DNA from: Macrocystis pyrifera | Taxonomy: Eukaryota; Sar; Phaeophyceae; Laminariales; Laminariaceae | Assembly (NCBI GenBank): GCA_031763025.1 | Contig: JASSKH010000016.1 | Coordinates: forward strand, 6,494,054-6,558,053 | DNA: 64,000 bases | Reading direction: 5' to 3' | In this document: positions 1 through 64,000 of the stretch, in pieces | Position numbering within the stretch: the stretch's first letter is position 1 | Layout: each line of letters opens with the position of its first letter | Notes under the pieces: model-generated | Told to the model about the DNA's origin: nothing | Databases searched by the model: none | The model's input: only the letters and a program-made list of their open reading frames with translations | Made by a program: the position numbers and the translations under genes

Positions 1-1
1 A

Positions 2-3000
2 GAGTCCGCAGCTTCGATTCACAGCTTCGATGATTTCACACCCCATGTCGCTCCTGCCGCTTGCACTACCGTAGAACCTGGTACCACGTAGGCATAAGTA
101 TGCGCACCGCTGTAAATATTATGTCATGCTGAGGGTTTCTAGTGGGAGTCGTGTTACTGCTACTGTCCCAAATCGACTAACCCCCCCCACGCCTCGCCGC
201 CGCCGCCGCTGCCACGTTCCCCACCTGATCATTATTGGAAGTAGTGAACGACGAGGAAGAAAACGACGGAGAGGGGGACATCGCCCCCACCGACCCTTGC
301 CGCGTGTCTTTCGCGTCATCTGGATACTCTGTTTCGAGCACCCCGGCCACGCTCGGCCAAAGCTGCCATGAAGACGCCTTTCCGCGGAAGGGCGGTCGAG
401 ACGATTTTCAGATCGGCAAGGTTAGTCGGTGCACGACGCAAAAGCCGTCTGCAAAATATCTCCGAACTGAAATCGCCTACAGTATATACTCTATGATTTG
501 TGGCTCACGCTACTGTACTGTACGAATTGTACTTATAGGTAAAAAATGAAAATGCACGATGTCGCAAGCTGACAGCAGCACCAAATCGCGTACACACTTT
601 TGCCCTCCCGCGTTTTGGAGAAGGCCCTTCCGCCGACCGCCTTAGGGCGAGGTCTTCCGGAGTTTCGCGGCGGCTTTCGCGAGCGGCCCCCCCTCCGAAG
701 ACCGTCGCTACCGGTGGCAGCTTGGAAGACGGCATGCCAAAGATCACCGACAGGCAGGAGGTGGGCCGCACAACTGCAAGCGCTATTATTAATAATAGTG
801 GCGTCTGTCACGCGGTTATTCACCGACTATATATGGTCGGATAAAGCATCGCTGTGGTCGATGATCTGACACAGTTGGCCGCGGGGTTGACGATCACACG
901 CGGACAAACTACCGCTGTACCACCCCATCACAACATAATGGAAGTATCATTAGTAGTAAACTACAGCAGTACAATACGTACGTACCGTATCCGTTTTTTT
1001 TCGTTACGCACGTACCAGGAAGTCGGGGAAACACACCAAATACAGCTGCACGCTCGGAGACGAAGTCCATGTCGAGGGTAGAAGTGAAGAAAGACCAGCG
1101 ATTGCACTAAGCTCGCGAAACGCATCCGCTACGCACGATGCCGCATGTATTCTTATGATTATCATCATAATTTTTGTTTTATTTTATTTTCGTAATATTA
1201 TCATGGTTTGTATTATTAGTCGTCTTTTAGGGCGGGTACGTAGTGTATTCTCGGAATTTTGTGGCTGATTCATTCATCCCGTGGACTGAGGCCTACCATA
1301 AAACGTTCACAACCAACCCCACATCATCGTCGTCGCCGTCCGGTGCTGTCGGAAATGTCACCCCGCAGAGCGAGGCTAACGACTTTGGCACTTTCGATGG
1401 GATCGGCGACTGGGAATCCATCGTTCGTGGTGAGTCTAACCATTATATTCGGCTCATTCCGATGTACGAGGTTTAGGTTGATATTTATGTTAATATCAAC
1501 AGCTTGTCTCCGAAATATGAGGGCAGCTCTAAAGCGAAATAGGGGGGCAGTTCTAACGGGTTTCTCACAATGAAAGTATCGATTGCCAAACGGCCTAAGT
1601 GCAGTACGAGTCTTCTACAAGTACTCATTTTTCGTTTTCTCCGCCAGTTTCACCGTCCTCAAGCCATCCACCTGCTTCTACTGTAGAATCTTGCCCATTT
1701 GCAGGTTTGCTTGATACCATCGCGCTGATGACTAGCACATCCTCCCCCACCTTCAACCACTTATTGTATGTAGTACAGCAGTACATCAATATAGCCAGGC
1801 GACGACCCTTGGCGATAGCAATGCCGGTACCTGACGCTCGCATGTCCGTTTTTTGTTATTCCCTGTCGTGCACTCAGATGTCGACTTCTTGCTGAAGGAG
1901 ATTGACAAGCTGGACGAACAGGTTTCTTCCGGGTTGGACTTGACCGGTGCCGAGTCGGCGTACCGGACACAATCTTTGATCGAGACGCCTTCGCCACAAG
2001 GGCCGCCGGAAGTGCTCGAGAGGTGAGTCGTCCCTTTCTTACGTACTGATTTTCCGGTACTTTGCGTCAGGCTTCGCTGCGAAGCCGGAGATGTCTTGAA
2101 AACGCATCAAACTTCTTGTTGTCTTGAAAACAGAAAAGGCATACGCTTGTCTTGAAAACACACCAAACGTGTATAAAATCGGACCAAACTTGTCTTCACA
2201 ACCAGTCCAAAGTTGTCGAGAAAACGTTGTCGAATAAACGGACCAGCGTTGTTTTGAAAATAGACGAAACTTGATTTCATGAAAAAGACCAAACTTGTCT
2301 TGAAAACATACAAAATTTGGCGTGAACAAAACAAACAAACTCGATCTTATCTTTGGGCATGGCAACCATCTCTGGTTTCCTTGGGCGCGCGGGTTGTACC
2401 TCAAAGCCGCTGTCGCTAGCGAAAAAGTCACCCTCAACATATTGCTACTCTGTAGGCGAACCACGAAACATGTCGTAATATATGCACTTGCGCGGACGGC
2501 AACATGTGCCCCGCTCCTCGGAATGGCACGGCTGGGGTATCACAGCCAGCCGTGATTGCGGTGCAAGCGTTCATTTTTGTCGAAGTCGATCTCGAAAACC
2601 GTCACTATGGTACTACGAAGTATAATGTCTCGCGCGATGGATGCCCCTGCTATTCATATGTTCTACGTAGTATACAAGTAATGAGCGAGCCTGCACGCTG
2701 TGCTCGTGCGTTGAAATGCTACGGTTGGTATACTACTGTATGTACTTACGTCATTTCTGACATAGCGACAGAGGGCACATACATTGAAAACACAACCCTG
2801 TGATGGCAAACTCGAGGGATGGGGGAAGACAACGAATGCCACGGAAGCTCCTATCTGCACTATCAGTATACGGGACGATCATGAACATTGTGTGCGAACC
2901 TAAAATAAAAGCGTTTCTACAGAGTATAGCAGTTGAGCAAGTTCAGTAGTACCGGACAAGGGGCATCACCGCCCACGAACGCCTCCCGAACTTCTTTCCT

Positions 3001-6000
3001 GGGACTGCCTGTCTTCTTGGCCCAGGGACAGCGCCTTCTTCAACGACACGGCTGTTTTCGAGGACAGCGCCTTCATTGGTGGTCACGCGCCGACTACTCC
3101 TAGCAGCAACAACGACTACCAGGTGAACATCGGGGAGTCGAGATCTCCAGCCCGTCGTCTATGTACAGCTGGGTCTCTGTTATCATGGTCGGGTACGGTA
3201 CGAGGCATCAGCGTTGTCTCATGACAGTTGTTGGCATTTACGGTAGAGCTGCGGCCTAAACTATACTGCCAGAAGTTTCCTACGGTCGTTAACGATCATA
3301 ATACAGGTCTTACCACTAATGATAAGGTCAGGGCTTAAGAACTGAAAAACAACAATTGCGAATTGTCAGGGCAGCTGGAGCTGCGAATGCGATCGTTTTT
3401 TTTTCCATACGCGTACCTGCTTATGTTAAGAGTCTGATTTTCCGTCCACTTGAACGAGGATGGCCTCTGTCATAAGCTGCCACGTTATGGGCCTGATCCC
3501 GAAGTATTGATTCAAACAGGTTCAAGCGTTGGCCGGGGTTAAAGGCGTTTTTGGCAAGAATGCGATGTAATTCCGTGACGCCGTGTGAGGCGCTGCCAAA
3601 GGTTTACAGGCTCTCGGTGGTATTTCGTTATCACAGAGCAACTACATAGGAAGAACAAGGACCGCAAACGAACATACACGCGCGTGACGAACTCGATGGC
3701 GCTGACGGCTCCTTCTGCCTCCGGAATACCACCGCGCGCAGGAATCTAGAACGATTCTTCAATTTTTTTTGTGTGGGCTGGCGGTTTCAGAAGTTATTTT
3801 TCTGGAACCATTCGCAAGTACTATGGCTCGCACAATGGGTCTTGTGACAGTTACAGTTTCGTGCACATTCGTGTTTCCATTAAATATGTTTTACCCGAAA
3901 GCAACACCCTCGCCTGTTGATGCTAGCCCCGGTTTACTATTGGTCATTCCTCTCCCAGCTTTTCAACATTTTATTTTAGGTATGTGTTTGATCGATACCA
4001 TTGTTGACTACTAGTATTGTTGCGTGGTTCGTAGCTCGTGACCACGGCGGTTGTAGGAGAAAATATATCGGTGCAGACCCCGGGTTTTTATGAGTAGAAA
4101 TGGCGGTAATGACTATTATCTTGATAAGACAACACACACCGCACACATTCGCCTCGGAAGCTACTCTTATCACCAGTCTGATTCGTTGAGAGTTACGAGG
4201 CCTACTGTAAGCGAACCTCGACCTTCAAGGCTCAAAATACGTGGGCAGAGTTGTTTTTCTTTTCCGAAACGATAAACGATTGCGTCCCGCCGGAGAGAAG
4301 CGTAGTAGTCTACCACTGCTTTGGTTATCGGCCACCGCATGATGCGACGGTCGACGGTACGGTATGATAGCCCGATTCCCCCCGACTTGCAGTAGTATGT
4401 TCTGAATTTTCTCTGGTGCTTTCCTTCATGGGCGGTTCAACGCCTGGCGTACATATCGCTTAGCATGAAAGTGAACCGCCCATAGCTGCAATAACAATAG
4501 TAGCTGTTGGTAGCTTCCAATAGAGAGCGAAGCTGGCCTTTAGTGCCAGGTGATAGTTTGTGTTGCCGAGCTTTTTATCGCTTCGCACGCAAGGCTTTGC
4601 TTTCAAAACCGATCGATGATACCAGTATCGTCTATGATACACTTATACTCAAGCATCGGATGAAAAGGAGTTGTGGTTGCTTTCACCTTCTCCTCCTCCT
4701 CCTTTTACACCCAGAAAAAGCGTCCCACCTTTTGCATATTTCCGAATTCTCCGTCGCCTGGGCGACAGGTACTCCAGGTATATTGCATGTTTCCATGGTA
4801 ACGAAGGCCGCGGAATGTACGAGGTTTGAGGCGACCTGAAAATATGATATGCCAAGTGGGTGTCTTCCGCGCGTCAGCAGCGGTCACTGAATATCTGGTA
4901 GGCGGTTGTTACAAAGCAAGAATCGCATTGAAACGTGCTTCCCACCGCCCTTACGATGGTGCTGGTTTTGCCTCTCCCATCTCCCATGTGTATGCTCCAC
5001 AGGCTCGTTCTCATGCCGACGCTAGAGCCCTTGTTCTGTGGGTACCTCCTGCCCGTGCCTCTGCTTTCGACGAGGCCCTTCCTTCCGCTGAGCCTGGAGC
5101 CATGGTAGTGTGGACATTTCGGGAGAAGCTTTACGGGACGACTGTGGCACCTTCCTGGTGCTGCTACAGGCTGCCCCGCATGCTTGACCGCAACCATGCA
5201 GGGGAAAGGTGAGCGGAGTTGCGAAAAGCCTGCTCGCGCACTGTAGGCAGGCGATCTGCTCTTGGATGAAACCTACCGAACGTAAGCTTGTTGGAAGTAA
5301 GCGGTGTTGTGAAACGCGGGTGAGACCTCACACGTTCCTCGTCAGCGGTCGGGGTTGAAAGGTGTTGAAAAAACGCGTGCGAGAGAGACCCCGCAAAGCC
5401 TCGATGGTAGTTGTCAGGGTTTACACTCGGTACCTTTCGTCTGAGGGCTGATCGCCCGCACCTGTATACCCCAAGGTGTAGCGAGGGAGATGAATTGGCA
5501 GTGACGACCGCGTTGATTTTTTCGCCTATATGACAGCCTTATCGATGGCATTTCCGATACGGTGCAGGACGACCACCACCAGTCGTAGTAGTTTTGCCAG
5601 TTTTTGTAATTGACCGCCGATGAATCCGCCGTGTCCACGGACACCAAATGACGGTACACCCAAGCCGGAGAGGGCGTTTTTGTAAAGGAGAATGTCACTA
5701 CAGTAGCTGAATAGCTGTGGTTCGACCATTTACCTAGACAAATAGTCCAGTACGTAGAAGGCTCGTTGGCGTCTTGTCTTTACACGTGCTTCCTACCGCA
5801 CTACTGTTGGAGCAGTGTGGTTATATGAAAGCGTCTCGCGTGTTATGATATGGATGTACTGCCATAATAAGCACCTGATCCTACCAGGCATCCGATAGTG
5901 TCGCCTGTTGTTTGTGTGCATGTCGGGTACCGGACAATTGACGCTTGCCTCTTGTGTTTCAACGTGATGCTGTATTGTAGTAATAGTGAGAAGATCTGTC

Positions 6001-7683
6001 GGCAGCAGTAACTCTCTCCTACTATGGACAAATAAAATGTGGGAACGTTACAGAAATGTCTGATACGTAATAAACCGTCACGCACTATTCTGTGTTTTCA
6101 CCGGTCCACTCACCGCAGGTACATGTTTGATGCGATTCTGGCGGCGCGCGCCATGCACGTCGGACTGCCAGCGCGCTCTATCTCCCCCACACGCCAGAGG
6201 TCACCGGGGCTTCCGCTGAGGAATCGATTCAAACCCTCGTTGACACATCGGTGAGAAATTCTTGTTGACCATGTTAATCGTGCGGTATTATACGACAGTA
6301 AGTATATGGCCCTCGAAACCTACTGTAGTAGGTGATAACATAACCCTGATACCACACCACCACCTTTTCCACGTACATTTATGATAATGTTGACAGCAGA
6401 GGGTACACACCATCCACCTGACTTTCTTCATTCGTATCGAAACAGGGGAAAACCTTGATTAAGTTCAAGGACACCCCGGTCTTGACGTTTCCCCCTCTGA
6501 GCTTATCTGAACCCTTGTCAGCTTATCTCAACTCCTCCCAGCTAACGAAAAGCCTCTTGCATTACACTCTGCGTGGCTGGCGGAAATATACGGCAGTGTA
6601 ACCGTGAGGGCTGCTGAGTAGAGTTGGTGTAGTCCCACAACCGGGCCAGTACTTGAGTATGGCTTGCTGCAAGCGACCTCGTGCAGCAACCATGGCTGGA
6701 CGGACCACAAGCTGGAACCAGGGTGCCCAGGAGGTACCCATCATGAACCACTGCGAGTGTGGTGCATACAGTACGTCGGTGCAAGCCATTTGTTGTGTCC
6801 GATTTGGCGTCAATAGCTTGCCCCCAATGTCTTGTGTTGCCTTCCCCGCTCCCGCTGTTAGTAAGTGCATCGTTGTTTGACTTTTTTATGAGGCTTCAAA
6901 ACTCGCTATGGGTGGCTATTTTCTCCTCCCCACAATGCTCTCTCTATCTCTCTATATTTTTTCACATACCTCCCCTTTCCCTCTCTCTCTCCCTGTCCCT
7001 CTCCCTCTCTGGCGCTGTCTGTGTGTGTCCATCTCCATCTCGTCCGGCGCATCTAGGTGATTCCGTCGCACGAACCAGTCCTCCAGACTCATCCCCCCTG
7101 GTTCGAGCTAGACTCTGCCTCCCTGTCTGAAGCACTGGCACCGTGGACCTTTCTCTCCGCGAGACTTCTCGTAGCGTGGACGTGGATGTCGTGGATGTCT
7201 CGCTACCGGGAGACATGCAAGCCCGTATGGGCATTACGCTGGATGCTCGTGTGCCTGATGGCGACATCGTCGCAGGCCCTCGATGGCCTCTTCGCGTTGA
7301 ATGCATGGCCCGCCATAGTCTCGCTCGGCAAACTCTCGGCATCCATGACGTGGGTGGCAGTGCTCCTCTTGACTATCTTATGGCTCGGAGTAGTCTTGCT
7401 GGCGAAGCTCGCGGCGACTATGATCTGGCTGGCCGTGCTCTTCTTGTTCGAGCTGGCGGGGAGTGTCAGCTCAGCGCTCGTGGACTCGACTGTTTTGACT
7501 GCCAGTGTCTTCATACTAGCTGCGATAGTGTCGATTTGGATCGTGGTGACCGACGAGCTCGGACTAGAAGCAGGGCAGGAGGTACGCTATAGTCTATTCG
7601 CGCGGCAGCTTAAGGCTAGAGCCCAAACGCTTGAACGAATGCAGTCTCCGCGGCGGCGCTTGGACGGCCCCTCTTTTGTTTAA
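2..7683 (+). pseudogene. Multi-exon membrane-protein gene, copy A, 5' partial, frameshifted
   Basis: Unknown family. Exons inferred from GT-AG borders and compatible phases: 2-80, 242-420, 1369-1429, 1878-2022, 3026-3122, 5003-5208, 6119-6250 and 7057-7581 (or to the stop at 7683). Each exon except 6119-6250 has the same length as in copy B. That exon has a GC dinucleotide insertion (GCGCGCGCC against GCGCGCC in B) after YMFDAILAAR. The frame then changes and meets TGA at the first codon of exon 7057, so the membrane block would be lost. Substitutions upstream of the lesion are often non-synonymous (several in exon 5003-5208), as expected of relaxed constraint, yet the exon after the stop still varies mostly at silent sites. 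The third exon could also start at 1231, but copy B has indels there, so the shorter form is preferred. The first exon is cut by the window. Confidence 0.65.
7057..7683 (+). CDS. Membrane-spanning exon, copy A
   Basis: Open from the acceptor at 7056 (long pyrimidine tract ending CATCTAG) to the TAA after FV at 7683: 208 codons. Hydrophobic stretches lie at about residues 31-48, 57-70, 99-115, 118-134 and 145-164, followed by a basic tail (RQLKARAQ, PRRRLD). Against copy B there are nine base differences: seven are third-position silent and two change residues (S to C, M to T). The overlapping +2 frame (7143-7592) would take most of these as amino-acid changes, so the 208-codon frame is the real one. 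A GAG/GTACGC donor at 7581/7582 (phase 0) could splice to the Pro-rich exon at 8456. No ATG starts this exon; it depends on upstream exons. Confidence 0.75.
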   Translation: MIPSHEPVLQTHPPWFELDSASLSEALAPWTFLSARLLVAWTWMSWMSRYRETCKPVWALRWMLVCLMATSSQALDGLFALNAWPAIVSLGKLSASMTWVAVLLLTILWLGVVLLAKLAATMIWLAVLFLFELAGSVSSALVDSTVLTASVFILAAIVSIWIVVTDELGLEAGQEVRYSLFARQLKARAQTLERMQSPRRRLDGPSFV

Positions 7684-8455
7684 TGAAGTATTGTCTTCAC
7701 CGATCGAGCAATGGGAGACCCCTGATAGCATTCCCTCTCGGTGGTTGCGACGATGTGACAGCTACGATGTGTTTTTTTTGGGGGGGGTGTTATAGGGCAG
7801 ATACGATACAATCCGTGCCACAGCCTTGCCTTGGCGATTTGTTTTTGCGTCTAGAGCTGCCGACGCGGCGGAGAAACAGAAGCACACGCTTGTCGCACAC
7901 CACTACAGCAGTGCGGCAGGGGGGGTAAAGTGTGGGCCCAACATCTTTGTGACTGGCGATTGTTTGTATCGTACGTAGGCTTCTTTAGCTGAGGAAGTGC
8001 CCTATTCTCTTGCGATCCCAGTTACGTTGAAGTAGACTGTTACATGCATTTCTATTCCATTGACCCGAGGGGGTTGTTCAACAGGGACTACTTACTGTAG
8101 GTTTTATCTTTTTCCTGTGTTGTGCGGGGTATTGAGCTCCTAGTGTTTCGTTGGAACCTGATGTATTTCAGTATATAGGTACTGCTGTAGCCTCTCTACG
8201 GCACTATTCGCTTGTACAGTAGAATAGCATGCTTCGCTTCACAGAGCATCTTGTTTCTTGCAATTTGTTAAATATTAGCTATTCTGAGTTCTCAACCATG
8301 TTCGCCCCTTCGGGACATGTTTGCCGTATGACACCAATAAATCAAAATCCCTTGGGAGAAACGGCGCTCTACTGGCGGCATGACTAACCCAGACCCATTT
8401 TTGGCCCCCTTTGTTCTCGTTGACTTCTGCCATTATTCCATTCGTGGGTATACAG

Positions 8456-8704
8456 GTACGCGCTTCTTCGACTCCATCCCCGGTGCAGCCGATACCGCCA
8501 GCGTCACCAGCACCGACACCACCAGCACAGACTAATGCCTCGCCAGCACCACCAACGCCTTCCCAGACTACTGTGTCACCACCCACCCGTGGGGCGGTCG
8601 CTTCTATCCCTTCGGTGGCAGAGAAGAAGGCTCACCGTAAAGCTAAGACACGCAAGCGTCGCGAAGGTGGCATCGGTCTACATATCTCTGCTATGCGGTG
8701 CTAA
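8456..8704 (+). CDS. Pro-rich, basic C-terminal exon, copy A
   Basis: After a pyrimidine-rich tract ending TATACAG, a phase-0 frame reads 82 codons to TAA. It is rich in Pro, Ala, Ser and Thr (PSPVQPIPPASPAPTPPA), then a basic cluster (KKAHRKAKTRKRR) and GIGLHISAMRC. It is base-for-base identical to copy B at 23142-23390, while flanking DNA differs. No nearby ATG opens it, so it needs an upstream exon. The phase-0 donor at 7581 in the membrane exon fits (intron about 870 bp). It could instead belong to a separate downstream gene. A low-complexity Pro-rich tail with a basic end suggests a disordered cytosolic tail, which is an inference. Confidence 0.5.
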   Translation, partial: VRASSTPSPVQPIPPASPAPTPPAQTNASPAPPTPSQTTVSPPTRGAVASIPSVAEKKAHRKAKTRKRREGGIGLHISAMRC

Positions 8705-8814
8705 GACCGTCACCACGGCGATGGTCTGTACCCAGGCGGACCGGCTTCGGGGGGCGTCTTGTTTTTGTTTGGGTGTGTATTTTCGTTCTTTTTTCTTTCT
8801 TTTTTGCCTTTTAG

Positions 8815-9001
8815 ATGTGGCCGCTTCGTCCTGCCGAAAGACGAGGGACTGCAGACGAGGACCTGGCAGGGTGCGAATATGACCACCTTCGTAGTTAGGG
8901 GAAACAGGGAATTATTATATGTACCCCTCTCCCTTTGCGAGATGTTTCCCTATCTTTGCTATGAACAAGGAGGGAGGAGGGAGGGGAGGAGGGATACCTA
9001 A
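8815..9001 (+). CDS. Candidate downstream exon, copy A
   Basis: A strong pyrimidine tract (TTTTTTGCCTTTTAG) precedes an open stretch reading CGRFVLPKDEGLQTRTWQ and on to TAA at 8999-9001. In copy B (23502-23685) the frame stays open despite a net in-frame 9-base difference near the end. Other frames are also open for a while (one reads MWPLRPAERRGTADEDLAG), so the reading frame is not settled. It may be part of the 3' end of the upstream gene or of a separate one. The following DNA is a GGGA-rich simple repeat. Confidence 0.25.
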
Positions 9002-10678
9002 CATATGGGGGGGGAGGTAAGGAGGGAGGCAGGGAGACAGAGGGGCAGGGAGGGGGTACATAAGGGAGGGGGGGGGAGGAAAGGATGGAGGGAGCGAGGT
9101 GTGGTACACGAAAACACGTCGTAATCTAACGATAGGTTGTTGACCGATTTCGTTGTTCTTCGCTCTTGAAAGAAGCTACCTGGTATTAAGCATACGTGCG
9201 TGGCCAACTCTTGCGTATTGAGCCGGTGGTGTAGACTATTGCTGTACAGGGGCCAATCTTCCCAACGTACTTGGGGTACGCAAAACGTGAAGTATACCAC
9301 ATATTTGTTCTCCTCCAAATGACAGGCGCTACGTATCTACTAGAGACGGCGCCGCGCAACCAAGCCTCACCCCCTGTTACCGCCAGTTATGCACCTCGAA
9401 CCGCCGCCCGGAGCGGCAGGTGACCGTTCAAACCCCCTAAAAACACATGTTCGGTCTGACTCAGTGCCGGCTGTCGCTGTGAGTATAAGCTCAAGGAAGT
9501 CCTACCGCCACACAGTCGTACGGGTGTGAGTCCTCTGCGTGTTGTGAGTAGACACAGAAAAATGTACCTGGAACTTTTCAGCCAACACTACAGTAGGCAC
9601 GATGGAACTGGCCAATCAGAGGGGGGGGCTGGAAGGCTTTTTCTGAGTGCGGCATGTGGTGTACCTGCCGTACATATACATGGCTTGAACGCCATACGAA
9701 ACTTCATCGAGGGGTGCACGTAAATTAACAAAATCCGACACCCCACTGTATCTGTATCAATCTTCGAGACCCAGACGGAGGGGAGCATACTGAAAACGAG
9801 TAAAATCAATTTGTTGGAAAAACTAAACACGTATAATCGTCCAGAATCTTACCCCACCACGTATGATGTAAAACTTCGCTTTTTCAAAGGCATGACCTCT
9901 ATAGGAGTGGCTATTTATTACCTTACCGTGGTGTCGTTTGGTCTTGTTGTCGTTCGTGCACTGCCGGTACCTGGTACACCTAGTTTTGGCTTCCGTCGGA
10001 GGAGCAGTACAACCAAATGCATAGGTATACCTCTTTTAGGCTTTCGTCCTTTCGATATCCCTCCGACGGGCGGGTAGTTTGCGATGAGCTGAAGCCCCCC
10101 CCCAAAAGTTGGGGTCTAATGCGTCGATTGTTTTCGCCCCCAGTCCTGTGGAGAGCAAGGCGGAAGGAAACCCCTGTCCAAAAGACGCTTGAACGAACGT
10201 TGACATAAAAGTTGATTTGACTGCGTGCACCAGCTCGATCCCGGTTCGCCTTCTCCATGATGCCGGGCCCTGTCTTGGCCGTCTCGAAAGAAAAACAACG
10301 AAGCATAAATAAATGTCAGTTGACGGTCTAATTTTGGCCAGTCTCAGGGCATTCCGTACTTTCGATACATCGTAAGTAAATGTTGGACGCGTTTTTACCC
10401 TCCCTCCCCTGGAATCCCCGTTTTTTCGACAAGGTATAATGTCGTCTACTACAGGTTAGGAGGCTTTGTTGGGGGGGGGGGGGGGGGGGGAGCGACTTTT
10501 AGAACCCCCAGAGGCAAACTCCCAATGCTTATATCATCTTCATCCAAAGAGGATAAGAGCACTAAAATGACGGTCAAGTATGATATTTTATTGAGCGCGC
10601 GTTTTTTTCCCTTCAGCCCCTGGTATCCACATCCCCGCGTGTGTTTTATGATGATTCTGAACGTTTTGTTGTTTCGAC

Positions 10679-10715
10679 GTACATACGTACGTACGTACGT
10701 ACGTACGTACGTACT
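10679..10715. repeat. (ACGT)n microsatellite
   Basis: About nine ACGT units preceded by one imperfect unit. The same locus in copy B (about 25,359-25,380) has about half as many, so it has changed length since the duplication. Confidence 0.9.
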
Positions 10716-10989
10716 CGCATCGACTACGATCGAAATCGCATCCATTTACGTTTTTGTTTATTGGTATATTGTATCGTACACACCGAACATACGATTCTCC
10801 TTCGATGCCCATTGCCACTTACACAGCGCACTGCAACACTGCAGAACCGTTGGGCAACACCTGAGGTGGTGGGAGTTACACCCGGACGGGACGGGGCTGG
10901 GCGAGTCGTGGTAGACCCCCAAGTCCCCCAAAGCAACGGCAAGCGGACTCTCCTTTCTCCTCCCGGGACCATCGATCCCACACCGGGGG

Positions 10990-11115
10990 GGGGAGTACTC
11001 ATTTGTTGCATGCCTTAGTCGTTTGACCATTAACCACGCACCCCTTTCGAGACGGAGCACCGTTCCTACCCCACATAGAGACAGACGCCTCCAACATTAA
11101 CATTTGGGGCCTTGT
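10990..11115 (+). repeat. Dispersed repeat family R1, member in copy A
   Basis: TACTCATTTGTTGC, then CCTTAGTCGTTTGACCATTA, CATCCC(T)TTCGAGACGGAGCACCGTTCCTAC-type blocks and a TTACGTTTTTTT end. Related copies are at 25,671-25,800, 48,988-49,115 and, inverted, 54,945-55,090. Nature unknown; possibly a non-autonomous transposon fragment. Confidence 0.75.
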
Positions 11116-11375
11116 TACGTTTTTTTCCATACTATACATGAAACATGTTTGGCTTATCTCATCCCCTTCCTGTTTCGCCTTTTGTGGCCACCATCCATCT
11201 CCTGACGGGGCGGGGGGGGGGGGGGGACACTCGTATACACAACACAGAGCCCAACCCAGCTCTACCCCAACCCGAGCAAGACCAACACCTCCCCACCCAC
11301 ACCAAGCTACCTAAACATTTGTTTGCCCAGTCCCTGAACTTGTGTAGCTGTTATCCCGAGCCGTCCGCCACTGTA

Positions 11376-11744
11376 GCTGCGCGAGCGTGCGTGCATGTGG
11401 CTTACACGCCCGCCCCTCTCTTCATGCCCCCCTCACCGACAAGGTGCCCTACACAGCCGAGAGGGTGGGTGCAGACGTCAGAGGCCGGCCCCGATACCGG
11501 AAAATACCTGTACTATTAATATTAGTACCTGTATGTACTACGGGGTTCTCAGTCAGGCAGATTAGGATTTTTTTCTGCAGCTGACACAAGGATGACTCGC
11601 CAATCGTTGACCCAGGCTAGCTTGTGAGCTAATCTACAATCAGTAGAGGACCGCGTGACATTCCGAGACACCAGTCGGCAGTAGTAGTAAAGCACTCGGG
11701 AAAAGAGAGGATCTATACAGCAGTACGTAGAGATAAGGTTTGGT
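11376..11744. other. Spacer start, no feature seen
   Basis: Unique DNA immediately after the right edge of copy A. It has a few short open frames without supporting splice context. Confidence 0.5.
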
Positions 11745-12344
11745 CTACGAGTATTTAGTTATTAGTCGGCAAGGGGCCGAAAAAAGTATTTTCCCGCATG
11801 AGTCAGAAAGCCTTCGATTTGACTCCACATTGTTTTCGATTTTGAGGGCTGCAACTCCGCCCTCAGCAGTGTGGGTGAAGCAAAAAATACTACGCCATGC
11901 TCTGTCTCGCGCCCTCTGTTTGCGTACAGCCCAGAACACGCCTTGGCTATACGCGAAACAACAACCCCCATGGTCGCATTCAGGATCGTCGTGAGCCATG
12001 CAGCGGTACTCCTCGCTTGCGCTGGCACAGATAGATGACCAGCTATCGAATGCACCTGACTGCATGTTGGCATCATGCTGGATGCTGGATGACATGCACA
12101 CAGCTCAACGCCAAACGCAAAAACAACTACCGGGTATAGCAGGTGCGCCCACCACAAGCACTGCAACGTCGCAGAATGAGTCCTTCCCAATATAAGATAC
12201 ATATGCCCAGTGCATTGCGGGAGCAGCCTTGCTAGCCTGAAGGCTGTAATCTCCCCTAGGCTGCGCAGCTTGGTACGGAACATGACCACGAGAAGAGCTC
12301 AAAACAATGGGAATGTTTTGTTCCGGCACTGGTTTGGTATTCAT
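11745..12344 (-). CDS. Candidate two-exon gene of unknown function
   Basis: On the minus strand an ATG at 12344 opens a frame beginning MNTKPVPEQNIPIVLSSSRG. A phase-0 donor (CTTGTG/GTGGGC) ends exon 1 at 12153. An acceptor (CATGCAG) at 12060 starts a second open stretch, SGAFDSWSSICASASEEYRC and on to the stop at 11745, for about 168 aa. The second part is Cys-rich (CMAHDDPECDHGGCC). No family recognised. The implied intron is about 93 bp. An overlapping 175-codon frame (12289-11762) is an alternative. It lies in the unique spacer between the two duplication copies. Confidence 0.3.
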
Positions 12345-12671
12345 TTGTCAGGCGTTTTGATACTGTAGATCAATGCGGGGATGCAAAACATGCTTGATCG
12401 TTGATGCGTGTCGTGTTTCGTTTATTTTATTTTAACCAACGCACCAACGCTTACAACATCATAGGATACGGGTCTACTTCTTGAAGCGCGACCGAGAAAG
12501 AAAGTAAGAGAGGCCGACCAGCCGACGACCCCTGCGCCTAGGGCTGTCCGTTCCGTCTCTGGGCGGATACTCTTCAGGTGGATTCACAGACGGCATCGCT
12601 GAACGTTGAATCGTACACATATTACATCTTCCTATCTCGAGCTGCGTGGAGTGTGTGATCTCTTCTCCGCG

Positions 12672-13118
12672 ATGATGGCGGACATGATCAGGCGATTCGC
12701 TGCGCTGGTGTTTGCGGCGACGGCGAGCGTTGTGCCCTACCTGAGCGATCGCGCCGTCATCAACATCACTTACGAAGCTCACCGCGCCGTCGACCACGGC
12801 ATCGTCCCATTCGTCGGTCTGCTTGTGGCACCCGCCGTGGTAAGCACCGTTCGTTGCTGGTGTCGTTGTTGCTCATTTCAACCATCATGATAATCACATG
12901 TTCAGCCAGAAATTGCCAAACATCAACATCACTTACGAGGCTCACCGCGCCGTCGACTACGGCATAGTCCCATTCCTCGGGCTGCTTGTGGCACCCGCCG
13001 TGGTAAGCACCGTTCGTTGCTGCTGTAACAGTTGTTGCTCATTTCAACCAGCATGATCAATCGCATGTTCAGCCAGAAAATGCCAAACATCAACGATGAT
13101 CATACAAATGGTGACTGA
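12672..13118 (+). CDS. Small gene with tandemly duplicated exon
   Basis: Model: 12672-12839, 12910-13002, 13077-13118, all joins phase 0 and GT-AG, about 100 aa, stop TGA at 13116-13118. Exon 1 starts MMADMIRRFAALVFAATA, a basic then hydrophobic stretch like a signal peptide or membrane anchor, followed by NITYEAHRAVDHGIVPFVG. Exon 2 repeats NITYEAHRAVDYGIVPFLG and LLVAPAV. Exon 3 is a short remnant (KMPNINDDHTNGD). The repeat unit of about 163 bp includes the donor, the short intron and the acceptor, so it is an intron-exon tandem duplication. The two exon copies differ at a few sites, some of them silent. The introns (70 and 74 bp) are much shorter than in the neighbouring gene, which lowers confidence. 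No family recognised. Confidence 0.5.
12761..13090 (+). repeat. 163-bp tandem duplication inside the small gene
   Basis: CAACATCACTTACGA begins at 12761 and again at 12924. The units share the coding block, the GTAAGCACCGTTCGTTGCT donor region, the TTGCTCATTTCAACC intron and the CATGTTCAGCCAGAAA acceptor. A third copy starts (CATCAACGATG, 13088) but stops after a few bases. Confidence 0.9.
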
Positions 13119-14031
13119 AGTTCTGTATTGTACTATTCATATTAGTATAATAACTATTGTAAAAGTCGCAGAGGCGCGTATCATTACATGAGCAGTATGA
13201 GTACGTACAAAACCTCCTTTGCCAGCATCGAGGGCGGCGATTTTTTTCATGCGCGCACAGGAGTATCATCGTTGACGACGCTTTCACCAGTTTCGATCCC
13301 TGGTGCGTCTCTTACACAGGTGCCGGCGGTAGGCCGGAACATGACTCGCTTTTTACTTTTCCGATACCGCAGGCGAATTGTAAATTCAACATGCCGCATA
13401 CTCAAACTTTATTCTCGTACTTCTACGACTACTACTGTACTACTACTGCTACTACTACTGCTGCTACTACTACTACTACTACTACTACTGCTACTACTAC
13501 TGTAGTACTCTACTATACCAAGTATATAATGTCTGGTACAAGCAAGTTCCGTCTTCGAGTTTTGTTTGCATCCCGCACCGAAGCAATTAAAACACGTGTG
13601 TCTCATTTCCCCTCTCGGCTTGCTTGTACCTTGAATGTCTCGTGGATTCACCTGGTAGATGCGCTAATTATTGGCCGCAATTAGTGATAGAACCCCCAGG
13701 TCATTTGCACCCGAACAAAAGCCGCGCCCCCTTTTATGTTTATATGTGCTTGCACTCTGCGACAGCTTTCATCCTTCCGCGGAGGATGCCTCGTCACCAA
13801 GTTCTTGCCGTCCGTCCCTGGACCGATTCCCGAAGAAGGTGATACGTACGCATTTATTTGTCGCCACGTTTTCCGCTTTTCTCCTGTGAGCTTATGCAAA
13901 TCTGAGATCGCATTTCGGATGTTCCCTTTTAAGACGGCGTTGGTTGATTGCGTACGTGGTCCCCGTAGACCATAGTCAGCCTTTACGGCTTCTCATAACC
14001 AACGGCCGTGATACTTGTTGTAGCATACGAC
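13119..14031. other. Spacer DNA without confident gene
   Basis: Contains the CTA/ACT microsatellite at 13,423-13,506 and several short open frames on both strands with no consistent splice context. One frame at 13,624-13,842 is open but unremarkable. Confidence 0.5.
13423..13506. repeat. (ACT)n microsatellite
   Basis: About 28 imperfect ACT/CTA/CTG triplets. It translates to poly-Ser, poly-Leu or poly-Thr in different frames, so the homopolymer open frames here are not genes. Confidence 0.9.
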
Positions 14032-15290
14032 ATGTTTGCAGCGAGCGACAAGCGCAACACCTGTTATATCGCACCATCTCGCGGCTCAATCCCAGGTCTG
14101 GACAGTTCCCAAACATCGCCCACCTATATATAAAAACAACGAAAACATGTTTAGTTTTTTTTTTTTTTTGGCATGGTGCACTCTCAGATGTACTCTTTGC
14201 GAACTTCGTCTCGAACGATCCACCGAGACTTCAAGAATGTTGAATATCAGCTCTGCGTTTCTCGATAGAGCATCGGCTACAGCCCCAATCCACGTTTTGG
14301 CACTCTGAAGCGTTGACACCGTCGCTAGTCGGTGTGTACTCTCCTCGTACAATACCCGCGGATAACAGAGGCAATCACGACTAACGGTGGCGGAGACCCA
14401 ATACCTTCCCGAGTAGGATAAGGTTATCGACACTTGCACGCCACCGTATTGGCGTTGGCAAGCTTTTTGTTGGTCGCACCGTCTGTGTTCACAATAGTGT
14501 GTGAGTTGAACTTTACTATTAATATTATACATGCTTGCTGTGAGTGGCAACGACCAGTATCAACGATCTCCACAAACAGAAAGCAAACAAGCACACTCCC
14601 CCCGGTGCAGTTCCAGTAGATAAATTGGAGTGGGCAAGATGTCTCCGTAGTCTACATACAGACAATATACAAGAGTCCGCAGCTTCGATTCACAGCTTCG
14701 ATGATTTCACACCCCATGTCGCTCCTGCCGTTTGCACTACCGTAGAACCTGGTACCATGTAGGCGTAAGTATGCGCACCGCTGTAAATATTATGTCATGC
14801 TGAGGGTGTCTAGTGGGAGGCGTGTTACTGCTACTGTCGCCAATCGACTAAACCCCCCCCCCCCCACACGCCTCGCCGCCGCCGCCGCTGCCACGTTCCC
14901 CACGTGACCATTATTGGAAGTAGTGAACGACGACGAAGAAAACGACGGAGAGGGGGACATCGCCCCCACCGACCCTTGCCGCGTTTCTTTCGCGTCATCT
15001 GGACACTCTGTTTCGAGCACCCCGGCCACGCTCGGCCAAAGCTGCCATGAAGACGCCTTTCCGCGGAAGGGCGGTCGAGACGATTTTCAGATCGGCAAGG
15101 TTAGTCGGTGCACGATGAAAAGCCGCCTGCAAAATATCTCCGAACTGAAATCGCCTACAGTATATACTGTATGATTTGTGGCTCACGCTACTGTACTGTA
15201 CGAATTTTACTTTTAGGTAAAAAAAAAAACGCAATCTGACCGCAGCACCAAATCACGTGCGCACTTTTGCCCTCCCGCTTTTTGGACCCC

Positions 15291-15332
<42 letters not shown>

Positions 15333-18300
15333 AGAAGGCCCTTCCGCCGACCGCCTTAGGGCGAGGTCTTCCTGGAATTTCGCGGCGGCTTTCTCGAGCG
15401 GCCCCCCCTCCGAAGACCGTCGCTACCGGTGGCAGCTTGGAAGACGGCATGCCAAAGATCACCGACAGGCAGGAGGTGGGCCGCACAACTGCAAGCGCTA
15501 TTATTAATAATAGTGGCGTCTGTCACGCGGTTATCACCGACTATATGTGGTCGGATAAAAAGCATCGCTGTCGTCGGTTATCAGACACAGTTGGCCGCGG
15601 GGTTGACGATCACGCGCGGACAAACTACCGCTGTACCACCCATCACAACATAATGGAAGTATCATTAGTAGTAAACTACAGCAGTACAATACGTACGTAC
15701 CATATACGTTTTTCGTTACGCACGTACCAGGAAGTCGGGGAAACACACCAAATACAGCTGCACGCTCGGAGACGAAGTCCATTTCGAGGGTAGAAGTGAA
15801 GAAAGACCAGCGATTGCACTAAGCTCGCGAAACGCATCCGCTACGCACGATGCCGCATGTATTATTATGATTATCGTCATAATTTTTGTTTTTTTTTTAT
15901 TTTCGTAATATTATCATGGTTTGTATTATTAGTCGTCTTTTAGGGCGGGTGGAGTATTCTCGGAATTTTGTGGCTCATCCCGTGGACTGAGGCCTACTAT
16001 AAAACGTTCACAACCCCACATCATCGTCGTCGTCGCCGTCCGGTGCTGTCGGAAATGTCACCCCGCAGAGCGAGGCTAACGACTTTGGCACTTTCGATGG
16101 GATCGGCGACTGGGAATCCATCGTTCGTGGTGAGTCTAACCATTATATTCGGCTCATTCCGATGTACGAGGTTTAGGTTGATATTTATGTTAATATCAAC
16201 AGCTTGTCTCCGAAATATGGGGGCAGCTCTAAAGCGAAATAGGGGGGCAGTTCTAACGTATTTCTCACAATGAAAGTCTCGATTGCCAAACGGCCTAAGT
16301 GCAGTACGAGTCTTCTACAAGTACTCATTTTTCGTTTTCTCCGCCAGTTTCACCGTCCTCAAGCCATCCACCTGCTTCTACTGTAGAATCTTGCCCATTT
16401 GCAGGTTTGCTTGATACCATCGCGCTGATGACTAGCACATCCTCCCCCACCTTCAACCACTTACTGTATGTAGTACAGCAGTACATCAATATAGCCAGGC
16501 GACGACCCTTGGCGATAGCAATTCCGGTACCTGACACTCGCATGTCCGTTTTTTGTTATTCCCTGTCGTGCACTCAGATGTCGACTTCTTGCTGAAGGAG
16601 ATTGACAAGCTGGACGAACAGGTTTCTTCCGGGCTGGGTTCGACCGGTGCCGAGTCGGCGTACCGGACACAATCTTTGATCGAGACGCCTTCGCCACAAG
16701 GGCCGCCGGAAGTGCTCGAGAGGTGAGTCGTCCCTTTCTTACGTACTGATTTTCCGGTACTTTGCGTCAGGCTTCGCTGCGAAGCCGGAGATGTCTTGAA
16801 AACGTATCAAACTTCTTGTTGTCTTGAAAACAGAAGAAGGCATACGCTTGTCCTGAAAACACACCAAACGAGTCTAAAACCGGACCAAACTTGTCTTCAC
16901 AACCAGTCCAAAGTTGTCGAGAAAACGTTGTCGAATAAACGGACCAGCGTTGTTTTGAAAATAGACGAAACTTGATTTCATGAAAAAGACCAAACTTGTC
17001 TTGAAAACATACAAAATTTGGCGTGAACAAAACAAACAAACTAGATCTTTGGGCATGGCAACCATCTGTGGTTTCCTTGAGCGCGCGGGTTGTACCTCAA
17101 AGCCGCTGTCGCTAGAGAAAAAGTCACCCTCAACATCATGCTACTCTGTAGGCGCACCACGAAACATGTCGTAATATATGCACTTGCGCGGACGGCAACA
17201 TGTGCCCCGCTCCTCGGAATGGCACGGCTGGGGTAACACAGCCAGCCGTGATTGCGGTGCAAGCGTTCATTTTTGTCGAAGTCGATCTCGAAAACCATCC
17301 ATATGGTACTACGAAGTATAATGTCTCGCGCGATGGATGCCCCTGCTGTTCATATGTTCTACGTAGTATACAAGTAATGAGCGAGCCTGCACGCTGTGCT
17401 CGTGCGTTGAAATGCTACGGTTGGTATACTACTGTATGTACTTACGTCATTTCTGACATAGCGACAGAGGGCACATACATTGAAAACACAACCCTGTGAT
17501 GGCAAACTCGAGGGATGGGGGAAGACAACGAATGCCACGGAAGCTCCTATCTGCACTATCAGTATACGGGACGATCATGAACATTGTGTGCGAACCTAAA
17601 ATAAAAGCGTTTCTACAGAGTACAGCAGTTGAGCAAGTTCAGTAGTACCGGAGAAGGGGCATCACCGCCCACGAACGCCTCCCGGACTTCTTTCCTGGGA
17701 CTGCCTGTCTTCTTGGCCCAGGGACAGCGCCTTCTTCAACGACACGGCTGTTTTCGAGGACAGCGTCTTCATTGGTGGTCACGCGCCGACTACTCCTAGC
17801 AGCAACAACGACTACCAGGTGAACGTCGGGGAGTCGAGATCTCCAGCCCGTCGTCTATGTACAGCTGGGTCTCTGTTATCATGGTCGGGTACGGTACGAG
17901 GCATCAGCGTTGTCTCATGACAGTTGTTGGCATTTACGGTAGAGCTGCGGCCTAAACTATACTGCCAGAAGTTTCCTACGGTCGTTAACGATCATAGTAC
18001 AGGTCTTACCACTAATGATAAGGTCAGGGCGTAATAAACGAGCCACGACAATTGCGAATTGTCAGGGCAGCTGGAGCTGCGAGTGCGATCGTTTTTTGTT
18101 TCCATACGCGTACCTGCTTCTGTTAAGAGTCTGATTTTCCGTCCGCTTGAACGAGGGTTGCCTCTGTCATAAGCTGCCATGTTCTGGGCCTGATCCCGAA
18201 GTATTTATTTAAACAGGTTCAAGGGTTAGCCGGGTTAAAGGCGTTTTTGGCAAGAATGCGATGTAATTCCGTGACGCCGTGTGAGGCGCTGCCAAAGGTT

Positions 18301-21300
18301 TACAGGGTCTCGGTGGTATTTCGTTAGCACAGAGCAACTACATAGGAAGAACAAGGACCGCAAACGAACATACACGCGCGTGACGAACTCGATGGCGCTG
18401 ACGGCTCCTTCTGCCTCCGGAATACCACCGCGCGCAGGAATCTAGAACGATTCTTCAAATTTTTTGTGTTGGCTTGCGGTTTCAGAACTTATTTTTCTGG
18501 AGCCATTCGCAAGTACTATGGCTCGCACAATGGGTCTTGTGACAGTTACAGTTTCGTTTACATTCGTGTTGCCATGAAATAAGTTTTACCCGAAAGCAAC
18601 AGCCTCGCCTGTGGTTGCTAGCCCCGGTTTACTATTGGTCATTCCTCTCCCCGCTTTTCAAAATTTTATTTTATGTTTGTGTTTTTTCGATACCATTGTT
18701 GACTACTAGTATTGTTATGTGGTTCGTAGCTTGTGACCACGGCGGTTGTAGGAGAAAACATATCAGTGCAGACCCCGGGTTTTTATGAGTAGAAATGGCG
18801 GTAATGACTATTATCTTGATAAGACAACGCACACCGCACACATTCGCCTCGGAAGCTACTCTTATCACCAGTCTGATTCGTTGAGAGTTACGAGGCCTAC
18901 TGTAAGCGAACCTCGACCTTCAAAGCTCAAAACACGTGGGCAGAGTTGTTTTCTTTTCCCAAACGATAAACGATTGCGTCCCGCCGGAGAGAAGCGTAAT
19001 ATTCTACCACTGCTTTGGTTTTCGGCCACCGCATGATGCGACGGTCAACGGCACGGTATGATAGCCCGATCCCCCCGACTTGCAGTAGTATGTTCTGAAT
19101 TTTCTCTGATGCTTTCCTTCATGGGCGGTTCGACGCCTAGCGTACGTATCGCTTAGCATGAAAATAAACCGCCCATAGCTGCAATAACAATGGTAGCTGT
19201 TGGTAGCTTCCAATAGAGAGCGAAGCTGGCCTTTAGTGCCAGGTGATGATTCGTGTTGCCGAGCTTTTATCGCTTCGCACACAAGGCTTTGCTTTCAAAA
19301 TCGACCGATGATACCAGTCACGAGGTATCGTCTATGATAAACGTATACTCAAGCATCGGATGAAAAGGAGTTGTGGTTTCTTTCACCTTCTCCTTCTCCT
19401 CCTTTTACACCCAGAAAAAGCGTCCCACCTTTTGCATATTTCCGAATTCTCCGTCGCCTGGGCAACAGGTACTCCAGGTATATCGCATGTTCCCATGGTA
19501 ACGAAGGCCGCGGAATGTACGAGGTTTGAGGCGACCTGAAAATATGATATACCAAGTGGGTGTCTTCCGCGCGTCAGCAGCGGTCACTGAATATCTGGTA
19601 GGCGGTTGTTACAAAGCAAGAATCGCATTGAAACGTGCTTCCCACCGCCCTTACGATGGTGCTGGTTCTGCCCCTCCCATCTCCCATGTATATACTCCAC
19701 AGGCTCGTCCTCATGCCGACGCTAGAGCCCTTGTTCTATGGGTACCTCCTGCCCGTGCCTCTGCTTTCGACGAGGCCCTTCCTTCCGCTGAGCCTGGAGC
19801 CATGGTAGTGTGGACTTATCCGGAGAAGCTTTACGGGACGACTGTGGCACCTTACTGGTGCTGCTACAGGCTGCCCCGCGTGCTTGACCGCAACCATGCA
19901 GGGGAAAGGTGAGGGGAGTTGCGAAAAGCCTGTTCGCGCGCTGTAGGCAGGCGATCTGCTCTTGGATGAAACCTACCGAACGTAAGCTTGTTGGAAGTAA
20001 GCGGTGTTGTGAAACGCGTGCGAGACCTCACACGTTCCTCGTCAGCGGTCGGGGTTGAAAGGTGTTGAAAAAACGCGTGCGAGAGAGACCCGGCAAAGCC
20101 TCGATGGTAGTTGTCAGGGTTTACACTCGGTACCTTTCGTCTGAGGACTGATCGCCCGCACCTGTATACCCCAAGGTGTAGCGAGGGAGATGAATTTGGC
20201 AGTGACAACCGCGTTGATTTTTTCGCCTATATGACAGCCTTATCGATGGCATTTCCGATACGGTGCAGGACGACCATCACCCGTCGTAGTTTTGCCAGTT
20301 TTTGTAATTGACTGCCGATGAATCCGACGTGTCCACGGACACCAAATGACGGTACACCCAAGCCGGAGAGGGCGTTTTTGTAAAGGAGAATGGCACTAGC
20401 TGAATAGCTGTGGTTTGGGCATTTACCCGGACAAATAGTCCAGTACGTAGAAGGCTCGTTGGCGTCTTGTCTTTACACGTGCTTCCTACCGCAGTACTGT
20501 TGGAGCAACGTGGTTATATGAAAGCGTCTCGCGTGTTATGATATGGATGTACTGCCATAATAAGCACCTGATCCTACCAGGCACCCGATAGTGTCACCTG
20601 TTGTTTGTGTACATGTCGTGTACCGGACAATTGACGCTTGCCTCCTGTGTTTCAGCGTGATGCTGTATTGTAGTATTAGTGAGAAGGCCTGTCGACAGCA
20701 GTAACTCTCTCCTACTATGGACAGATAAAATGTGGGAACGTTACAGAAATGTCTGATACGTAATAAACCGTCACGCACTATTCTGTGTTTTCACCGGTCC
20801 ACTCACCGCAGGTACATGTTTGATGCGATTCTGGCGGCGCGCCATGCACGTCGGACAGCCAGCGCGCTCTATATCCCCTACACGCCAGAGGCCACCGGGG
20901 CTTCCGCTGAGGAATCGATTCAAACCCTCGTTGACACATCGGTGAGAAATTCTTGTTGACCATGTTAATCGTGCGGTATTATACTGCAGTAAGTATATGG
21001 CCCTCGAAACCTACTGTAGTAGGCGATAACATAACCCTGATACCACACCACCACCTTTTCCACGTACATGATAATGTTGACAGCAGAGGGTACACACCAT
21101 CCACCTGACTTTCTTCATTCGTATCGAAACAGGGGAAAACCTTGATTAAGTTCAAGGACACCCCGGTCTTGACGTTTCCCCCTCTGAGCTTATCTGAACC
21201 CTTGTCAGCTTATCTCAACTCCTCCCAGCTAACGAAAAGCCTCTTGCATTACACTCTGCGTGGCTGGCGGAAATATCCGGCAGCGTAACCGTGAGGGCTG

Positions 21301-23390
21301 CTGAGTAGAGTTGGTGTAGTCCCACAACCGGGCCAGTACTTGGGTATGGCTTGCTGCAAGCGACCTCGTGCAGCAGCCATGGCTGGACGGAGCACAAGCT
21401 GGAACCAGGGTGCCCAGGAGGTGCCCATCATGAACCACTGCGAGTGTGGTGCATACAGTACGTCGGTGAAAGCCATTGTTGTGTCCGATTTGGCGTCAAT
21501 AGCTTGCCCCCAATGTCTTGTGTTGCCTTCCCCGCTCCCGCTGTTAGTAAGTGCATCGTTGTTTGACTTTTTTATGAGGCTTCAAAACTCGCTATGGGTG
21601 GCTATTTTCTCCTCCCCACAATGCTCTCTCTATCTCTCTATATTTTTTCACATAGCTCCCCTTTCCCTCTCTCTCTCCCTGTCCCTCTCCCTCTCTGGCG
21701 CTGTCTGTGTGTGTCCATCTCCATCTCGTCCGGCGCATCTAGGTGATTCCGTCGCACGAACCAGTCCTCCAGACTCATCCCCCCTGGTTCGAGCTAGACT
21801 CTGCCTCCCTGTCTGAAGCACTGGCACCGTGGACCTTTCTCTCAGCGAGACTTCTCGTAGCGTGGACGTGGATGTCGTGGATGTCTCGCTACCGGGAGAC
21901 ATGCAAGCCCGTATGGGCATTGCGCTGGATGCTCGTGTGCCTGATGGCGACATCGTCGCAGGCCCTCGATGGCCTCTTCGCGTTGAATGCATGGCCCGCC
22001 ATAGTCTCGCTCGGCAAACTCTCGGCATGCACGACGTGGGTAGCAGTGCTCCTCTTGACTATCTTATGGCTCGGAGTAGTCTTGCTGGCGAAGCTCGCGG
22101 CGACTATGATCTGGCTCGCTGTGCTCTTCTTGTTCGAGCTGGCGGGGAGTGTCAGCTCAGCGCTCGTGGACTCGACTGTTTTGACTGCCAGTGTCTTCAT
22201 ACTGGCCGCGATAGTGTCGATTTGGATCGTGGTGACCGACGAGCTCGGACTAGAAGCAGGGCAGGAGGTACGCTATAGTCTATTCGCGCGGCAGCTTAAG
22301 GCTAGAGCCCAAACGCTTGAACGAATGCAGTCTCCGCGGCGGCGCTTGGACGGCCCCTCTTTTGTTTAATGAAGTATTGTCTTCACCGATCGAGCAATGG
22401 GAGACCCCTGATAGCATTCCCTCTCGGTGGTTGCGACGATGTGACAGCTACGATGTGTTTTTTTGGGGGGGGTGTTATAGGGCAGATACGATACAATCCG
22501 AACCACAGCCTTGCCTTGGCGATTTGTTTTTGCGTCTAGAGCTGCCGACGCGGCGGAGAAACAGAAGCACACGCTTGTCGCACACTACTACAGCAGTGCG
22601 GCAGGGGGGGTAAAGTGTGGGCCCAACACTGTTGTGACTGGCGATTGTTTGTATCGTACGTAGGCTTCTTTAGCTGAGGAAGTGCCCTATTCTCTTGCGA
22701 TCCCAGTTACGTTGAAGTAGACTGTTACATGCATTTCTATTCCATTGACCCGAGGGGGTTGTTCAACAGGGACTACTTACTGTAGGTTTTATCTTTTTCC
22801 TGTGTTGTGCGGGGTATTGAGCTCCTAGTGTTTCGTTGGAACCTGATGTATTTCAGTATATAGGTACTGCTGTAGCCTCTCTACGGCACTATTCGCTTGT
22901 ACGGTAGAATAGCATGCTTCGCTTCACAGAGCATCTTGTTTCTTGCAATTTGTTAAATATTAGCTATTCTGAGTTCTCAACCATGTTCGACCCCCCAAAG
23001 CATGTTTGCCGTATGACACCAATAAATCAAAATCCCTTTGGGAGAAACGGCGCTCTACTGGCGGCATGACTAACCCAGACTCTTTTTTGGCCCCCTTTGT
23101 TCTCGTTGACTTCTGCCATTATTCCATTCGTGGGTATACAGGTACGCGCTTCTTCGACTCCATCCCCGGTGCAGCCGATACCGCCAGCGTCACCAGCACC
23201 GACACCACCAGCACAGACTAATGCCTCGCCAGCACCACCAACGCCTTCCCAGACTACTGTGTCACCACCCACCCGTGGGGCGGTCGCTTCTATCCCTTCG
23301 GTGGCAGAGAAGAAGGCTCACCGTAAAGCTAAGACACGCAAGCGTCGCGAAGGTGGCATCGGTCTACATATCTCTGCTATGCGGTGCTAA
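14032..23390 (+). CDS. Multi-exon putative membrane protein, copy B (intact model)
   Basis: No family recognised. Model: 14032-14095 (tentative first exon, ATG), 14611-14751, 14921-15099, 16069-16129, 16578-16722, 17722-17818, 19703-19908, 20812-20941, 21743-22267, 23142-23390. All joins are GT-AG and in phase, giving about 598 aa; ending instead at 22369 gives about 549 aa. The N-terminal third is acidic and Ser/Thr-rich (NDDEENDGEGD, then DWESIVRDVDFLLKEIDKLDEQ, which may be helical). The middle contains LVLWVPPARASAFDEALPS and YMFDAILAARHARRTASALY. Exon 21743 encodes a hydrophobic block with about four to five potential membrane segments. The tail is Pro-rich then basic, or a short basic tail. 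Compared with copy A, exons lack indels except for A's 2-bp insertion, and exon 21743 differs mainly at synonymous sites. The first two exons are the least certain; from 14921 onward the model is firm. Confidence 0.65.
15292..15330. repeat. 39-bp C homopolymer, copy B only
   Basis: Uninterrupted C run inside the second intron of the copy B gene. Copy A has no such run at the matching place (about 617-622). It may be a real expansion or an assembly artefact. Confidence 0.85.
21743..22369 (+). CDS. Membrane-spanning exon, copy B
   Basis: Counterpart of 7057-7683, same length, no indels, 208 codons to TAA. It joins in phase 0 to exon 20812-20941 (ending DTS) across a roughly 800-bp intron with a CT-rich 3' end. 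It encodes the hydrophobic core (for example LTILWLGVVLLAKLAA and VFILAAIVSIWIV), suggesting a polytopic membrane protein. The same phase-0 donor after LEAGQE (22267/22268) is present as in copy A, so either a basic tail ending PSFV or the Pro-rich tail is possible. The family is unknown to me. Confidence 0.78.
   Translation: MIPSHEPVLQTHPPWFELDSASLSEALAPWTFLSARLLVAWTWMSWMSRYRETCKPVWALRWMLVCLMATSSQALDGLFALNAWPAIVSLGKLSACTTWVAVLLLTILWLGVVLLAKLAATMIWLAVLFLFELAGSVSSALVDSTVLTASVFILAAIVSIWIVVTDELGLEAGQEVRYSLFARQLKARAQTLERMQSPRRRLDGPSFV
23142..23390 (+). CDS. Pro-rich, basic C-terminal exon, copy B
   Basis: Identical to 8456-8704. The acceptor TATACAG is at 23141 and the stop TAA at 23388-23390. 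It fits in phase 0 to the donor at 22267 in the membrane exon of this copy. Complete identity over 249 bp within otherwise diverged surroundings argues for function or gene conversion. Included in the copy B gene model as the alternative last exon. Confidence 0.5.
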   Translation, partial: VRASSTPSPVQPIPPASPAPTPPAQTNASPAPPTPSQTTVSPPTRGAVASIPSVAEKKAHRKAKTRKRREGGIGLHISAMRC

Positions 23391-23685
23391 GACCGTCACC
23401 ACGGCGATGGTCTGTACCCAGGCGGACCGGCTTCGGGGGGCGTCTTGTTTTTGTTTGGGTGTGTATTTTCGTTCTTTTTTCTTTCTTTTTTTGCCTTTTA
23501 GATGTGGCCGCTTCGTCCTGCCGAAAGACGAGGGACTGCAGACGAGGACCTGGCAGGGTGCGAATATGACCACCTTCGTAGTTAGGAGAAACAGGGAATT
23601 ATTATATGTACCCCTCTCCCTTTGCGAGATGTTTCCCTATCACAACGCTATTTGCTGTGAACAAGGAGGGAGGAGGGATACCTAA

Positions 23686-26050
23686 CATATGAGGGAGGGA
23701 GGTAGGGAGGGAGGCAGAGAGACAGAGGGGCAGGGAGGGGGTACACAAGGGTGGGGGGGAGGAAAGGATGGAGGGAGCGAGGTGTGGTACACGAAAACAC
23801 GTCGTAATCCAACGATAGGTTGTTGACCGATTTCGTTGTTCTTCGCTCTTGGAAGAAGCTAGCTGGTATTGAGCATACGTGCGTGGCCAACTCTTGCGTA
23901 TTGAGCCGGTGGTGTAGACTATTGCTGTACAGGGGCCAATCTTCCCAACGTACTTGGGGTACGCAAAACGTGAAGTATACCACAAATTTGTTCTCCTCCA
24001 AATGACAGGCACTACGTATCCACTAGAGACGGCGCCGCGCAACCAAGCCTCACCCCCTGTTACCGCCAGTTATGCACCTCGGACCGCCGCCCGGAGCGGC
24101 AGGTGACCGTTCAAACACCCTAAAAACACATGTTCGGTCTGACTCAGTGCCGGCTGTCGCTGTGAGTATAAGCTCAAGGAAGCCCTACCGCCACACAGTC
24201 GTACGGGTGTGAGTCCTCTGCGTGTTGTGAGTAGACACAGAGAAATGTACCTGGAACTGTTCAGCCAACACTACAGTAGGCACGATGGAGCTGGCCAATC
24301 AGAGGGGGGGGCTGGAAGGCTTTTTCTGAGTTCGGCATGTGGTGTACCTGCCGTACATATACATGGCTTGAACGGCATACGTAACTTCATCGAGGGGTGC
24401 ACGTAAATTAACAAAATCCGACACCTCACTATATCTGTATCAATCTTCGAGACCCAGACGGAGGGGAGCATACTGAAAACGAGTAAAATCAATTGTTGGA
24501 AAAACTAAACACTTTTCGTATAATCGTCCAGAATCTTACCCCACCACGTATGATGTAAAACTTCGCTTTTTTCAAAGGCATGACCTCTATAGGAGTGGCT
24601 ATTAATACCTTACCGTGGTGTTGTTTGGTCTTGTTGTCATTCATGCACTCCTAGTACCTGGTACACCTAGTTTTGGCTTCCGTCGGAGGAGCAGCTCAAC
24701 CAAAAATGCATAGGTATATCTGTTTTAGGCTTTCGTCCTTTCGATATCCCTCCGACGGGCGGGTAGTTTGCGATAAGCTGAACCCCCCCCCAAAAGTTGG
24801 GGTCTAATGTGTCGATTGTTTTTGCCCCCAGCCTGTGGAGAGCAAGGCCGAAGGAAACCCCTGTCCAAAAGGCACTTGAACGAATGTTGACATAAAAATT
24901 GATTTGATTGCGTGCACCAGCTCGATCCCGCTTCGCCTTCTCCATTATGCCGGGCCTTGTCTTGGCCGTCTCGAAAGAAAAACAACGAAGCATAAATAAA
25001 TGTCAGTTGACGGTCTGATTTTGGCCAGTCTCAGGGCATTCCGTACTTTCGATACATCGTACGTATATGTTGGACGCGTTTGTACCCTCCCTCCCCTGGC
25101 ATCCCCGTTTTTCGACAAGGTATAATGTCTTCTACTACAGGTTAGGAGGCTTTGGGGGGGGGGGGGGGGGGGAGGGCGACTTTAGGACCCCCAGAGGCAA
25201 ACTCCCAATGCATATCTCATCTTCACCCAAAGAGGATAAGACCACTAAAATAACAGTCAAGTATGATATTTTGTTGAGCGCGCGTTTTTCCCTTCAGCCC
25301 CTGGTATCCACATCCCCGCGTGTGTTTTATGATGATTCTGAACGTTTCGTTGTTTCGACGTACGTACGTACGTACGTACTCGCATCGACTACGATCGAAA
25401 TCGCATCCATTTACTTTGTTGTTTTTTGGTATATTGTATCGTACATATCGAACATGCGATTCTCCTTCGGTGCCCATTGCCACTTGCACAGCGCACTACG
25501 ACACTGCAGAAGAACCGTTGGGCAACACCTGAGGTGGTGGGAGTTACACCCGGACGGGGCGGGGCTGGGCGAGTCGTCGTAGACCCCCAAGCCCCCCAGA
25601 GCAACGGCAAGCGGACTCCTTTCTCCTCCGGGAACCATCGATTCCACACCGGGGGGGGGGGGGGGGGGGGGTACTCATTTGTTGCATGCCTTAGTCGTTT
25701 GACCATTAACCACGCATCCCTTTCGAGACGGAGCACCGTTCCTACCCCACAGAGACAGACGCCTCCAACATTAACATTTGGGGCCTTGTTACGTTTTTTT
25801 CCATACAATACATGAAACATGTTTGGCTTATCTCATCCCCTTCCTGTTTCGCCTTTTGTGGCCACCATCCATCTCCTGACGGGGCGGGGGAGCGGGGGAC
25901 ACTCGTATACACAGCACAGAACCCAACCCAGCTCAACCCCAACCCAACCAAAAACAACTCCTCCATACCCACACCAAGTTACCTAGACATTTGTTTGCCC
26001 AGTCCTTGAACTTGTGTAGCTGTTATCCCGACCCTTCCGCTACTACTGCC
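23686..26050. other. Duplicated non-coding tail of copy B
   Basis: Counterpart of 9,002-11,375. No supported exon. Features: GGGA-rich tract (about 23,660-23,765), poly-G (about 25,155-25,172 and 25,651-25,671), a short (ACGT)n tract (about 25,359-25,380) and the dispersed repeat at 25,671-25,800. Confidence 0.6.
25671..25800 (+). repeat. Dispersed repeat family R1, member in copy B
   Basis: Same element as 10,990-11,115, carried along by the duplication, preceded by a G run as in the other members. Confidence 0.75.
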
Positions 26051-26867
26051 TGTTGAATGAATGCATCCTGCATGAATTAATTTGACTAATCCTGCCAACC
26101 TTCCCTCTATGCCCTAACCATTTTTTATTTTTCCTACCAAAAACTGTACATCAGCACCCCCCCCCACCGTGCCACCGCCGTTTCTATACACGGCGAAAAA
26201 CGCCTTCTCACGGGCGAACAAAGCGCGCGACCAAAACACATGAATTCCCACGACCGAAAACGAAAACACGCACGTTGCGACGGCCACAAACAAAACGCGT
26301 GTTCTCAAAAGCCAAAACGCGTGTTCTCACGACCAAAATGCGTGTTCTCGCGACCAACATGCGATTTCTCAAAAGCCAAACCGCGTGCTCCCACTACCAA
26401 AATGCGTGTCCGTCCTCACGAGCCAAAACTCGTGTTCTAATGGCGAACACGCATGTTCACGGCCAGAACGACCATTCTCCGAAGGGCAAAAGAGACAACA
26501 ATTCTCACAACCAAAACAACACGCTTCTTTTCTGGCAGTCAATCAAAAGACCCACGTGTTCATGGCCAAACAAACAAGCACACAAAACACAACCAACCTA
26601 CCAACAGCAACAATAACAAACGCGTGCCCTTCTTTGTCATACGCGAGCTTGCGGGAGTTCCCACCGCCCCCACACACCCACACACCCCTGCCGGCCCGAG
26701 CGCTCTCGTGTCCAATCGAAATACGTGGCCTCCCGGCCATAATCAAAACACGTGGTCTCTCGGCCAATCAAAACCGAGCGTTTTCGCCAACGCGGCCGAA
26801 AAACAAAAATAGTTTTCTTGCCTACGCGACCTATGACCAAAAAAAACAAAAAGCGTATTTTTCTTCA
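26051..26867. other. Non-coding, rich in short degenerate repeats
   Basis: Downstream flank of the SCP2 gene (which reads leftward and stops at 26868). About 26,270-26,800 is an array of degenerate units built on CGCGTGTTCTC and CCAAAA (period roughly 20-25 bp). Long open frames through it on both strands follow from the repeat and are not supported as genes. Confidence 0.6.
26270..26800. repeat. Degenerate CGCGTGTTCTC/CCAAAA minisatellite
   Basis: Repeated segments such as CAAAACGCGTGTTCTCA and CCAAAATGCGTGTTCTCGCG occur many times with variable linkers (AAAGCCAAA, CGACCAAAA, CGGCCAATC). Confidence 0.75.
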
Positions 26868-28864
26868 TCATAGGCGAGCCGCCGGCGGAGGTTCCCTCCT
26901 CTCCCCTCCACCCCCACTCCCACCCTCGCCACCCAGCCGCTGCCGCTGCTGCTGACGGGCCGAGCGTAGCGGTGGTCGCAGCAGCTCCAACAGCGGCCCG
27001 GATTTCATCGCCCGCAAGATGTTTCCCTTCACCAGTATCCTTCCGGTCATGAAGGCGCGGTGGGCGGTAATCTGTCCCGCGCATACCAGAAAAAAAGCCT
27101 CGTCAGACAATTCTAGTGTTGCGTCAACCTGACAGATGGCCGACAGAACAGGGGGGATGCGGGTGGAGTAGGGTGGGGTTCCGTTAGGGTGAGGGTGGGG
27201 TAGGGTGAGAGTGGAGTGAAGTACGAGGTGGGGTGGGGTGAAGGTGGGGTGGAGGCGAGGATGGGGTTGGGGTGGAGGTGATGGGGGGGGGGGTGTCGTG
27301 AGGGTGGGGATCGGGTCGGGGTGGGGTACGGTGAGGGTGAGAGCGGGGGGGGTGGTGGGGATGGGATGAGGTAGGGGGGGCGATGCGGCGAGGGTGAGGG
27401 TGGGGTTGGGGTGGAGGCGAGGAGTGGGTGGGTAGGTGGGGTGGGGGTGGGGGTGGGGGAGCGTGGGATTGGGTGGGGTAAGGTTGGGCGGGGTGCAAGT
27501 ATTCCTCAGACTTGCACATGATGTACCAATAGTTCGTACACATGTAAGAACGAGCTCTATTCCTATTCTTCCTTTACACGCGCGGGCAGGCAGATGAGGT
27601 CGGGCGACTAAACACCAACACACACCTCGGTCTTCGAGTCGCCTTGCCGAACTGCCTCTCCGGTGGCGACATCGCGGACGTCGACCACCACGCAACTCCC
27701 CGACCCGACCACAAACCGCAACGATGACCCAACCTTTAATTTTGTCATCACCGGCGGGACCAGCGCGACGCCCGTAAAGACGAAAGAGTTCCATTTGTGT
27801 GCGTATATTTGGAGAGGCAGGGGCGGGGACGGCGGGGGGGGCGTTGTCAAAGGTTCAGTTGCAGCGTGTTTGTGCTATTTCTGATGGGAGTGGTGCTGTG
27901 CGTTGGCCTTAAGAGGAGGAGTTTCATGTGCAGAGGCAATGGCGAGCGGGGGGGGGGGGGGGGGAGATGTGTTTGTATGTTTGGATAATTTCCGGCGGGA
28001 GTGACGCGTAATCCGAAAGACGAAGGAGTTCCACGTATGTGCGTGCATGCGCAGAGGCAGGGGCGCGGGGGGAAGCCGGGGGGGGGGGGGGGGGGGAGGG
28101 GTTGTCAAAAGCAATTGCAATGTGTTATATTCGTTCACGGCGGCACCGACGCGTTGTCCCCTCCGTAAGGCGGGAGAGGAGGAGTCCATCCCCACAGTAG
28201 CGACTCGAGCGTTTGCCTCTCGAACTGCATCGCCCCCATCCCCTGTCCCACACTCTTTCGTGACGCGACACACAACAGATACAGAACGAAACGTGCGGAG
28301 GCACGACTGCACAGCCCTGCATACTACGCCCCCTTCCCCCACCCCCATCCCCTCCCTCACCCCCTCTACAACTCCCCCACCTGCCCCCATTCCCCCCTCC
28401 CACCCACCCACCCACCCACCCCCCCTACCGCTGGCAGCAGTCTATATCTCGGATAGATGATCGATTCCTATTCCATGGTTTAAATATTTCAGGGCAGACA
28501 TTACTATATTCCTAATATGTATGATCTGCACGATCTGTATGATCTAGCTCATGTTGCCGGGTGGGAGCCGTACAACCTGCACGATGCACCGTAGGTAAAA
28601 TGTTTTCGGTGTCGCAGCTGCACTTACACAGATCTTGCACAACACCTGACAACGAGAGGCTAGGATCTATCTGTAGATGATATATCTGATCTGCAGATGA
28701 TCCATCTGATCTGTAGATGATCTACCCGATGTGTGCAGTAAGTAGCCCCGACCAATCCGGCTCACCTCCTCAACCATTCTATTCTTGACCTCATTCGTTT
28801 GCAGTTTATCCGCCAGCAGGTTCCACAAAGCTCGCGTCGTCGATTCTCCTAGCCCCTCCGCCAT
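26868..28864 (-). CDS. SCP2-domain sterol/lipid carrier protein, peroxisomal
   Basis: Three exons on the minus strand: 28864-28766 (ATG, 33 codons), 27733-27626 (36 codons) and 27128-26868 (86 codons plus TGA), all phase 0 with GT-AG borders (GTGAGC, GTGTGT donors; TTAAAG, TGTCAG acceptors); 155 aa. The single SCP2 fold is plain: an N-terminal helix (TRALWNLLADKLQTNEV), strands (SLRFVVGSGSCVVVDVRD), then the family signature VDATLELSDEAFFLVCAGQ and AFMTGRILVKGNILRAMK. SCP2 domains bind sterols, fatty acids and acyl-CoAs in a hydrophobic tunnel and usually act in or near peroxisomes. The last three residues, ARL, fit the PTS1 consensus (S/A/C)(K/R/H)(L/M). A Gln/Gly/Arg-rich linker of about 30 residues sits between the domain and that tail. 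Length is usual for a stand-alone SCP2 protein. Intron 2 holds a C-rich minisatellite and intron 1 has three related ~125-bp segments. Confidence 0.9.
27135..27500. repeat. G-rich minisatellite in SCP2 intron 2
   Basis: About 350 bp of GGGGTGAGGGTGGGGT-like units on the + strand (C-rich on the transcribed sense strand). Many runs of three or more G at close spacing make G-quadruplex formation possible. It produces long Pro/His-rich open frames that are not genes. Confidence 0.85.
27750..28100. repeat. Three diverged ~125-bp tandem segments in SCP2 intron 1
   Basis: On the minus strand, near 28,060, 27,930 and 27,810, each segment begins CCCCTGCCTCT or similar, continues through an ACT(C/T)(C/T)TTCGTCTTT-like block and a CCGCC(G)G block, and is flanked by a poly-C (poly-G on +) run. 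The right-hand edge of the last segment ends just before the exon 2 acceptor at 27,734. Confidence 0.65.
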
Positions 28865-31199
28865 CGCCTTGGGCTATGACTTACCTACCTGGCACAATAC
28901 ACCGGGTAAAAGACCTAACGCCTAAGAGCGAAAAAGAGAAAGAAAAAAAATGCCGAACGAAGCGACTCGCAAGTTATATCCTGGGCGACAACCCACAAAA
29001 GCCACGCCGCGGGGATGTATGTATGCATCATTGGATTTATGGGTAGGATGGATTGACAAGCTCGCTCGCAAGGAAGAATAGAACAAAACTAAGACCTATC
29101 ACAATGGGAGCGCGAAGTTTGAACGCTTCCTTTCAAAAAGATTTTGCTTTCAAGATGCGGGCGAAGATAGTCTGGTACGACCGCTGTGGGAAAAAAAGGG
29201 GAGAACTGTTTTATTGTTTTCTGTTTTTTTTTTGTCTCTTATGTTCAAAACGGCTGCAGGCGGCGCCATTTGCTTTTTATCGTTGCAAATTGTCAACACG
29301 CCGATTCAAATCAGCTCGTGCGTCGACAGACAGACCTTAGATCTCGACATGGACCCGGCCCACGGCTAACACGCTCGGTGTCGGGAAAAGGCCAACGAGT
29401 GTAGGTATCGGACTCGGAAGATACCAGATGGATCCATAATCCACTGTAGGTGGCGAGAGTTTGCCCGTGGCGTCCTCCGCTTTCTCTCGAACCTGAAAAA
29501 AAAAACAGCCTAATTTTTGCCCTTTGAGACGGATCGAGAAATATTGTCATCTGTTTTGTGCACGCCAGCGGCCAAAATGTTTCTTCACCACTCGCCTGGC
29601 CAGCGCCCCCCGTACATCACCGGTCAGCGTGTGAGCACGGTGACCCTAGGGTCGGTCGGAGCCCTTAACGAGCGCACCCCGTTTGGAGTTCGGACTACAC
29701 ATCCGTCTCGAGTTTTTTTTTTCCGAAGCCGATGTTCGCCCAACATCGGCCCCCACAATTTTTACTTTTTTTCGGGCTTCTTCCAAAAGTTTGGAACTTT
29801 TCCGTTTTAGAAATCGTGCTCATAGCAAAAGCTTGTTCCGAACATTTCTGGCGGGTATCTTCGAATTTCATAACTTTTTGAGGAAACATCGCTTTCCCAT
29901 CGGCATAGGAGGTCTAAAAAAAAACACACGAAAAAAAAAACTCCATACGAAATATACAAAAAAAAAAAAACACCAGGGTATGCATATGTATACCAGGGGC
30001 ATTAAATACCTCGTCCAAATAATCACACCAAACATGGTACACACACGTCAAAAATCTACCGCGTACATACATACCTGGTACACAAAGCGGTATGGGGCTC
30101 AGTCTCGCCTAACTTTTCTCATGCCCGACCCCAGCGGCGCCCGCAAAAGCCCAAAAAGCCCAAACCACGTCCCGACGTTTGGCCGCGTCTTTGCGCTACG
30201 AAACGCGTTAAAAAAACACGCCTCCGCGCGAGTCAGCGTACCCTTGTCCGCCGGCACAAACCACAATTATGTGCTGTGCCGCGATCGATCCCCACTATCG
30301 CCCCGTCTCCCACAACAAGAGGCGAAACGAAAACAAGAATCGAACGGTCCTCTCGAGAGCCCGGAGAGGGATTCTCGAAACGCCTCCCAGGACCTCGAAA
30401 CTCGGCGGATGCCGTTCGGCAAATTTCGCGGGCGGAGAGCTAACGGAATCTCTCGGCGCAGCCATTTCTTCCGACGCGCCGAGCAAAACACACAAAAAAA
30501 AAGGTATGGAGAGCGAGGCAAGAGACGGGGGGGGGGGAGAGCTTGCGCACGTCCCCTCCCCACCCCACCCCTCCCCTCTCCATCCCGTCCCTCTATAGCG
30601 TCTGCCGCGCCCAGTGTTTTAAACTGTTCGCCCGCATTTTGAGGTGGGTTGTTTGGTTTTGCGTCGGCCCGTGAGAGAGGGCTGGGCTAGCGTGGGCGGT
30701 GCCTGGTATTTGATAGGGGGCGGGCGGTCGAACCTTTTACTGATCGTCATCGCCCCACACCTGGGTGTGCTTGCGTATGTGTATGTGTACGTGTACGTTT
30801 TATGTGTTGAAAAAAAAAGCGAAAAAAAGAAAAAAAAATGAAAAAAAAAACGAAAACTATAAAGAAAAAAGCTTCAGGTGGTATAAATAAATACCAGTAC
30901 CAGGTATAATATACCAGGCATATCTATGAAGCAGGCAACTTCAGGTATACCTGGTGAGTACCTGCTACACTCGTACCGATACACAGGGCTTCAGCGCTCA
31001 CCATGACAGCTACCGTACAGACACCATAGCAGCAACGACGGCATCAGCAACGAGGATTATCCAAACTGATTTTTCTTGTGATTCGTACAACAGCAGCTAT
31101 TATAACCCTTTCATTAATGCAGTCCCGCCTTGGAGACAAACCAGTCAAATTCCAAGTACTTTGTCCCCAAAATGGGACTGCAGCCAACACTATTAATAT
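28865..31199. other. No confident gene; poly-A/T-rich intergenic DNA
   Basis: Upstream side of the SCP2 gene. It contains several A runs (about 29,910-29,970 and 30,815-30,870), a G run (about 30,528-30,537) and a cluster of short TACC(T)GGTA-type words near 30,885-30,960. A 319-codon frame (29,683-30,642) starts at TTG and is Lys/Arg/Ser-rich low complexity with no domain, so it is not called. Confidence 0.5.
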
Positions 31200-31302
31200 T
31201 ACGGGGGACCATAGTAAAAAGGACCAAATACTATTAGCAAAAAATAGGAAATATATAGGTTTTTGTGTGTACCGTAGGTCCTATTTACTATGGCCCCCCG
31301 TA
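31200..31302. mobile_element. Palindromic MITE-like element, copy 1
   Basis: About 100 bp, bounded by TA on both sides. The left end CGGGGGACCATAGTAAA mirrors the right end TTTACTATGGCCCCCCG. The interior has GGACCAAATA and, on the other side, the GTAGGTCC arm. No coding capacity; TA flanks and short size fit a non-autonomous Tc1/mariner-type (Stowaway-like) element. Confidence 0.8.
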
Positions 31303-31898
31303 ACAAAAAGGTTAAGAGCATTGAAGGTTCAAAGCTCCCAATTTCTGAAGTGCCACAATATCGCGTACCTACTGCAGCAGTACTGTAGTATATATACACT
31401 ACAGCCAGTACTGCTCTATGTACACACCACGTTGCAAACAAACTCGGGCAATATATTTCGGTTGGGCAGTGTCTTACGTTGCACGTCGGCTCATACCCAA
31501 ACCGACCCCCCATCCTATCTACCCCTCCAACTCTAACCCCTCGACCGCTTGGGCGCTCCACAGGCCGGCAGGGGAGGTAGGTCCCCAGACCCAACCCGAC
31601 CTCAACCCGAACCCCCCCGACACTTTGCGGCGGGGTTCTTCCGAAAAACCCCGGCCGGCCGAAAGGCCACCTTCGGCCGACTAAACAGCAACGGACTTGC
31701 AGTGGTGTTGCATGTGAGTGTGTTAACTCGTAAAGAGGCGGTGTTGCAGTTAGGTCCTTCCTGTATGAGACATATATACGATGTACACAGCAGCCGGTCT
31801 TGTCAGCATTCACGAAAGTTATAAACCTGTGACGTATCATAGCATCAGAAAATTCAGTCGCCGAAGTGGAACCAGTTACGAACGACTGGAACATAAAC

Positions 31899-31980
31899 AG
31901 TAATCAGGACCAAATATGCGTTGCAAAATAATGGAATATATAGGTTTTTGTGTTGATGATGGGTCCTGATTACTATTGAT
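31899..31980. mobile_element. Diverged relative of the MITE-like family
   Basis: Inverted arms AGTAATCAGGACC and GGGTCCTGATTACT around AATATATAGGTTTTTGTG, the same core as the main family but without the CGGGGG ends. Possibly a sister subfamily; a similar arm with AATCAGAACC occurs at 62.54 kb. Confidence 0.5.
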
Positions 31981-32683
31981 CGGTCTCGAACCAACGGATC
32001 TACTGGTCGGTTTCAGAGCCAACCACCAATTACCAGTAGTAGGGTACTTGAGAGGTTCTCCCATCCTGCTCGTCGACCCTCCCAACGCACAGGCCCAACG
32101 ACTGCTGACCACTTGACGACTCCTTGACGTCCCTTGCCCTGCAAAAAAAAAACAACTAGATGACTCCCTGACGTCCCTTGCCCGGTTCTATTCAGCTCGT
32201 GCAGGCAGGGCCTTGCCCGTTAGCTATCTATCCTGGATACTCGCTTCACCGACGACCCCGCTTCACACCGCTCTACCGCTGCTTGCTCGTATCTGAACTG
32301 CTGCGTTGGTCTTTCCTCATCAATCATCCGGAACTTCAATTATTGTTCATTCCTACCCCGTACTAAACACCCCTTTGTTATTATATGGGAAACCCTCCGA
32401 AACAGTCTCATTCCTTCACTGGTTTATCTATTCTACCCGTTACCCCCCAAACACCAGGTTGCCCCTACGACAACCTTCCTCACTTTTCCATCATCTATCT
32501 GCTGGGTTTCGAAACATGGAAAACACCGACTCGGTGGATGCAGCGTCGAAGCGTACACACGGGGAGATTGTTTGCAAACGAAGCTTTTGAAGATAAAAGT
32601 AAACCGTTGATCCTCCCCCCAGCGCCCTCTTCCCGCTTCCGGATGGCACCCGGATCCCGCCATATCTTGTGTGCACTACTATC

Positions 32684-32786
32684 GCGGGGGGCCATAGTAA
32701 ATAGGACCAAATATTATCAGTAAAAATATGGAAATATATGGGTGTTTGTTTGGACCGTAGGTCCTGTTAACTATGGTCCCCCGTAA
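32684..32786. mobile_element. Palindromic MITE-like element, copy 3
   Basis: Arms GGGGGGCCATAGTAAATAGG and ACTATGGTCCCCCG around GGACCAAATATTATCAG and ATATATGGG; the right-hand TA is present and the left is degraded. Confidence 0.8.
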
Positions 32787-33137
32787 TATATGGTACGGGT
32801 ACTGCTGCTGTAGCAGGTACCAGTACCAAGTAGTCTAAAGATGTTATTACTATTAAATATTAATATTAATAATCAATACCTGGTGCTCGTAATAAATACT
32901 GCATCCTAGCGTCCCCTCTACGACTGCTGCCGTAAGTAAGAGTTTGGGCCTGATCATTATTAATATTAATAGTAACTTCGTCGTGGACTCGTGAGGTCAC
33001 TGCTCATGAGAGACGCGACAACTATCAACAATAATAATAGTATCAAACGGAACAGGGCAACATACTCTGCTGTTGTAGCAAAAGTTATCATACCGGTACT
33101 CGGATCACTATTCATATACACCTACAGAGCCGGCGTC

Positions 33138-33232
33138 CCCGGTGGCTTGGTAGGTGGTCCGCGTGCCTGTCAAGATCAATTCCGTGGGTTCAAGTCTCAC
33201 CGAGTGCATGCTCATACGTAGGGACTTTTTCT
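33138..33232 (+). repeat. tRNA-derived sequence (SINE head or tRNA pseudogene)
   Basis: A box-like TGGCTTGGTAGG and B box-like GGGTTCAAGTCTC lie about 45 bases apart. The T arm GTGGG-TTCAAGT-CTCAC pairs, and a GACTTTTTC T-run follows like a Pol III terminator. The acceptor and anticodon stems do not pair well, so it is not a functional tRNA. Confidence 0.5.
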
Positions 33233-33339
33233 TGCGTAAAAAAATTGATAAGCGGAAAGCGCGAAAGCGTGAGTTGGCTACATTCGATGAAAATCGACGA
33301 GCAGTGGGAATGCTGAACCCTATGCGCGACAAAAAATAA
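33233..33339 (+). CDS. Candidate terminal exon, unknown
   Basis: An open stretch reads KKIDKRKARKRELATFDENR and ends MRDKK at TAA (33,337-33,339). Highly basic. No clear acceptor or upstream exon, and it lies right after the tRNA-like sequence; weak evidence only. Confidence 0.2.
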
Positions 33340-34090
33340 AGGCACGTACCGGGGGGGAGAAGGGACGACACCTGTGACCACGGCTTGTCCAGAAGATCGT
33401 CGAGGGTAAAACCTCCTACGAGTGGGCTGGGAAGTAAAAGTGATGTATAAAAAACATAAAATAAAATATATTAAAAAAAAAAACATCAGCAGTACAGCAG
33501 CAATACGGGTAGGTCTGTAGCAGCAACCTGCGCCAGCGTCGCACACACCCACAAGCAGCAGAAGAGTGCCGGTTTCGCCGATGTGCTGGGGGGGACTTCT
33601 GGGCTACGAGTAGTTCTGCCACTACTGCTGCTCCTACTGCTGGTGTGTTCGTACTGGATACTGGACAAGAGCTGCTGGACACAGGACAACATTCTTGGGG
33701 TACTCGTACGAGAACGCAACAGGCCAGCAATAGTATTAGTATTCTCACGATCACGATGATGCCTGATGCTGTCTGATGGATATGTACGCTGAGGACACAC
33801 AGCCAATAGAGGAGCTCCGATCCAACTTCCGACTGGCCGCGACCTCTACACGCACGCCTAGCCACCGATCATGAGCCAGCAGCAGACACTATATATACAC
33901 CATCTACCAGGGTGTGCCATGCGCGAGTGGACGCAAGCGTGTGTCGTTCGTAGTTCGTATATACGCAAAATGCATTCGAGGCTTTTCGTAGCAGGTAGGA
34001 CAGGACTTGGCCGAAATGTCCGGCGATGCTTACCTTGACCTTGACCCGTGAACTTCCAAACCACGACGCCGGAGAGGAGATGCAGCTGAA

Positions 34091-34213
34091 ATGCAGGCGT
34101 GCCGTGTTCAATACATGGGCAAGTCTCTCGCAGAACGTCGCAACAGTAGTTATGGTGTGTCCCAACCACCCAACATGTGTGAGAATTACAGTAGTTTCGT
34201 CGAGGAGTTGCAA
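34091..34213 (+). CDS. Candidate exon with strong donor, unknown
   Basis: ATG at 34091 opens MQACRVQYMGKSLAERRN and ends FVEELQ at a GTAAGC donor (34,214). Another frame over the same bases is also open, and a 227-codon minus frame (34,541-33,858) overlaps. No partner exon identified. Confidence 0.25.
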
Positions 34214-34598
34214 GTAAGCTCGATGGCCTTTTTTGTTCGGAAGGGAGGGGGGCCAGATCCACGCCCACGGAAGCGCGAAGATCCCGGATATTTTCAGATA
34301 CGAAAGATCCGGTCAAAGATCCAGGACACAGAAGATACATGATCTGGGTCCGGCTAAACGGCAAAATGTGCGACGTCTGCTGTATGCTTTCAATGCAAAC
34401 ACCAGGTATGTAGTGTCGAACGTGCGAAGAGAACCAACCTGGGTACCGCCTGCATGTGAATCCTGCCGATGGATGCGAGATGCCGGAGTTCCTTCGTCGA
34501 AAGTGCGGCGCCAAGACTGGATCCGAGTTGCTGCTCGGCATCTGCTCCTGCTGCCAACGATGCTACTGCTTGTAAATACCTAACGCGGGCGCAACAAT

Positions 34599-34630
<32 letters not shown>
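34599..34630. repeat. (AGC)n microsatellite
   Basis: About ten AGC/CAG triplets; poly-Ala or poly-Cys open frames on the minus strand here are artefacts. Confidence 0.9.
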
Positions 34631-34632
<2 letters not shown>

Positions 34633-34890
34633 TGCTGACGGTTGGTTACCACCAGAGCTCCAAGGTTTGGCACGCACAAAACATACATGCACTGAGAAAC
34701 CCGGAGGCTGCTATTAATAGGGGACGGAGGAAAAACCTGGAGCACTCTGCTGCCGGCGTGGGGGTGGACTTGACGAAGAGTGTAAGGTGAGTAAGGGTTT
34801 CGCAGGAGAGGAAGGCGTACAGTAAGCAGGAGGAACTTTCAGGAAGGGACAAGGGGATATGGAGTATAGAAGACAGACTGCTACCACTAC

Positions 34891-35092
34891 AGGGGTTCAT
34901 AGTTAATAGGACCTATGGTATACATAAAAACCTATATATTTACCTAATTTTACTAACAATATTTGGTCCTGTTTACGGTGGTCCATAGTTAATAGGACCT
35001 ACGGTACACACAAAACCCTATATATTTCCCTATTTTTACTCACAATATTTGGTCCTGTTAACTATGGTCCCCCGTAATATGCCCCCCCGTAA
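34891..35092. mobile_element. Two MITE-like elements in tandem
   Basis: Two units share arms: GGTTCATAGTTAATAGGACC, then TTTGGTCCTGTTTACGGTGG overlapping the start of a second unit (GTCCATAGTTAATAGGACC) that ends ACTATGGTCCCCCGTAA. A further CCCCCCCGTAA remnant follows. Direct tandem copies are unusual for a cut-and-paste element and suggest nested insertion or unequal exchange. Confidence 0.8.
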
Positions 35093-35099
35093 AATTAAC

Positions 35100-36095
35100 A
35101 CTGGGGTATAGTAAGCTACTCGATCGATTCAAGTCGAGCATGCATGTACCATACATCGTTGGAATGCACACTCAATAAGAAATGTCACCGAAGTAGCGGT
35201 GCTCAGGGTCGGGGGCCACAAGGGTGACATTCTAAATCCCATGTATTATTAGTAGCAAATACTAACTGGTATCAAATAACCCGTTTGTTTGTGATGCTCA
35301 ATGGTGAAAATAATGAAAGAAAATGAGATTCGATGCCAAATTGACGTTGCTGTTTAGTGAAACGCGCTTTCTGTAGTAAAGTAGTATATATAGTAGCATA
35401 GCAGTAAAGTAGTATCAATAGTAACTGCAGTATATTTCGAGTATATGTAGTATTAATGGTAGTGGCAGTAGTGGTATGACGGGGGTCCATAGTTAACGGG
35501 ACCAAATATATAGTTTTTTATGTATACCATAGGTCCTATTAACTATGGACCCCCGTAACAGTATGTTATGGTATCCCCTCTCCCCTGTTGCGGCGTTATA
35601 TCCCCCTCTCCGCTGTTGCGGCGTTCTGGTTTCTAGCAATCGTCCCCTCATCATACATGGCAGGCGTTGTCGCCTGCTTTTCTGATGAGCGCCTCGCCCC
35701 TTCGTTCAGAAGACATCTGGCGAGGCAAACCGCAACTACTGTAATACAAGAGTTTATACCATCCTCAAGCACCTCGTGTGAGTGACCAGAGCAGAGCCAA
35801 AGGCAGTAGTCGGTCCCTAGGTCCATACTGCCTTACACTTAACAAGTAGTAGTAGTAGCAGCAGCAGCGGTACAGTAAGGCCCACCAATAAGAAAGTGCA
35901 CAATAAGAACATAATGCTCACTTTTTGGCGAACGCTAAGAGAATTGGGTCAAGAAAAACGGCTCAGTGGTGAACTCTACACTAATCCTATACAGCGTATG
36001 TCTCAAGGTTGTTCGAAGATGGCGCCCAAGAAAGAATCTCAGGCTTGCCCAGGTTAGGTGTTGCTTGTTGGCGGGCCCATACTGCTGTAGTGGTA
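35100..36095. other. No confident gene
   Basis: AT-rich with scattered AGT triplets, one short MITE-like element (35,479) and short open frames only. Two mirrored frames at 35,588-35,826 are not supported. Confidence 0.5.
35479..35558. mobile_element. Short MITE-like element with internal deletion
   Basis: About 80 bp: ACGGGGGTCCATAGTTAACG at the left, ACTATGGACCCCCGTAA at the right, and a shortened core (ATATATAGTTTTTTATG). Confidence 0.8.
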
Positions 36096-37260
<1,165 letters not shown>

Positions 37261-37324
37261 AGTGTACGAACGTGTGTTAATGTTAATTAGGGAGGGCGGG
37301 AGGCGGGCGGGTTGGCAGGGGATA

Positions 37325-37415
37325 AGGGGGAGAGAGAGGAGAGGAGAGAGGAGAGAGGAGAGGAGAGGAGAGGAGAGGAGGGCGGGGCAGGGGAGCAGGG
37401 GGGGCGGAGAGAGGG
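37325..37415. repeat. GGAGA-rich purine tract
   Basis: Repeated GAGGAGAGGAGAGG units next to the AGT array, forming a strand-asymmetric purine block. Confidence 0.9.
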
Positions 37416-37419
37416 TGTG

Positions 37420-40400
37420 CAGTGTACATTGACCTGAAACTTCGATTTCCTCTCACCATGTATTCATACCTGGCACAGCAGTCCTACGATCAAGTAGTAT
37501 GTACAGCAGTACACCTGGTACCGGGAATTTATGTTGCACGCAAATTTCTAATATTTGAGTCCGTAAACATGCAACGGTATTCGGTGGGTGGGGGGACATG
37601 TACTCATAGAACCAGACATTTAAATGCGTACAGATACGAACCAGTAACAAGATACCAAACAAACCAATAAGTATTGTTCCCTATCAAACGTACACTGGAT
37701 GCTATGGTGTCCGGATTTACACTGCTGCGTCCGTGCGGAGTCTACATCGGTACTATTATAGTATTGATTGTTCCGAACAAATTGATCTGTGTACCGTGTG
37801 TACAGCAGCAGTCTACAGGCCTTTTAAACTACTTTATTGCGGGTCAAATATCAGCGGTCAGCAAACGAAAAATAGGAACCAGAAAAATCCTCTTGACTGG
37901 GCTTATCAGACCAATCAATCGCTACATGGTTGCTGCCCTGCTGCTGAGTTAATTCGTCATGCCGATGCCGACGTTTAGGTGTTTTTCTGTAACTACTAAT
38001 ACGAGTATACTCGAAACATGCACATTCTATCACACGAAGTACACAGGCTGGTTCAAGCTTACCGCCCTAAATTCCTACTAAAGAGTCCAATGCCCACGCC
38101 GTTTTTGGGAGATAGACCCTTAAATGTGGGACATCTCTGGCGTGTTCTATGAGCCCGTGCCGACCCGTTAGGGCCCATCTTATCGAGGACTTTTGGTTCT
38201 TTCAATTTGAGTTGATTTTTTTTTTCTAATTTAATTTCCATCTGATTGGCCGAAGAGTGAATGACCAGGCAGGGTTCGAAGGGGCAAATTAGAAAAAAAA
38301 ACAATTTGAGTAAAAAGCATTTTGGGATTTTTTTTCGTGTGACTTTTTTATTTCAATTTCGAATTTGCGGGTTGATCAGCCTTGATGTAGCATGTTCATG
38401 GTGGGCCAACACCCCCGCTGGAGTCTGGAGTGATTCTTGGCCGCTTCGGTGACCACGGTCGAGGCGATAAAACCCGAAACTCAACGACAGGCGACCGGAG
38501 CAATAGCCGCGCCCACGGCCACAGACCATAGCACTTCATACCCCGGTGGTGGCGCCTCAAAAATAAATCATGGCGGCCGCAAGCTCAATTTTTCGGCCTG
38601 CTCGATCGGCCAACCATCACCAAAACCGAGCAAACGAGCAAAACAACAAAAGATACGCTCGAGACCTCGATAGCTGCACCACCGTTGCTGTTCCGCACGT
38701 GGCACTTGAGGGCCCCCTCGGCCCACCCAAGACACCCTGAGAGTGATAGCTTCCTATCCTGCGTCACCAAAAAGAAAAAATTGCTAGCGGCGGCGCGCAC
38801 GCGACAACGCAAACATTCGCTCTCGTCTACGCTTGTCGCTGTTTATCGGCTGGGCGTTGTGTGACGCGGTGCGTTCTTCCAGGTTGTTTCGAATTCCTTT
38901 TTGTTTCACAATGAATGCGCCGTTTCCCGATAGGATACAAACATTTTTTTTTTCGAAATCAAATCAAAATTCATTGGAAGGGTTAGGGTTCCCCGTTAAG
39001 ATGGGCTCTTAACGGTTGAGTTTTTTTTTTTTCCTTGTATATCCTTCGAATTGGCGTGTCATTATTTTTCTCTGCGACGTCGGGGAGGGGGCAGGTACGA
39101 GGGCCGCGGTACCGGCCGCTGCTTCTCGTTCCTTACCGTACCGACAGTGCCCGAAAATCCCTCCCCCATCGGACTGGCGGGGGTCCCAACACACGTAGTC
39201 TCGGACGACCGAGACCTCCCATGGTAGAAAACCATTCACATATCCCATTCTTGCCAGTGAACCCGGAATCGCCACCAGTCAATCGCAAACAATAATCACA
39301 AATATATAATACGGTGTGGCCTGCACCATATATGTATGGCCGCTGCGTTCCACCCACCTTCGAAAGAAGAAAGGGGCGGGAGAAACGACAACAGCAGAAA
39401 TAATCTAGGCCCAGCAATTGGCTGCGGGCAGTCGCGTGCCGTCTGCTCGTGTGCCTCTCTGCTCTCTACACGCGCAGCTATGCACGTCAAGCAAGAGGAA
39501 CTCGAGAATAAGCACCTCTTTTCCGTCCTCCTTGCCTTCTACCAGGATAGAACCCTTACGTCGGTTGAGCCCATACGTCGGTAGTGTCCATGACTATCGA
39601 AAAGTGAATTCGATTGGTTGAGAACTAAACTTACATTTCTTTCTGTATGCTGACTTAGAAATTTGACGCTTTATTTTTCGACAGATACTTCGGTTTTTGT
39701 TTTATTTCGGAGTTTTGGGTCGTAGGGGATCCCAACTTTTCGGCGACGAAAAAACAAACATTCGTCAATAGTTCGAGAGGGGCATACAGGACACGTGCGC
39801 AAAAGTGCAGGGTTCATCTCTTAAAAAAAACGGCGTGGAGATTGATAACTTTTTGCGGTAAAGGTGCAAAATTCCGGTATTGCCTCGGAATTACTTAGTT
39901 TCAGTATGTAATCGATTTTGGGCGTTATATATGAGTTCGTCTTGATCATACCTAGTCAGATCTTCGAATATTTGCGCGAAAAACTTAGCGCAAACACGTC
40001 TTGGACCACCTGGAAGCGGCTCGTGCACGAAACAAAAATGGCAAAAAAAAAAAACACTCACACACGGAAATGCTTGACTATTAGTAATAGTTACCTATTT
40101 GAAGGCCTATGGTTGGTCGGGCCACATTTTCGGCGGTAGCGCCAGTCCTACGTTCTCGAAAGAAACTCGCTATGTCACCCTCTCCCACCGTTCATGGCGG
40201 TCAGTATTTTACCCAACATGTGACAGTTAGTTGGGTCGAGTATTGGATGCGGCATTCGCGGCTGACGAAAATTGCGGCGGTACGCTTGAACCAGCTCGTA
40301 CATATAGTACGGCATATATAAATACATACTGGTGTATAGGAATCGGTGGGAACGCTCTGGGGAACCGAACGTTCGAGCTTGGGGGCACCACATTATGGGC

Positions 40401-40640
40401 CGTATAGAACCCGTGGTACGCGCGATCGAAGTATCCGTAGCATGACTAGTATGGCACACGGCTTGCCAAGATGAGCGTCGACCAAATCCTCGATCTCACA
40501 GCTTGAGTTTTTTTTTGGCTTTCGTAATTATTGTACGCCTATAGCGTTTACGATAAGATGAGGGCTCTATTGAATCAGGGTTTGGTATCTAACGAACTAT
40601 GTTGGAAGTATAAGCGATACTATTGGATAGGTTTGAGGCT
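37420..40640. other. No confident gene; several short open stretches
   Basis: Open pieces that could be exon remnants are 39,275-39,009 minus (PGSLARMGYVNGFLPWEVSV) and 39,480-39,584 plus (QEELENKHLFSVLLAFYQDR), but no coherent splice chain or domain was found. Homopolymer T and A runs are frequent. Confidence 0.4.
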
Positions 40641-40649
40641 GGAGGAAAA

Positions 40650-40985
40650 CCCAGTCAGTGAAAAAATGCTTGGGAATCAAAAGTGCAATCCCAATACCTG
40701 CCGTGGCACGGCTCTAACAACGGCAGGTTAGGATCTAGATCATCTAGATGATCTGGATGATCTAGATGATCTAGATGACCTAGATCGTGATATATCTGTC
40801 CGTCAGTGAGAAATCTTTGGGCTCAAAAATGGAAACCCCAATACTGTGCCTACCGTAGCACGGCTCAAACAACGGCAGGTTAAGATCTAGATGATATAAA
40901 AAACCTACTGTATATCGTGATCTATCTGTCCGTTAGTGAAACATGCTCGGGCTCAAAAGTGGAAACCCCAATACCTGCTGTCGGG
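40650..40985 (+). repeat. ~170-bp tandem repeat with hairpin, 40.8-kb array
   Basis: About two full units and a partial third: GTCAGTGA(G/A)AAAT then GCTT/TTTGGG, a GGAAACCCCAATACCTGC block, the hairpin CTGCCGT...ACGGCAGGT, then a GATCTAGATGATCTAGATGA run and TCGTGATCTATCTGTCCG. The hairpin loop is GCACGGCTC(A/T)AACA. Related array at 59.3 kb; a similar GATCT-rich tract is at 28.66-28.73 kb. Confidence 0.85.
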
Positions 40986-41286
40986 AAATATAGACTAAAA
41001 ATGTTACGTAACAAACGCTACATGAATTTAAGGCTTATAAACTCGATTTCCACCACACTGCCAAAGCGTGGTTCCAGGTCAAAAACCTAGGCAACCCCTT
41101 TAAAACCACACCCACCCCTGTTTTGGTGGACTTCACCGTTGAATACTGGGAACTTTGGGTGGGATCATTTTTGCTAATAATGCTGGAGTAAACGAGTGAG
41201 CGTAGAGTGAAGCTCCTTTATTTGATGTCTTCAGGAAAAAAAAAAAATGTAGCGGGTAGGGTTAGGGGTAGTGCTGCTGCTGGGTG
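40986..41286. other. No feature seen
   Basis: Short interval between the hairpin repeat and the G-rich tract; nothing supportable. Confidence 0.5.
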
Positions 41287-41510
41287 TGGTGGTAGGAGAG
41301 GGGAGGGGGGAGGGGAGGGGAGGGGAGGGGGGGGGGGGGGGGGGGGGGGGGAGAGGAGGGGAGGGGGAAGGGGGAGGGGTGAGGGAAGGGGAGGGGGGGG
41401 GGGGAGGCGAGGGGGGAAGGAGGGGGCACGGGGGGGGGTTGTGTTTGTGTTAGTTGGGGGTTGAGGGTGGTGTTGTTGGTGGTGGTGGTGGGGTGTTGGT
41501 TGGTACTGAA
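41287..41510. repeat. Poly-G/GGGGA-rich tract
   Basis: Over 200 bp of G with few A or T, including about 24 consecutive G near 41,330-41,350, then GGTGGTGTTGTTGGTGGTGG. Potential G-quadruplex region; open frames across it are low complexity. Confidence 0.9.
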
Positions 41511-42370
41511 GCTGCGGCTGCTGCCATATGTATTGTATGACGTTGTGGTCGGAACTAAGGCTGTTTTCCGTTGTCCCATCCACGTGTGTGTTGTGCTCGC
41601 GTATATTATGTACCAGGTACGTGTGTGCGAAGTAGAGTACAGATACTGTGCCACGCACCTGATATGACGTATTGTATGCCTATATCATATGTCATCTATC
41701 ACCTGTTGTTTCGGCGAAGCACGAGCAAAACAGCAAAGAGGCATTGCTCGAACCAATCATACTCGTAAAAACGTCATACAGCAGCTGTTACTGCTGCTGT
41801 ATGTTTGAAGAAAGTGGCACCGGGTATCGGTACATGCTGGAAACGCAACTATGTCCCTAGAACCGTTCGTGCATTCACATTGAGACCGAACAGTTCCTTA
41901 CATTTCCGGACAGAGGGGTACGCTATTCCATGTTGGGGTGGTACATACAGACGGCAGACGGCCCAGGACTCATCGACCATTACTAGCATGGTCCGTGCAA
42001 AGGGCAAAATACGTCCAACTTGATTTCGGCTTACAACTTTTCAAATACGCAGAATTGAAAACTGAAACGAGACCTCGGACGGACGTGATCGCCAGGGTTG
42101 AGGGGATAGAAAACACCCGATAAAAAAAAAATGGAGACCCCTATACTAAAGCATACCGGTATCTGGTACGTGTATACATGCAACAGTGCCTGGATTGCCG
42201 CCTGTCCTCCTCTGTCATGTTGAACGATGTGTTGTGTTGCTGAGCGCCTGAGGCACCGGTGTGGCCTAGCCTGCGTAGAGAGGCCGGGACGTTCATGCCG
42301 TCCTGAAATACATGCCCGTCGCGTCGTTCCCACATCGTGAGCCTTTTCCGGCATATGATAATGACATACC
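41511..42370. other. No confident gene
   Basis: Short frames only. Contains TACAGCAG-type words and a GGGTGTTTTCTATCCCCTC element around 42,095-42,120 (minus). Confidence 0.4.
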
Positions 42371-42374
42371 TCGC

Positions 42375-42605
42375 TGTAAATCTAAATCCCCAATGTCAAT
42401 CCCACAATATCAATCTCAACAACATCGAAATTAGTCTCAGTTCCAACCAATCTTAATATGAATATCAACGCCCATCCCCAACACCAATCGCAATACCGAT
42501 AATGTTCCTCGCTCTCAACCAATCTTGAAATGATTTTGAATCTCAACCCCCAATCTCAACTTCAATTTCAATTTCAATCTCAAACTTAATCTCAATCTAC
42601 CTGCC
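42375..42605. repeat. Degenerate CTCAAT hexamer array, first block
   Basis: Built of CAATCTCAA, CAATCCCAA and AATTTCAATTTCAAT units, drifting at the left edge and purer near 42,540-42,600. Confidence 0.8.
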
Positions 42606-43184
42606 ACCGACGTCAGTGCCAAAATAGCGGCAGCAAAGGTTGGACCAAAATAATGTATGACAGGTGGAGTGCCTTTTTGGCGCTGACAGCACTGAGGAAG
42701 TGCTCGATAAGGCATGCCTTATCGTTTTGTTTTGGACAAACATATTTTTATTTACGGTAGATCTCGTGGACCATGAGACTTCTCGTCAGTTTATGCCCTT
42801 CCCGATCCCGACATAGCGACCAAAAACAATGGTTGGTAACTTTGGTGCGGTACGGCCCCTTGCATCAACCATTGTAATTAGGACACCAACCATTGTACCA
42901 CCCCCCAATCACGCAGTGGGCGTTGCTGTACTAGTCGTAGTCACATTTTGTGTCTGCCAATTCGTGCTGCTCCAAGAGCGGTTACGCGTACGTGTTCTTC
43001 TCACGCCGTTTTTGGGTGACATTTCAGAGTTCCTTAAGCAAGAAGTATCATATCCTCAGAAAATAGTAGGTGCACTCCTATCGTAACATGCATCCGTCTC
43101 GTCCCCCCCCCCCACGAGCCTTTGCATGCGAAAATTGTTGGCAAAATTGTTGCATCTCACCATCACGCCATGTACTTCGAACTA
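42606..43184. other. No confident gene
   Basis: A + strand frame at 42,829-43,086 reads a Val-rich stretch (VGVAVLVVVTFCVCQFVLL) but has no splice context or partner. Contains ACCATTG repeats (42,830-42,900). Confidence 0.35.
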
Positions 43185-43390
43185 TCTATCTTAATCTTAA
43201 TGATAATCAAATCTTAATGATAATCGAATCTTAATCATATCTTAATCAGAATTAAATCTTAGTCATAATCAAATCTTAATGATAATCACATCCTAATCTA
43301 AAGCTTAATGATAATCAAATCTGAATCATAATCAAGTCTTAATAATGATAAAATCTTCATCGTAATCAAATCTTAATACGTCGGTTTCGA
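43185..43390. repeat. AATCTTAATGATAATCA array
   Basis: About a dozen imperfect units alternating AATCTTAAT and GATAATCAA. Distinct in sequence from the neighbouring CTCAAT arrays but similarly built on an AATC core. Confidence 0.85.
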
Positions 43391-43444
43391 ATCTAAATTT
43401 CAATCTACCTATCGCGTCATCGTCCCCGTGAGCCTTCGCGGGCG

Positions 43445-43745
43445 GAAATGGTTAGCACAACTGATACATCTCGCTATCAATCTCAGTCCCCAAATCAATC
43501 TAAATTTCAATATCAATACCCTGATTTCAATTTCAATCTAAATCTCAATCTCAATCTCAGGCCCATCCTCAAATCTCAATCTCAACCTCAATCTCAATCT
43601 CAATCTCAATCTCAAATTGACCTCAATCTTAGTATCAGCTCAATTTCAGGCCCAACCTCAAGCCCAGGCTCAAATCTCAATCTCAATCTCAAACTCAATC
43701 TCAGGCTCAGCCCCAATGCCACTATCAAGTCTCAATCTCAACTAC
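43445..43745. repeat. CTCAAT hexamer array, main block
   Basis: (CTCAAT)n with CCTCAA, CTCAGG and TTTCAA variants. One frame reads a QSQSQSQ/NLNLNL repeat, giving a 187-codon frame that is not a gene. Confidence 0.9.
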
Positions 43746-46250
43746 TCTGGCCTCTGCACCTGAGCGCCCTCCCGCTGACCCGTCTTGTAGCTTGTGTCGT
43801 CCACGATAAATATCAGGATACAGCAGCCATCACCATTTGCCATCGTCGGGAGGTGACCTTCCTTCGATGGCGACGGTGCCTTTTCATGTTCCGCCAGAAA
43901 CCCCGAGGACTGCAGTGTGGGGGAGCCGTGCGGCATGGCCACGCGGCCGTGGGAGGTCGGGTGATGCTCGTGAGAGCAGCCTGTGTCAAAAAGCTACCAT
44001 GTATACTTTAACACAAACTCAAAAGGTAGATCCTGAACGACACGACCACCACGTTAGATACCCTTGTACATCGCAAGAACAGCATATTGTACATATTGAT
44101 AGTTACGTATCGTGTTTCCACAGTAACATGTCGTCGTCGCTTTAACCTGGTAAATCGTTTGGGAATAATGAGGCCTCTCTGCCAAGGCATAAGATCACAC
44201 CTGTTCTTGTTGTCTCTTTGCCTTTTCTCAACGCCGTAGTTAAGTAGTATGTTGACTTCGTTGCCACGGATTTCTTTTTGTCCTTATCACACCTAAGCTT
44301 ATGTGCCCCTTGGCCTCTAGTGGATTCAACTTTGGTTGTCCCGTGGGAGCGCTGTGTACGAGCGTGCACACTGCCCGGACAGGGGCAACACGCCCGCCTC
44401 CATGAACGTTATTTCTCGAGAACGCTTCACCCCCGCCGCGTCCTCGGACGCTGTTACCCCTGCGTATTTTGCGTGCGATGGTTACGGGCTTCCACTCCAC
44501 GTACTCCACAAGAACCTCCAGGGCCGAGCCATCTATGTTGTGGCCGAGCCATCTATGTTGTGACTCGCCGCCCCCTCTCACCCGGAAAGGTTACATCGTG
44601 CAACGCTTATCCGCTATGCCAGCCTGCCGATAGGTCTGGAGGCTAGCGGTCATCTGCCCCGGGGTCAACGCCAGCACCCCCTTCTCGCCGCTTTCTAGAA
44701 CGCTCGGGAGAGGAATGAATCCCGGTCCCTCCGCGTGTGACGATTGCCTGAGTTCCGTGGCCTGTCGATACCCGAACACGGCGGTGATTTTGCACATTTG
44801 GCGACAGTCTGGCTTTTTTCTTACCTCAACCTCTTGGGCGGGACTTCGCAAACGTCTTCCGGGACAGGAAATCGAAAGTGAACTCCCCCGTCTGCCGTCA
44901 CCCGCAACGGACGTGGTGCAACCGCTCCCGATAGCTCGGAGCCGCGCGTGTCCGTGTGGGAAACTACGCAGGAAAAGGCCGCGAACGGTATCATTGCGAT
45001 GCGTTCTGCTGTAGTGGCCAGCACCCGTGCGCGTCAGCGCGTGTCTCTCACTAGAACACGCAACCGCACTGCCACCAACGGGGGTGTCTGCCCCCCCAAC
45101 CCCACCCCGACTCGCCGCTGTCGCGCCTGAACAAGAGATAGGTGACACCGTACTATGAGGTTCGCTGCCGGGTTGCCTCGTTGCTAGACGCAATCTCAGT
45201 TGTCCAACTGCCCAAGTGTGTTCCATCATGCATGGCACCTTCCGGTCGCCACGCGTGCCCTCTGTGGTCCCGGGATCCTGCAGCGTACCCCTTCTCACAC
45301 GGCCCGCTGGGTTGGCACGGTGCGCCACTGTCCAACCCCAAGACCGGACGGCTATGTAGCGACGTGCACCAGCTTGGTGCCGCTACCATACTAGTCTGCC
45401 GCCATGAAGCACTCGAATACGTCTACGTCAGTCGAGAACTGCCAGACCCTTTCGTCGTTCGTCCGCATCCGGACAAGCTCATCGAGATTATCGGCTGCTC
45501 GACCTCGTCGTTGTTGGTTGGCCGTGCCCGTGCCGCGAGCCGTCGGTGTACATCACCGTTTTTAGTACGGATGATCTCGACCCGCCCCAGTTTAGTGATT
45601 GCATCGGCCGACTGGAAGTTTGCCATCTGCACCGCTAGCAGGGACAGTCCGAAACCCGGGCCTATCTGTGGCTCGAACAGCCCGACCCTCAACCCACGGG
45701 TGGTTGTGAACGCGCCCGCTACGGCATGGTTGTCCACGCCCCATCACTAGCTGCGCGCGCCAGAGCTGTCCCGGTTGGTTGTGCTCGACAGCACTCTGTG
45801 AGCACAGTTGTGGTCCAACGAGCTGGCACCCGCCGTCACTGCTGCGTTGGACATGCGTCGGTAGGTAGGCTCCGCTTTTCCTAACCGTGACCTACTTTCT
45901 CGTGCTGCGCTAGGTCGCCGAGGATGCAAGTACTATTGGCTTGCACCTTGTGTGTTTTTCAGCAGGCTTTCTTCCCCTCCGGGGTCGCTCTTCGTGAATC
46001 CCTGTTTTGGATCGGGATTACCGGTACCGGGTATATGTTTTTTAGAGGTTATAGTAATAATGGCGCATAGCTCGTGTATCAGCGTACAATCGACCGTACA
46101 GCTGGCGAAGCAGTAGTGGATCGACTCGACTTGCTAAGCAGCGAGATGCGATTTTCGACGCGAATACTTGGACAAAAATAGATCAATTTACTGCTGTTGT
46201 TGGCACGAACTCGATACAAGCTTCAAGCTCTCCAAAGCTAATTGATGAGT
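43746..46250. other. Overlapping long open frames, unresolved
   Basis: Higher G+C than the surroundings and several long frames on both strands: 45,142-45,750 plus, 45,328-44,591 minus, 45,737-45,423 minus. A minus frame at 43,942-43,742 has CILIFIVDDTSYKTG, faintly like the VDD box of a reverse transcriptase. No ordered set of retroelement domains, terminal repeats or splice chain was found. A decayed transposon is possible. Confidence 0.3.
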
Positions 46251-46844
46251 AGTTTGGGTTGTCGTACACCGTTATAGGGGAGGGGGGGGGTTACGGTTCC
46301 ACAGTGTGGTCTTCGTTTTTTCTGTTTTCTTCGTCGTATCTTGAGACTGACCCACGCTGCACACAATTTGTCAGACGGCATAACCTCTGTGCCGTCTGCT
46401 CTTACAACCTAAGCGATGGTTACATTAACCAGTTCACATTCATCGAAGGACAGCACGTCAACGCACAATATCGTTGTCGCTTTTTTTCCATCCTTCGCTC
46501 ATACCATATATTAATCCCTCCCTCCTTCTCCTTCTCCCTCCCCATGGCCATAACTCAGACCAAAGCAGGTCCCCTCCCCCCCCCCCCTCCCTACCACGGT
46601 ACGCACTTGCCTTAATTTTTATCGCGGAAATAATTCAGCACTTTCTGCCCTCGATGACTCGCGTCGATTAGGTTGAAAATGAAAGAACCCCGACGCAGGA
46701 CTTGAAACGGTGACATTTTCGACATTAACCTCTATAGTTTTCGAGGCTAACCACTATCAATAGACCACCCGGGGCGACCGGTGCTCCACAGTGATCGCAA
46801 CGTTCTGCTCCTTTTTGTTTCGGTCTCGCTTGTTTTGTTTTTTT

Positions 46845-46890
46845 TTTTTCCTTTCGGGGGATGTGTATGAGTGATCAGCGTTGGAGCTAC
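46845..46890 (+). repeat. Dispersed repeat family R4, member 1
   Basis: Begins CTTTCGGGGGATGTGTATGA and contains GAGTGATCAGCGTTGGAGCT; leads into the CAGTCCAATAGG repeats. Confidence 0.7.
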
Positions 46891-46894
46891 TGCA

Positions 46895-47015
46895 ATCCAA
46901 TAGGCTACTGCAGTCCAATAGGCTACCGCAATCCAACAGACTACTGCAGTCCTATAGTACACTGTATTCATAGTCCATTGGCCTACCGTAGTCCAATGGT
47001 CTACTCTAGTCCAAT
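46895..47015. repeat. CTACTGCAGTCCAATAGG tandem repeat
   Basis: About seven diverged 16-18-bp units, interrupted at its right end by a MITE-like element. Shares sequence with 56,402-56,475. Confidence 0.8.
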
Positions 47016-47019
47016 CTAG

Positions 47020-47122
47020 TACGGGGGTCCATAGTAAATAGGACCAAATGTTGTCAGTAAAAGTAGGTAAATATATAGGTTTTCATGTATACCACAGGTC
47101 CTACTAACTATGGACCCCCGTA
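47020..47122. mobile_element. Palindromic MITE-like element, 47-kb copy
   Basis: TA then CGGGGGTCCATAGTAAATAG at the left, ACTATGGACCCCCG then TA at the right. Flanks read CTAG/TA...TA/CTAG, which fits a TA target duplication. It interrupts a run of CAGTCCAATAGGCTAC-type repeats. Confidence 0.85.
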
Positions 47123-47144
47123 CTAGGTGGCCCTTTTTTTTCTC

Positions 47145-47235
47145 CCCTGCTTCTCTTCTTTCCGGGCATGTTTACTACCAGGTATTCATGAGTGATCAGC
47201 GTTGAAGCTCTTGCATACTGTACATTAGTCGGATG
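47145..47235 (+). repeat. Dispersed repeat family R4, member 2
   Basis: CTTCTTTCCGGGCATGTTTA, then GAGTGATCAGCGTTGAAGCT and a GTCGGATGGCGAACGC end. Confidence 0.75.
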
Positions 47236-47410
47236 GCGAACGCAAATCATGATGTAGCAATAAAATAATATTCGCCTTCCGACGATGTCCAGCTCAGATG
47301 CCGATCACTTCCGCCTTATACATACTTTATAGACATAATCCACTCTGCCCAAGAAAGCACCACTTAAAATGACCGAAAATGTGACACCAAGCTCCTCCTA
47401 AAAACCGGGG

Positions 47411-47700
47411 CCTTTCGCGGGTCAGGTCAAACCTCACGGGCCGGGTCGGGTCGGGTCAGCTGACCTGACCCGACCTGCGATAGTTTGAAAGCCTCTTGTC
47501 CCGACCCGACCCGACCCGCGAGATTTAAAAAGCGTTTGACCCGACCCGACCCGACCCGACCCGACCCGTGCGACGTGAAAATCTTCTGACCCCCTGACCC
47601 GACCCGACCCGACCCGCGAGATTTTAAAACCTCCTCACCCGACCTGACGCGACCCGCCACCTTCCGATTGACCCGTGAAACACGAGTTTTATGCGGGTCG
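47411..47700. repeat. ACCCG minisatellite, left block
   Basis: Units of roughly 55 bp: GACCCGACCCGACCCG then (C/T)G(C/A)GA(G/T)A(T)TTTGAAAA or similar. It starts with the opposite strand form (GGGTCGGGTCGGGTCAGC) meeting the CCCGA form at a TCAGCTGA palindrome near 47,457. Minus-strand frames reading GRVGSG are a repeat artefact. Confidence 0.9.
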
Positions 47701-48054
47701 GGTCACCTTGACCCGCGAGACCATTTATCTTGACCCGAAGGTTCGACCCGCGGATTCGGCCTGTTGGTCGACACTTTACAAGCAATTTTATTTTTACGTT
47801 TGTGCCCCGCGGCGATATATGGCCTGGCTGTAGTGGGTGTAGATGGATGCGGGCATACGTATATGGATTTGGCGGTGTTTGAATTTTTTAATATGATGCC
47901 AAAGGAGTATTATTGCGTATTAGTACGAGACCAGCTTTTGGGTAAGAGAGCGGGAAGTGTTTCAAGTGTCGGGTCCGCGAGCCGGATGCGCGGGTCCGAT
48001 CCGCGGATCAGCAGAAAACAACTCGCGGGTCATGCTGGCCTGACCCGCGAGTGA
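47701..48054. other. Unique DNA between the two ACCCG blocks
   Basis: A + frame at 47,764-48,054 begins MVDTLQAILFLRLCPAAIYG but runs into repeat sequence; no support as a gene. Confidence 0.4.
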
Positions 48055-48345
48055 CCCGTTTCTCACGGGTCATGGCCCGACCCGACCCGTGAGCTTTTCA
48101 TCACCTCTTGACCCCACCTGACCCGACCCGCGAGATTTGAAAACTTTTTGACTCGACCTGACCCGACCCGTGAGATTTGACAAACTCTTGACCCGACCTG
48201 ACCCGACCCGCGATATTTGAAAACCTTTTGACCCGACTCGACCCGACCCGTGACATTTTGAACACTTCCTGACCCGACCCGACCCGACCTATGACATTTT
48301 GAACACCCCGTGACCCGACCCGCGGGTCGGATCATGACCCGCGAA
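48055..48345. repeat. ACCCG minisatellite, right block
   Basis: Five or so units of GACCCGACCTGACCCGACCCG plus GAGATTTGAAAACTTTTT-like spacers, the same family as 47,411-47,700, separated from it by about 350 bp of non-repeated DNA. Confidence 0.9.
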
Positions 48346-48789
48346 AGCCCTGCTAAAAACGGCAAAATGAAAGTAAATCAGTGGGCTGGAAGTTCTGGAC
48401 GGAGTTACCAACAAAAGCGTTCTTCCCCTTAGTTTTTGTTCAGCAGGTTCTAGTATGCCTCTCCCTGTCTGGATCTCGAAAGCGGTCACGTCACAGTCGT
48501 AGTAGGGTGTCGGGTTTGAGATTTACGTGCACCCCTACTCTGTCCGGTAACGTAAGCACCATTTGTGGTCTGATGCGAACAGTGAGCGGGGACGACAACC
48601 CGACCAAAGTGGTGCCCGGTGTATATCCCAACCAGTAGTAGGAAGAAGAAAACACATCAAATTCAAAACCTGCTACTTTTCCTTGTGGGCTACGAGCGTT
48701 TCTGACTGTGGCTTAGGCTACGAGCGTTTCTGACTGTGGCTTAACCCTTGTAAAACTGCACTGTACATGAGCAGACATGCTACTAACAT
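48346..48789. other. No confident gene
   Basis: Contains a direct repeat GGCTACGAGCGTTTCTGACT occurring at 48,688 and 48,715 (27-bp period, two units). Confidence 0.5.
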
Positions 48790-48898
48790 TACGGGGGACC
48801 AAAGTAAATAGGACCTACGGTACACACACAAAAAACTGTATGTTTACCTGTTTTTACTACTAACAGTACTTGGTCCTATTTACTATGGTCCCCCGTAA
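48790..48898. mobile_element. Palindromic MITE-like element, 48.8-kb copy
   Basis: CGGGGGACCAAAGTAAATAG to TTTACTATGGTCCCCCG, TA on both sides. The core is in the opposite orientation to copies 1 and 3 (GGACCTACGG lies left). Confidence 0.85.
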
Positions 48899-48987
48899 TA
48901 ATCTAATTTCGCGTATTCTGTCGCCGAAACGGCAGTGTAATCCGAACAGGATCATTACCGTCTCTCTCCCGGAGGGGGCGGAGGGGA

Positions 48988-49115
48988 TACTCATATGTTG
49001 CTCGCCTTAGTCATTTGACCATTAACTACCCATCCCGTTCGAGACTGAGCACCGTTCCTACTTCTAATATCGACACCTTCAACAGTTGGGCGCTGATTAC
49101 GTTGTTTCCGTATAT
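48988..49115 (+). repeat. Dispersed repeat family R1, 49-kb member
   Basis: Shows GCCTTAGTCATTTGACCATT, a CCGTTCGAGACTGAGCACCG block and GATTACGTTGTTTCC, aligning in order to the members at 11.0 and 25.7 kb but more diverged. Confidence 0.7.
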
Positions 49116-49129
49116 TAGAGATAGAAACG

Positions 49130-49560
49130 TTATGGAGTGCACTCGATATCATGCATGGCCGTAGCCGTATGACCATAGACCCTCGCATCCCTACAATACC
49201 GGGACGGAGCACGTCGGGTTTTCACCGACCAGGCAGGCATTGCTTGCACCCAGCGCGAAATCAAACTTGAGATCTTGGGCGAGTCGCATGAAAGGGGAGC
49301 TACACCCTAGTAAGCACCGCTTGTGAGGCGGACTTGCAAATGGATGACAGCTTCGATGAGTTAATCTATTTTCCGGCGTGGCCACTTCTAGAGACAGCAA
49401 TGGGTGCACTATGCAACTGCCTCGTGGGTGCCTTACCACACACACACTGCGATACGACCATTCCCCTTGTGCGGAGTAAAGGCTTTCCACCCCGCGCGAA
49501 GAATGTGACTCGATCGCCAGCTGTGACCCACCGCCAAACAGAAGAAAAAGGTGAAAAAGA
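49130..49560 (+). repeat. Dispersed repeat family R2, 49-kb member
   Basis: Matches the reverse complement of 55,640-56,050: TGCATGGCCGT, ACGACCATAGA-type, CCTCGCATCCCTACAAT, CCGGGACGGAGC, CACCGACCAGGCAG, then GGCGAGTCGCATGAA and GGCCACTTCTAGAGACAGCA. Part of it reads as protein in the other copy (FTDQADIACTEREAKREVLG) but is broken by stops here. Possibly a decayed transposon. Confidence 0.75.
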
Positions 49561-49862
49561 GGCGATTTCGTGAGCAGTGTAATCTGCAGGAGATGCAGAA
49601 TATGAACCACAACGACGAATTATCTATACCACAACAAACTGCATATTATTATCATGTCGGTTCCCGATCCCAAATGATCTTTTCCTTTTTTATCGTGCAG
49701 AAGAAGGCTCACATACTGGAATATATCCCCAAACCGGCTCGGAGGAGGCACTACGTAGTATAAGATCATGAAGCAAGTATGCAGGGCTTACTGTAGTACC
49801 ACTGGAGTGACTGCGGCAGTAGTAGTGCTACCGTTAATTCAACGAGCTATCTCATCATCCAT
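49561..49862. other. No feature seen
   Basis: Short interval with TACCACA words and open frames under 75 codons. Confidence 0.5.
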
Positions 49863-50485
49863 GTGCCACAAGGATTACCCTGGGCTGGTTCGATCGATCG
49901 GTTTTCCACCCCTGTAGCTGAGGAGGCAACACCCTCACAGTTGGCGTCGTCGGCAGGACACGGGTTCTGAGCTCGCTTCGAACGTTCATTTTATAGAACC
50001 CTTGCGCGTGCGTCCCTACACACATGCCTGACCCTGGTTCCTCAGGTATTGAGACAAAACGGGTGTAGGTATATACCGTTCCGACGCCCCAAATATCAAG
50101 CATCACGCCGTTCAGAGGGGGGGGGGGGGTGTTACAAGGATTACCCTGGGCTGGGTAATTGAACGGTCTTGTATCCCTACAGCTTAGCTCAGTAGGAAAT
50201 ATCCTCACGTTTGGCGTCGTCGGCAGAACACAGGCTCGAGTCTCACTTCGAACGTTTCCTTTATAGAAACGCATGCGCGTGCGTCGAAAAAAAAACATAT
50301 CTCGTAGATTCCACAGGTTGTTGAAAGGAAGTGAACGGGTCTGCGTACGGCCGTACACGGTACCGACGCCCCCAAATATCCCGCCGTTCAGAGGGGGGGG
50401 CGAGCGATACACGAATATCCCCGGGCTGCGTAATCGGTCGGTATTTTACCCCTATAGCTGAGTAGTAGGTGTGGCAATACTTCGC
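49863..50485 (+). repeat. Three tandem tRNA-derived (SINE-like) units
   Basis: Units start near 49,866, 50,134 and 50,411 (period about 270 bp): ACAAGGATTACCCTGGGCTG, then TAGCTGAGGAGG or TAGCTCAGTAGG (Pol III A-box match), TGGCGTCGTCGGCAGGACAC, GGCTCGAGTCTC (B-box-like), CTTCGAACGTT and CGCGTGCGTC, ending in a CCGTTCAGAGGGGGGG tail. The third unit is cut at its A box. Confidence 0.75.
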
Positions 50486-50489
50486 ACAT

Positions 50490-51470
50490 GCCCACGAGCT
50501 ATATATACTTTTCTTGTGCGCACGCACTGCTGTTGAGCGAGCTCTTTTTCTACGTGTTCATGTAATCTTAAAATGTGTAGCGGGCAAATATTGACATGAT
50601 GTTTGTCACGAGCGACAGAATGCTGCCTGCAAAACCCCCGTGGAAACGGCGGCCCTAAATTGTGTGGATAAAGTGCTTGGAACAAGAGGGTGGAAAAGTA
50701 GGCATCTACGCTATATCGCCGGAAGGCAAGCATAACAACAATAAATTACAAATAATTTTTATTAATATATTTTCTCGTTATAATTTATTATTATCGTATA
50801 ATAATTATTAATACAAAATATTTACTTCGAAGTATATTATTCTTATTCTTATTCTTCTTGTTATTATTATTCTTCTTCGTATTATTGTTGTTATTAGTAT
50901 TACTATTATTATATCTTAGTCAGCGGTACTCCATACTATTTAATACTGAGCACTGACTACGGTAGAAAGGCTGCTACTGCTGTACTGCTGTATGAAATCG
51001 CCGCTGAACATGTATCACGACAATGCTACAGTAGGCTGATGTTGCCTATTTCTTCACAGAGAGGGAACGTTTTTGCAGCTCAGTACGGATATACACATAT
51101 TTACAGGTGTAATTGTTTCGTCGAGCATACCTTTTTTCAGTAGCTCCTCTCAGTGTGTTGAAGCCCTGCCTTCGCGCCTGATGACGCCAGCAGGGGCAAC
51201 TTGTCCAGCACCATCACCGGGAGGAGAAGGAGGAGGAGGAGGAGGAGGAGGAGGAGGAGGAGGAGGAGGAGGAGGAGTCGAGACACCACGCGCGGCAGAT
51301 GCGTCCAACCTGTGTAACAAACAAGAAAAAAAAAACGATGTTATTTAACAATACATAATGTGATTTCGAAGTAGGGGTTCTATTTGCCCGCACTTAGCCG
51401 GGAAATTTCGCAAAAAAGTTCGAAAAAAATCGGATACTGCTATGTAAACACCTATTAGGGGAGGTTGAAG
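50490..51470. other. AT-rich non-coding with TTATTC and GGA repeats
   Basis: 50,745-50,930 is A/T-rich with TTATTCTTATTC and TATTATTATT runs; 51,221-51,277 is (GGA)n. A short + frame (51,073-51,348) depends on the GGA run for its Gly stretch and is not supported. Confidence 0.6.
51221..51277. repeat. (GGA)n microsatellite
   Basis: About 18 GGA/GAG triplets, with one AGTCGAG end. Confidence 0.95.
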
Positions 51471-51474
51471 CTAA

Positions 51475-51730
51475 CACAGTAGTTAATTTCGCATAAGAGA
51501 GGCGCAATATTGAAGGGGGGGGGATTGTAATTGACCAATTTCGCAAAAGAGGGATGGAATTTGAAGCGCGCTCGGGGGGGGGGAGGGGGGTTGTAATAGG
51601 TTAATTTCGCGAAAGAGGGACGCAATGATGTCGCAGAACAAGGGCGTTGTAATTGATGTATTTCGAAAATGAGGGACTCGCAAATTTCGCAAAAGAGGGG
51701 CGCAAAAATTAAGGGGGGGGGGGGGGTTAT
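51475..51730. repeat. AATTTCGCAAAAGAGGG degenerate tandem repeat
   Basis: Five or six units of (T)TAATTTCGCAAAAGAGGG(A/G)CGCAA with G-run spacers and TTGTAATTGA linkers, period roughly 40-70 bp. Confidence 0.85.
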
Positions 51731-51739
51731 TTTGTAAGA

Positions 51740-52900
51740 ATTTCGATGCATTAATATATTTCTTGAGTTAGTACAACTGTAGTAGTCTAAAAATCATTAA
51801 TTCCTACTAATAATATTAATATTTCCATATTACAGTTTTAATGGTATACATAAATTCCCACCTCCGAGGCGCACTGTACCTGGTATGGTGTGGGGAACTT
51901 TGCTCAAGCAGGACTACATTACAGCAGTATATACCAATACGAAGACTTTACGTACGTACCCGTGCAGCATTATACAAAGAGAGCACTATACGACGTTGAA
52001 AAGAAAAGGCCACCCCTTTGCTGTGAGATCGAAGGTTTTTTTTCGTCGAAACTCATCCTTGGAAGATGGGTGTAATACTGCAGGTAGGTACTGATTGATG
52101 CTGCAATACCTGGTATGTAATACTTTTCGATATCTTCAATCTACCCGTCGCCGGCAAAACGTGGCCCGTTTTTGTTTTCTTTGTGGCCGTTGGTTTTTAA
52201 ACCCTTTTCGGACTGGAGTCTCTTTGGATCAGTTCTCGGAACAAACCAAAAAATGCAAACTGGTTTGTCGCCAAAACAGAACTGCAGTCCATGAAGGGTT
52301 GACGATCATCTCCTTCCTTTCTCATCTGTCGTGCTTTGAGCATAAATGAAACTCGCAGTAGGAAATACGTAATTACCGCAAGTAGAGTTATCAATAGTAC
52401 CAAGGTACTCTGTAATCTTTTTATGTATGCATGCTACTGCTGCTGTAAGTACGTGAATCCTACCATAATATTAATACTGCTGTTGTACTCCAGGTACCTG
52501 TATGTATTATACCTCGTACCAGGCATGCAAATTAATCTTCGGGCGGGTCGTGCTCTTGACTTTCTTCTTCTGCAACACAGCATGCATGTTGTCAGATGGC
52601 AAATGGAATAATATTGATAGCAATATCTATAATATTATAGTCTGCATCGTCCTTCATTCATTCATTTTGATTGGGCTGTCGAATACTGACTGTCGACAGT
52701 GCAAAAAAAACTGTCGTACCGGGTACGTACAATTCCAACGAAACCCCAATACATACGTCATAGATCGTGGCAGAGCTCTGACGAAGAGTCTACTATTAAT
52801 AATAGATGCCGACCAAAGGTACGGACAGGCCAGGCACAACATATGTTCATTCATATGGGATACTGGTACAGGGACCACTTCGAACACGCACGAGTACTAT
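51740..52900. other. No confident gene
   Basis: Contains one copy (about 52,180-52,310) of a short dispersed element with AACTGCAGTCC and GAAGGGTTGA, also near 31,120-31,190 and 62,830-62,935. A 155-codon + frame (52,502-52,969) starts outside and ends inside a MITE-like element, so it is not supported. Confidence 0.45.
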
Positions 52901-53005
52901 TTACGGGGGACAATAGTGAAGAAGACCAAACATTGTTACATAAAAAGCGAAATATATAAGTTTTTGTGAGTACCGTAGGTCCTATTTGATGATGAACCCC
53001 CTTAC
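52901..53005. mobile_element. Diverged MITE-like element
   Basis: The left arm TTACGGGGGACAATAGTGAA is intact in outline; the right arm (GTAGGTCCTATTTGATGATG then AACCCCCTTA) is decayed. Confidence 0.7.
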
Positions 53006-53078
53006 TATAAAAAAATACTGCGGTATGCTTGGTACATCATTGAGCTCGAACAAATATAGCACATACGTAATCTATTAT

Positions 53079-53182
53079 TACGGGGGACCATAGTAAACAG
53101 GACCAAATATTGTTAGTAAAAATACGTAAATATGTAGGGTTTTGTCTATACCATAGGTTCTGTTAACTATGGACCCCCGTAA
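53079..53182. mobile_element. Palindromic MITE-like element, 53.1-kb copy
   Basis: Flanks TATTA/TA; arms CGGGGGACCATAGTAAACAG and TTAACTATGGACCCCCG are nearly perfect complements. Among the best-preserved copies; it lies 75 bp from the previous, decayed one. Confidence 0.85.
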
Positions 53183-53224
53183 TAATAACACGCGACACGT
53201 GGGGCACGAGCGACAGCAGCAGCA

Positions 53225-53395
53225 GTGTGTGTGTTCTTCACATTAAAACGTCCTCTCTTACCAGTCGGCATCCAGCACAACCAGTGTCCGTGTCGAATCT
53301 TCAATCCTATGCAGAGACATACATACCTGTACCACAAGCTCTTGTGGTCACAAAAACTACGCCACAGAGATACTACAGCAGTCAGTAGATTCATA
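53225..53395 (+). repeat. Dispersed repeat family R3, 53-kb member
   Basis: GTTCTTCACATT, CGGCATCCAGCACAACCAGT, GAATCTTCAATCC and TTGTGGTCACAAAAACTACG align to the reverse complement of 56,935-57,105. Confidence 0.75.
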
Positions 53396-53970
53396 ATTGT
53401 TTGTGCAGTGAGCAGCAGCGCAGCAGTTGTATATCTGTACGTACGTCGCACGTACAAAATCCACAGCGTTGAACTATTCGACCGTTGGTAGATGCTGCCA
53501 TTGCTTTGTTATTCGTTTATACTGGTACTAGTGGGGGGGGGGAGGGATCGGGTGGGGGGAGAAGGGGGCGCGTGGTGGTACACTACACAGCTGCTATTAA
53601 TAGCAGCTCGGCTGCAGTAGTATTTATAGTTGTTAGTATCGTAGTTTTTCGCGCATATTGTTGATGTGTTCAATCGATACTCGATGCTGGCATGGTTTTT
53701 TTTTTTTTTTATTCGTGTATACTGGTACTACTGCTGCTGTAGTTAGAGAAGGGGGGGGGGGGGGAGAGAGAGGGGGAGTGCGTGGTAGTTAATAACTTCA
53801 GCAGTTTTCGATAGGTGCAGTCGCTTTTTTTCGTGTGATGTTCCAATTTTATACAAGGTACCAGGTATGTATACAAGGTCTGTACACTCCCCCCGCCCCG
53901 AAAAATGGCATGCCCCTGTCGCTGTAAGAGTGCTCGATTTATATTCTGGGTTGAAACATATGCGCTGGGT

Positions 53971-54079
53971 ATTATGGGGGGGGTCCATAGTTAACAGGAC
54001 CTATGGTGTACATAAAAACCCATATATTTGCCTATTTTTGCTAACAAAATTTGGTCCCGTTAACTATGGACCCCCGTAA
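53971..54079. mobile_element. Palindromic MITE-like element, 54-kb copy
   Basis: GGGGGGGTCCATAGTTAACAGG to GTTAACTATGGACCCCCGTA; core GGACCTATGGTGTACATAA with TTTGGTCCCG on the other side. Confidence 0.85.
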
Positions 54080-54944
54080 TAGTATATATACGCGGTCGGG
54101 TGGAAAAACACGTGAAAAAAAAAAGTCATGCTACGTACTGAGTAGTGCACGTACACACATAATTCAACACCCCACCCAGTCATTACGTATCCATTTTCGA
54201 GACCCGAGACAAGGGAGAGGGGGGGTGTATTCAAACCAAGTACTCGCAGAACAAAATACGTTTGAAAAAAAAAAAACGATTTTCGTGGACAGTACTCGTC
54301 CAGAAATCCCCATCCCACTGGTTTGTTTTTCACGTACCTGGTATATGTGTACGTATGTATGACCTTTTTAGGAGAAGTGCGGCGTCGTTTACACTATAGC
54401 CTCGTTCGTCGGGCACCCACTCCGACCCAAAATATAAGAACTATTTGGATTGAATAACGTTACGTTAACGGTATCTATATTTCGGTTCAGAGTGGTAGTC
54501 TATACTACTGATACCCGTTTTTTTTTTTTTTTTTTTTAACACTGCAAGAGTTATTATTATCTCCACTTCAACTGCGAATAAATGCATCCAACAGCAGTAA
54601 CGGTGGTCTCTCCATAGTGCTGGTGTAATAGTGCCGGCTGCTGACTATAATAGCGCCTGTTGTATCGCTTGGCACAGACGGGATTATAACCAGGGTGACA
54701 GTTTCGTGCGGAGTAGTTAGTGCCGATTGACGCTATTTATTATAGTGCCGGTTTTGTCAGCTGGTGCATACCGGCACTGACTATTATTAGGACCATTATG
54801 TAGTGCACGCCCAGAATGTGGGCGAACGTGTGTGCAGTTCTATATTGGGGGCCCATTTCAGCTTTTTGGGTGTGTGTACGTACACGCGTACATCGTTACG
54901 ACGAATTTGTTTTTCGTCCGAATCAGGTAAGCAAAACGTTGGTA

Positions 54945-55090
54945 CGCAATATACAAAAAAACGTAAATGAGCGCCCACAAGTTGGAGGTGCCTCTTTGAT
55001 GAGTAAGTAGGAACGGTGTTCCGTCTCGAAAGGGATGCGTGGTCAATGGTCAAATCACTAAGGCAGGCAAGGAAAAGTACCCCCCCCCAC
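54945..55090 (-). repeat. Dispersed repeat family R1, inverted member
   Basis: The reverse complement reads CCTTAGTGATTTGACCATTG, then CATCCCTTTCGAGACGGAAC and CGTTCCTACTTACTCATC, then TTACGTTTTTTT. It is bounded on the other side by a C run like the G runs of its relatives. Confidence 0.7.
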
Positions 55091-55365
55091 CCGTCCCCGT
55101 CCCTCCCGCCCTTAAATATCCCTTTTACCACCTAAAGGTTACTAACTAATGCCCTGTGTACAGAAAACATTCCGCTAGAACTGAGAGAACATGAAAAAAA
55201 AATGAAGTAAAGTACTTAGAATTTTAATAATTGAACGTAAAGAGCACATGTTGAGACGGAGGAGGGAGCAGGGACAACAAATGGAGTATTGTAGATAAAG
55301 CATAGCGGGAAGTAGATATAAAAGGTAGCTAGACCTTGTGCGTAGGTTTCCTTCGTTTCCGTGAT

Positions 55366-55445
55366 TTTCTTCTTTCAGGAATGTTTTGAGTGATCAACGT
55401 TGAAGCTTACCAGGTATGCTACACATTGTCGGGTGGCATGCATGG
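55366..55445 (+). repeat. Dispersed repeat family R4, member 3
   Basis: CTTCTTTCAGGAATGTTTTG, GAGTGATCAACGTTGAAGCT, TACACATTGTCGGGTGGCA. Confidence 0.75.
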
Positions 55446-55639
55446 TAACAATGAAGTACAGCAGTACACCCCTTTCCCAAGGTCGGGCTGTGACAAACAA
55501 ACAACTTAACACGTACATAAAATAATGGTGATATTTCTGCAACGAATTAAAACAATAACACTTCATTTTAGCATGCTGGTGCTTACTTGGTCCCCCCCCT
55601 CCCCCCCCGGCAAATGAGTACACCCTTCCCCCCGGCCGT

Positions 55640-56050
55640 GCATGGTATCGAGTACATCGTATCACGTAGTGTGTGTATGGTGAGGCACCCTCGAGGCAGT
55701 TACATGGTAAAACCATTGCTGTCTCTAGAAGTGGCCACACCAGAAATTAAATAAATTGATTGATGCTGTTATCGATATGCAAGAAAATCCGCCTCTAAAG
55801 CGGTTCTTAGCAGGATGCAGCTCACCCTTCATGCGACTCGCCCAACACCTCACGTTTCGCTTCGCGCTCGGTGCAAGCAATGTCTGCCTGGTCGGTGAAA
55901 CCCGACGCGCTCCGTCCCGGCATTGTAGGGATGCGAGGATCTATGGTCGTACGACGACGGCCATGCATGATAATGAGTACACCCCCCCCCCCCCCCCCCG
56001 GCAAATGAGTACACCCCTCGCCCCGGCCGTGCATGATATCGAGTACAACC
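55640..56050 (-). repeat. Dispersed repeat family R2, inverted member
   Basis: Inverted counterpart of 49,130-49,560, with CCCC runs and a duplicated CGGCAAATGAGTACACCC block (55,611 and 56,000). A short minus-strand frame (56,034-55,822) covers its conserved core. Confidence 0.75.
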
Positions 56051-56339
56051 CCCCAGCACGAGACTCAACAACAAAAAAATGGAGTACTGTTTTTGTTCGA
56101 GTACCTCTGCGCTAACTCTATTTCCAAGTACGCTGCCCCCGGAACGAGAGTGCGGTGCTAAAGCGGTATAAACCACGGACCCCCTTAGGTAACCCATGGA
56201 CCCACTTACTACCACTGCTCAGTCAGAGACATACGCTATCGCCACGTGAGTTAGGTTTAGGCCTGTGCAGCTGTTTTGCGCTCCATTCCACTCACTCGCT
56301 GTGCGGATGAGCCATTAAATAGATAATTTGCCGTAGTTT

Positions 56340-56575
56340 CCCCCTTGGTTTTCTTCTTCTTTTTATTTCGGGGAATGTTCATGATTGATCAACGCTGAAG
56401 CTACTGTAGTCCAATAGGTTACTTCAATCCAATAGTCTACTGTAATCCGATTGCCTACGCGTGGTGCAATAGGTATTCTTTCTTCCCCCTTGGCTTTCTT
56501 CGTTCGGGGAATATTTCTGAGTGATCAGCGTTGAAGCTCATGCTAAACATTGTCGGATGGCAAACGCAGTAAGAT
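56340..56575 (+). repeat. Dispersed repeat family R4, members 4 and 5
   Basis: Two members about 145 bp apart (CCCTTGGTTTTCTTCTTC and CCCTTGGCTTTCTTCG starts), each with GATCA(A/G)CG(C/T)TGAAGCT; the second ends GTCGGATGGCAAACGC. Confidence 0.75.
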
Positions 56576-56579
56576 CAAC

Positions 56580-59274
56580 GCTAATAATATTAAAAACAAT
56601 AATAGGGATGTATGGTCATGATATGGTCTTGCTGCCAAGAATGCCTGGTACCAGTACAGTAGTACTACAGACGTGCGAGAGGAAATGGATGGCACCAACA
56701 GACAAATCTGAATAAACACTGGTGCTATTAGTAGTTGTCATTGGCTCAGGGCAGGTTCAAGGCTTCTTACGGTTCAAGGCTTCTTACGCTGCACGAAAGA
56801 CACATTCAACCGATGTTATTATGGTCATGATCTGGTTTGCCGCTGAGAATAGTACCGGTACACCAGTAGTACGATTTTTCTCCCTTTCATAGACGTGCCT
56901 GTCGTATCCAGTACGGTCACATGGCATTGCATTCTCTACTCTGCCCACTGCTTAACAATGTAGTATATCTGTGCCGTAGTTTTGTGGCCACAGAGCTTCT
57001 TATCTCTTTGGGATTGAAGAACTGGCACGGACACTGGTTGTGCTGGATGTCGACGGGTAGAAAGAATGGTTGAATGTGAAGAACACGCACGCAGACGTGC
57101 GTGGGAAAATGAGTGGTACCAACAGACAAATCTGAATGAGCACTGGTGCTCGTCGTTGGCCCACGTCAGGTATAATATTTCTTAGGCTACACGAAAGTCA
57201 CATGCGACCGAGGGCTGGAGGGGCTGATGAATAGTGTCCGCTCGATACTCGCATAGCGCTACTTGTCGCGGTGATAACAGGATGACGCCGGCCATCCGAC
57301 AAAGCGCACCAGCATAAATTATAATATACGATGGGTCATATATAGCCACATAAATAAGAAGAATGGAAAACGTGTGTTGTATTCTCCTTTTCGTCCCGTT
57401 TACAGCAGTAGTACCGTAAATTATTTGGGCGGACGGTTGACAACTTTTCACTTTTTTCATGTAACGTTCGCGCTTCCGCTAGTCTAAGGAATCCCACGCA
57501 CACTCACGCTTACCCATTTAACCACTCACCTGTTAACCCTCACCTATCCGCCCCCGCCCACCCACCTACCCACCCACCCAACCGCTTACCCCGCTCATCG
57601 CAATGTACGTGGCAAAATGTAGTTCTGCGGTAAATATTGTTGGCTGTAAAAGGCTGGCGACTACTACGCTGTGTTTCATCTGTTCACTAAGAATAGAAGG
57701 TACTCCACCTGCTGGACAAGGTAGTCAGCTGCTGCTTCTGCTGCTGCCGACGAAGAAAGATTCCAACCTGTCTATCCGTCTACTTGGAGAGCGTTCACAG
57801 CAGTCGTAGCTTGATTTCAGCAAGCAGTCAGTGATGATTGTAAATATTTGACGGCATCATACGTGGCAATGTATTCGAGAGCACATGCACGTGATGTATG
57901 TATCGTGTGTAATTTTCATATTTCTTCGCTTTTCTTGGTTCGAAAGGGTCTTCGGTGCACGTACAGAAGCGGGACTATTGATAGTAATCGGTACTGGTAA
58001 CTACCAACGGAAAGATCTTGTAAGCCAATACCAACGGCAAGATATCGCCAATCATCATCACCGGTCAACGGTAAGATCTCAAGATCATCCGTAACGTTTG
58101 CCTTCTATACTCGCTGTCTCTTGGGAGGCATGCTACGGTATAGGGGTGCTCCTTTTTTTCTGAAGCTCCGCATTTGAGGGGCTCTCTCAACCTCAGCCTA
58201 AAACACCTGGCTCTGAGAAGAAGAAAACAACGAGCAACCCGATGAAAATTCGCATGGCCTACTATTGTAGGTATTCGACGAAGAGCAAGCGGCAAAACTG
58301 AACGCTAGCCAGTAGATCCTCAGTGCCCTTGAGGAGGAGCCCCGTCAGTCAGAAGCAAAAATCGGCCAAAAAGTGCTACCGCTATGGTAGCAAGCCTGTC
58401 GCAGGAGGACCATGAAACCCGAGGTTCTCGATATACGCTTGGATGCAGAACGGTACTCGTTAGCCCCGCTACAATACAGGCCTCGCCAGCAACGGCGCCT
58501 AGGATAACCTCGCGATAGCCTCGCTACGTAGCCTCGCTGGTTTAGCGAGCCCCGCGCCAGATGCCTTATTTCCCTCATATAGCACTAGCAAGGCTTCCAA
58601 GTACCAGCAGAATCGTGTTACTATGAACTAGAGCAACTCCCTCTCCCATGTTCTATACCTTCGTCTGACCCCTTTCCCGCAAAACAAGCCCAAAGTGAGA
58701 GTTCCGGAGGCGTGCCACGACAGGGGAGCATATTTTTGGCTATAAATATTTACGACCGAGGAGAAACAACAGCATCGCTACGAGCTACTTCCCCACAGCT
58801 ACGGCCGTGCCTTGAGCTCGTGCGGTCTGCTACTCCGCTCCCACGTACGCTCGTCTCTTCGCTCCTCACCGCAATGGTTCTCTCTCCTAGGCACGTCCTA
58901 CGAGAGGCTAGTCGTGACATGCAAAAGCTTCGGATGTGCATAGAGACACCGAAAAACGTACGTGAGCAGCTAGGAACAACCTATGTTGGTGAGTGCGACC
59001 CTTACAGGAAATGCACATTACAACGGACGCGCGCTGTATGGACGACAGGGGGGCACGAGCCACAAATGTGTCCGGGGGGGGTTCACGTGAGGAGCGCTTA
59101 TTTACGTCACCCAATACCCGAATTTCTAGAAAATAAAATGTAAAAACTGAACCAGGCACAAGATTCCATGAGCTATCTAGGTGTCAAACGTATGGCATTG
59201 CGAAAACACACATCAGGTAAAATAGTATAAGGTACAGCAGTAGCTCTTCAGTTGCGATGGTACAATGGTCGAGG
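56580..59274. other. No confident gene
   Basis: Contains the R3 member, a C-rich CACCCACC tract (57,525-57,595), a CCTCGCTACGTAGCCTCGCT-type repeat near 58,500-58,550 and a 143-codon + frame (58,712-59,143) that starts at GTG and has no domain. Confidence 0.45.
56935..57105 (-). repeat. Dispersed repeat family R3, inverted member
   Basis: On the minus strand it reads GTTCTTCACATTCAACC, CCAGCACAACCAGTGTCCGT, TTCTTCAATCCC and TGTGGCCACAAAACTACGG. It pairs with 53,225-53,395 in inverted orientation. Confidence 0.75.
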
Positions 59275-59512
59275 AGTCTCGCCAGTGAGAAATATTTTTG
59301 GGTCAAAAGTGCTGCCCCAACACATGCCATAGCACAGCTCGAACAACGGCAGGATAGGATCTAGAATGATCTGAATGATTTGCAGTAGATCGTGATCTAT
59401 CTGTCCGCCCGTGAGAAATGCTTGGGCTCGAAAGCGGAAACCTTAGTACCTGCCGTAGCACGGCTCAAAAAACGGCAGGTAGGCATCTAGATGATAGATC
59501 ATGATTATGCGT
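59275..59512 (+). repeat. ~170-bp tandem repeat with hairpin, 59.4-kb array
   Basis: Same family as 40,650-40,985: CCAGTGAGAAAT, CATGCCATAGCACAGCTCGA, ACGGCAGGATAGGATCTAG, TCGTGATCTATCTGTCCG, then a second unit with CCTGCCGTAGCACGGCTC. Confidence 0.85.
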
Positions 59513-59519
59513 CCGACAC

Positions 59520-61260
59520 CCTGTAGGCGCCGCGGAGATTCCTCACGCCCCTCAACATGCGATAAACGAAGACCGAATGGGATAGACACTCTCCCAAAAC
59601 CATCGGACGAGGTTCGTACTGGGCAGACTCTCCTCTAGGTGCGGCGAACTAGGCCTGAATTGAGCACACGCTCCCCCAGATGAGGCGAACGAGGCCCGGC
59701 TTAGACAGCTCTCTTCTGGTATTTCCGTCTCCCCCCCAAGTGTGCCAGAGAGGTTGCTATACGTGGGTCCCAAACGTATTATAGTGGTACTAGTAGTCGT
59801 AGTTGTTGCAGTAGTAGTGGTAGTTTGGGCGTCGCGTGCTGGCAACACGACCACGTCAGGTCGACTCTGAGGAACCTTAACCTTCCTGCCCAGCGTTTAT
59901 AGCCCCATCCTGCCCCTCCAACGTTGGGGGGCGATGACGCCCGCCATGGCTTCTTCCGACAGCCTCTGTTCGTGGCGGGGATCCCTCACGCTCGAAGACC
60001 TAGATGCGGCGGACGAGATTCAAGTTGGGTAGCTCCCTCCTGTTTCCCCCCCCTGAATGCGCTGCGGACGATATCCACCATGGCTTCTTCCTTCCGAAGC
60101 TCCGTATCGTCGCGGAGACCCCTCACGTCCTCCCAGATGCGACAGTTGGGGTCTGGATGGGACAGACGCTTTCTCAATTGGAGCAGACGAGGTCCGAACT
60201 GGGCAGATGCTCCCCCAAATGGGACGAACGAGGCCCCAATAGGGCAGCTCCCTCATGATATTTCGTGCATTTCCCCCCACGTGTACTGTAAAGGCCGATA
60301 CATGAGTCCCAAACGTACCGTAGTAGTAGTAATATTAATACCTGGTAGTAGTTTTGGCGTTGTGTGCCGGCCACACATTCACATCAGACCGCCCCTGAGA
60401 AACCTTAACCTGTTGTATTCCTTCAGCTTGCGGGGACGGTTACATCCGCCATGCCTTCTTCTGACACCCTGTATGCGTCGCGGAGACCTTTCACGCTCGC
60501 CCGGATGCGGCGGACGAGATCCGGGCGGAAAATCCCCCAGATCCAGCGGACGAGATCCGAACTGGGCAGACGCTTCCCCAGATGCAATGGACAATGTACG
60601 AATTGCGCAAATGTTCCAGCGGATGACGTCTGAATCGGGCAGACGCTCCTCCAGATATGGCGGACGAGATCCGAACTGGGCAGACCCTTCCCTAGATGCA
60701 GATGACATGGTCCGAGTTGAGCAGACGCTTCTGCAGACGAGGTCAGAATTGGGCAGACGCTTCTCATATGCAGCGAACGAGATCCGAACTGGGAAGACCC
60801 TTCCCCAGAGGCGGCGGATTGGACAGACGCGGCGGACAACGTCCGAATGGCGAAGACGCTCCGACGGGTGAGGTCCGAATCGGACAGGCACTTCCTCCAG
60901 ATACGGTGGACAACATCCGAACTGGGCAGACCCTCCCCCAGATAAGTCGGACAAGGTCCGAATAGAGTCGACGCTTCCGCAGAGATAGAGGGGCGCAAGG
61001 AGGTGGTGGCGCTGGAAGTGGCGGCGTAATTGGAGATGGAGAGGTGGCAGACAGTGGTGGGGCTGGAGGTGACCTAGGAGACTAGGCGACGAAAAATACT
61101 GCTAGTTTGGAAGCTATGGTAGAGACACTGGCCGCGCTAGTCCCGATGGTGCAAGCTTTGTCAGAACATACGAAGTCCGAATCGGGCAGACGCTTCCCCA
61201 GAAGCGGCGGACGAGATCCTAAACTGGGCTCCTTCGTGACATTTTCCCTCACGTTGTGCC
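59520..61260. repeat. Compound minisatellite, GGACGAGATCCGAACTGGGC units
   Basis: Dozens of degenerate ~45-bp units (ATCCGAACTGGGCAGACGCT, TTCCCCAGATG(C)) at about 60,130-60,960 and 61,170-61,225, nested inside a longer repeat of about 550 bp whose parts (GTGCCAGAGAGGT, GTCCCAAACGTA, TGAGGAACCTTAACCT, CGCGGAGA(C/T)) recur at 59.55-59.95, 60.05-60.47 and 61.24 kb. Long frames on both strands (for example 59,924-60,871 plus) come from the repeat. Confidence 0.85.
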
Positions 61261-61654
61261 AGAGAGGTCGGCGTAAGCACCTACGGGCTCCGTCGCCGCG
61301 AAGCTTTCCCGACGGCATTTTGACATTCTCCTTGCCTCACATCAGCCGGAGATTTGGTGAAAAGGGACGCGAGTGTTCGTTCTATGTTGGAAGTAATCAC
61401 ACGTCGGACAGACAATCAATTAGATCCTAACCTGTCGTTATGAGCTGTTGTGCAGGATCTGTCTTGTACGACAGATCCAATGCAGGAAACACGTCCAAAC
61501 ATATTTTAAACTGAGTGTAAGCCGTAGCCCGTATGTCATAGTAACTTGGACTTTTGTGGCCTGGTCGCCGAGCCGCCCTGGAGTGTTTCGGCCCTGGATT
61601 TCGACGAGGGTGGGGGGGCTGGGGCATGCACAGGAAATATTCCAAATGAAGCAC

Positions 61655-61940
61655 ACCATGAGCCGGAGACGTAAAGTAAAGTAACTGAAGGCTTTTCAGA
61701 CTATCGCCGGTGATGCAATACCAATTACCTCCCCGGGAAGAACTCCAGGGTTCACCATGTTTGTCTCCCAATAAAGTGCGGGACAACCGTAACGGTCGAA
61801 AAGACGTAATGTAAAAAAACTGAGGGCTGCTCAGACGATCGCCGCGGATACAATACCAATTACCTCCCCGGGAAGAACTCCAGGGTTCACCATGTTTGCC
61901 CCCCGACAAGGTGCGGCGCGAACGCAATGGTTGACAGCTC
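61655..61940. repeat. Two ~128-bp tandem units
   Basis: AATACCAATTACCTCCCCGG and AACTCCAGGGTTCACCATGT occur at about 61,719 and 61,852. On the minus strand both units are open and read GEPWSSSRGGNWYC within a 171-codon frame; differences at other positions include amino-acid changes. It could be coding or a plain repeat. Confidence 0.7.
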
Positions 61941-62059
61941 AATACCGGCTACGTGCAGCAAGAACAAGACATGCAAGGAAAGTAACTACCGGTACGTACG
62001 AGTTAACCCACTGTATGTAAGGATTTTAATTTTTTGTTGTCGTTTTAGTTCGCTAATCG

Positions 62060-62130
62060 ATAATGTCTAGAGCACGAACTTCAACGTTGATCACTCTTAA
62101 ACATCCGCAAAGCAGAAGAACAAAGCCCCA
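62060..62130 (-). repeat. Dispersed repeat family R4, inverted member
   Basis: On the minus strand it reads TTCTTCTGCTTTGCGGATGT, then GAGTGATCAACGTTGAAGTT. Confidence 0.7.
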
Positions 62131-62522
62131 GGGAAACGAAGTAAGGAAGCCTACTGAGTATTGTAAGTTGCAGTCTACAGCAGTACAATAGTAGCTTGCT
62201 CGTTGTCTTCACATACATAAAAACGTTATTTCTACTCAACATCCGGCAAACCTAGACAGTTGCTCGCGCTAGTTCTTCATCCTACAGTACAGCGATGTCT
62301 AAGTTCGCCTGTGGCGATACGAGACAGAGATACTACGACGATCGTGCGGAGAATGATGGAAATATTGATGCATCAGCACTCAACTATACATTTGCGTCGC
62401 GGACAAAATATTGCTCCAAAAAGGAAAAGGGGGATTAGCAGGTAGAACGTAATGGTCATGGAGAAAACCATGAAAATTAAGAGATATAGTCAACGCCCCC
62501 CTCTTCCCAAGTACATCACCTA

Positions 62523-62645
62523 TTACGGGGGGCCATAGTATTGTAATCAGAACCCACGATGGACCCGAAATTCCACGTATCCCCCCTCGCTGTAAGTTTA
62601 CAAACCACAATCGGTTCTGATTTCTACGTTTCCCCAAAATAGTAC
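62523..62645. mobile_element. MITE remnant or variant
   Basis: TTACGGGGGGCCATAGTA at the left leads into AATCAGAACC, and a complementary GGTTCTGATTTC arm lies near 62,612-62,623. The outer right arm is missing. Its AATCAG arm recalls the variant at 31.9 kb. Confidence 0.45.
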
Positions 62646-63809
62646 CAGAACTGGTGCTCTTGGCGGAGTTTGAGCTCACGTTTTCAGGTTCAAAATCTAA
62701 CCCTTCATTGTTCAAGTTATGTTCAAACTACCCTCATATAAAGTTTGTTAGGCTGATATAATAGGTGCTTATAGGTCTAAGTGGGAGAAATGGAAGACGG
62801 CTTGGCGAAAACGATAGTGCTGGTCCTTTTTAGGACGCATGTTAAGCCTTATATTACTGCCATCCCGTTTTAGGAATAAACTACTTAGGATTTGAGTGTC
62901 CCAAAACGGGACTGCAGTCCTCAAAGGGTTGAGACAGGGGTGCACCTACAGTAATTATTTGGAGACTCATCACGTGAGGAAGATCTCTAAAATACCCTCA
63001 CCCAAAAAACTTTGTTGTTTTGAGAAAAAACGATAGTGCAAACCCGATTAACTAACTAATCACCCAATTCACCTTACATACGTATATATATAGGTTTTAC
63101 AGCGAAAAAACACTGTAACTCACGCAAATAAATACTTGTTCATCCCATGATTATAGATTGGGGCTTCGCTCTGCCTGGTCGATAAAGAACAGTTGTATGT
63201 TCACGTTAGAGGGCAAACGGTTCGTCTATGTCCGACCAGATTGGTAGTTGAGCTCGTCAGTCAGAAATGCTTGCTTTCGCCCAAAGGTGCGGTTCCAGCC
63301 CCCTCTCTACTTTTAGAGATCGCTGACTAATTATTAATACCTACTGATGTTAACCTAGAGAAAAAAAATCCGTGTGTTTCTTGCCCCCGAGTTCCCGAAA
63401 TCCCGAGATCCCTTTATTATGCACCCACGACAGTTTTCTGTCCCAGCGCGTTCCAGCCATCGCCTTCGCTACTTGCTTGTACAACAGTAGCTACTGGCAC
63501 CAATAGTTAGGGTGATGTATATGCCTTGGTCGGCTTCACACCTTTCTCTCTACTACCCGAGGACCCCGGTACTCATACCTGATATCTGGTACATGTTAAA
63601 GTATTAGTCTGTTAGGCTGCTGGGAAAATGTTAACCAATCATGCACTAAAAGCAAACCTCATGGCACTCTCCCCCCCTATAACGGAGGGCTAGTCAGGTC
63701 CAGATCGGATATACGGGTCGAGGTGCCACCAGCACGCGATTCCTATTTGTGGAGACCCAGAGAGAACATTTTTCAGGTTCGACGTGGGGAAGTTTAACTT
63801 TTTCCTTAA

Positions 63810-63895
63810 AAAGTCATCTTGTGGAGGGTGATGAGATTCAAACTCGAGACCCAAAACCGTGTCCTGCCGACGGCGCCATATGTTATGGCAATAGT
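63810..63895 (-). repeat. tRNA-derived sequence related to the 50-kb units
   Basis: On the minus strand, TGGCGCCGTCGGCAGGACACGG-type sequence followed by GGGTCTCGAGTTTGAATCTC (B-box-like) and, after the 3' end, a CTTTTTAAGG T-run. It shares the GTCGGCAGGACAC core with the tandem units at 49.9-50.3 kb. Confidence 0.6.
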
Positions 63896-64000
63896 CTGAT
63901 GGGCTACTGGTAAATGTTTAACTAATCACCTACCCAATCCAAGCCTTATAGCATACACTGGTACGAAGCATCAAGTACAGGTATCGATACAGGTGTCTGG

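Follow-up and report, generated by a model that had tools for sequence, protein, structure and literature searches.

Two long, diverged repeats lie side by side in a 64,000-nucleotide stretch of the giant kelp Macrocystis pyrifera genome (the window; its contig is labeled C196 in the coordinates below), raising the question of whether they encode a spliced gene and, if so, of what kind. Copy A (1-11372) and the corresponding part of copy B (14672-26044) were paired by blastn in two pieces at 93.1% and 95.9% identity, and differed by 343 substitutions and 52 indel events in a MAFFT alignment. An earlier note on this DNA had described a duplicated unit of 11.4 kb. The duplication was confirmed by both methods, but not the length: 12137-14671 also matched DNA directly upstream of the window, making the true repeat unit ~14 kb and placing the first exon upstream of the claimed unit. 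Copy B was therefore assigned to 12137..26044 (+), and copy A (1..11372, +) extends ~2.7 kb upstream of the window, with its first exon at C196:6491901-6492065 (about window -2152 to -1988). Blastn found no counterpart of the interval 11373-12136 upstream of copy A.

Copy B was predicted to encode a protein of 682 amino acids, its frame running from ATG to stop across 13 exons of 54-525 nt and mixed phases; all internal borders have AG and GT. All exons are on the + strand. The first exon, x1 (12672..12839), supplies the ATG start and a hydrophobic N terminus and scored 24.7 bits. Its 32 matches comprised 13 of full length at 96-100%, 7 diverged at 40-53%, and 12 to the adjoining x1b (12910..13002), which repeats the 3′ end of x1 in tandem, donor included; x1b is open and would be in phase if used, which is uncertain. 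The less certain exons are x3 (13766..13838, phase 0 to 1), placed by its borders and frame, with a DNA match in copy A only and weak protein resemblance in the D copies, and x4 (14024..14095, 72 nt, phase 1 to 1). Exon x5 (14662..14751) recurs in other loci and was placed by borders and frame. The acidic, Ser-rich x6 (14921..15099; 242-420 in copy A) is followed by x7 (16069..16129; 1369-1429), x8 (16578..16722; 1878-2022), x9 (17722..17818; 3026-3122) and x10 (17969..18022; 3273-3326). The next exon, x11 (19703..19908; 5003-5208), encodes a conserved middle domain, WVPP...YGT..AP.WCCYRLPR. Exon x12 (20812..20941) has lost its frame in copy A (6119-6250). The 175-residue hydrophobic multi-helix block of x13 (21743..22267; 7057-7581) precedes x14 (23142..23390; 8456-8704), which is Pro-rich, then polybasic, and ends GIGLHISAMRC before the stop.

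A second copy, D4, was likewise predicted to read from ATG to stop (683 amino acids, 11 exons, all internal borders with AG and GT). At the place equivalent to x10 it has no GT donor and reads through a different exon, x10b. The x11 acceptor AG of copy B is absent from copies D, G and H, and x11 of D4 begins upstream. In this predicted model x3 and x4 are weakly supported, and the x10/x11 borders vary among copies. An additional exon candidate at 15335-15475 was rejected; it scored 17.2 bits in copy B, but was 1 nt shorter in copy A. A first copy B chain of 630 amino acids, lacking x3 and x4 and with no AG in front of its x5, was superseded by the 682-residue chain; the composition figures and the Pfam scan that returned Herpes_DNAp_acc used that 630-residue version.

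On the + strand the gene-finder gave copy B a score of 107 and copy A a score of 83; on the - strand the scores were 42 and 45, respectively. Three other stretches of the window scored 11-50 over both strands, and 25 local shuffles gave a mean of 24 (SD 5, maximum 33).

Comparison of copies A and B indicated constraint on the predicted exons. The nine model exons x6-x14 (1,645 nt) held 29 of the 343 substitutions and 1 of the 52 indels, compared with means of 49 (P 0.022) and 7.5 (P 0.012) under circular shifts of the exon set, and Ka/Ks over the nine was 0.41 (16 changes at 1224.7 nonsynonymous sites, 13 at 410.3 synonymous sites; one-sided Fisher P 0.015); these exon-constraint P values are optimistic because the exons were picked partly by eye on the same A/B alignment. 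The proposal that introns carry nearly all length changes was borne out. Retention of frame and exon length in both copies at eight places, also proposed but with no positions given for them, held across x6-x14 except in x12, where the lone exonic indel (an exon of 132 nt in copy A, 130 nt in copy B) puts copy A out of frame; the 132-nt form was found in one of ten close copies. The per-exon tabulation suggested in the earlier note gave uneven Ka/Ks values: 0.10 for x13 (2 nonsynonymous, 7 synonymous changes), 0.34 for x8, 0.60 for x6, 0.85 for x11 and 1.06 for x12. Synonymous changes were absent from x9 and x10, and x7 and x14 had no changes of any sort.

Recurrence of the exons elsewhere in the genome provided an independent test of the model. 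They recur in the same order in diverged copies. Among the copies listed, exon lengths differ by multiples of 3, and most borders, which were set by hand, carry AG/GT. None of the 19 genome matches to x11 had an internal stop, and 18 were on one contig, ten near-identical and eight diverged. The A/B pair is real, but what had been read as a duplication as such is part of a larger family: x11 occurs at least 18 times on one contig, a count that is a lower bound on family size. The close copies are arranged head to tail, the window pair at a spacing of 14.7 kb and the eight close copies of a second array in succession at 15.3-19.8 kb. C196 was also considered as a sex chromosome; the genome paper places the putative female region on scaffold 2, and C196, with a length equal to the published N50, is by inference unlikely to be that scaffold.

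Such an array might consist of units that descend from a gene but are now mostly pseudogenic, multiplied by unequal crossing-over and encoding no working protein. Several copies are indeed frame-broken: copy A, D1 and the copy in L038 within x12, the L035 copy through an x13 stop, and copy E through a stop together with loss of borders. Among the close copies, pN/pS pooled over eight exons was 0.62, which did not fall significantly below 1 (two-sided P 0.087), with nonsynonymous to synonymous variants of 13:4 in x11 and 10:3 in x12. Against decay of the whole array, x13 was 525 nt in all ten close copies with a stop in only one, and two copies, B and D4, retain complete open frames. Furthermore, when copy B was aligned with parts of its nine closest relatives (16 alignments), distinct indels numbered 2 within exons and 69 within introns, and six paralogue pairs (pooled dS 0.13-0.61) gave dN/dS of 0.456-0.596. 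A pseudogene array is therefore considered unlikely.

It is far less probable that x13 has been read on the wrong strand, the true exon being an antisense ORF (7206-7586) with shared third codon positions. This ORF has 2 nonsynonymous and 6 synonymous A/B changes, but the + frame connects x12 and x14 in phase in both B and D4, the + strand scores about twice the - strand with the gene-finder, and the + protein of x13 aligns to that of other copies over the exon at 46-52%. Least probable of all is a mobile element of unknown kind bearing an intron-rich gene, which would fit numerous copies with no known domain but not the succession of close copies in the window pair and the second array, the confinement of 18 of 19 x11 matches to one contig, or the lack of transposase, integrase, polymerase and reverse transcriptase domains in a Pfam scan of six frames of 1-14702.

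The borders, frames, gene-finder scores and paralogue dN/dS support the spliced protein-coding gene posited in the earlier note, as a predicted model. Copies A and B are very likely neighboring members of a multi-copy giant-kelp family whose gene has about 13 exons on the + strand. The family, judged from its copies in the assembly, is fast-changing and lies mostly in tandem arrays on one chromosome. At least two copies are mosaics whose closest relatives differ between 5′ and 3′ parts: copy A has a C-like 5′ end and is otherwise B-like, and its neighbor, copy C, has an A/B-like 5′ part on a different body. Copies within arrays seem to have exchanged parts.

In the predicted copy B protein, the hydrophobic segment from the first exon is followed by an acidic region rich in Ser and Thr, the conserved WVPP/WCCYRLPR domain, the hydrophobic multi-helix block and a tail that is Pro-rich and polybasic. 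Of the three regions described previously, the middle domain corresponds to the conserved block in x11. The acidic stretch was also recovered, but is not N-terminal, as a hydrophobic exon precedes it; the proposed polytopic membrane block coincides with hydropathy peaks across x13, but is not the C terminus, as the Pro-rich polybasic exon comes after it. The hydrophobic stretch in x1 was identified by hydropathy only. AlphaFold2 predicted an all-helical, low-confidence x13 (mean pLDDT 49); the topology therefore has no support from the fold.

The profile search proposed in the earlier note agreed with its view that the gene has no recognized family: Pfam was empty and no confident PDB match was obtained. 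Pfam returned no families in six X-masked frames of 1-14702 (E 0.1), in the spliced B and D4 proteins (E 1) or in eight x13 members (E 1), and nothing in six frames of 43900-47501, four long ORFs, or three + frames of C126:639000-656000. Partial copy H gave a Herpes_DNAp_acc match in its Pro-rich tail (E 0.14) that was attributed to chance, its 11.5 bits falling short of the cut-off of 25. Of the sequence queries against PDB chains, none of them the full 682-residue chain, the partial spliced copy H gave only E values of 0.15 and 0.84 and the others no match. Viral contigs yielded nothing with x13, and 119 pattern matches with the x13 alignment, none confirmed; none of 58 pattern matches to x13 in genome contigs was confirmed. 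tRNA and Rfam scans of the window found nothing. No account of the kelp x1-x14 gene family was found in the literature covered, a scope outside which subscription papers and PhycoCosm gene models fall.

Brown-algal ROCO genes, candidate immune receptors with LRR-ROC-COR domains, exchange gene pieces within a recombining family and reshuffle 72-bp, phase-2 LRR exons (PMC11378527). The kelp family resembles them as a recombining brown-algal family trading gene parts, but differs in that no LRR-ROC-COR was detected, its exons have many sizes and phases, and ancestry differs over long 5′ and 3′ parts. No ROC-COR, NB-ARC, LRR or TPR domains, as would mark a ROCO gene or one of the related NB-ARC-TPR genes, were found by Pfam in six frames of 1-14702, spliced B and D4 or eight x13 members, and copy B has no 72-bp phase-2 LRR exons, its sole 72-nt exon, x4, being in phase 1. 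The protein resembles multi-pass membrane proteins in general in the several hydrophobic stretches of x13 and the positively charged tail, but has no Pfam match, confident PDB match or confident fold.

The best reading of these data is a lineage-specific family of predicted multi-pass membrane proteins evolving via tandem duplication, decay and recombination. Tentatively, with somewhat less than even confidence, we infer that the protein would reside in the plasma membrane or an endomembrane, the acidic region facing the outside or lumen and the basic tail the cytosol, and that the arrays, through unequal crossing-over or gene conversion, would feed the copy number and variety of a fast-evolving surface protein. 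A more speculative and rather improbable extension is that the arrays form a variety-generating surface-protein locus of kelps, in which a selected C-terminal membrane part is recombined with differing N-terminal parts and the amino acids of x11-x12 change freely, as for recognition (immune, symbiont or gamete) without LRR, NB-ARC or ROCO domains.

A true multi-exon gene without database relatives would thus have been detected from raw sequence alone. The family opens a set of recombining giant-kelp membrane proteins whose copy number and mosaics can be compared across individuals. Variation between individuals, or a response to pathogens or gametes, would make it a candidate recognition locus of an independently multicellular lineage.

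In window 1-26050, blastn pairs 1-11372 (copy A) with 14672-26044 (copy B). The duplication described in the earlier note is thus confirmed, but its unit length of 11.4 kb is not, since copy B 12137-14671 matched, in blastn pieces at 86-94%, the fetched sequence that immediately precedes the window, giving a duplicated unit of ~14 kb. Window 11373-12136 (764 bases) had no match in the sequence upstream of copy A. MAFFT alignment of A and B yielded 11,270 aligned columns with 343 substitutions and 52 indel events.

Thirteen exons of copy B (x1, x3-x14) join in phase into a 682-aa reading frame that opens with ATG and closes with a stop codon. All internal exon borders have AG and GT; x3 and x4 are the least certain exons. 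The diverged paralogue D4 encodes 683 aa from 11 exons, an alternative exon (x10b) replacing x10 and x11 being longer. The 3′ part of x1 with its donor is tandemly duplicated (12758-12927 and 12921-13094), as it is adjoining x1 in other copies, and this duplicate, x1b, can be inserted in phase in copy B. Between x12 and x13, stretch x12b (21133-21286) carries the residues LLHYTLRGWRK, conserved in the D copies, and terminates at a stop codon in both A and B; it is possibly an optional exon. In an earlier 630-aa version of copy B, the 204 aa after x1 contained 38 D+E vs 11 K+R, and the last 82 aa contained 12 K+R, 3 D+E and 16 P. Hydropathy of the putative membrane exon, x13, peaked at consensus positions 26-44, 63-81, 87-142 and 146-164; an AlphaFold2 model of x13 was all helical at pLDDT 49, too low to use. 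In the 9 rows compared, the terminus encoded by x14 was HISAMRC, or HISAVRC in copy C, the neighbour of copy A.

A simple gene-finder with parameters set by hand scored 107 and 83 on the + strand of copies B and A, respectively, and 42 and 45 on the - strand. Elsewhere in the window, three stretches of 14.7 kb scored 11-50 (both strands), and 25 local shuffles averaged 24 (SD 5, maximum 33). Nine exons (1,645 nt) held 29 of the 343 A-B substitutions and 1 of the 52 indels, a divergence of 1.8% inside vs 3.3% outside. Circular shifts gave P 0.022 for substitutions and 0.012 for indels, and Ka/Ks was 0.41, mostly from x13 (2 nonsynonymous, 7 synonymous changes), values that are optimistic because the exons were picked partly on the same alignment. 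The multi-exon gene that the earlier note had deduced from open frames, splice borders and indels is supported, and that reading was mostly right.

The rest of the genome provides an independent test of the exons; match counts there are lower bounds. A 2-kb probe had at least 37 matches. Among those listed, ten at 94-100% across the full probe were all on C196, the contig that holds the window at 6494054-6558053: the window's two and eight in opposite orientation at 6.19-6.31 Mb, spaced 15.3-19.8 kb. The remainder were partial and diverged, nearly all at C196 7.6-9.0 Mb among the matches listed; contigs C191 and C204 contributed one short row each, and two rows of 42 bases lay at 6.40 and 6.42 Mb. 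The middle-domain exon, x11, had at least 19 matches; of those listed, C196 holds ten at 93-100% plus eight at 64-70% and C126 one at 46%, and none of the 19 had an internal stop. At least 32 matches were found for x1: 13 full length at 96-100%, 12 representing the neighbouring x1b, and 7 diverged ones (40-53%), of which C126 carries two. Further x1 copies lie at C196 ~6.395, 6.425, 6.448 and 6.470 Mb, where the 2-kb probe has no long match; in the one examined (6.470 Mb) the 3′ body differs.

Among the ten close copies, A and B included, length was kept in 10/10 for x11, 8/10 for x12 and 10/10 for x13, and was unchanged for x6-x10 in all eight loci compared. A stop in x13 and the frame-losing x12 form of copy A each occurred in one of the ten. 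Three copies (A, paralogue D1 and the copy in L038) have lost the frame of x12, a short exon, through different kinds of change. When copy B was aligned with stretches of its nine close relatives (16 alignments), 2 distinct indels fell in exons (12,040 columns summed) vs 69 in introns (49,751 columns); substitutions were 2.0% vs 2.5%, a difference far less marked than in the A-B comparison. Variants in eight exons comprised 38 nonsynonymous and 20 synonymous (pN/pS 0.62, P 0.087), with ratios of 6:9 in x13, 13:4 in x11 and 10:3 in x12. Selection is therefore clear on the putative membrane exon, and it is not shown for x11-x12 among close copies.

Exon order was kept in the diverged loci. With borders placed by hand, exon lengths in the copies tabulated differed by multiples of 3, with AG/GT at most borders; as placed, D1 was off in x12, D2 was off in x11, and copy C had no AG at the start of x14. 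Copy A was omitted from the x12 comparison because its frame is lost. Copy E is interrupted by a stop in x7 and has lost borders, and the x11 acceptor of A and B is absent from D, G and H. Pooled dN/dS was 0.456-0.596 across six paralogue pairs (exons available per pair); single-exon values were 0.26-0.99, with one undefined.

Pfam searches returned no family for six X-masked frames of 1-14702, x13 from 8 copies, or the spliced B and D4 proteins; partial copy H gave one sub-threshold match (E 0.14). The PDB yielded no match for x13 and only E 0.15 and 0.84 for H. No relative was confirmed on viral or prokaryotic contigs, and no description of the family was found in the literature searched. 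Recombination is a theme shared with brown-algal ROCO genes as described in PMC11378527; the ROCO-defining domains were not found here by Pfam, and the kelp family was therefore not filed under ROCO.

Elsewhere in the window, a palindromic ~105-bp element with inverted ends TACGGGGG...CCCCCGTA occurs on both strands in seven aligned copies (31194-31303, 32676-32788, 34973-35080, 47017-47122, 48789-48900, 53073-53182 and 53979-54088) and in further partial copies; the one copy that was folded forms one long hairpin, and the element looks like a MITE. A ~1.2-kb tract of trinucleotide repeats, open in more than one frame (several), lies at 36091-37290, and an inverted repeat pair (83% identity) at 49137-49457 and 55657-55982. 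Window composition is nearly even (~25% per base; dinucleotide ratios all 0.92-1.09).

In 250-base bins, copy A up to ~6493.4 kb was 95-99.6% identical to copy C, located at 6.470 Mb, and 68-98% to B; beyond that point it was 94-99.6% identical to B. Copy C remained 93-98% like A until ~6494.95 kb (window ~900), then dropped to 44-71%; from there it is either unrelated or far diverged, and its own diverged x13 and x14 lie downstream. A and B share a 403-base stretch without any difference (B 23083-23486), longer than 363 bases, the 99.9th percentile under uniform placement. As this stretch covers both x14 and non-coding DNA, recent gene conversion is a fair guess. The sequence comparisons show a coding gene that belongs to a family with arrays, mosaics and broken members. 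The product would be a fast-evolving multi-pass membrane protein with its basic tail perhaps in the cytosol, and unequal crossing-over together with conversion may both keep and vary it. On present evidence it is of an ordinary kind, a tandemly amplified, fast-changing gene family.
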